A stretch of DNA of 34,226 nt from a virus, in the IMG/VR virus record IMGVR_UViG_3300017762_000032, positions 1 through 34,226 of that record; one strand, written 5' to 3'. A program made the position numbers and the translations under genes. The notes under the pieces are model-generated. The model saw nothing but the letters and a program-made list of their open reading frames with translations, made no database searches and was not told where the DNA came from. Below are positions 1-34,226 of this stretch, in pieces (position 1 is the first letter of the stretch; every line of letters starts with the position of its first letter).

Positions 1-3000
1 ATCTATCTGTAGCTGTTCCTCCTGACCAAGTTCTTTTTAAATTTAAAAGGTTTAAGTCGGTAGTGCCATTATCATTAGCATTTATCTCTAATTTAGTGCT
101 GGGAGCAGTAGTGCCGATACCTAGGTTGCCGTTTCGGTCAAGCCGCATTCTTTCAGTCGCAGAGTTTGCGCCTCCAGAATCAGTGTAGAAAGCAAGGAAG
201 CCGTCAGCAGTATTTCCTACTGTATCCGTTCCGCCTTTTATAGCAGCACGTACTGTTCGAGGGTATCCATTTGTATCTTGATAATGGTCAGAAAAAGTTA
301 ATATTGCACCTTTTTCATCTGTGTTTGCTTGAAGCGGGTTATAAATATCTAAAGCTGAATGACTTAAAGAAATATTACCAGAAGTATGGCCCCCATTGTA
401 AGCTACTTGAAGTTTAGCGTCTGGAGAAGCAGTGCCGATACCCACATTGCCGCTCGAGTCGATGCGCATACGTTCTGCTGACACTGTCTGGTTATACGCC
501 GCAGTACCTAAAACAATCTCCTGACCTTCTATTTGTATAGCTCTAAGGTTGTTAGCAGTTGATTCTATACTACGTAATGAAGTACGGCTGTCGCCCTCTG
601 TGTCAAAGTCTACAACTAAGTTACGAGTCGAACTAAGCGCTACTTGTAGAGGCCCTTGTGGACTGCTAGTGCCGATACCAACTTTACCTGCGTGGTTTAC
701 ATAAAAATCGTTGCTTGCAGAAGCAGACCCGCTGATTAGAACTCCTCCATCAGGATCTGTATTGTATAGCTCTAAGTTTCCATTCCTATTGTATTCTATA
801 ATTCCTTGCTCACTACCAGATTTTTCAAACATTAACTTAATGGGGCTCGCCGAAGAGCCTGTAGAAGTTAATTTAAGAAAATCAGTAGCAGAGGCAGAGG
901 ATATTTCTAATAACGAATCTGGAGAAGTAGTGCCGATACCCACTTTACCACTAGCATCGATACGCATGCGTTCTGCTTTATTATTAGACGCAACATTTGT
1001 TAAAAAGCGAACATCTCTAGCAACAGAGGGGGTTCCAGTAAATCCACCAACATCTAAGCTTACTACTGAATTTGCAGTACTAGATGTTATTTCTGCACGA
1101 GAGGCTCCATCACCGTCAAATGTTGTAGTACCTGTAACGTGTAGTTTTGTTCCGGGAGAAGTAGTTCCGATACCTACATTACCTGTGGCATCAATATGCA
1201 TTCGAGTACTGCCGTTTGTTCGTATGTTTAGATTATGGCTTCCAATAGTACCGAAATATCCTTCTGTACTGAAGTATATTTCATTAGAATCCATAGAAAG
1301 AGTACTACCTACTTGTAGCCACCCATTCCCCATGTTTGAACCAGCAATTGTACGGTTAGAGGGGTCGAAGATTTTTAGAGGATGACTCAAGCTCATTCGT
1401 CTCTCTGAGCCAGAATAGTTAAATGTTACATCTGTATTAGAACCACAGTCAATTGTAAGACCGGCTCCATTGGCAGCCGCATCATTTGTTGAGCCGCTCG
1501 CAAGAGTAATATTCTTATCGTCTACAGTAAGAGTAGTAGAGTTGATTGTAGTAGTTGTGCCGTCAACTTGCAGATTACCCGCGATTACTACAGTTCCGGT
1601 GTCGTCGCCGTGTGCTGCTGGATCGATTGTAAATGTACTCGGGCCCCGTAGATATCCAGTAGTTGTAATGTTACCAGTAGAAAGCGACGAAAGTGTAACA
1701 GGGCCTTCTATAGACCATTCTTCACTCGAATAATCAAAACTAAGTTCGCGACCAAAGTTACCAGATCCGTCCACAGTTGGATACATATACCAGCGAGTTT
1801 CATCCGCAGTCCACGAGAAAGCCATTTCATTACGGCTTGTGTGACCAGACATGACATCGGGCGCTATGTGTCTAAAGCCTTGCTGGTTTTGACTACTTGT
1901 GAATACACCACTGCTCGTAACATTACTTGCTATTGAGATAGAGCCCTGAAAGTTTACGTCTTGGTTTGTGCCTAAGTAGAAGTTTGAGTTTGCAACGCTT
2001 GTTGAACGTCCGTTTGTTCCAAATACTAAATATCCACCAGACTGATCCGCAAAAATATAGTTTGCGTTGGGACGTTTAAAGAACATATTTCCGGAGCTGG
2101 AGCTACCGATATTTATTGCGCCGCTTAAGTAAGCAGTTCCAGTAGTGCTTATAGCACCCGTTGCTGTAATGCTTGTAACATTTGTAATTGCTCGACTAGA
2201 GGTTATAAATTGAGTGCCGCCTACGTAGAATCCATCCGGAGCATCGAGGGCGTTGTTAGTTGTACCTCCTTTGCCACTAATTACAAGACGGTCTCCGTTG
2301 TTATCGATCGCGGTAAGATTTGCTTTATTAGTTCCTGAGTCTTCGTGAATATAAATAGCGCCTCCGAAACGAGCAAAATCATCCGCAACAAGAGCGGCCC
2401 CTGTTCCTACAAAACAGCTACCAATAATTAACTGTTTGCCGTTTGATCGTAAAGCACTTGTAAAGTCTGTAACGCCAATTCCAAGCTGTCCGCCAGAGTG
2501 AATTCGTACTCTTTCAGATCCTCCAGCCTGTACATAGAAAGCGTCTCCTTTAGAACCAATTGCAACTTTATAGTCTGCAGTAGTATTTGGATCTTGGAAC
2601 TCCATAGAGCCATGGCTAGTTCCGGAACCCCCTATAATTCTTACAGGTAAGTTATCTCCAGAACCTCCTTGTATAGTTAATTTTCTACCGGGAGAAGTAG
2701 TGCCGATACCGACGTTACCTGATGTGTCTATTTTAAATCTTTCAGTAGTATCTGTTTGGTCGTAAATAGACAACGCACCGCCATCATTAATTAGTCTAAA
2801 CTCTCCTTCACTATTTTTTAAGTCAAGTGAAGACTGTACACCATCAGTTGCTTCTACCTTAACCGCAACAGTTGCGCCGGATCCTGATACGTGAAGCTTT
2901 CTACCTGGAGAAGTAGTGCCAATACCTAAGCTACCACTAGCATCAATAGTTAAGTTTGTGCTGCTTAAAGAATTTGCAGCACCTAAACTCATCTTAGAGC

Positions 3001-4795
3001 CTTCAGCAATTACAAAAACCTCGGTATCATCATCACTAATTTGAATTCGTGCTCTATCGTCTCCTGAAGTAAATCTTGCGACTGTATCCGCACCCGCATT
3101 ATAAACATCTAAAGGGTACACAGGGCTGCTACCGCCTTCGGCGCTGCCTATACCTACATATGCGTTATTTCCTCGAATGTTAATAGCATTTGTTTGCGTG
3201 CCTCCAACATTGACTTGGAATCTCATGTACGTATCTTGAAGAAGATTTCTTATACGTGCTTGTCCACTGCTTTGATTAAATTCAATATCGCCGCCTTCGA
3301 CCTGAAAATCGCCTGTTACTCGAGCGGCTCCTACTACGTGAAGGGGTTTTGAGGGAGATGTAGTGCCAATACCAACGTTGCCAGAACTGTTAATAGCTAT
3401 TCGTGCAGCTGCAGCATCTTCATCGTAGATTCTAAATAAACCACTACCACCTATAATAGAAAAATCATTTTCACTATCGCTATCTTTGAATCTTATTACA
3501 GGGTAAGTAGAGTTTAGTTCTATATCCCCTCTCACATCTAATTTTGCTAGGGGAGAATCAGTACCGATACCAACTTTACCGTCTGCTGTAACACGAAGAA
3601 AGTCGCTACTCGCTGTACCATTCCACGCTCCAATGGTAAAGAAACCATTGGAAGTGCCGTTTTGAGTATTGATTCGAGTGCCCCCGCCAGATTGCTCAAA
3701 GTAGGTATATTGATTTGTTCCATCTACATCTTTCAGAGTAATTCTAGCTAAAGAACTACTATCGCCCACAACTTGTATTTTTGCAAGATTATCAATCGAA
3801 GAAGTAGTATTTACAAGAAGGCGACCGCCTGCGTCTATGCGCATATGTTCAGCATTTTGAGTGTAAAACTGCAATGTAGTGCCTGAAGAGCTGCCGTCTA
3901 TACCAGCTTTACGATTGTTGGAGCTACTATTTTCTCCTCGTATCCATACACCATATGCGGATTGTACGTGCTTTCCGTTAAATCGAATATCATTAATATC
4001 TATATCAATTATTTCATTCTGATCAGAGTCAACAATATTTCCGCTTAAGCTAATATCGCCTGTAATTTGAGCGCCTGTGGAGGTTGTGGCTAGTTTGGCG
4101 GCGTTGTTATAATAGATCGTAACTGCACCGTCGGCCTCAGCCTTTAGCATTTCTTCATTGGTAGCCGTCTGAATCCGCAAAGCGTCAGAAGCTCTGACAT
4201 ACAAACTACCCGTTCCGGTATCAGTTATGAAGCTGTTGTTACCATTATGATAAATTTCTAAATCACCACCGGTGCCAAAAATCGCCTTGTCGTTGTCACC
4301 GAAGTTAATATCAGCAGAGGTAGTCATACCGTCTGTGGTAATAACGCCTGTAACGTCGATACCTGCGGAGGTTGTAGCTAGTTTGGCGGCGTTGTTATGA
4401 TAGATCGTAACTGCACCGTCCTCTATACCTTCTAAAAATCTTTCATTGGTTGTCTTTGAGCGCAAGGATAAATTTGTAGCGCGAATTCGCAAGTCACCCG
4501 TGCCGCCTTCGTCAATATAGCTATTAGACCCATCATGATAAATTTGAAGATCATTTCCGTCTCCAATTACGATGCGCACGTTATCCGCCAGATTTAAGTT
4601 TCCGGTGAAATCGAGTCCTGAACTAGAAGTTGCGTCTCCTCCAATCTCTACAATGGATTCTGTGCCACCCACACTTTTCTTGATGTACATTTTGCCATCA
4701 TAAGTGTTAAGAGCTACCTCGCCAAGTGCAATTTGAGACGTGCTAGGGACAGCGTTCTGAGTTCCAGAACGCTTGAGTTTAATCGTTTGCGCCAT
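1..4795 (-). CDS. Giant tail fiber, N-terminal 1598 residues (runs off left edge)
   Basis: The frame is open from ATG at 4795 to the window edge with no stop. A strong GGAGGAG ribosome site precedes it. The N-terminus MAQTIKLKRSGTQNAVPSTSQIALGEVALNTYDGKMYIKK is again Mtd_N-like, paralogous to the preceding fiber. Two related modules with DLxIYHxGxNSxIxDxGTG and TNExxLxxxxDGAVTIYxNNAAKLATTS follow. The main body has at least ten copies of the G-N-V-G-I-G-T-x-S/A-P type motif at irregular 70-110-residue spacing, most preceded by ERMRID-type strands. A GNLQVDGTTTTINSTTLTVDDKNITLASG segment near 1580-1500 is a common marine fiber piece. Fibers of this kind often end in a self-cleaving S74 chaperone, which would lie beyond the window. 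Confidence 0.9.
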   Translation of the reverse strand, partial: MAQTIKLKRSGTQNAVPSTSQIALGEVALNTYDGKMYIKKSVGGTESIVEIGGDATSSSGLDFTGNLNLADNVRIVIGDGNDLQIYHDGSNSYIDEGGTGDLRIRATNLSLRSKTTNERFLEGIEDGAVTIYHNNAAKLATTSAGIDVTGVITTDGMTTSADINFGDNDKAIFGTGGDLEIYHNGNNSFITDTGTGSLYVRASDALRIQTATNEEMLKAEADGAVTIYYNNAAKLATTSTGAQITGDISLSGNIVDSDQNEIIDIDINDIRFNGKHVQSAYGVWIRGENSSSNNRKAGIDGSSSGTTLQFYTQNAEHMRIDAGGRLLVNTTSSIDNLAKIQVVGDSSSLARITLKDVDGTNQYTYFEQSGGGTRINTQNGTSNGFFTIGAWNGTASSDFLRVTADGKVGIGTDSPLAKLDVRGDIELNSTYPVIRFKDSDSENDFSIIGGSGLFRIYDEDAAAARIAINSSGNVGIGTTSPSKPLHVVGAARVTGDFQVEGGDIEFNQSSGQARIRNLLQDTYMRFQVNVGGTQTNAINIRGNNAYVGIGSAEGGSSPVYPLDVYNAGADTVARFTSGDDRARIQISDDDTEVFVIAEGSKMSLGAANSLSSTNLTIDASGSLGIGTTSPGRKLHVSGSGATVAVKVEATDGVQSSLDLKNSEGEFRLINDGGALSIYDQTDTTERFKIDTSGNVGIGTTSPGRKLTIQGGSGDNLPVRIIGGSGTSHGSMEFQDPNTTADYKVAIGSKGDAFYVQAGGSERVRIHSGGQLGIGVTDFTSALRSNGKQLIIGSCFVGTGAALVADDFARFGGAIYIHEDSGTNKANLTAIDNNGDRLVISGKGGTTNNALDAPDGFYVGGTQFITSSRAITNVTSITATGAISTTGTAYLSGAINIGSSSSGNMFFKRPNANYIFADQSGGYLVFGTNGRSTSVANSNFYLGTNQDVNFQGSISIASNVTSSGVFTSSQNQQGFRHIAPDVMSGHTSRNEMAFSWTADETRWYMYPTVDGSGNFGRELSFDYSSEEWSIEGPVTLSSLSTGNITTTGYLRGPSTFTIDPAAHGDDTGTVVIAGNLQVDGTTTTINSTTLTVDDKNITLASGSTNDAAANGAGLTIDCGSNTDVTFNYSGSERRMSLSHPLKIFDPSNRTIAGSNMGNGWLQVGSTLSMDSNEIYFSTEGYFGTIGSHNLNIRTNGSTRMHIDATGNVGIGTTSPGTKLHVTGTTTFDGDGASRAEITSSTANSVVSLDVGGFTGTPSVARDVRFLTNVASNNKAERMRIDASGKVGIGTTSPDSLLEISSASATDFLKLTSTGSSASPIKLMFEKSGSEQGIIEYNRNGNLELYNTDPDGGVLISGSASASNDFYVNHAGKVGIGTSSPQGPLQVALSSTRNLVVDFDTEGDSRTSLRSIESTANNLRAIQIEGQEIVLGTAAYNQTVSAERMRIDSSGNVGIGTASPDAKLQVAYNGGHTSGNISLSHSALDIYNPLQANTDEKGAILTFSDHYQDTNGYPRTVRAAIKGGTDTVGNTADGFLAFYTDSGGANSATERMRLDRNGNLGIGTTAPSTKLEINANDNGTTDLNLLNLKRTWSGGTATDR
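111..3570 (-). repeat. GIGT-motif repeats in the giant fiber
   Basis: Ten occurrences of the complement of GGTATCGGCAC-type DNA, coding VGIGT or close variants, begin near 111, 432, 669, 930, 1164, 2700, 2916, 3143, 3363 and 3561. They are absent between about 1175 and 2690, a region of different fiber modules. Each marks the end of one beta-rich unit. Confidence 0.85.
4079..4420 (-). repeat. Direct repeat of about 54 bp, 288 bp apart, in the giant fiber
   Basis: 4079-4132 and 4367-4420 are almost identical in DNA and encode DGAVTIYxNNAAKLATTS. The flanking modules (DLxIYHxGxN) are also related, so a unit of 96 residues is duplicated in tandem. Confidence 0.85.
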
Positions 4796-4842
4796 GTGGC
4801 TCCTCCATAACTATGCGTATTTACGCGAGAGGTGAGTATTTT

Positions 4843-6741
4843 TTAGAATGTGCCGCCGTCGAGTGTATTAGACCACTGAGCTGCTCCGCTCGTATTCATA
4901 GAAAGAATATAATCATGAGCAGTAGCATTACCAGAAGGCTTAACAAGTCGTGTGTAGCCGCCATTTGTAGCTGCACCTATAAGTAAGTCACCGACTGCTG
5001 TTGCAGTAATGCCCTTGATTCGTGCCGTATCTGAACTAACTTCAAGAGTAATGTTATCATCATTAAAGTTAATAGTATTACCAGACTTGCTCAGAGCATC
5101 GCCTGCAATGATTTGACCCGCACCGTTAAACTGAGTAAAGGTAAGGTCAGTGGTGTCAAGAGTGATTGGATCGTTTGTTGTAAGTACAAAACCGTTGTCG
5201 CCGTTTACAGTACCTTCTTCAACAAAGCAGAACATACCTGAAGTAACTTCAGAAGAAGCATTCGCATCTGCAGAACGAACAGGAGAAGATCCTGCTAGAT
5301 AAATACCGTTTTGGCTTGCGTCTGTTTGATTCTTAACAAGCACTCGGTCGCCGTCCGCAAGAGTAACTCCATCAATTGCGTCACCTACTCCTAGATCTGA
5401 AGCAATTGTAATTGCAGCAGTTGTAGCGACTCGTACTGAATCTTTAATATCAAGTGCTTGTTTTACAGCATCAACATATGCTTTTGTAGCGGCATCTTGT
5501 GCTTGAGTAGGATCTGTAACATTTGAGATACGAGAGTTGTTTACATTTATCTTACCGCTTCCATTTGGATCAAGTGAGATATCCCCATTTGTATCTGTGG
5601 AGCTGATTGTTCGTCCGTTGAAGTTAAGTTGGTCAACAGTAAGTTCTGTAAGTCCTGCAATAACAGTAGTAGTTTCACCAAGATTTAGGCTAGAACTACC
5701 AAGTGTGATTGCATTTGCACTAACTGCTCCAGAAGATACAGTGAAGTCGGTAGAGTCAAAACTTGCAACACCTCTGCTTGAAGAAGTTGCATTGGTTCCA
5801 TCCAATACAAGTTTTCCACTAGAAATCTTTGATGCAATACCTATTCCGCCTTCTACAGTTAGACCTTCACCTGCTGCTTTATCGAGAGTATTACTATCGT
5901 CTGCTGTAAGAGTAATAGGTTTTGATTCTACAAATCCAGAAGTTACAGCAAAGTTTACGCTGTCAAAGCTCGCAATACCTTTGTTTGCTGCGCCTGAAGT
6001 GGTAGCAGCAGTTGCGTCTTCGCCTGAAATTGTAAGAGTAACATCTGTGCCAGACTTAGCAACCACAGTGTTAAGACCTTCTCCCCCAATAATTCGTAAG
6101 TCATCAGTAAGAAGAGCAACATCAGCAGTAGCCGAATCACTATCTACAGTAAGAGTTGCGGCAACGTCTTGGAAGGTTACAGTACCAGAACCATCTGTAA
6201 CAAGTGCCTGACCACTTGTACCGGCAGACATAGGAAGCGTATAAGCACCGTTTATCTCTAGTTGACGACCAATTTTAATAAGTTCTGCTGAGTTTGTCGT
6301 GTCAAAAGTAATATAAGTGTGGTCAGCAGTAGCAAAAGTGCCTGCAGTTGCAGAGTTATCAAGAAGTTTAAATTCTGTCGCTTGATTGCTAAGGTCAATT
6401 GTACCTGTTTTTACAATTAAGTCTCCGGTAGGATCAAGAATTAATCCTCCCGATGTTGTATCAATTTGATTTGCAGCATTATTAATACGAATATTGCCAG
6501 TAAGTAGTTTATCAATCTTACTGTTCGCATCTACTACAATTGCGCTCGATGCGGTAAGAGTACCAGCGGTGTGATCGAGCATATCGACATAAACTTTACC
6601 ACCAATTGCTACAACCGCACTGTCTGCGGGAGCACCAATAAATAGCTTATCACTATTATCCGAATACGCTAATTCACCGGCGGTAAGGCTGGACGGGACT
6701 GCAGTGGTTGTACTGCGTTTGATTTTGATTGTTTGAGCCAT
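4843..6741 (-). CDS. Tail fiber protein, 632 aa, Mtd-like N-terminus
   Basis: The N-terminus MAQTIKIKRSTTTAVPSSLTAGELAYSDNSDKLFIGAP is a major-tropism-determinant (Mtd_N)-like attachment domain. The middle is Thr/Ser/Asp-rich beta sequence with repeated GVASFDSxxFxVxSG and GIASFDSVNFAVTSG pieces. Residues about 420-545 (KSGVTLADGDRVLVKNQTDASQNGIYL-type, then SGMFCFVEEGTVNGDNGFVLTTNDPITLDTTDLTFTQFNGAGQIIAGDAL) form a widespread fiber module found in many marine and enteric phages. The end QWSNTLDGGTF resembles the end of the preceding gene. Probably a trimeric side fiber. It shares its first ten residues, except one, with the next gene. Confidence 0.87.
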   Translation of the reverse strand: MAQTIKIKRSTTTAVPSSLTAGELAYSDNSDKLFIGAPADSAVVAIGGKVYVDMLDHTAGTLTASSAIVVDANSKIDKLLTGNIRINNAANQIDTTSGGLILDPTGDLIVKTGTIDLSNQATEFKLLDNSATAGTFATADHTYITFDTTNSAELIKIGRQLEINGAYTLPMSAGTSGQALVTDGSGTVTFQDVAATLTVDSDSATADVALLTDDLRIIGGEGLNTVVAKSGTDVTLTISGEDATAATTSGAANKGIASFDSVNFAVTSGFVESKPITLTADDSNTLDKAAGEGLTVEGGIGIASKISSGKLVLDGTNATSSSRGVASFDSTDFTVSSGAVSANAITLGSSSLNLGETTTVIAGLTELTVDQLNFNGRTISSTDTNGDISLDPNGSGKINVNNSRISNVTDPTQAQDAATKAYVDAVKQALDIKDSVRVATTAAITIASDLGVGDAIDGVTLADGDRVLVKNQTDASQNGIYLAGSSPVRSADANASSEVTSGMFCFVEEGTVNGDNGFVLTTNDPITLDTTDLTFTQFNGAGQIIAGDALSKSGNTINFNDDNITLEVSSDTARIKGITATAVGDLLIGAATNGGYTRLVKPSGNATAHDYILSMNTSGAAQWSNTLDGGTF

Positions 6742-6760
6742 TTAAAACTCCGAATTAGCC

Positions 6761-7174
6761 TTAAAAGGCTCCTGCGTCTAGCGTATCTGAATCACCTGAA
6801 GCGTCACCTACTATTATAGGCACAAACTCAAAAACTCCTGAACTAGTTTCGCGGTATACTTTTATTTGATTGTCATCAGTATCATAAAAGAGATCTCCCT
6901 CTTCTAAATTTGCGGTATCTGATGTGGGGGCTGTGGTGCCCCGAAATTGTTGATCTGCGAGTTGCTGTATTGCATCTCGTACATTATTTGCTGTAACTGT
7001 GCCGTGAGCATCGAAAGTAACATCTACAGCGTCAACATATGCTGTAGGTAGTGCAAAGTTGTTTACGGTAAGAGTGGTAGAGTCGTCAGATAAAGTAACA
7101 GATATATCGTTGGCATTTGACACAGATAGCTGTGTTACCTCTTCAACTATTTGTACGGTAGTGGTATCTGACAT
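6761..7174 (-). CDS. Small fiber-associated protein ending TLDAGAF
   Basis: A 137-aa acidic protein. It has MSDTTTVQIVEEVTQLSVSNANDISVTLSDDSTTLTVNNFALPTAYVDAVDVTFDAHGTVTANNVRDAIQQLADQQFRGTTAPTSDTANLEEGDLFYDTDDNQIKVYRE, which resembles short fiber-attachment modules of marine phages. The NLEEGDLFYDTDDNQIKVYRE part resembles a head-piece shared by many tail fibers (a protein region with a 'GDLWYDTxxNxLKVY' theme). The end SDTLDAGAF matches NTLDGGTF at the end of the following fiber. The start lies three bases after the previous stop (TAA-GGA-ATG). Exact role unknown. Confidence 0.72.
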   Translation of the reverse strand: MSDTTTVQIVEEVTQLSVSNANDISVTLSDDSTTLTVNNFALPTAYVDAVDVTFDAHGTVTANNVRDAIQQLADQQFRGTTAPTSDTANLEEGDLFYDTDDNQIKVYRETSSGVFEFVPIIVGDASGDSDTLDAGAF

Positions 7175-7177
7175 TCC

Positions 7178-7519
7178 TTATCTCGTGACTTCTTGATTTA
7201 GAGTTACCTTTCCTTCAATAAGGCGTTTTACTATATTATCCCCGCTTGTAAAAATTTCTAAATCATAGAAATAAACTCCTGCTGTCATGCCAGAAGTTGT
7301 AGCTGGAGCTAATTCCATTTTTACTTTACCTTGTGTAGCAGGACTAAGTACTGTACAAGTAAAGGAAGCCGCAACACTCGTAGCTGTTTTAGTTGACCGC
7401 ATTTGAGCCCTGGCAGAGTAGCCACTCAAGTCTTTGATAGACCCGGCCTCGTTGATTGTTATGTCAATCGCAAAAGTCGTTCCTTGGTCAATTGTCAGGT
7501 CATAGTTAGCTGCGGCCAT
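7178..7519 (-). CDS. Small beta-rich fiber/baseplate adaptor (BppU N-terminus-like)
   Basis: A 113-aa protein with the pattern YDLTIDQGTTFAIDITINEAGSIKDLSGYSARAQMRSTKTATSVAASF...GKVKMELAPATTSGMTAGVYFYDLEIFTSGDNIVKRLIEGKVTLNQEVTR. The opening (xLTIxQGxTF followed by DLSGYSARxQxR) is common in small phage proteins related to the N-terminal domain of the upper baseplate protein BppU. These are beta-sandwich modules that anchor receptor-binding parts. It is the first gene after the consensus promoter, with AGGAG nine bases before ATG. Probably an adaptor for the fibers that follow; that role is inferred. Confidence 0.78.
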   Translation of the reverse strand: MAAANYDLTIDQGTTFAIDITINEAGSIKDLSGYSARAQMRSTKTATSVAASFTCTVLSPATQGKVKMELAPATTSGMTAGVYFYDLEIFTSGDNIVKRLIEGKVTLNQEVTR

Positions 7520-7534
7520 TTATTTTTCTCCTAT

Positions 7535-7553
7535 TGTGGAATTATAGCCCACA
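7535..7553. promoter_or_regulatory. Short inverted repeat spanning the -10 of the fiber promoter
   Basis: TGTGG-N9-CCACA is a 5-bp inverted repeat centred on the TATAAT box. It could be an operator or chance; the other promoter does not have it. Confidence 0.2.
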
Positions 7554-7569
7554 GGACATATTATGTCAA
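7541..7569 (-). promoter_or_regulatory. Consensus sigma-70-type promoter for the fiber operon
   Basis: Minus strand: TTGACA (7569-7564), 17 nt, TATAAT (7546-7541). Both hexamers are perfect. The 20 bases CAAAAAATAAATCTTGACAT (7582-7563) are identical to the upstream part of the promoter at 26775-26803. The transcript would start near 7534, just before AGGAG and the ATG at 7519. The promoter fills the 69-nt gap after the J stop. I see no terminator between J and it. Confidence 0.93.
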
Positions 7570-7588
7570 GATTTATTTTTTGGAGGTA

Positions 7589-10500
7589 TTACGTACCGAG
7601 GTATCCAATTTTAACTCGATCATTTGTACCATCGCTAATTCGAATTACACCCTTGCCGCTTACTAATTCCATATGTATGCCTGCTCCGCTTTCTGTAGCG
7701 ACCTGAAGTTGTTGAGCAGTAATAGAATTTGCCGCTATTTTATCCGCAGTAATAGCATTAGCTTGAATCATATCTGCTTGAATCAAGTTAGCTTGTACAA
7801 TATCAGCAATAAGAGTTCCAGTTTGAGTAGTACCCGAAGCTACAGTTACAAGATCTACTTTATTTGCTTCTACTCCATTAGGTGCAAATGTTAAACTCGA
7901 AGCTTTAATCATTAACTCTTTGAAAGTAGAGTTACTTCGAGCGTAAGCATTCATCTTAACAATACTACTACTATTAGGATTAACTTCAAAACCCTGAGTA
8001 CCATCCGTTACAGTAAAAGTATTTCCACTATAGTTTGTAGCACTTGATCCTACTTGTAGGCTATTTTGAAAATAGTTTTTTGTAGCACTAAAAGTTTTTG
8101 TGCCTGATATGGTTTGAGTAGTATCTAAAGTTACTCCGCCCCCACTTCCATTTGAAGCAGCAGTAACACGCCCTTTCGCATCTACTGTAATATTTGCGTT
8201 CGTATAGTTAGTTGCAGTAACTCCAGAATCTGCGAGACGAGCAGCATTTAAAGTACCCGCATTGATATTAGAAGCGCTTCTGTAATAACTGCCTTCTTGT
8301 CCATCAAGCTTGTCTGCATCTAGTCCTGAACCTGAGCCGTCTGAGCTAGAGCCCCAGGACTCTCTCCATCCAGTAAAAGTACCGTTCCACATCATACGAT
8401 GGAAGCAGTGATCTGTTTGATGAGGAAAGTACTCTTGCAATACATAAGTAGATCCGGATCCGTCTGCATCTTGCCAGTTTGTTACACGCAATATACCCCA
8501 AGGATACGATCCAGTTGGCCCGTTTGAAACTATGTCGCCTGATTGGCTCCAGTTATTTACGTGATATGTGCCTGTAGTAGTATAGCTGTCAAAATCTTGA
8601 CTTGAACTATCAATTGTACTTCTTCTGTACGAATCAAAAATATTATCAGAAAGTCTTGCTACTGGAATAGTGCCACTAGAAAGGTTACTTGCATTCAAAT
8701 TAGAACTGCTTGTTAAGTATCCTGCAGAAGCATGATTACCCCAACCGTGTGCGGTTACTGCTTTTGCTCCGTCTGCTGCTACGTCTCTTCCATCGACTGT
8801 GCCAGTTACACTGATATTTCCAGATACTGACATACTGTATCCAATATTTACAGCAGTAACTGCATTGTTAGCAGTATTTGTTTGAATTGTAAGTGGGTAT
8901 GTTCCCGTATTATTTAGACGAATACTATAGTTACCACCGTCGGCAACCATCCACCAGCTTGGAGTATTTGTAATACCGCTTTCGGTTAATCTATACCTTG
9001 GAGCCGCAGCGGTAAGATTCATGTCTGTTGAAAGACGTGCATTGTTAATAGTTCCAGAAGTAATTTTAGTACCGCTTAAAGAAGCAGTAGAATTTGTAAT
9101 AAATCCTGAATTATTATTAAGGTCTGACGTATTTGAAGGAATTGATGTATTCCCAGCAAGGGCTGTTGTAGAAGTAGTGCCTAACTGAAGTAATGAAGTA
9201 TTACCAGCAAGGGCTGTTGTAGAAGTAGTGCCTAGCTGTAGAGCATCAGTAATTCCGTATCCTGATATAGTGGTCGGTTTTCCAGTTAAAGAGCTAAATG
9301 CACCATCAAACAGAGCCGTATTGCCCGCTAGAGCTGTTGTAGCGGTAGTACCTAACTGCAGTAATGAAGGCTTATTTGTTAGTGAATTATAGTTACCATC
9401 AAAGAGAGCTGTATTCCCCGCAAGAGCTGTTGTAGCGGTAGTACCTAACTGAAGTAATGGAGTATTACCAGCAAGAGCCGTTGTGGAAGTGGTACCTAAC
9501 TGCAGTAATGAAGTATTCCCAGCAAGAGCTGTTGTAGAAGTGGTACCTAACTGCAGTAATGAAGTATTACCAGCAAGAGCTGTTCCTGCAGTAGTGCCTA
9601 AAGTTAGGCCAATCTTTGTAATATCAGGCTGGCGAACATACAGTTCTTTATTGCCCATACCGCTCCAGTTAAGAATAACTAGAGATACATATCCATCTTG
9701 TGTAGCAGTATACTCTTTTTCAAAAGTAGTCCAAGCCGCAGGAGCTGCTCCGTTTTCGTACCAGTTAGAAACACCTGAATCGTCTTCTTGTACAAAAGGA
9801 GAACCGTTTGCAGAGCTGTTTGATACATGAGTTTTACCATCCGGCATGTTTCCATTGTGCTGATACAAGCGTAAGTATACTCCATCTGAATCAGCAGCAC
9901 TTGCTTTAATTGTAACTGTGAATCGAATTGTTTCTCCGTTCTTAATTCGCACAGCACGAAAAGCAGCGCCTATATTTGTATCATAGTCTCCAGTAATCAC
10001 TAAGCACTTTTCTGTTAGATCCCAGTAAACTGAATTTTCTGCTATAGTAGTGCTGCTTGCATCATAAGTAGGCTCCCACCCGAACCCTCTTGCGAGTGCT
10101 TGTAGCGTCCCGTCTGCAATATTTACTGTAGCAGCCCCAGAAGTTGCTCCTCCACTTAATCCTGTTCCCGCCGTAACGCTAGTAATATAACCAGCGCTTG
10201 CGTGATTACCCCAACCATGCGCAGTATTCCAATTAGTTGAGTTATTTGTAGTAACACTATAAGAACCTGAGCCGTTTGTAGTCATTAAGCCTGCAGATCC
10301 AAAGTCTGCATCTACAATAGCGGTTCCTAAAGACGTTAAGTACCCTTGAGTAGAGTGGTCTCCCCAGCCGTAAGCTGTGTTCCAATTAGTTGAGTTATCA
10401 GCAACAATACTGTAAGAGCCTGCAGAAGCACCTCTTTTCATCAAACCTGTAGAAGTAAAATCTCCATCTACAACTACATCCGCGTGAGAAGTCTGTGAGG

Positions 10501-13500
10501 TTAAGAAACGTCCGTCAATATCTACAGTTACGGTACCTCCATCAGCTTGATTAAGAGTTATAACTCCATCACCATTATTAAAAGAAGCGGATGTTATACT
10601 ATTATTATAAGCAGTGTTCCAGTTACTAGAGTTGTTAGTAAAATCGCTAGTGTCGTATAGCTTTACCCAGGCAGTGTTTGCTGCATTTGAGCCGTACATA
10701 CTTCGAACATATACATCACTAGTACTGTAGTCAATAAATAGCTGTGTAGTTCCATAACCACCTGAGTTAGCCCCCTTTTGAACTAGTAAAGATCCTGCTC
10801 TGTTATTAGGCCAATTATCCCCGTTTACTGCATCTGCGTTAGCTGTCTGATGATAAAACCCTGCATCACTTTGTTGAGCGTAGTTATCAAGATCAACAGC
10901 ACCCAGCTCGGTTGCTGTCACAGGAGAATCGCTTGAAGGAACAGCCGTTAGATACCCTGCGCTTGCGTGGTTACCCCAGCCGTAAGCTGTGTTCCAATTA
11001 GTTGAGTTACCTCCTGTAGCTGTTATTGTGCTGGATGCTGTAATAGTTCCTGTAACATTAAAGTTTTTTAAACTTTTTACGATATTGGAATGACTTTCAA
11101 AAATATTTTCCGTTCCAATACGATGAACAATTTCTTGGGAGGAAGAACTGAGTGTTAAAGCGTCTCCGCTTGTAGCATTTTGAGTGTCTATTGAGTAAAC
11201 AACAGCATCGTTACTGTCTTTGAAATAAATATGATGATCGTCATTGTCAGTAGTATCTTTTAGTTCAATTGTTGGGCTACCGTTGTGTATTTTAACAGGA
11301 CTTGTAAAAGTTTTATTTCCTCCAACTGTTTGATTACCACTCGTACGAATGACAGAACTGTCTACGCTAAACTCACCCCCAGCACTTTTGTCAATACCTG
11401 AACCTCCAGACAAAGCTGCTATAACACGAGTATCTGTGTAATACATTGTGCCCGAAGTAGTAGTGGCGCTCGGGTCTTCTGCTAGGTCTGCTGTGCTTAA
11501 TCCAGTTAAGTTATCTGCTCCCACATTAGTTAAATTAGAAGCATCCCCGTAAAAAGTACCATAAAACCCTGTTGCTTCTAAACGAGAGGTTCCTACTGAC
11601 CAACCTGCTGCGGTATCCCCTGTAATACCTACTCCACTCTCTTTGTACTGGAATAGTACATTTGCTTGAGTTCCTCTCTCAACTTCAATTCCGGCACTTT
11701 CAGTAGGAGTAGTTCCAGTAAAGTTACTATTTAGTAAAATAATATTGTCTGCTATATTGACTGTTTCAGTATTTAAAGTAGTTGTTGTGCCGCTTACAGT
11801 AAGATTTCCTTCTACTACAACATTGTTTGAAAAAGTTTTATTTCCTCCAACTGTTTGAGCGCCAGTTGTACGAACTACAGTACTATCTACAGCAATGTCA
11901 TTTGCATTTGCTGTAATACCATCTCCACCTACAACATTTAAAGTTTTACTAAATGCTCCTGAAGTCGCGGTACCGCCCCCTGTAAGACCATTTCCTGCTG
12001 TGACAGTTACTCCTGTAATATCTCCTACATTTGTAGTGTATCCCAGACCTATTACGAAGTCGCGTACATGATCCCCTGTAGGTATTGTAGTAGCGCCGTC
12101 ACTAACAGCTCCAGTATTTACGTTTAAAGTAACTGAGCCCGAAGTGCCTCCTCCAGTAAGTCCAGTACCCGCACTTACATTTGTAATGTCTCCAGTATTT
12201 GTTGTATAACTATAAGATAAAATCTTATCTTCTACAGCGGCAGCGGTCATTAAATGAGCGTCGTCATTTTCAAAAGTTGCTCCACCAGTAAGCAATGAAC
12301 CCGTAGCTATTTCTGAAGTAGTTAATCCGGATACATTCAAAGTAACAGAACCAGAAGTACCCCCTCCAGTAAGTCCAGTACCTGCACTTACATTTGTAAT
12401 GTCTCCAGTATTTGTTGTATAGTTAAAACTTTCAATTCTGTCGTTAATAGCAGATGCCGACATTAAACGAGCATCGGAATCTTCAAAACTTTCTCCGGCA
12501 ATAATTAAACTTCCTGCCGCTATTTCTGAAGTAGTTAAGCCAGAAACATTTAAAGTTACAGTTCCTGAAGTTCCTCCTCCAGTAAGACCGGTGCCGGCAG
12601 TAACTCCTAAAATGTCCCCTGTAGGTCCTGTTGCTACGGCAGTTACTCTACCATAAGCATCCAGAGTTATAGTATCAATTTTTGTACCATTGGCAGTAGA
12701 GCCATAAGTAGATGCTCCGGGTCCAGCAGTATTCAGTGCTAAGGTTACTCTATTATTTGCGTCATCATCTACTGCTGTTATTTCTGTGTGTAGATTGTGG
12801 TCAAATAATCCCCCGGCTACATCTCTAATTTCTTCGTAACTTCTTTGTGTGTTAGTGGCGGTAATTGTACCATCAGCATCAATAGTGATGTTTGTTCCTG
12901 CTGTAAGAGCAGCAACAACATTTACTGTATCAGTTACGTCTGCCAGGAGTTCAATACCATCGAGCTTTGTTTTATCTCCATTAGCAAAAGCACCTTCAGA
13001 AGGTTTTGGCTGAAGATTAGAAATAGTAACGCCCTTGACGCCCGCTAAATCTGTAAGCTCGTCGTCCATTAAGGCACCAGCAGTTCTAACATTTGCAGTG
13101 TCTGTTACATCGGCATTATTTTCTATAGTAGATAGTTTACTGTTTAGTGCTGCAACATCTGCGCCATCAACTGTTCCTAATAAAGTCAAGTTACCTGAAT
13201 TATCTAACTTCATTAATTCAGTATAATTAGCAGCGTCCGCATTTGTGGCATCTCTGCCCCAAACAAAACCGTCTCCGGTACCATTATTGTTTGTATCAAC
13301 AATAAAGTCCATCGAGGCCACGCTACCTAAAGTAGTACTATTAGTACCAATTGAACCATTGTCATCATCAAAGTCTAAGAAAGAATTTGAGCTAAACGAA
13401 GAGCTACTATAAATATCTGATCTAATACTTCCGAATGTTTTAGTTCCCGTAAAAGTTTGAGTACCCGACAAATGAGCTGTATTTGAAGATAAATAAGCGT

Positions 13501-16500
13501 CTGCAATTGGATCTCCTTGCCAAATTCCCGCCGTAATAGTACCTACTTGAGTAATTTGTAGGGCATTTATGTCTGATTTAGTTTGATCATCTTTTGCATT
13601 AGCCTCAATACCATCTAGCTTTGTTTTATCTCCGTCAGCAAAAGCTCCTTCTGAAGGTTTTGACTGAAGAGTAGAAATAGTGACACCTTTCACTCCTGCT
13701 AGATCGGTCAACTCATCATCCATTAAAGCACCAGCAGTTCTAACTTGAGATGTGGTAATTCCTGTTAAATAATTTGGATTAGTAGAAGGAACCCATGAAG
13801 GTGTCTGATTATTTGCACTTATTATTGCGGTGTTGCCGGATACTGAAACGTCTATTCCGGTAGTAAAGTTTAGAGTGTCTGCGGTTGTGAGTTTATTTGA
13901 CCCATCTTCCTGTACAATAAGCTCGGGAGTGGCAGAAGCATTAACAACTGAGTTTGCATCAATAACTACACCCGATAATACAAGGTTTGATCCGTCAAAT
14001 AAAACGTGCTTACTTGCATTACCAAACACCATCTTACCGCCCGTAAGATCCATAAAGGCACCACTTTCACTTCCTGAAGGAGAAGCATTAGCATCTGGAA
14101 TAGTGCCGCCTTTTAGTGTGCCTGCTGTAATGTCGCCCATGTTTGCTGTAAGAGCAGATAGAGTGTTTGTAGTAATATCCGAAGCATTGATAGTTGTTGC
14201 ATCAATAATTGTTGATACAATACTATTTGCTTTAATATGGGAAGACTGAATTGTAGATGCCGTAAGTAGTGATGAAACTACAGAGTTGGCAGTAATCATA
14301 TTTGAATTAATACTATTTGCTGCTATAGTTTCTGTAGTAACAGAGTTTGCTAAAATAGTATTTGCAGTTACTGAGTTAGCAGCAAGTTCTTCTGTTGTAA
14401 TACTATTTGCAGAGATATTATTTGCAGTAATGCTGTTTGCCGCAAGCGTTTCTGTTGTAATTGAGTTTGCGGCAATCTTATCTGCATTAATTGAATTTGC
14501 AGAGATTTTGTCTGCTGTGATTGAGTTTGCTGCAAGTTTGTCTACAGAGATTGCTCCATCGGGTACTTCTGTAGTTCCGTCATCTCCCGTGTTTAAGGTT
14601 ACGCCGTCTACTATAGTACGAAGAGTTAACAAACTAGTAAGTTTGATAGTGTTGCCTGTTTTTCTTAGTTTTGCAACTATAGTATCATCTTCATAATTAG
14701 GTCTAAAGTTAGCTCTATAAGCTGTTAGAGACGATTTTGCAGTATCAAAGACTTTGTCAATTTTAAGTTCTGTATTTGATATTACATCAGTTACAATAGC
14801 GCCATCCGCCAAATTTGTGGGCGAAGTAGTGTCTGCTAAATTAAGAACATCTCCTATTATAACACTGTTTAAGAATCCAGAACCTGTTACAGTATTACTG
14901 TTCGCAGAAATATTGACGCTTCCAATAGAAGTCCAAGTACTAGATAAAGCAGTATTTCCTGTACCTACATCATAGTAGAAAGAAGACGACAAAGAGTCTT
15001 TATCGTAGTATAAAATCTGTAACTCAGGAACACTACTATCTAAGTAAACTAAATAGTCCTTATCTGCTCCAATATTTGCGACGTTAGTACTACCTGTTAA
15101 TATATGAAGAGTTTCAGGGGCTGATGGAGTTGCTACTTGAGCATTAGACGCTTGAAACTGAATAGTATTCAAGGCGGTGATAATAAGCTGAGCAGAAGAA
15201 AAAGCCCCACGAGGAATACCTTTTGCAACTCTAGGAATCGCGTCCTCGTAGACGTCTAAGAATGTATAAGATACTAAAGCATAAGGAGAATAGTTTCCTC
15301 CCGTAGATACGGCGCGAACTTGAAAGTTCAAACGATCACTGCTAATTCCTGCTAACCGAAGAAAAGTGTCGGAAGTTCTTATAGGATTCTCGATGTCTGG
15401 AATATTGTGTCTAACTTCGTAAGAGTCAACAAAATCAGAAGTACTAGCTTCCCATTCAAGCTTTAGCTCTTCTCCGGGCTTATCAGGATCTGTTTCCAGA
15501 ATTACTCGAGGACTAGTAGGAGGAGCCATTTCGTCCTCCCCGTCTCGGGGCTCTGCTTCTACATAGATTGTTGTAGGAATACTTCCAGTTTCGTATCCGT
15601 TATCTACTGCTCCATATTTTTCATCATAGTGTTCAACGGCCGAAAAACCATACTCATTTGATTTGTCTTGGTTTATTGAAAGAACTCTGTACTTTTTGTA
15701 AGAGCCTACAACATCTAAGTTATCCTTGCTCTCTTTCAAAGCCCAAATAGTATTTGCTACTGGAGTAGTTTCAAAAGAAGAAACATCGAGAGTATTTGTA
15801 GTTCCTGCAGAAGTTGTAACTGTATTTTCTTGTACATAAGAGTACTCTTTCCATACAACAGGCAACAAATGATATGCATCATTTGAGTCTTTGTAAAATG
15901 CGTTAGATGCTTTTGCTTCTGTATCTAAAGAAACTGAAGTATACGCGGACCCATTGTGGTTGTATAAGTTTGTAGTAATTCGATCGCCTCTGGAGTATAC
16001 AGTACCATCTGTAGTTACTTCATCCCCGCTACTATTAAGTCTAAGGTCTGACTGCCCTACATAAAATACAGCGGGCTCTGTTACTAAAGTGCTTAAAGTA
16101 TAAGTAGACCCTGCATTTAAAGTAATAGAACGATCTAGAACAGCGGCAGTGCTAGTAGCGGAAGCCAATCTACCACTATATTGAACACCTTCCCTATCTG
16201 CGTCTTGTACGTTAATTACATCTCCAGGCTTTATGTATAGAGAGTTTAGTGCTGATTTAAAGCTAACTACCTCTGTCTGCTTTTGGGCAGTCCACAACTT
16301 CCAACGACCGTAACGAATTGCCTGAGCTTCAGATGTACATCCAAAGGCTACTACTTCTTCCGTTATTATTCTTTTATCACGAACAATGGCTTCTCGATCT
16401 TCTACAATAAGAGGCACAGGCTCATAGTTTGACTTTGGATCGTTCCAAGTAACAATTACTTGATTAGACCTAGTCTTTAATCCTGAAGACTCATATCCAA

Positions 16501-18418
16501 ACTTTCCGTCTATAACGTTTCCTTTTGTAAAATTATAAACAGGATCTGAAGGAGAATCTTGCACAGGAGTAAGGTGCCCATCCATCCAGTAGAGCATTCC
16601 TGTAAAGGTACTAGCAAAATCTTTTAATACTTTGTAGACATCAGTAGCTTTTGTAAGCAGAATATTTGATCTAAATCGTGGCTCAGTACCTCCAGCCCCG
16701 TTATCAACAAGTTCGTCGCAATATCGTGCAATTCTGTATAAAGAGTATTTATCTACGTCAGACTCTCGTATCCATTTACCTGCTCCGTACCTATTGTTTG
16801 TAACAATATCATAGAATACCCAAGCAGGGTTATCTGTATACTGCAGCTCGTTTTTAAACGTACCGTCCCAGAACTCTTCGTATTTGGCAACACCGTCTGC
16901 AGAATATTCTCTTGGAGTATAAGTACTAGGAACTTGTACTTTAAGTCCCTGCATCAAATACGACATCTTCGGAGGCTCTTGATATTGCTTCGAAGAAAAA
17001 GAAGTAGAAATTAAAGAAGTATAAGGATACGACAATCTATCCTTAATTACATATCCAAGATTATCTACTTTGGACTTTGCCATAAGAGTCCATTTGTCTT
17101 TGTTTGTTACTCCATCTCCGTGCCCCGTAGAAGTAACTCGTAGCCCTATGTGTCGAGTTAGTCTTATTACACGAAGTTTAAAGCTGTCAAAAGGTCTATA
17201 CTGATTTACTCCAAGTACATGATTAAAAGAATATGCCGCATTTGTGCGTCCTGTGTGTTCTACATAACTACCGTCCATAGGAAATGCATTTTCCCAATCC
17301 GAGTCCTCTCCATCTAGAGTAGTTTGTATTTGAATTAAATATCGAGCATAAGAAGCGTATCTTTTTCCGTTATCTCCATTTATGTATTGTAACCCGCCAG
17401 GATAGGTAATTCGAAGACTAATTTCATCGACTTCAGGACGTTGAGCTGCACTAATTCCAAAAGCAGTATCGTTTAAGACTAAAGCATCTGTAGCAAAATC
17501 GTCCTGCGAGTCATCAGGAAGACCGGATTCCATAGAGCTACCAATAGTACCGTCTTCTGGTACAGGACTAATTCCGCTTATTTGTCCACTTCCAATTACT
17601 TTTAGCTCATGATTAACACTAGTTGTTCCTGAAACTGATCCTCCTACTCCTCCTATTTCATTTAAGGGGTCTTGGTAGCGATGCCCAGGACGAAACTCTA
17701 CTTGAATTCCTGTTATCTTACTGGGGTGCCCAGAAGTTTGGTTACCTGATTGAAGAGGAGGTATTTCAAAAAAGTATGTACCTGCTGCAGGAGCAGAATA
17801 AGATTGACCGCCATACGTAGATTTTAATGTTATAGAAGTTGAGCTATTTATAGTATCAATGTAAAATCCATATGAAACACTAAGCTCATAAGTGCCGGAA
17901 TCTTCAACTACATCAGATAAGCCTTGAAATACAAAAAGACCTGCACTTGTGCTTGAAAGTTGAAACTGGCCTTTTATTGTAACGCCTTCTTTTTTTAAGT
18001 AAGCAACTCTTCTATAATCTGCTGTAGAGTCCCATGAATCATCAGTAAAAGGAGTTCCTGAAGCGGCGGATAAGTTTACGCTTGTATAAGCTGCAGAGCT
18101 TGTAACACTGGACACAGTTACTTGAGTAGTTTTGTATCCTTTTAGTACTAATTGTCGAGGCACTCCATTAGGGTTTACTAAATTTGTAGGAATTGATGCT
18201 CCGGTTACTGAAGTATTTGTAAAGCTTGAACCATCAAAAGTAATTTTTCCAGAAGCGGTACCTTCTACAGGATTATAGCCCCGCACTTTTGCATCATCGG
18301 AAGCAACATCATTAAAAAATACAGAGGAAGCTCCATGTTTTAATCCTCGTACAGGACCTTCTGTAAGTATATCAGTCCTTGAAATGTTTTGTGAGCTTAC
18401 ACCTTTTCTTGCCGCCAT
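7589..18418 (-). CDS. J: Giant J-type tail tip / central fiber protein
   Basis: A 3609-aa tip protein, about three times lambda J (1132 aa). Residues 1 to about 900 are the conserved J body: SRTDILTEGPVRGLKHGASSVFFNDV at the start, then YCDELVDNGAGG...FRSNILLTKATDVYKVLKDFASTFTGMLYW and GDVINVQD near 570-740. A fibronectin-III-like domain is at about 965-1055. Decad repeats of the LAANSITADKI type follow (about 1289-1407). From about 1500 on lies an added fiber: two copies of an LMDDELTDLAGVKGVTIS module, three 71-72-aa GTGLTGGGTSG units, four GWGNHASAGYLT repeats, a carbohydrate-binding-like beta-sandwich (about 2785-2932), seven GTTxTTALAGNT units and two pyocin-knob-like modules (about 2510-2597, 3264-3359). 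The end repeats ITADKIAANSITA and closes with DGTNDRVKIGYLGT. Strong AGGAGGT site. Likely the receptor-binding determinant. Confidence 0.92.
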   Translation of the reverse strand: MAARKGVSSQNISRTDILTEGPVRGLKHGASSVFFNDVASDDAKVRGYNPVEGTASGKITFDGSSFTNTSVTGASIPTNLVNPNGVPRQLVLKGYKTTQVTVSSVTSSAAYTSVNLSAASGTPFTDDSWDSTADYRRVAYLKKEGVTIKGQFQLSSTSAGLFVFQGLSDVVEDSGTYELSVSYGFYIDTINSSTSITLKSTYGGQSYSAPAAGTYFFEIPPLQSGNQTSGHPSKITGIQVEFRPGHRYQDPLNEIGGVGGSVSGTTSVNHELKVIGSGQISGISPVPEDGTIGSSMESGLPDDSQDDFATDALVLNDTAFGISAAQRPEVDEISLRITYPGGLQYINGDNGKRYASYARYLIQIQTTLDGEDSDWENAFPMDGSYVEHTGRTNAAYSFNHVLGVNQYRPFDSFKLRVIRLTRHIGLRVTSTGHGDGVTNKDKWTLMAKSKVDNLGYVIKDRLSYPYTSLISTSFSSKQYQEPPKMSYLMQGLKVQVPSTYTPREYSADGVAKYEEFWDGTFKNELQYTDNPAWVFYDIVTNNRYGAGKWIRESDVDKYSLYRIARYCDELVDNGAGGTEPRFRSNILLTKATDVYKVLKDFASTFTGMLYWMDGHLTPVQDSPSDPVYNFTKGNVIDGKFGYESSGLKTRSNQVIVTWNDPKSNYEPVPLIVEDREAIVRDKRIITEEVVAFGCTSEAQAIRYGRWKLWTAQKQTEVVSFKSALNSLYIKPGDVINVQDADREGVQYSGRLASATSTAAVLDRSITLNAGSTYTLSTLVTEPAVFYVGQSDLRLNSSGDEVTTDGTVYSRGDRITTNLYNHNGSAYTSVSLDTEAKASNAFYKDSNDAYHLLPVVWKEYSYVQENTVTTSAGTTNTLDVSSFETTPVANTIWALKESKDNLDVVGSYKKYRVLSINQDKSNEYGFSAVEHYDEKYGAVDNGYETGSIPTTIYVEAEPRDGEDEMAPPTSPRVILETDPDKPGEELKLEWEASTSDFVDSYEVRHNIPDIENPIRTSDTFLRLAGISSDRLNFQVRAVSTGGNYSPYALVSYTFLDVYEDAIPRVAKGIPRGAFSSAQLIITALNTIQFQASNAQVATPSAPETLHILTGSTNVANIGADKDYLVYLDSSVPELQILYYDKDSLSSSFYYDVGTGNTALSSTWTSIGSVNISANSNTVTGSGFLNSVIIGDVLNLADTTSPTNLADGAIVTDVISNTELKIDKVFDTAKSSLTAYRANFRPNYEDDTIVAKLRKTGNTIKLTSLLTLRTIVDGVTLNTGDDGTTEVPDGAISVDKLAANSITADKISANSINADKIAANSITTETLAANSITANNISANSITTEELAANSVTANTILANSVTTETIAANSINSNMITANSVVSSLLTASTIQSSHIKANSIVSTIIDATTINASDITTNTLSALTANMGDITAGTLKGGTIPDANASPSGSESGAFMDLTGGKMVFGNASKHVLFDGSNLVLSGVVIDANSVVNASATPELIVQEDGSNKLTTADTLNFTTGIDVSVSGNTAIISANNQTPSWVPSTNPNYLTGITTSQVRTAGALMDDELTDLAGVKGVTISTLQSKPSEGAFADGDKTKLDGIEANAKDDQTKSDINALQITQVGTITAGIWQGDPIADAYLSSNTAHLSGTQTFTGTKTFGSIRSDIYSSSSFSSNSFLDFDDDNGSIGTNSTTLGSVASMDFIVDTNNNGTGDGFVWGRDATNADAANYTELMKLDNSGNLTLLGTVDGADVAALNSKLSTIENNADVTDTANVRTAGALMDDELTDLAGVKGVTISNLQPKPSEGAFANGDKTKLDGIELLADVTDTVNVVAALTAGTNITIDADGTITATNTQRSYEEIRDVAGGLFDHNLHTEITAVDDDANNRVTLALNTAGPGASTYGSTANGTKIDTITLDAYGRVTAVATGPTGDILGVTAGTGLTGGGTSGTVTLNVSGLTTSEIAAGSLIIAGESFEDSDARLMSASAINDRIESFNYTTNTGDITNVSAGTGLTGGGTSGSVTLNVSGLTTSEIATGSLLTGGATFENDDAHLMTAAAVEDKILSYSYTTNTGDITNVSAGTGLTGGGTSGSVTLNVNTGAVSDGATTIPTGDHVRDFVIGLGYTTNVGDITGVTVTAGNGLTGGGTATSGAFSKTLNVVGGDGITANANDIAVDSTVVRTTGAQTVGGNKTFSNNVVVEGNLTVSGTTTTLNTETVNIADNIILLNSNFTGTTPTESAGIEVERGTQANVLFQYKESGVGITGDTAAGWSVGTSRLEATGFYGTFYGDASNLTNVGADNLTGLSTADLAEDPSATTTSGTMYYTDTRVIAALSGGSGIDKSAGGEFSVDSSVIRTSGNQTVGGNKTFTSPVKIHNGSPTIELKDTTDNDDHHIYFKDSNDAVVYSIDTQNATSGDALTLSSSSQEIVHRIGTENIFESHSNIVKSLKNFNVTGTITASSTITATGGNSTNWNTAYGWGNHASAGYLTAVPSSDSPVTATELGAVDLDNYAQQSDAGFYHQTANADAVNGDNWPNNRAGSLLVQKGANSGGYGTTQLFIDYSTSDVYVRSMYGSNAANTAWVKLYDTSDFTNNSSNWNTAYNNSITSASFNNGDGVITLNQADGGTVTVDIDGRFLTSQTSHADVVVDGDFTSTGLMKRGASAGSYSIVADNSTNWNTAYGWGDHSTQGYLTSLGTAIVDADFGSAGLMTTNGSGSYSVTTNNSTNWNTAHGWGNHASAGYITSVTAGTGLSGGATSGAATVNIADGTLQALARGFGWEPTYDASSTTIAENSVYWDLTEKCLVITGDYDTNIGAAFRAVRIKNGETIRFTVTIKASAADSDGVYLRLYQHNGNMPDGKTHVSNSSANGSPFVQEDDSGVSNWYENGAAPAAWTTFEKEYTATQDGYVSLVILNWSGMGNKELYVRQPDITKIGLTLGTTAGTALAGNTSLLQLGTTSTTALAGNTSLLQLGTTSTTALAGNTPLLQLGTTATTALAGNTALFDGNYNSLTNKPSLLQLGTTATTALAGNTALFDGAFSSLTGKPTTISGYGITDALQLGTTSTTALAGNTSLLQLGTTSTTALAGNTSIPSNTSDLNNNSGFITNSTASLSGTKITSGTINNARLSTDMNLTAAAPRYRLTESGITNTPSWWMVADGGNYSIRLNNTGTYPLTIQTNTANNAVTAVNIGYSMSVSGNISVTGTVDGRDVAADGAKAVTAHGWGNHASAGYLTSSSNLNASNLSSGTIPVARLSDNIFDSYRRSTIDSSSQDFDSYTTTGTYHVNNWSQSGDIVSNGPTGSYPWGILRVTNWQDADGSGSTYVLQEYFPHQTDHCFHRMMWNGTFTGWRESWGSSSDGSGSGLDADKLDGQEGSYYRSASNINAGTLNAARLADSGVTATNYTNANITVDAKGRVTAASNGSGGGVTLDTTQTISGTKTFSATKNYFQNSLQVGSSATNYSGNTFTVTDGTQGFEVNPNSSSIVKMNAYARSNSTFKELMIKASSLTFAPNGVEANKVDLVTVASGTTQTGTLIADIVQANLIQADMIQANAITADKIAANSITAQQLQVATESGAGIHMELVSGKGVIRISDGTNDRVKIGYLGT
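9140..9605 (-). repeat. 51-bp tandem repeats in J (LLQLGTTSTTALAGNTS)
   Basis: Seven copies of a 17-codon unit have cores beginning at 9161, 9212, 9332, 9425, 9476, 9527 and 9578. The spacings are 51, 120, 93, 51, 51 and 51 bp; the two longer gaps hold LFDGxxxSLTxKP inserts. Several 51-bp copies are nearly identical in DNA, unlike the other J repeats. Confidence 0.92.
12140..12610 (-). repeat. Three 71-72-aa tandem units in J (GTGLTGGGTSG)
   Basis: The coding pattern for GTGLTGGGTSG recurs near 12577, 12361 and 12148 at spacings of 216 and 213 bp. Each unit carries VTLNVSGLTTSEIA-SL followed by an LMxAxAxxD segment and YTTN. Further single copies of the short motif occur near 11980 and 10140. 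Confidence 0.8.
12952..13744 (-). repeat. Duplicated 139-bp module in J (12952-13090 and 13606-13744)
   Basis: Two in-frame copies 654 bp apart encode VRTAGALMDDELTDLAGVKG followed by VTIS(T/N)LQ(S/P)KPSEGAFA and GDKTKLDGIE. They differ by a few residues (TLQSK or NLQPK; ADGD or ANGD) and by many silent changes, so the duplication is not recent. The part between the copies is unique. Confidence 0.85.
14200..14555 (-). repeat. Decad repeats (ANSIT-A-x-I type) in J
   Basis: About ten in-frame units of about 30 bp encode alternating LAANSITADKI, SANSINADKI and AANSITTETL-type decads. They form a regular trimeric stalk motif common in J-type proteins. The DNA copies differ mainly at third positions. 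Coding repeats, not a CRISPR array. Confidence 0.85.
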
Positions 18419-18420
18419 TC

Positions 18421-19254
18421 TTAGTTACCTCCTAGCTGTGTTTGCTGTATCGCTACCAGCGACCAATCTATTGTTCCTGAGCCGCCCATAGGTGCAGAAA
18501 TTCCTCCTGCGCTTCCTCCGGTAGCTCCTATACTTTGTGCATCATATGAGTTTCCATTACTTTCACCAGAAGTAGCTCTCTGGCTATGATTTGCAAATTG
18601 AGTACTTTCGCCTCTTGTATGAAAACTTATTGTTCTTCCAGGTATTCGTAATTCTCCGTATAGTACAGGAACGGGATCACCCTCTGCGATATTTTGTTTG
18701 GCGCCTTGAAAAATGTAACTTTCATCTTGTTGATTATCAGTAGAAGGATCTGGAGCCATCATCTGTTGTAGGCCTCCTATGGCAAGATTAATCCCTATAC
18801 CTAAGGCCATTTGCCCCAACATAGTGCCGCTAGCAGACACTACACCTCCCGCAATACCTGAAGCAACAGAACCAAATGTCATAGTTCCGGCGGCTGTAGT
18901 AAAGGCTGCAGAACCTGCCGCTGCCGCTGCCGCCATTCCTCCAGTCATTACAGTAACTGCTATTGCTGCAAGAATTTTTGCAGGGCCGCTTTTAGAACCT
19001 GCAGGAACAGGAGTGATAATCATATCCCCTTCTCTATAGAGAAGTAGTGCTTCGGCTTCGTTTTTAATAGGTCTTCCTTCTACTTCAAGTATAAATCCAA
19101 TATTTTTATCATGACATTCCTGAAGATAAGGCATAAACCCATTAAAGTTACATTTTAAACATCGAAAAACTTCAACAAAAGAATCAGCAGCTATCTGAAG
19201 TTCTTTTCCGAAACGAACTCCCATTTCCCCTTCTAAGTAAATATTACGTTTCAT
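18421..19254 (-). CDS. I: Tail assembly protein I-like
   Basis: A 277-aa protein with the lambda tail I pattern. The N-terminal ubiquitin-like domain (YLEGEMGVRFGKELQIAADSFVEVFRCLKCNF...FILEVEGR) and EGDMIITPVPAGSKSG are followed by a long Ala/Gly-rich hydrophobic region (about 93-165, KILAAIAVTVMTGGMAAAAAAG). After that come DESYIFQGAKQNIAEGDPVPVLYGELRIPG and a Gly/Ser-rich end. In lambda, gpI acts at the tip-assembly stage with K, L and J and is not retained in the virion. The stop is two bases before the J start, and the AGGAGGT ribosome site of J is inside this gene's last codons. Confidence 0.88.
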   Translation of the reverse strand: MKRNIYLEGEMGVRFGKELQIAADSFVEVFRCLKCNFNGFMPYLQECHDKNIGFILEVEGRPIKNEAEALLLYREGDMIITPVPAGSKSGPAKILAAIAVTVMTGGMAAAAAAGSAAFTTAAGTMTFGSVASGIAGGVVSASGTMLGQMALGIGINLAIGGLQQMMAPDPSTDNQQDESYIFQGAKQNIAEGDPVPVLYGELRIPGRTISFHTRGESTQFANHSQRATSGESNGNSYDAQSIGATGGSAGGISAPMGGSGTIDWSLVAIQQTQLGGN

Positions 19255-19930
19255 ATCTATAAATTCCTACAATGTGCTTTCTCCAGAAAGGGTATAATGA
19301 TTCTCTGCAAGAAAGTCTATGTACTGCATGATGAAAAAAGACATCATTTCCTAAGTATACTCCACAGTGGTTAGCCACCTCTGCGTCTATTTGAAAAATT
19401 AAAACATCGTTCTTTTGAGGGCTATCTACCTTAGTTAATCCCCAGTTTTTTATGTTTTCTTCTGTAAAATAATTTAAGCCTTTAGACCACCAGTCGTCTT
19501 CAAAAAGGTCTCTTGGAGGAATATTTATTCCTTCTGAAGCAAGCCAATCTCTTGAAGCTTCAAAGCAGTCCGCACTAGCAAACTTATATTCTCTGCCCAA
19601 CAGAGGATTTGCTCTTACTTTTGGCTCTAAAATATTAAGTTCCATTTCAGGATAGCTAAAAATATAGTAGGGTATTCCTAAAGCATTACAGTTATCTACA
19701 TCTCCTTCGCTAGGCGTATTGTCAGAGTCTGGATGATTATGAACTATTGCTATAATATCCATACTTCTCTTATACTTCATATAATCAGCAGAAGACATTA
19801 TAAAGCTTTCATTGTCTTCTGCTACATTTTCGCAAGGAAAATATCGTTTTTTACCTTTTACAACTCCTATAATCCCACAAGCTTCTCTAGGATACTCTGC
19901 TTCAAAGTGCTCCTGTAATTGTTCTATCAC
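19244..19930 (-). CDS. K: Minor tail protein K-like: JAMM metalloprotease plus NlpC/P60 peptidase
   Basis: A 228-aa two-domain protein. Residues 1 to about 105 are a JAMM/MPN domain with the complete motif: E16, H64-x-H66-x7-S74-x2-D77 (VHNHPDSDNTPSEGD). Residues about 110-228 are an NlpC/P60 domain with catalytic Cys in SADCFEASRDWL (C122) and His in ANHCGVYLGND (H188). By family, it cleaves peptide bonds in the murein layer during entry or processes tip components. It begins with GTG at 19930, fixed by the 4-nt GTGA overlap with the L stop, and overlaps the I gene by 11 nt. Both active sites look intact. Confidence 0.92.
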   Translation of the reverse strand: MIEQLQEHFEAEYPREACGIIGVVKGKKRYFPCENVAEDNESFIMSSADYMKYKRSMDIIAIVHNHPDSDNTPSEGDVDNCNALGIPYYIFSYPEMELNILEPKVRANPLLGREYKFASADCFEASRDWLASEGINIPPRDLFEDDWWSKGLNYFTEENIKNWGLTKVDSPQKNDVLIFQIDAEVANHCGVYLGNDVFFHHAVHRLSCRESLYPFWRKHIVGIYRYET

Positions 19931-20928
19931 TTAAATTTTCTCGATCCAGGAAACCCACCAAAAGGCAAAGTAAAAGAAGTATTTAAAGTATCATCTGTAT
20001 TGTTTCCTTGGAAACGTTTTTTACAGCCTGTAAGAGTTTTTGAACATACGTCTAGTCTTTTCCAGTAAGAAGGATGTTTAGTAGGATCTCTGTTAGCGGG
20101 TACGGCTCTTGTTGCTTCCCATATTTGAACATGTCCGCTTCCAGTAGTTTTAACTTTAGCATCTGCAGCATAAGTACCGCTACTAGACCAAGTAGAAATA
20201 CTAGTAATATTTCTAGTAATTAACTCATCTTTTTCATTAAAAAATCTTCCATTTCCGTTTAAAGGCCAGTTACACCCACCTTCATTATTTAACGGACCTC
20301 CTTGATATCTCCACACACAGTATCTACCAATTACTACTCGTCCTGGTACTTTCACGCCTTCTACGTCAATTGGGCTAGCAAGCTCAAACTCTACCAGTAT
20401 ACTATCTTCTGAAGCCACTCTGTCGATAATGTAAGTTTGGCTAGGAAATTCTACAGGAGGCGCCGTTGGGTGTGCGTCCGTACTTCTAGAAGTATTTGAA
20501 AGTAGGGTTCTTCTGTAGTCTATTCTAGTATTTAAAAAACTTTCATTTTTGTATAGCCCTTCATCTGCTAGAATAGAATAGAGAGTTTCTTCGTCTGCTG
20601 TCCCATTTTCATCGTTTGAAATAGAACGAGTAAGAGTAGGAATATTTGCAATTCGTAAAGAAGGCCTAGGGCTTGCGCCAGCACCGTTTATCTCTACTCC
20701 TTCTATACTTACGGGTATAGCAAAATATTCTTTTAGCGGGTACTTGTTATAAGTAGCAGACTGATCATCTGTATCTAAAGTTTTACTTGGAAAATAAATA
20801 TTACTAGACCCATCGTCCAGTCCGTTAAAGATGTATACTTTTGCGCCGCTCGGCAGAGTTACATCAAATAACTCTACGTAAGCGTCTTCAATTTCTTGAA
20901 GTTGTACTGTATCAATTAAATCTGTCAT
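19927..20928 (-). CDS. L: Minor tail protein L-like (cysteine cluster) with inserted carbohydrate-binding-like module
   Basis: A lambda gpL homologue of 333 aa if started at MTDLIDTV. The frame also has an ATG at 20961, but that would overlap the M gene by 31 nt; the start at 20928 follows the M stop by two bases and is preferred. Four cysteines (C204, C219, C295, C302 in this numbering) lie in GRYCVWRYQGGPLNNEGGCNW and RLDVCSKTLTGCKKRF. Lambda gpL uses such cysteines to bind an iron-sulfur cluster in the tail hub. The end LPFGGFPGSRKF is typical. Between the second and third cysteines lies STWSSSGTYAADAKVKTTGS...SYWKRLDVC, which looks like a CBM5/12-type small carbohydrate-binding fold inserted into the loop. 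The TGA stop overlaps the next GTG start. Confidence 0.88.
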   Translation of the reverse strand: MTDLIDTVQLQEIEDAYVELFDVTLPSGAKVYIFNGLDDGSSNIYFPSKTLDTDDQSATYNKYPLKEYFAIPVSIEGVEINGAGASPRPSLRIANIPTLTRSISNDENGTADEETLYSILADEGLYKNESFLNTRIDYRRTLLSNTSRSTDAHPTAPPVEFPSQTYIIDRVASEDSILVEFELASPIDVEGVKVPGRVVIGRYCVWRYQGGPLNNEGGCNWPLNGNGRFFNEKDELITRNITSISTWSSSGTYAADAKVKTTGSGHVQIWEATRAVPANRDPTKHPSYWKRLDVCSKTLTGCKKRFQGNNTDDTLNTSFTLPFGGFPGSRKFK

Positions 20929-20930
20929 AA

Positions 20931-21347
20931 TTAAGGCTCGTAAACTCTTCTTAATTCGCAACTTAAGCTGTGATTAGTTGCTTGTCCATAACTTATATTA
21001 TAGTCGTCACAAACTACTTTAATTGTACTCGTAGTAAGATTTCCCTGACTAAACTTATCTGTAATTACAAAGTCAAAACTTTTACCTGCGCTATCATCTA
21101 AAAATGCTGCAATAAGATTTATATCTGAGGCATCTCTATTTTTGAAAGATATGCTGAACTGATCTTGCTTTGTGTTAATACCGTCTAATACTCTCTGCTC
21201 ATACCCATCACCAAACTTTGCTGTAAGCACGTTATGTTTAGACTTTCTTGAAAGCCCTCGATCGGCGACTGCTTCGAATGCGCCAGAAGTGGTACCTTTC
21301 AAATTTGTTACTTTACTTGCAGAGATTGTAAAACTAAACGTTGCCAT
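20931..21347 (-). CDS. M: Minor tail protein M-like
   Basis: A 138-aa protein with the phage minor tail family signature: AKFGDGYEQRVLDGINTKQDQFSISFKNRD, then AAFLDDSAGKSFDFVITD and a C-terminal SCELRRVYEP. In lambda, gpM joins the tail tip complex that starts tube assembly. Order tape measure-M-L-K-I-J is the same as lambda. GGAG in the end of the tape-measure gene precedes the ATG, which overlaps the preceding stop by one base. Confidence 0.87.
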   Translation of the reverse strand: MATFSFTISASKVTNLKGTTSGAFEAVADRGLSRKSKHNVLTAKFGDGYEQRVLDGINTKQDQFSISFKNRDASDINLIAAFLDDSAGKSFDFVITDKFSQGNLTTSTIKVVCDDYNISYGQATNHSLSCELRRVYEP

Positions 21348-24300
21348 TATGCTGCTCCATGCTTATTAAGGATTCCGCCTGCTCGCTTCTGATTGTGAAG
21401 CTCTTTCTGTACTGCGGCGGCAATAACTTGTCCTAGATTTTCACCCATTGCTCCATTTGAGGAGGACTGTACCTGGCCATCCGTAGATACATTTACAGTA
21501 ACATTGTTGTTTTGCATCCCTCCGTTCCCGTTCATTTGTACAGGAATTGAGTTGCCGTTTGGAAGAGGCACTACAGCTTCTCGACCGTGTAACATTGCAA
21601 GATGTCCTGAGTTTGGACCGTCCGCGATACCGCCTGTAGCATATCCGGATACTTTAGAACCATTATTCATGATTCCTCCGTTCTTAAATCCGAATAGACT
21701 CATAGCTCCGCCTAATATGGGGCCGATGCCTGGTATCATAGAAGCGAGACCACTAAGTAATCCACCACCTCCGGCACCTCCACCAAATAGACTGCCTATA
21801 CTTCCAAATAAATCACCAAACATGCTTCCAAAGCTACCAAGTAAATTATCAAAGATGCCACTAAATCCGCCTTTAAAAGAGTTAAATAGCTTGCCTAAAC
21901 TGCCTCCCTCTCCGAAAAGATTTCCGAACATTTTGCCAAGGCTTCCCTCTTTTCCGAAAAGCTTTGAGAAAAATCCCTTTGTAGGCTCTGGCAGGGTTAA
22001 CTTAGGGCCTGCTCCATCCATTCCCATGCCTGCAACATTTCCTGCGTCTGCAATACCGTTTTCAATTGCTACTGCTCTACTAGTTTCAGGTATAGCTGCA
22101 CGAACTTCTTCCAGCTCGGTTTCTTTCATTGCAGCATTAATTCCCTTCATAGTTTTACTAGCAAGGGTTTCTTCAGGAGAGCCTGCATCTGGTACTCCCG
22201 GAGTCGAGGGCGGAGGTACAGGCTTTTGCTCACAACACTCTAACTTTACTCGCGTACTACTTAAAGCATTTTTTATCTCTTGCTTAAGTACGGCTGCGCC
22301 TGCAGTAATACCTGTTTTTGCTTGATTTTGAACACCTGAATTTGGATCATTAATAGCTGTGGTTATAGCGCTTGCCATTTTTTGAGCATTGGTTTGTTTT
22401 CCAAAAGCCTTTGCTAAAGCATCCATTATAGGATCAACAATTAAAAACTGAGTAACTGCTTTTTGAACGGCTGTAAGAAGATCTCTACCAATTTGTCGCA
22501 ATTGCTCTCCAAGACTTTCGCTTTTATCATAAAGGCTTGTAAACATTGCATTAATTGCATCTCCTAAACTCTTCTCAAAACTATCTACAGCACTTGCAAA
22601 AAGTTTGTTAAAGGGCTGCTCTTGCTCTAATTTTGCAGCAGCAAGTCGTACAGCACGCTCTAACCCCTCTTGGGAGGCTTGAGCTTGAACATTTGCATTT
22701 TCTATCATTGCGGCTTTTTGCCCAGTTAGATCCATATTTGTCAATCCAGAAATTGCATCATCTATTGCTGAAATATCTTGAGGACTAAATAAGCTGGGCT
22801 TTTCTTTCATTCTTGCTTTTAGTAATTTTGCTTCTATAACAGACTGTTTATTTTTAGCTTCAAGAAGCTTAAACTCCATGTCTATTTGATTTAGTTTATT
22901 TGCCAGCTCTATTTGTATAAATGCGCTTTCTACTGCTACTCTCTTTACAGCTTGGTCATACTCGAATTGAGCAGCGGCTCTGCTCTCTCGTATAAAAGGA
23001 TTAGCCCCTGTTGTAGTATCAAAAACTTCTTTATCTTTGTCTTGGTCTAATTGTGCCCTTGTTCTTGCAGTATCAAGTAAAGTTTTAGATGTCTTAATTG
23101 CAAAGTCAGCTGCTTGTTTTTCAAAGTTCATTATTTTGATAATGTTTTGAAGGCGCTCTTGTCCTTCGAATAAATCTTTATTTGTTTCTAAAAAGTTGAG
23201 CTCTTGCTGAATAAGTTTAAATTTAGCATCTTCTAACTTAATTCTAGCTTTCAAAAGTCCGAGCTGTCTTTGAACTTCTTCGGTTTCTAAAATTCCTTCG
23301 TTTTTAGCAAAAGAGATTAGTCTTCCTTTTTCTGTAATTAAAAACTTGGAGGCGCTTTCTGTTTTTGCAAGTTTATCTTCTGTTTTAAGAATGTTTCCTT
23401 GAGCCTTAGAAATTTTAGCATAGTTTCTAACAGATTCTGTCTGAAGTCTGAGGCCTTCTCTCTTTTTAACATTTTCATGGCTTGCAATGGCAAGCCCTAG
23501 CTCTTGTTGATATACCAGCCTTGCTTTTTCTTTTGCCTCTTCCGCTGTTAAAGTTCTGCTTTGTTGAATTGCTCTTAAAGTGTTAAGCTGGGCAGTGGCG
23601 GCTAGTCGTAATTGATCTCCTTCAATTCTAGGAGCTAGTTTATTTTGCACACCTGTAAAAGCTTGCGCTGTAGCAGTTGCTTGTTGTTTTAAACTTGTGA
23701 GGTGGCCGCCTAAACCTGCTACAGCTTTTTGATTTTTTAAGATACTTTCTCTTAAAGCTTCGAATTCTGCTTCTGTAAGTTTTAAAGTACCTTTAGAAAC
23801 TTGCTCCAGCTTAAGTATATCCGATTGAAGCGAAGTGAATGCTTTGTAATTTTCTATTCCTAAGTCTTCCATGGCAGAGGCAAAGCCATTTAAGCTGCCT
23901 ATATTTTGTTCTAAAAGCTCTTTTGAGGCTTTCATTTCATCTGATAGTTCAAACTTAGTTTGGTCAATACCAGCGGCAGCTTCAGCTAAATTTATTGTAT
24001 CCGCAGTAAGTTTTGATAACCCATTTGAAATAGTGTCGTCAATTAGTTCGTCTCCAAAAACAGTTCTTATTATACCAAACCCACTCTTGGTAACGACGTT
24101 ACTGCCTTCGAACGAGCGTAAAAACCCGTCTGTACGCTTCTTTAAATTTTCTACATTTTTTTCTGCAACAAGATACTCCGCATTCATGTTTTGAAGATTA
24201 CCTAAGAATTCATCTGCTGTTCTAGGACTAAAACTAGTTGCTAACATATTTGCCAAAGCTTCAGCAGCTCCACGAGTAACCTCAAACTCATGTTTTGCGT

Positions 24301-25903
24301 GTTCTACAGTTGCAATTTGAATTGCTTGAAAGTTTTCGTATTCCTTCGACAGGCTGATAATTTTTTCTTGAGCTAATTCTGTAGCTTTTGCGGAAGCTTC
24401 TGCCTTTCTTTCTTCTTGAGTTAGATCTACATCCTCTTTAAAGTACTGTACTACAGATTTATAAGCAACTGCTGCTATACCTAGAATACCTATTGCTCTA
24501 GTAATAGCGGAAATAGCTCTTGTAACTGCTGCAAATCCTGCTTGCATTGTAGCCATAAAGCCAGCCCACGATGCTCGCATACGTAGCATATTTCGTTCAA
24601 AAAACCCTACTTGTTTGTCTAAAGCGTCATCCATCTCGTCTAGAGTTCTAGTAAAGTTAGTTAAAACTTCTTTATCTCTACCTGCAAAGATACCTTTTGT
24701 TATCTTTCCGCTTTTTTCGTACTCTTTTTCTGCCGCTCTTAAAGCTTTTCGTAAATTAGCTTTATCTACTCCGATTAAGTTTTCGCCTTTTGCCAATCTT
24801 TGAAGAATTTTACTCTTATTTTGACCTTCTGATACTTCTTTTTCTGCTAGAGTTTTGAGGCGAGCAGCCTTAGCTTCTTTAGTATTAAGAAGCTGTTTTT
24901 CTTTTGTCTCTAGCTCTTTTAATGAGGCCACTTGTCTAGCTGCAGACTCTTCAGCACTTTCAGCAATACTCCCAAAGCTAAGGCCCATTGCACTCATAGG
25001 GCCTGTTAATAGAAGCGCAAAGGCTGCTCCCGCTAATAAGGGCGTATCTTTTAATACTGTTGCCAGAGGCCCTGCTAGACCCGACACTATTTCTTTTATA
25101 CTATTTTGAACTTCGTCAAATGCAACTCCTAGCTGGGAGAACTCATTGGGACTATTACCAACAAGTTCTAGTATTCTTGAGTATTTTGCTTCTGATTGCC
25201 CTAAGACATTATTTACTACCGCTTGGCTTTTTTGAAACTGCGTTAAAGAGTTTACATCGAGATTTAAAGAATCTGCATATTCTTGAGTTGCATCCTTTAG
25301 TCGTAAAATAATACCTAATTCATCTAGTAGTTCTGGCTCGGCTTTTGTGACGCCCCTTACTAAACGATTAAAAGAGTCTGTAACATCCCTTCCTAATATT
25401 TGAGATGCGTCTGCAGCATCTACGCCTAATCTGTTAAGTTGATCTGCCGATAGTCCCGCAGCTGCACCAATTGCTCCCGCTTGAGCAGCGTCTTGAAAAG
25501 TAACCTGATTTCTAGTGGCTTCTTGAATATCCTTAGCAAGGCTTCTCATTGCTGTACCCGTAGAAGAAGCATAAGCCATTTGACCTGCTTTAAGTGCTTC
25601 TAAATCTCCGGCTCTTTTGAGGAAATTGAATGCAGCACTAACAGCAAATAACTGAGCCGCTAAAGCAGCGTACACGCCAACAAAGCCCCCCATGCCTGCA
25701 GAAAATTTAGAAAAGTTTTTAGAAGCATTTGCAGATTGCTCTCCAACACCTTTTAACCCTTTTTGAAACTTATCTCCGGATTTGGTAGTTTTCTTTTGAG
25801 CATCGTCAAGACCGTCTAACTGTCCGCGCAATGCTTTAGCGTCGACAGTTGCTTTTGTCATCTTGCCGTTGACTTCAATATCTATTTGAATTTTCTTTGA
25901 CAT
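21347..25903 (-). CDS. Tail tape measure protein
   Basis: A 1518-aa protein that fixes tail length and occupies the tube lumen. The N-terminus carries KIQIDIEVNGKMTKATVDAKALRGQLDGL and a hydrophobic stretch at about 70-96. Further hydrophobic stretches lie near 275-310 and 465-495. A long helical, Lys/Glu/Ala/Gln-rich middle follows (about 500-1250). The C-terminus is Gly/Phe-rich (repeated LFGxxGSLGKLF-type pieces, then SMIPGIGPILGGAMSLFGF) and ends with the typical tape-measure signature YATGGIADGPNSGHLAMLHGREAVVPLPNGNSIPVQM. At about 0.15 nm per residue, the lambda-derived rule, the tail would be near 230 nm; this is inference. It is coupled by one-base TAATG overlaps to the genes on both sides. 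Confidence 0.93.
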   Translation of the reverse strand: MSKKIQIDIEVNGKMTKATVDAKALRGQLDGLDDAQKKTTKSGDKFQKGLKGVGEQSANASKNFSKFSAGMGGFVGVYAALAAQLFAVSAAFNFLKRAGDLEALKAGQMAYASSTGTAMRSLAKDIQEATRNQVTFQDAAQAGAIGAAAGLSADQLNRLGVDAADASQILGRDVTDSFNRLVRGVTKAEPELLDELGIILRLKDATQEYADSLNLDVNSLTQFQKSQAVVNNVLGQSEAKYSRILELVGNSPNEFSQLGVAFDEVQNSIKEIVSGLAGPLATVLKDTPLLAGAAFALLLTGPMSAMGLSFGSIAESAEESAARQVASLKELETKEKQLLNTKEAKAARLKTLAEKEVSEGQNKSKILQRLAKGENLIGVDKANLRKALRAAEKEYEKSGKITKGIFAGRDKEVLTNFTRTLDEMDDALDKQVGFFERNMLRMRASWAGFMATMQAGFAAVTRAISAITRAIGILGIAAVAYKSVVQYFKEDVDLTQEERKAEASAKATELAQEKIISLSKEYENFQAIQIATVEHAKHEFEVTRGAAEALANMLATSFSPRTADEFLGNLQNMNAEYLVAEKNVENLKKRTDGFLRSFEGSNVVTKSGFGIIRTVFGDELIDDTISNGLSKLTADTINLAEAAAGIDQTKFELSDEMKASKELLEQNIGSLNGFASAMEDLGIENYKAFTSLQSDILKLEQVSKGTLKLTEAEFEALRESILKNQKAVAGLGGHLTSLKQQATATAQAFTGVQNKLAPRIEGDQLRLAATAQLNTLRAIQQSRTLTAEEAKEKARLVYQQELGLAIASHENVKKREGLRLQTESVRNYAKISKAQGNILKTEDKLAKTESASKFLITEKGRLISFAKNEGILETEEVQRQLGLLKARIKLEDAKFKLIQQELNFLETNKDLFEGQERLQNIIKIMNFEKQAADFAIKTSKTLLDTARTRAQLDQDKDKEVFDTTTGANPFIRESRAAAQFEYDQAVKRVAVESAFIQIELANKLNQIDMEFKLLEAKNKQSVIEAKLLKARMKEKPSLFSPQDISAIDDAISGLTNMDLTGQKAAMIENANVQAQASQEGLERAVRLAAAKLEQEQPFNKLFASAVDSFEKSLGDAINAMFTSLYDKSESLGEQLRQIGRDLLTAVQKAVTQFLIVDPIMDALAKAFGKQTNAQKMASAITTAINDPNSGVQNQAKTGITAGAAVLKQEIKNALSSTRVKLECCEQKPVPPPSTPGVPDAGSPEETLASKTMKGINAAMKETELEEVRAAIPETSRAVAIENGIADAGNVAGMGMDGAGPKLTLPEPTKGFFSKLFGKEGSLGKMFGNLFGEGGSLGKLFNSFKGGFSGIFDNLLGSFGSMFGDLFGSIGSLFGGGAGGGGLLSGLASMIPGIGPILGGAMSLFGFKNGGIMNNGSKVSGYATGGIADGPNSGHLAMLHGREAVVPLPNGNSIPVQMNGNGGMQNNNVTVNVSTDGQVQSSSNGAMGENLGQVIAAAVQKELHNQKRAGGILNKHGAA

Positions 25904-26738
25904 TAGCCTTGAATATTATGGGCGAGGTTTTTCCCACCGCTTTTAGCTCTACGCTCATCCGCTTTACGCTTCTCTTCTGCTTTCTTGGCACGAAAAGAAA
26001 CTACTTCACCTTCGTATATTTTCATTAAATATACTATTTCTTTTGGATTATCTATTTGGTATAAATTAAAAAAGTACTCTAATCCATGCCAATGTTTTCC
26101 CATATATGTTCCGCTCATTCCCTCCCAGTAGTCTGGTAGTAAGCTAAACATAAAAAATGCCACTTGAACCTCCTCTGGAAAATCAGACGGCTCGAGCGGC
26201 ATTTTGGTAGGGTCGGGTTCTTGACCTAATTGTTCACATAAAAGTAGATACTTATCTACATCTACGTTAGATTCTGACTCTTTTATGTAACGTGCTAAAA
26301 GATTACGTACTTCTTCTAGCTGCTCACTGTAAAATTTTCAAGATCACCTACAGTTTCTGTTACCCAAGTATCAAAAATATTTGAGTTTTTCATAAGAAGC
26401 TCTGCGTTCTCTTGAGTATAAGGAAGCTCATCTTCAGGGTCATAGGCCGAGACATCTACCAAAAGAAGCTCTTCTAGGTATGAAAACTTCAAGCCAGACC
26501 ATGTTTTAATTACACCTTTGCAGTATTCTACAAGAAACTTTTCTTCGTCTAATACTTCTTCGGGTTGTCGAGTTCGCTTATCGAATTTAGTTGTTACACA
26601 TTTTTTGCGTAACTTTAATAGTTCTTCTCGACCCAAGTAGCATAAGCTAACTTTCATACCTGAGTACCCAGGAAAGTCAATAGAAACTGTTTTGCTAGGA
26701 GTCATAAGACTCGATAAAGAAATAGGTGAATCGCTCAT
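25903..26738 (-). CDS. GT: Tail assembly chaperone, frameshifted long form (gpG-T-like)
   Basis: Predicted -1 frameshift product of about 278 aa. The first 136 residues are those of the short form. After the slip at 26337-26331, translation continues YSEQLEEVRNLLARYIKESE, then through MPLEPSDFPEEVQVAFFMFSLLPDYWEGMSGTYMGKHWHGLEYFFNLYQID to a lysine-rich end ending NIQG. The T frame is open from just before the slip site to 25903 and has no ribosome site at its first ATG (26202), so an independent T gene is unlikely. In lambda, the T part binds tube subunits while G binds the tape measure. The TAA stop shares its last base with the tape-measure ATG (TAATG). Confidence 0.85.
26316..26738 (-). 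CDS. G: Tail assembly chaperone, short form (gpG-like)
   Basis: A 140-aa acidic protein in the lambda gpG / HK97 gp13 position, between major tail protein and tape measure. Seen: VSIDFPGYSGMKVSLCYLGREELLKLRKKCVTTKFDKRTRQPEEVLDEEKFLVEYCKGVIKTWSGL, a common beginning for siphovirus chaperones. It then continues to an acidic DPEDELPYTQENAELLMKN segment and ends ENFTVSS. Such proteins coat the tape measure before tube polymerisation and are absent from the virion. The gene has AAAGGA before ATG and is the first gene after the consensus promoter. A slippery heptamer lies four codons before its stop, linking it to the T extension. Confidence 0.88.
   Translation of the reverse strand: MSDSPISLSSLMTPSKTVSIDFPGYSGMKVSLCYLGREELLKLRKKCVTTKFDKRTRQPEEVLDEEKFLVEYCKGVIKTWSGLKFSYLEELLLVDVSAYDPEDELPYTQENAELLMKNSNIFDTWVTETVGDLENFTVSS
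26331..26337 (-). promoter_or_regulatory. -1 ribosomal slippery heptamer A AAT TTT
   Basis: In the G frame the mRNA reads GAA AAT TTT ACA, giving heptamer A AAU UUU, which fits the X XXY YYZ rule. A shift by -1 re-pairs AAA and UUU and leads into YSEQLEEV. The zero-frame stop (TAG) is at 26318-26316, 12 nt after the heptamer. The -1 frame is closed by TGA just upstream (26340-26338), so the slip window is very narrow and includes this heptamer. Confidence 0.85.
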
Positions 26739-26774
26739 TTTGTGTCCTTTAAGAGTGTAAATTTATATCTTGTA

Positions 26775-26803
26775 ATTATAGGTCAAAGGAGGTGAGATGT
26801 CAA
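26775..26803 (-). promoter_or_regulatory. Consensus sigma-70-type promoter for the tail chaperone-tape-tip operon
   Basis: Minus strand: TTGACA (26803-26798), exactly 17 nt, TATAAT (26780-26775). Both hexamers are perfect matches to the housekeeping sigma consensus. The -35 is preceded by AT-rich AAAAAATAAATC. The 20 bases CAAAAAATAAATCTTGACAT (26816-26797) are identical to those of the promoter at 7541-7569. The expected start of transcription is near 26768, leaving a 5' leader of roughly 30 nt before the AAAGGA ribosome site and ATG at 26738. Confidence 0.93.
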
Positions 26804-26821
26804 GATTTATTTTTTGTAGGA

Positions 26822-26848
26822 GTAAAGAAAAGGGGCCGAAGCCCCTTA
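26822..26848 (-). terminator. Strong rho-independent terminator after the major tail gene
   Basis: Minus strand: AAGGGGC, loop TTCG, GCCCCTT, then TTCTTT. It is a perfect 7-bp stem with four GC pairs closed by a stable UUCG tetraloop and followed by a T-rich tract. It starts about 18 nt after the major tail stop codon and lies directly upstream of the consensus promoter at 26775-26803. Confidence 0.93.
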
Positions 26849-26865
26849 GTGTATCATTATTTTTA

Positions 26866-28065
26866 TTATGCTGGGTTAGCGCCCGCGAATTTAACAGTTA
26901 CTTCATCAGTTCCGCTAATTGTAGAAGGCAGTGCCTGGAAAGTAGTCTCAATTGAGATTACATCTTCTACACTGTGTGCAGGAATCTCAAAGTGAGCTGT
27001 TGGGAAGTTGAATTGGTATACAGGAACAGTAGAGCTGGTCGCAACTCCGCCCAACTTAAACGTAAGGTTGAAAGAGTTTACAATTTTGCTTCGCGCTGCT
27101 GTAGATGTAAGGTCATTAAAGAAGTCTGTAGAAGTACCGGTATTAGTACCAGAATCAAGACCTAAATAACAACTGAACGAACCACTTACTGAACGAGCTC
27201 CAGTAACGTGACCAATTGGAAGGTTTACTGTTCCAAGAGTTTCTGGAGTAAGGAATGAAATATTGTTTGAAATAGTAATATTTCCGCCTGTAAGAGTTAG
27301 TGTATACACACCACTACCAGAACCCGGGAATGTAGTTGTATCATTAGCAGTAATTGCTAGCTGAGTCAATCGGTTACGAATAAAGTTATTTGAAGCGCCA
27401 ATTGCTTCAAATACTGTGCGAGTAGGCTTTGAAGCCTCTGTAAGAGTTTTACCAAAACCAGACCATGCAATTGTAGCAATACCATCTACATCGAAGTCAA
27501 CGGATGCTTCATTTACTACTGCTTCATCCAACTTGTATACAACAGGGTCAGAGCCCCCGTCATCAAGTGAGAAATAAATGTTGCAAGTTCCAAGAGTTGC
27601 TTTGTTTGAACCAGAAAAAGACAAAGCACTTAACCCAGTGCCCGCAGTAGTATTAGGGGAAGCTGTAGCGCTAAATGTTAAGCCTGAAAGAGCTGTTGCC
27701 TGAGAACTACCAGGAGCAGTATAAGTTGCGGGTCCTGCCATTAAGGCCCACAAAATTTCTTCTACTGCGTGATGCTTATCTGTACCATCTTTTTCTGCAT
27801 TACCTGAGGTATTGCCGCCTTCTGAAAGAAAAGGACGAGCATAAGTACTAAAAGACCACTCAACAGGAGCTAAGGAGTCGTTAAATACTTTTCGTCCACG
27901 CTTACTCGTGCCTGCGCTATCTTCCATCTCTGAAAGAGTAACTTCGGTTGAGTTGTTTGCTTGTGAGAAGCTAAAGCCATCCAGTACAGGAATTTCCCAT
28001 ACATTAGACCCGATCTCAATATACATCTTACTGTCTCTACTGAAATATAAAGTATCGACTGCCAT
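26866..28065 (-). CDS. Major tail (tube) protein
   Basis: A 399-aa beta-rich protein, the expected tail-tube subunit that polymerises around the tape measure. Seen: MAVDTLYFSRDSKMYIEIG at the N-terminus, then VWEIPVLDGFSFSQANNSTEVTLSEMEDSAGTSKRGRKVFNDSLAPVEWSFSTYARPF, a conserved tube-protein style opening. A Thr/Ser/Gly-rich middle follows, then LPIGHVTGARSVSGSFSCYL and a C-terminal NLTFKLGGVATSSTVPVYQFNFPTAHFEIP region. Good ribosome site (AGGAG, 8 nt before ATG). It is longer than lambda gpV (246 aa), and the extra length looks like added beta-sandwich sequence in the middle. Flanked by a stem-loop upstream and a strong terminator immediately downstream, it behaves as its own expression unit within the late region. 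Confidence 0.88.
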   Translation of the reverse strand: MAVDTLYFSRDSKMYIEIGSNVWEIPVLDGFSFSQANNSTEVTLSEMEDSAGTSKRGRKVFNDSLAPVEWSFSTYARPFLSEGGNTSGNAEKDGTDKHHAVEEILWALMAGPATYTAPGSSQATALSGLTFSATASPNTTAGTGLSALSFSGSNKATLGTCNIYFSLDDGGSDPVVYKLDEAVVNEASVDFDVDGIATIAWSGFGKTLTEASKPTRTVFEAIGASNNFIRNRLTQLAITANDTTTFPGSGSGVYTLTLTGGNITISNNISFLTPETLGTVNLPIGHVTGARSVSGSFSCYLGLDSGTNTGTSTDFFNDLTSTAARSKIVNSFNLTFKLGGVATSSTVPVYQFNFPTAHFEIPAHSVEDVISIETTFQALPSTISGTDEVTVKFAGANPA

Positions 28066-28092
28066 AGTTTATCTCCTATGTAACTTGAAAAG

Positions 28093-28122
28093 ACTTGGAC
28101 GTGAACATTTGTTCGTGCCAGT
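28093..28122 (-). other. Intercistronic stem-loop before the major tail gene
   Basis: The 62-nt gap between the tail-terminator candidate and the major tail protein holds an imperfect inverted repeat. On the minus strand it reads ACTGG-C-ACGAACA, loop AA, TGTTC-A-CGT-CC-A-AGT, followed by CTTTTC. The stem has about 12 pairs with three bulges. It could be an attenuator or an RNA-processing or stability element for the abundant tail-tube mRNA. The short T run makes it a poor terminator. Confidence 0.45.
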
Positions 28123-28127
28123 ATTTT

Positions 28128-28583
28128 CTAATAACGAACCTCTATCTCGATTTCGCCGACGCCTAGAGGATCGAGTACACCTTCATCAGTAACAATACTA
28201 ATAACGGTAATTTGCTGAGTATTATACTCATTATTCATTGCATCATAGTACTTAAGTCGGGAATTATCTTCAACAACTGTCTCTATGTCTTCCATTAACA
28301 AATTCAGTGCTTCTGTTGCGTCTGTATCGTCTGATACGTAGCAACGAATCGTAATGTTTAAGTACCGGTCTTTATAGCCCCCGGCTTGATAATCTCGTGT
28401 TTCAGACCCTGCGTTTAAATGTATAGCAGGAAAATCCTGAACTTCGTCCCAAAATTTTAAACGAGTTTCTACATTATTAGCAACATCTGTCAAAAAAGCC
28501 CCAGAGCCATCAATATCTTTTAGTCTTACTGCAAGAGCGTTTAATATATTAGAGCGTCTCGAAGTATAATTTCTATTCGCCAT
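28128..28583 (-). CDS. Tail terminator candidate (gpU-like)
   Basis: A 151-aa protein beginning with basic MANRNYTSRRSNILNALAVRLKDIDG, followed by FWDEVQDFPAIHLNAGSETRDYQAGGYKDRYLNITIRCYV, TEALNLLMEDIETVVEDN and IVTDEGVLDPLGVGEIEIEVRY. Size, the alternating strand pattern and the closing beta strand ending in Arg-Tyr match tail terminators, which cap the tail tube and join it to the neck. It starts directly after the neck-gene stop (TAAATG) with CGGAG as ribosome site. It sits immediately before the major tail protein, the normal place for a terminator gene. HK97 gp10-type assignment is the main alternative. Confidence 0.78.
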   Translation of the reverse strand: MANRNYTSRRSNILNALAVRLKDIDGSGAFLTDVANNVETRLKFWDEVQDFPAIHLNAGSETRDYQAGGYKDRYLNITIRCYVSDDTDATEALNLLMEDIETVVEDNSRLKYYDAMNNEYNTQQITVISIVTDEGVLDPLGVGEIEIEVRY

Positions 28584-29954
28584 TTATAGTCTCCGAGTGT
28601 ATAATCTTCCTAATGCCATATTTGCGGCTATTTCTCTAATTGACTTATCAATCAAATCTCTTGGGTCATAGTCAGGGCTGCCTTGCTGATACCCTTTTTC
28701 AAAAGTTTGATAAGGATTTTTTTGATAGGTATAACCTACACTCGGGAACCCTTGAGGAGTTACAGTTACATCTGTAACTCTCACTGAAGAAGCAAAACGA
28801 CCTGTTTGATTTGTTAAACCAGGAGGTCCCATATTTGCAGCAACAGTACCTGTAATTTTTGAATTAAATAATCCTAGTAGCTGTGCTAAATTAATATCTG
28901 ATCTTTTTGCCTTAGGTTTTCGAGAAGTTCTAGAACCCGGGGCTGCTTTTTTGGTGCTACCCTGTGTTTTCTTCTTAGGGTATTTTGTAGCCTTAGGTAT
29001 AGATTTATTTGCTCGACCTTGTGGTTTTTTAACTTTTTTCTTTAACTTTGCAGTTTTAGTGCCCGATAGCTCAGCCACTATAGCATATTCTATTCTTTTA
29101 CGGGCATCCTCTTCAATTGAGTCAGACCCCGGCATACCTTGTATATTTTGTCGCTCAATGTACTTTGTTATAGCAGTTTTTAGTTTGGGCATTAGCCTCT
29201 TAAAATCATAAGGCTCTGCTCCCGCTTCGTTTGCGGATTGAGGCACTACAGATATTTCTACAGAAAGATCTTCATTTAGTTTAACTTCAGATAATCTACT
29301 ACCTGATTTTGTACCTGTTGTTGTAAACGTAGCTTTAATTTCTCTTAGTATGTCAGATATTTCTTTTGCCTCTTCTGAAGTAGAAAACCCTGCAAAACTT
29401 CTAGTTTGATCTAAAAAGTTAAGTGCCGCAGAAACTTGCGCAGCTCCTACAGTAGTAACTCCTTGGTGCGCTCTATGTACCGTAGACTTTACTAAACCTA
29501 CTTCTGATCCTCTTGCCGATATTCCAGCACTTTTATCTGCTTTGCCTAGCTCTTTTTTACCTGCATCTCTTAATTTTTTATTAATTAGTTGAATGCCTTT
29601 ATTTTTTGCTTGAGTGTAAGGAGTTTTTAAGTCTCTACTTGCCCTATAACGCAAAACCTTTCCTGGAACATACTCTAATACATGCCCTTGCGTTTTAGCT
29701 TTTAATGCCCATTGAGCAACAGCATCCACACAAAGGCCTCCTATCTCTAAAAACTCTTTGTTAGAAATTGTTAATTTACTACCTTCTTCTCTTTTAGACT
29801 GTATAGTGTTATAGCCTTGTTTAAACCCTTCCCCAAAGCCTTTATCGGTCATTGTTACAATAGTTGAAAACTTGTCTAACGCGCCTCTTTTATATTCTCG
29901 CTCCATAAATGAGCGCATATCTCGTAAGAACTTTTCTGTATTTTTAACTGCCAT
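28584..29954 (-). CDS. Neck/tail-completion candidate with gp10-like C-terminus and basic linker
   Basis: A 456-aa protein without a confident family match. The N-terminal part (residues 1 to about 300) is mostly helical, with MAVKNTEKFLRDMRSFMEREY and a stretch similar to VHRAHQGVTTVGAAQVSAAL. Residues about 305-350 form a very basic Lys/Pro/Gly/Arg-rich linker. The C-terminus (about 355-456) contains GPPGLTNQTGRFASSVRVTDV and PYQTFEKGYQQGSPDYDPRDLIDKSIREIA. Its NxTGRFAxSV theme resembles HK97 gp10-type tail-completion proteins. Position between connector and tail terminator fits a neck role, and no separate head-closure (stopper) gene is present. Function is inferred mainly from gene order. 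Start and stop are fixed by tight junctions on both sides. Confidence 0.72.
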   Translation of the reverse strand: MAVKNTEKFLRDMRSFMEREYKRGALDKFSTIVTMTDKGFGEGFKQGYNTIQSKREEGSKLTISNKEFLEIGGLCVDAVAQWALKAKTQGHVLEYVPGKVLRYRASRDLKTPYTQAKNKGIQLINKKLRDAGKKELGKADKSAGISARGSEVGLVKSTVHRAHQGVTTVGAAQVSAALNFLDQTRSFAGFSTSEEAKEISDILREIKATFTTTGTKSGSRLSEVKLNEDLSVEISVVPQSANEAGAEPYDFKRLMPKLKTAITKYIERQNIQGMPGSDSIEEDARKRIEYAIVAELSGTKTAKLKKKVKKPQGRANKSIPKATKYPKKKTQGSTKKAAPGSRTSRKPKAKRSDINLAQLLGLFNSKITGTVAANMGPPGLTNQTGRFASSVRVTDVTVTPQGFPSVGYTYQKNPYQTFEKGYQQGSPDYDPRDLIDKSIREIAANMALGRLYTRRL

Positions 29955-30535
29955 TAAAAGTTTTTATACATATCAAGCACTCGCTTAATATGGTCTGGGA
30001 ACGCAACGCTATCTCGTACACTTGATGTACTTTGATTTTGAATGCTCGCTCCGCCAAGAGTTCTGCGTTCTTTATGCTCATCTTTTAAGTAGTAAGTAAT
30101 TAAATCAACTATCGCTAGTCTTAAGTCCATAGGACAGGCTTCATAACCTGCCTTATATGTAACTTTTACTGACGCCGCTCCGCGAGGCCAGTTTTTATAG
30201 GTCGACCCCGTAACGTAAAGTACACTATCCGTCTTCTTGTCAAGATAATAGTCTGTAGTTGGCACGGTGGTGTAACTTTCCGTTACGGAGTCTCTTTTTT
30301 CTACGGAAACAATACTATTTACGGGACTTTCAGTTAGTTGAACTAAATGAGTCTCCCAGTCAATGTTGAATTCTTCTACTTTATTAGTAGAATAGTAATC
30401 AACAATACTGTTTCCACAATAAGTCTTTACTAATTGACTCACTGAAGGTACTAAAGTAGCAAGACGCAAGTCTTCTTTAGGGCTTGCGATGCCTTCTGCT
30501 TCTTTGTATTCTGCAAGAGTAATTAAATCTGCCAT
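29954..30535 (-). CDS. Head-tail connector / adaptor (HK97 gp6-like)
   Basis: A 193-aa protein with the usual pattern of gp6-like connectors, which bind under the portal ring and begin the neck. The N-terminal helix (MADLITLAEYKEAEGI) is followed by DLRLATLVPSVSQLVKTYCGNSIVDYY, a beta-rich middle (VQLTESPVNSIVSVEKRD), VKVTYKAGYEACPMDLRLAIVDLITYYLKDEHKERR, and a C-terminal helix ending VLDMYKNF. The YKAGYE..P.DLR.A...L..YY signature is characteristic. It is the first gene after the capsid terminator and I see no Shine-Dalgarno before its ATG (upstream ACTAATTGATTTATT). Its TAA overlaps the next ATG by one base. Long for the lambda-type connector but within range for the HK97 type. Confidence 0.82.
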   Translation of the reverse strand: MADLITLAEYKEAEGIASPKEDLRLATLVPSVSQLVKTYCGNSIVDYYSTNKVEEFNIDWETHLVQLTESPVNSIVSVEKRDSVTESYTTVPTTDYYLDKKTDSVLYVTGSTYKNWPRGAASVKVTYKAGYEACPMDLRLAIVDLITYYLKDEHKERRTLGGASIQNQSTSSVRDSVAFPDHIKRVLDMYKNF

Positions 30536-30550
30536 AATAAATCAATTAGT

Positions 30551-30580
30551 AAAAACTTGGGGAGGAAACCCTCCCCAGTT
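30551..30580 (-). terminator. Rho-independent terminator after the capsid gene
   Basis: Read on the minus strand: AACT-GGGGAGG, loop GTTT, CCTCCCC-(bulged A)-AGTT, then a run of Ts (AAGTTTTTAC). The stem is 11 bp with one bulge, seven of them a continuous GC-rich block. It lies in the 59-nt gap between the capsid stop and the next ATG, so it would reduce read-through from the capsid gene into the neck genes. Confidence 0.8.
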
Positions 30581-30594
30581 TATTTAGCTAGCTA

Positions 30595-32001
30595 TTAAGC
30601 GTCTGTACGTACGAGCTTGATAACTGACTTGTCTGCGCTTGTGTCACCTACAAGCTGGTTAAAGCCGAGTGACTGAGTAGCGACTACAACATTACGCTGG
30701 TTCATTACTTCGTAATCTTGCTCTACGTTCACACCGCGGAGGCGTGGAATAGCAAAGTTACGAACGTTGATTGCGAGACCTACTGGAGCACCGTTAGCTT
30801 CTGCAGGGAAGTTGTCAGATACGATTACGGGAGTACCGAAGATCGCACCAACTTGACCAGTGATCTTGGTCGCAACGTCTGAACCTACGTCTGTGATGTC
30901 AGCGAAGCCAGCATCAGCAATCAGATCGTAGTAGCGAGCCTGAGATACGACGTATACCATCTCTTCAGGCATCATGCCATACTTACCCATCAACTTACGA
31001 GCGTCGAGGAACTCAGATGCAGTTACTGCTGTATCTACTGAGTTGCCGCCTGCTGCGTCAAGTACGCTAACTGAGTTGCTGCCTGCAAGCTTAACGAGAC
31101 CGTCAAACGCATCAGAGCCACCAGTAGCTACGTGGTTAAGAAGTGCATCATCAACAGCGCGAGCGTGTGCACGTGCAACTGACTCTACGAGCATAGGCAT
31201 AAGATTGATCAACACTTCCTCATCAATGTGGTTATCCATGAGTGTGCTTGAGATCAAACGATACGCCTTCAATACTACCTGGCTAGGCTGGTAAGTATTA
31301 CCTGCAACCTGAGTCTTGTTCTCCAAGTTTGGAGTAGTTGCTGCACCTGACTGCCAAGACGCCAAGTTGGTGTCTGTTTGGATTGGCAGTACTTGAGCTT
31401 GAGAGTTGATAGTGATTTCACGGAAAGCGCGTGCAAGACGAAGCTCACGTTGAATCTCCTTCTCAATCTGGCTAGATACTTCTGTAGCAATGTTAGGTGC
31501 CGCAGTAGCATAGCTAATACCAGCTTTCTCAAGAATGCTCTTACCATAGTCAGTTTGATCAAGGTTCTTGTTGCCTGTCATCACGCCTGCCATGTGAGCA
31601 TACATAAACTCTTTGCCCCACTTAGAGATAGAGTCACCGTCAGTACGGTCAGCGAATACACGCTTTGAATCACGCATAGCAGTAAGCTCAGCGTTCTTCT
31701 CTTCGAGGTCTTTCTGGTGTTGAGCGATTACTTCGTCAATCTTTGCGTCTTTCTCAGAAAGCTTCGCTTGGATATCAGACATAAGACGCTCAGCGCCTGA
31801 CTCAATACCAGTCTTAATTACAGACTCAACTTCAGCCTGCTTTGCGGCTTCAGCTTCTGCTGCTTCTTGTACTGCTTTAGCTTCTGCTTCAACAGCGGCT
31901 TTTTCTTCGGCCTGACGAATTGCGATTTTAGCAGCAGTCTCATCCGCTACCTTCTTAGCAAAAGCCTCCAGGTCGATTTCGGGAGTTTTTACTTCCGACA
32001 T
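30595..32001 (-). CDS. Major capsid protein alone, from an internal in-frame start
   Basis: Within the fused gene an ATG at 32001 (residue 205 of the fusion, reading MSEVKTPEIDLEAF) is preceded by AAAAGGAGATAACA, an AGGAG Shine-Dalgarno with 6-nt spacing. This is a better site than that of the full-length start. It lies exactly at the junction between the protease with its acidic linker and the coiled-coil delta domain. The inferred product is a 468-aa capsid precursor without protease, which would give many capsid subunits per protease-bearing fusion. The site and frame are read directly; use of the start in vivo is inferred. Maturation cleavage after the coiled coil (somewhere around residues 315-365 of the fusion) is expected by analogy with HK97, but the exact site is not visible. 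Confidence 0.7.
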   Translation of the reverse strand: MSEVKTPEIDLEAFAKKVADETAAKIAIRQAEEKAAVEAEAKAVQEAAEAEAAKQAEVESVIKTGIESGAERLMSDIQAKLSEKDAKIDEVIAQHQKDLEEKNAELTAMRDSKRVFADRTDGDSISKWGKEFMYAHMAGVMTGNKNLDQTDYGKSILEKAGISYATAAPNIATEVSSQIEKEIQRELRLARAFREITINSQAQVLPIQTDTNLASWQSGAATTPNLENKTQVAGNTYQPSQVVLKAYRLISSTLMDNHIDEEVLINLMPMLVESVARAHARAVDDALLNHVATGGSDAFDGLVKLAGSNSVSVLDAAGGNSVDTAVTASEFLDARKLMGKYGMMPEEMVYVVSQARYYDLIADAGFADITDVGSDVATKITGQVGAIFGTPVIVSDNFPAEANGAPVGLAINVRNFAIPRLRGVNVEQDYEVMNQRNVVVATQSLGFNQLVGDTSADKSVIKLVRTDA

Positions 32002-32613
32002 TGTTATCTCCTTTTGAACTGACTTTTCAGTTCCATCCGGTGCATCACTAGCTTCAAATGAATCTTCATCTTTAGCCAGAGACTGACCGGCTAGATCTAC
32101 ACTATTAGTGAAAGTTTTTTTGAACTCATTGTACTCTTCAATAGAGTCAAATGATTTCGCGAGAGAGAAAGTAGCTGCTTGGTTACAAGGTACCGATACC
32201 ACTGATACTTCAAACAACTCAGCATCCTTTATCTTTAATCCGTCAGTTTCCGATAAGTAATCAGCATCCTTGACTCGGAAACCAACAGAAAATGCTCCAA
32301 GAATGCCTTCTTTTACAAGCTGCGCGACATGATCGGGCGCAGACTTAGAAATTTTAGCCTTAAGTTCAAGACCGTTTTCAGTGACTTTAAGTCCTGTAGC
32401 GCGTCCGATAGGCTTGTTATAATCGTGATTGAAAAGAATGATAGGATTCTTTTCGAAGTTACCAAGGCCGCCCTTGGTCCATGCTTCGGCTGAAATTGTA
32501 TCTCCAGCTCGGTCGAAGTCAGCAGTGCTAGCCATTCCGCAAATGTGGACGCTACCATCGTCGTCTTCATTGAGTGCTTTAAACGTAGAGGTAAGGTTAA
32601 AAATCTTTTCCAT
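30595..32613 (-). CDS. Fused prohead protease - major capsid protein
   Basis: A single 672-aa reading frame carries two functions that HK97 encodes separately. Residues 1 to about 165 are an HK97 gp4-like prohead protease (family U35, herpesvirus-protease fold). H63 lies in ILFNHDYNKPIGR, S109 in GAFSVGF, and acidic residues in AELFEVSVVSVPCNQAA; H63 and S109 are the likely catalytic pair. Residues about 205-318 are Ala/Glu/Lys-rich and strongly coiled-coil, like the delta (scaffolding) domain of HK97 capsid precursors. Residues about 360-672 are an HK97-fold capsid protein (TEVSSQIEKEIQRELRLARAF, then YRLISSTLMDNHIDEEVLINLMP, FGTPVIVSDNFP). The start overlaps the preceding stop (TAATG) and has only a weak ribosome site. 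A much stronger one precedes M205. A terminator follows the stop. Confidence 0.93.
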   Translation of the reverse strand: MEKIFNLTSTFKALNEDDDGSVHICGMASTADFDRAGDTISAEAWTKGGLGNFEKNPIILFNHDYNKPIGRATGLKVTENGLELKAKISKSAPDHVAQLVKEGILGAFSVGFRVKDADYLSETDGLKIKDAELFEVSVVSVPCNQAATFSLAKSFDSIEEYNEFKKTFTNSVDLAGQSLAKDEDSFEASDAPDGTEKSVQKEITMSEVKTPEIDLEAFAKKVADETAAKIAIRQAEEKAAVEAEAKAVQEAAEAEAAKQAEVESVIKTGIESGAERLMSDIQAKLSEKDAKIDEVIAQHQKDLEEKNAELTAMRDSKRVFADRTDGDSISKWGKEFMYAHMAGVMTGNKNLDQTDYGKSILEKAGISYATAAPNIATEVSSQIEKEIQRELRLARAFREITINSQAQVLPIQTDTNLASWQSGAATTPNLENKTQVAGNTYQPSQVVLKAYRLISSTLMDNHIDEEVLINLMPMLVESVARAHARAVDDALLNHVATGGSDAFDGLVKLAGSNSVSVLDAAGGNSVDTAVTASEFLDARKLMGKYGMMPEEMVYVVSQARYYDLIADAGFADITDVGSDVATKITGQVGAIFGTPVIVSDNFPAEANGAPVGLAINVRNFAIPRLRGVNVEQDYEVMNQRNVVVATQSLGFNQLVGDTSADKSVIKLVRTDA

Positions 32614-32918
32614 TAGTCTTCACTCTTTGCTTCTGCTTTTGCAGGCTTGCTCGGAGCTGCTTTAGGCTTCGGAGCAGGTTTTGGTGTTGTAGGTTTTGGG
32701 GCAGGGGCTTTTTCACGCAGATCAGGATGTTTAATTCTTAAAGCGTGTAAAAGATACTTCCATGCCTTAAAACTTCTTTTTACTGATATAACATGTAAAG
32801 CTTCTTTAGGGCCCACAATATTTACATAAGACTTATACTCAATATCGAGGGGCAGCCCGAATTCTTTAAAGTGCGTATAAGCAGTGTCTAAAACTTTCTG
32901 TTTTTGTCTTACTGCCAT
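32613..32918 (-). CDS. Small unrecognised protein with Pro/Ala/Lys-rich tail, between portal and protease
   Basis: A 101-aa product I do not recognise. Residues 1 to about 70 look like a small mixed alpha/beta domain (KVLDTAYTHFKEFGLPLDIEYKSYVNIVGPKEALHVISV, then an amphipathic helix with KAWKYLLHALRIKHPDL). Residues 71-101 are a low-complexity, lysine-rich PAPKPTTPKPAPKPK-type tail, probably disordered. It starts immediately after the portal stop and its TAA overlaps the ATG of the protease-capsid gene by one base (TAATG), so it belongs to the head operon. A role in prohead assembly or decoration is possible from position only. No catalytic motif is visible. Confidence 0.75.
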   Translation of the reverse strand: MAVRQKQKVLDTAYTHFKEFGLPLDIEYKSYVNIVGPKEALHVISVKRSFKAWKYLLHALRIKHPDLREKAPAPKPTTPKPAPKPKAAPSKPAKAEAKSED

Positions 32919-34115
32919 TTATTCTTCTCCTTCTTGCTCTGGCGGTCTTCCGCCTTCATCTGGATTTGCCGCGCTTCCCGCAATATTTGCAGGTACTCGT
33001 AAATCATCATATCCTTCTATAGGATCAAAGTTTAGCGCTTCTCTTGCTTCATTGGGAGAAATTATTCCCGTATTTACAAGAGCTGAGTAGTACTGAGACT
33101 GATCGCGAAGCTCTGGTTGAAGTGCTGGAATATTTGTAGCATCTTCTATAATTTCAAAACCGAAAAACCTTTCAAGTGAGAAATTAATTTTTCGTACTAT
33201 AGGTAAGATTGTTTCTAAGTAGTACAATCTCATATTAGGTCGCAAGTTTGCATTATTACCAGAATCTAAAAGAATTGGAGGAATTCCTAACGCTTTTAGA
33301 ATAATTTTCTCATTTTCTGCAATTGCAGATTGAAAGTCTAACTCTTTAAAGTTTACATTTGAAACTTTGTCTATTTCAATACCGCCGTCTAGTATAAGAG
33401 GTCTCTTGCCTCCTGCATCTGGTCTGTATCTAGCAGACCAAGACTGAATCATTCTTTCTTTAATTTTTTCAGATAAAGTGTTTGGGGATTTTAGTACTAA
33501 ACCTGGAACGGCTCCGTTCTTAAAGAAGTTATCTTGGAAGTCTCTCATTCGTCGCATAAGTATCATAGTACGAAGCGCCGGCTTTAAGCGAGAAACTCCT
33601 CTATAAATAGAGTAAAAAGAGTTTTCTTTTACATGAATTATTTCTTTAGGACTAAATGTTACTGTATTATTGTAAGTGTATTTTTCAACATAAGTTTCTT
33701 CACTTGTATGAATTATCATTTTATCTGCAGGAAGATGGTACATATGAGCACCGTCGTAGTAGATAAAAACATTTCCGTCTAGTAAATAATCAATAATTAA
33801 ATTACGACGAAAAGAACTTATGTCTTGAAAAAGATTTGGCTCCTTATTGAGCAAAAGATCGATTCTAGACCTTTTGATGCCTTTAACAACGCTTTGAACA
33901 GGTAGTTGGCCTCCAACTTTTACATTAATTTCCGCAGCATCGTCAACAATCATATTTACGCCACGATTTACAATTTCTAAATCTTCGTAAGCTTTTTCAT
34001 AGCTAACAGTCTGTTCACGGCTGCTTTCAATTTTACCGTCAAAGTATGGCTGCGCAGGGTTGAGCTTTTCCTCTGCTTCTGGCGTTCTACCTATTAGTCT
34101 GTCATACCATGCCAT
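32919..34115 (-). CDS. Portal protein (HK97/phage_portal family)
   Basis: A 398-aa protein matching the HK97-type portal family, which forms the dodecameric ring at the capsid vertex through which DNA is packaged and ejected and to which the tail joins. Seen: a short N-terminal MAWYDRLIGR segment, then YEKAYEDLEIVNRGVNMIVDDAA, a typical early helix of these portals. Next come the central YLLDGNVFIYY and IIHVKENSF strands and the conserved LGIPPILLD...NLRPNMRLYYLETILPIVRKIN region near residues 285-325. The C-terminus (NTGIISPNEAREALNFDPIEG, then an acidic EEGEE end) is also typical. Length is normal for the family. The stop codon TAA is directly followed by the ATG of the next gene, whose ribosome site (GGAGAAG) lies in this gene's 3' end. 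Confidence 0.95.
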   Translation of the reverse strand: MAWYDRLIGRTPEAEEKLNPAQPYFDGKIESSREQTVSYEKAYEDLEIVNRGVNMIVDDAAEINVKVGGQLPVQSVVKGIKRSRIDLLLNKEPNLFQDISSFRRNLIIDYLLDGNVFIYYDGAHMYHLPADKMIIHTSEETYVEKYTYNNTVTFSPKEIIHVKENSFYSIYRGVSRLKPALRTMILMRRMRDFQDNFFKNGAVPGLVLKSPNTLSEKIKERMIQSWSARYRPDAGGKRPLILDGGIEIDKVSNVNFKELDFQSAIAENEKIILKALGIPPILLDSGNNANLRPNMRLYYLETILPIVRKINFSLERFFGFEIIEDATNIPALQPELRDQSQYYSALVNTGIISPNEAREALNFDPIEGYDDLRVPANIAGSAANPDEGGRPPEQEGEE

Positions 34116-34226
34116 GTTTGTCTCTTTGAATCTCTACCCAGCGCATTTGTTTCTTTGCAGTCACTAGGGCTGGATTTCTGCCATACAATCTATGCAGTTC
34201 CAAATGATGTTTATGGCAAAGTGTCA
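34102..34226 (-). CDS. C-terminal fragment of the gene upstream of portal (possibly HNH-type)
   Basis: Only the last 40 residues are in the window, and the reading frame is open to the right edge. The visible piece contains LCHKHHLELHRLYGRNP followed by a basic tail ending RDKHGMV. The Cys-His-rich stretch resembles the end of small HNH nucleases, which are often encoded near terminase and portal genes, but the catalytic core would lie outside the window. The TGA stop falls 14 nt inside the portal gene (ATGGCATGGTATGA), an overlap that suggests translational coupling and supports this being a real gene. A terminase end or an unrelated small protein cannot be excluded. Confidence 0.45.
   Translation of the reverse strand, partial: TLCHKHHLELHRLYGRNPALVTAKKQMRWVEIQRDKHGMV

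Follow-up and report, generated by a model that had tools for sequence, protein, structure and literature searches.

Introduction

Phage T5 has strong σ70 promoters before its early and its late genes alike, and how a T5-like phage shifts from early to late expression with strong host-type promoters before both classes is stated to be unsolved (PMC7472727). Two of the late promoters, PJ5 and PG25, are σ70 promoters in the structural region that are on from 30 min (PMC7472727), and the difference between early and late promoters lies mainly in the discriminator (Klimuk et al. 2020, PMC7472727). The proximal subsite of an UP element is an A-tract adjoining the -35 hexamer, where one C-terminal domain of the α subunit binds (reviewed in PMC10911233).

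Here we analyse a stretch of viral DNA of 34,226 nucleotides (IMG/VR record IMGVR_UViG_3300017762_000032), which we call the window and in which a first-pass annotation had picked out two perfect consensus promoters behind one shared 20-base stretch. We consider it probable that these promoters, P1 and P2, belong to a family of strong host σ70 promoters with a fixed UP element, found genome-wide in an uncultured, mostly marine T5-like branch, and we propose that timing is read at the junction of the -10 hexamer and the discriminator. The roles of the promoters are read here from sequence.

Genes of the window and related phages

All the genes of the window, like P1 and P2, point left (minus strand). 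The head-side genes encode the portal, a 672-aa protease/capsid protein, a head-tail adaptor, a tail terminator and the major tail protein; the tail-side genes encode two tail chaperones, the tape measure, minor tail proteins, a 3609-aa central fibre, an L-shaped-fibre assembly protein and fibres. Relatives were reached by tblastn, since a megablast search of phage records with the window gave no match. The closest isolated relatives of the portal (about 40% identity), the chaperone and the tape measure are Vibrio and enterobacterial T5-like phages (Demerecviridae), while the L-fibre assembly protein has its nearest homologues in cyanophages, pelagiphages and others. Because in two relatives, G042 and G048, a single molecule carries both homologues of the structural genes in the window (portal 66-70%) and a replication module arranged as in T5 (D2, D3, ligA, ligB, D5, helicase, primase, polymerase, D10-D15), we take the window, judging by its gene content, to hold the structural half of the genome of an uncultured T5-like phage.

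The 672-aa frame (30595-32613, minus strand) matches both the prohead protease and the major capsid families (phrog_80, phrog_617), so that the two proteins, which T5 encodes in two genes, look fused in the window. Its homologues in four relatives (G016, G042, G048 and G051) match along the entire length.

The two promoters

The 20-mer CAAAAAATAAATCTTGACAT is present twice in the window, with no mismatch and on the minus strand both times (7563-7582 and 26797-26816); no third site is found in the window even with three mismatches allowed, shuffles giving an expectation of zero, and a search of the window for further copies of the motif with two mismatches found none above chance besides the two exact ones. 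Each copy forms part of a perfect TTGACA-17-TATAAT (7541-7569 and 26775-26803), and the spacer sequence of P1 is unlike that of P2; the annotated pair is thus borne out, and the set to which it belongs has proved larger. These are the only two perfect TTGACA/TATAAT pairs at a spacing of 15-19 in the whole window (none in 100 shuffles) and the only sites to match 12/12 in simple promoter scans, in which promoter-like sites as a whole are about as numerous as chance would give. Both stand in a gap immediately 5' of a co-directional gene, 21 nt (P1) and 36 nt (P2) from -10 to gene.

The whole of P1, from the upstream A-tract through the -35 hexamer and the 17-nt spacer to the -10 hexamer, occupies 7541..7582 on the minus strand. 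Its AAAAATA (7574..7580) lies at -46 to -40, the position of a proximal UP element, followed by TTGACA (7564..7569) and TATAAT (7541..7546); behind the latter comes TCCACAAT, which is of the late type (not AT), and transcription is predicted to start near 7534. P2 occupies 26775..26816, likewise on the minus strand, with AAAAATA at the same proximal position (26808..26814, -46 to -40), TTGACA at 26798..26803 and TATAAT at 26775..26780, then TACAAGAT, again of the late type, and a predicted start near 26768.

Conservation of the promoter unit

Homologues of the two downstream proteins were fetched by protein and the DNA upstream of them was then read, which avoids selection by motif. The P1 set comprises orthologous promoters from 19 distinct relatives, of which 18 were aligned, before proteins mostly 53-80% identical; the P2 set comprises 55 distinct promoters before proteins 77-99% identical. 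Since the relatives share ancestry and are not independent, there were fewer evolutionary events than these counts suggest. The hexamers are spaced as in σ70 promoters (16-18 nt apart), and each of the 74 homologue-anchored promoters has a 17-nt spacer. Without exception in either set, -46 to -42 read AAAAA, -40 is A, -36 is C and -35 to -31 read TTGAC; -41 is T throughout the P1 set, so that all seven columns of AAAAATA are invariant there, and T in 84% or A in 16% of the P2 set, which keeps the other six. At -30, A and T are about equally common. Within the spacer, T at -17 has no exception in either set, and A at -25 has very few. The positions -48, -47, -39 to -37, -30 and -29 are free among the relatives, and the sequence upstream of -47 varies too. 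The promoter is absent upstream of remoter P1 homologues (below about 50% identity, and also in L109/L112 at 58%).

As several of the free positions fall within the 20-mer, the element that had been annotated is identical in both gaps, as was said, yet it is not the real unit: this is the UP element, -35 hexamer, 17-nt spacer and -10 hexamer. That the pair agrees over all 20 bases is a matter of chance, a single draw from the conserved motif; arithmetic from the column frequencies gives about 0.003 for chance agreement at the seven free positions, which is unsurprising among hundreds of relatives. One could instead see in two fully identical 20-mers with different flanks a recent duplication or gene conversion, or the boundary of a module exchange, with the promoter match secondary. 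We regard this as very improbable: it is mostly ruled out by the orthologues of P1 and P2 in dozens of relatives, each with its own variants at the free positions, and none of 47 related records holds two exact copies of the 20-mer with TATAAT.

The AT-rich stretch upstream of the -35 hexamer is most likely an UP element, which the first-pass annotation had suggested alongside a factor site, since an A/T tract stands at -46 to -38 in fixed phase to -35, exactly in the phase of the proximal subsite, and the block is invariant in two independent homologue sets. The proximal consensus is reportedly AAAAAARnR at -46 to -38 (Estrem et al. 1998, 1999); six of the seven conserved columns fit it, the seventh, -41, being T or A, and -39 is free there as it is in the P1 and P2 sets. 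Usual UP elements differ in being far less strictly conserved than this block, and no obvious distal subsite is seen here. In the mechanism that we favour, σ region 4 would read C-TTGAC(A/T), region 2 would read TATAAT 17 bases on, and the α C-terminal domain would bind the invariant AAAAATA at -46 to -40.

Comparison with T5 promoters

The strong promoters of T5 (PN25, PH207, PK28, PJ5, PG25 and others) have the same σ70 architecture with a 17-nt spacer, and T5, like the present phage, also has promoters inside its structural region. Over the 46 annotated T5 promoters (many mapped, some predicted), A reaches 83-89% at -45 to -43 and 76-89% over -45 to -42, an A-run that is in phase with the A-tract here; in Proteus and Vibrio T5-like phages the run is weaker and at about T5's position. 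The present branch thus shares with T5 the run at -45 to -42 as well as the structural and replication modules (the latter through G042 and G048). It departs from T5 in several respects. Most T5 promoters have TTGCTT or TTGCTA as -35 where the branch has CTTGAC(A/T), and the P1/P2 family does not show the commonest T5 form (TTGCTT or TTGCTA, then TATAAT). The A-run is followed by TA, not TT(T). Both hexamers are perfect at P1 and P2 and in only one of the 46 T5 promoters; strong T5 promoters are said never to combine both consensus hexamers (Gentz and Bujard, 1985). None of four isolated relatives has the strict motif AAAAATANNNCTTGAC-18-TATAAT, and T5 lacks AAAAATANNNCTTGAC. The P1/P2 family is a variant of the T5-type strong promoter with an UP element; strictly speaking, its members are not T5 promoters.

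The family in viral and cellular sequence

Scanned for exact copies of the 20-mer, IMG/VR yielded at least 80 contigs or loci, and in each of the 80 viral matches listed a -10 hexamer follows 16 nt on, TATAAT in 76 and GATAAT in four; the reversed 20-mer has no viral match in IMG/VR. Bacterial and archaeal genomes (257 Gb of cellular sequence) hold nine matches, none with a -10 at the right spacing. The occurrence of the 20-mer at many non-promoter sites had been named as what would tell against a promoter, and this comparison favours one. Most of the listed viral loci stand before a 248-aa protein that corresponds to ligB, in T5 the small subunit of a split NAD ligase (36% identity, phrog_3498), the next gene being a D5 homologue (48%); in T5 the same place, before ligB, is taken by PK28a and PK28b. 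Because this ligB set was retrieved with the 20-mer itself, its upstream conservation is by construction, and it is excluded as evidence that the 20-mer is conserved.

Relatives were scanned with a combined score for UP element, -35 and -10. The 92-kb G016 has 23 sites (reversed control 1; 18 sites at a stricter score of 18), the 98-kb G042 has 26 (reversed control 0) and G048 has 8 (0), with 4 in G051, 6 in G013, 8 in G031 and 2 in the window. Almost all of these sites lie in gaps before co-directional genes, those of G016 in the replication and structural regions alike, and across the relatives the promoter precedes the replication genes ligA, ligB and D3 and those in the D11 neighbourhood. 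The same promoter core would therewith serve replication genes too. The first-pass annotation had held perfect consensus promoters to be rare before late phage genes; that they are rare here, or special to late genes, is not supported, for the same promoter stands before replication genes and T5 has strong σ70 promoters before early and late genes (PMC7472727). The surprise at consensus late promoters has its precedent in PJ5 and PG25, which are late-on σ70 promoters in the structural region.

In G016 (L217-L221; 91.8 kb) the D5 gene is split, with one half at each contig end, which makes it likely that this contig is a circularised and complete genome from the group.

Could P1 and P2 be ordinary AT-rich phage promoters, with an A-tract that is mere base composition and a consensus match due to chance? 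The window is about 60% A+T, and CTTGAC-18-TATAAT with a wrong-phase A-tract also has more than 120 matches in IMG/VR. Such a reading is scarcely credible and is refuted by the column pattern in the homologue-anchored sets, where invariant columns are flanked by freely varying ones; shuffles contain no such sites, and the wrong-phase loci are not T5-like phages. Among the matches listed, T5-like phages account for 55 of 79 loci with the in-phase motif and for 1 of 80 when the A-tract is moved by 5 bp. In-phase AAAAATANNNCTTGAC-18-TATAAT can therefore serve as a sequence signature for contigs of uncultured T5-like phages. Three promoter copies, two of them divergent, lie within 280 bp (1663-1940) of L398, a small viral contig in which no T5 genes are recognisable.

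Early and late promoters

With the early and late classes assigned by gene homology with T5, and among relatives that are not independent, the octamer TATAATAT is found in 69 of 74 distinct promoters of replication-gene homologues and in 5 of 83 structural ones. The two kinds of copy differ at the last base of the -10 hexamer and the first bases after it, reading TATAATAT before replication genes and TATAATT or TATACTAT before structural genes. Over whole contigs, A at -6 occurs at 36 of 38 sites outside the structural block and at 3 of 17 inside it (Fisher p 1.6e-8), and the A+T content of the spacer at -22 to -14 is about 72-81% in early and 44-56% in late copies. Where T follows the -10 hexamer in the P2 set, the hexamer is TATAAT (37/37), and where A follows it is TATACT in 14 of 20; it looks as if each late form avoids, in its own way, TATAATAT, the octamer that we regard as a candidate early/late mark. 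T5 likewise has its early/late difference just behind the -10 hexamer, although the late form at PJ5 and PG25 is not TATAATT, and T5 itself does not follow the octamer difference, since PG25 reads TATAATATT.

The T5 switch uses gpT5.026, of which no homologue was detected in G016, G042 and G048 (partial or uncultured contigs, in which remote homologues could escape); the protein is present in T5 and in Proteus phage Stubb, with weak matches in Vibrio and Aeromonas relatives. Homologues of A1 (T5 pre-early) and C2 were likewise not detected in the same three relatives. Because all three proteins were missed there, this group may lack, or may have replaced, the two-step DNA transfer of T5 and its polymerase-binding switch. 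D5, by contrast, is well conserved, with homologues in the relatives at 48-50% identity, and the T5 record describes D5 as DNA-binding and needed for late transcription. A D5-like regulator, or another phage protein, might then occupy the AAAAATA-NNN-C block and recruit or redirect the host polymerase there, instead of or besides α. The near invariance of the block, which is stricter than UP elements require, would leave room for such a DNA-binding protein. We think this unlikely, as the block is identical at early and late promoters and so cannot set timing, its phase is that of the proximal UP subsite, -41 tolerates A or T only, and a near-consensus pair of hexamers should need no activator.

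Retaining the UP element, we suggest, tentatively and with some doubt, that one maximal σ70/UP core is common to all promoters of the branch and that the time of expression is written in the -10/discriminator junction (TATAATAT early, TATAATT or TATACTAT late), which would amount to a minimal two-state code read without gpT5.026 and possibly with a D5-like protein. Dozens of natural early and late promoters with the same core and few differing positions make the timing question testable by swapping one to three bases.

Predicted transcription units

The division of the structural genes by the pair, proposed at first annotation, agrees with the gene content: P2 stands before the tail-assembly genes (chaperone, tape measure, tail tip, long fibre) and P1 before the fibre unit. 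Directly upstream of P2, and 3' of the major tail protein gene, lies a predicted intrinsic terminator, AAGGGGCTTCGGCCCCTT followed by TTCTTT (26830..26847, minus strand; -12.6 kcal/mol, z -2.5), and most P2 relatives have a GC hairpin at this position. Since P2 sits directly behind this strong terminator, we suggest that it restarts transcription past the end of the head and major-tail-protein unit for tail assembly. The unit would be headed by the 140-aa tail assembly chaperone (phrog_313; 26316..26738, minus strand) and continue with the second chaperone, the tape measure, the minor tail proteins and the 3609-aa central fibre (7589..26202, minus strand).

No terminator was found upstream of P1 (z -0.7), which comes after the stop codon of the central fibre gene. 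P1 would drive the fibre unit (2-7519, minus strand), whose first gene (7178..7519, minus strand) encodes a 113-aa protein of the L-shaped tail fibre assembly family (phrog_1084/3304) behind a leader of about 15 nt with a ribosome site. The -35 and spacer of P1 also contain a perfect palindrome, GACAT-AAT-ATGTC (7552-7567, minus strand), which is a possible operator; its GTC at -23 to -21 is retained in about 78% of the P1 relatives, and P2 has CTC there.
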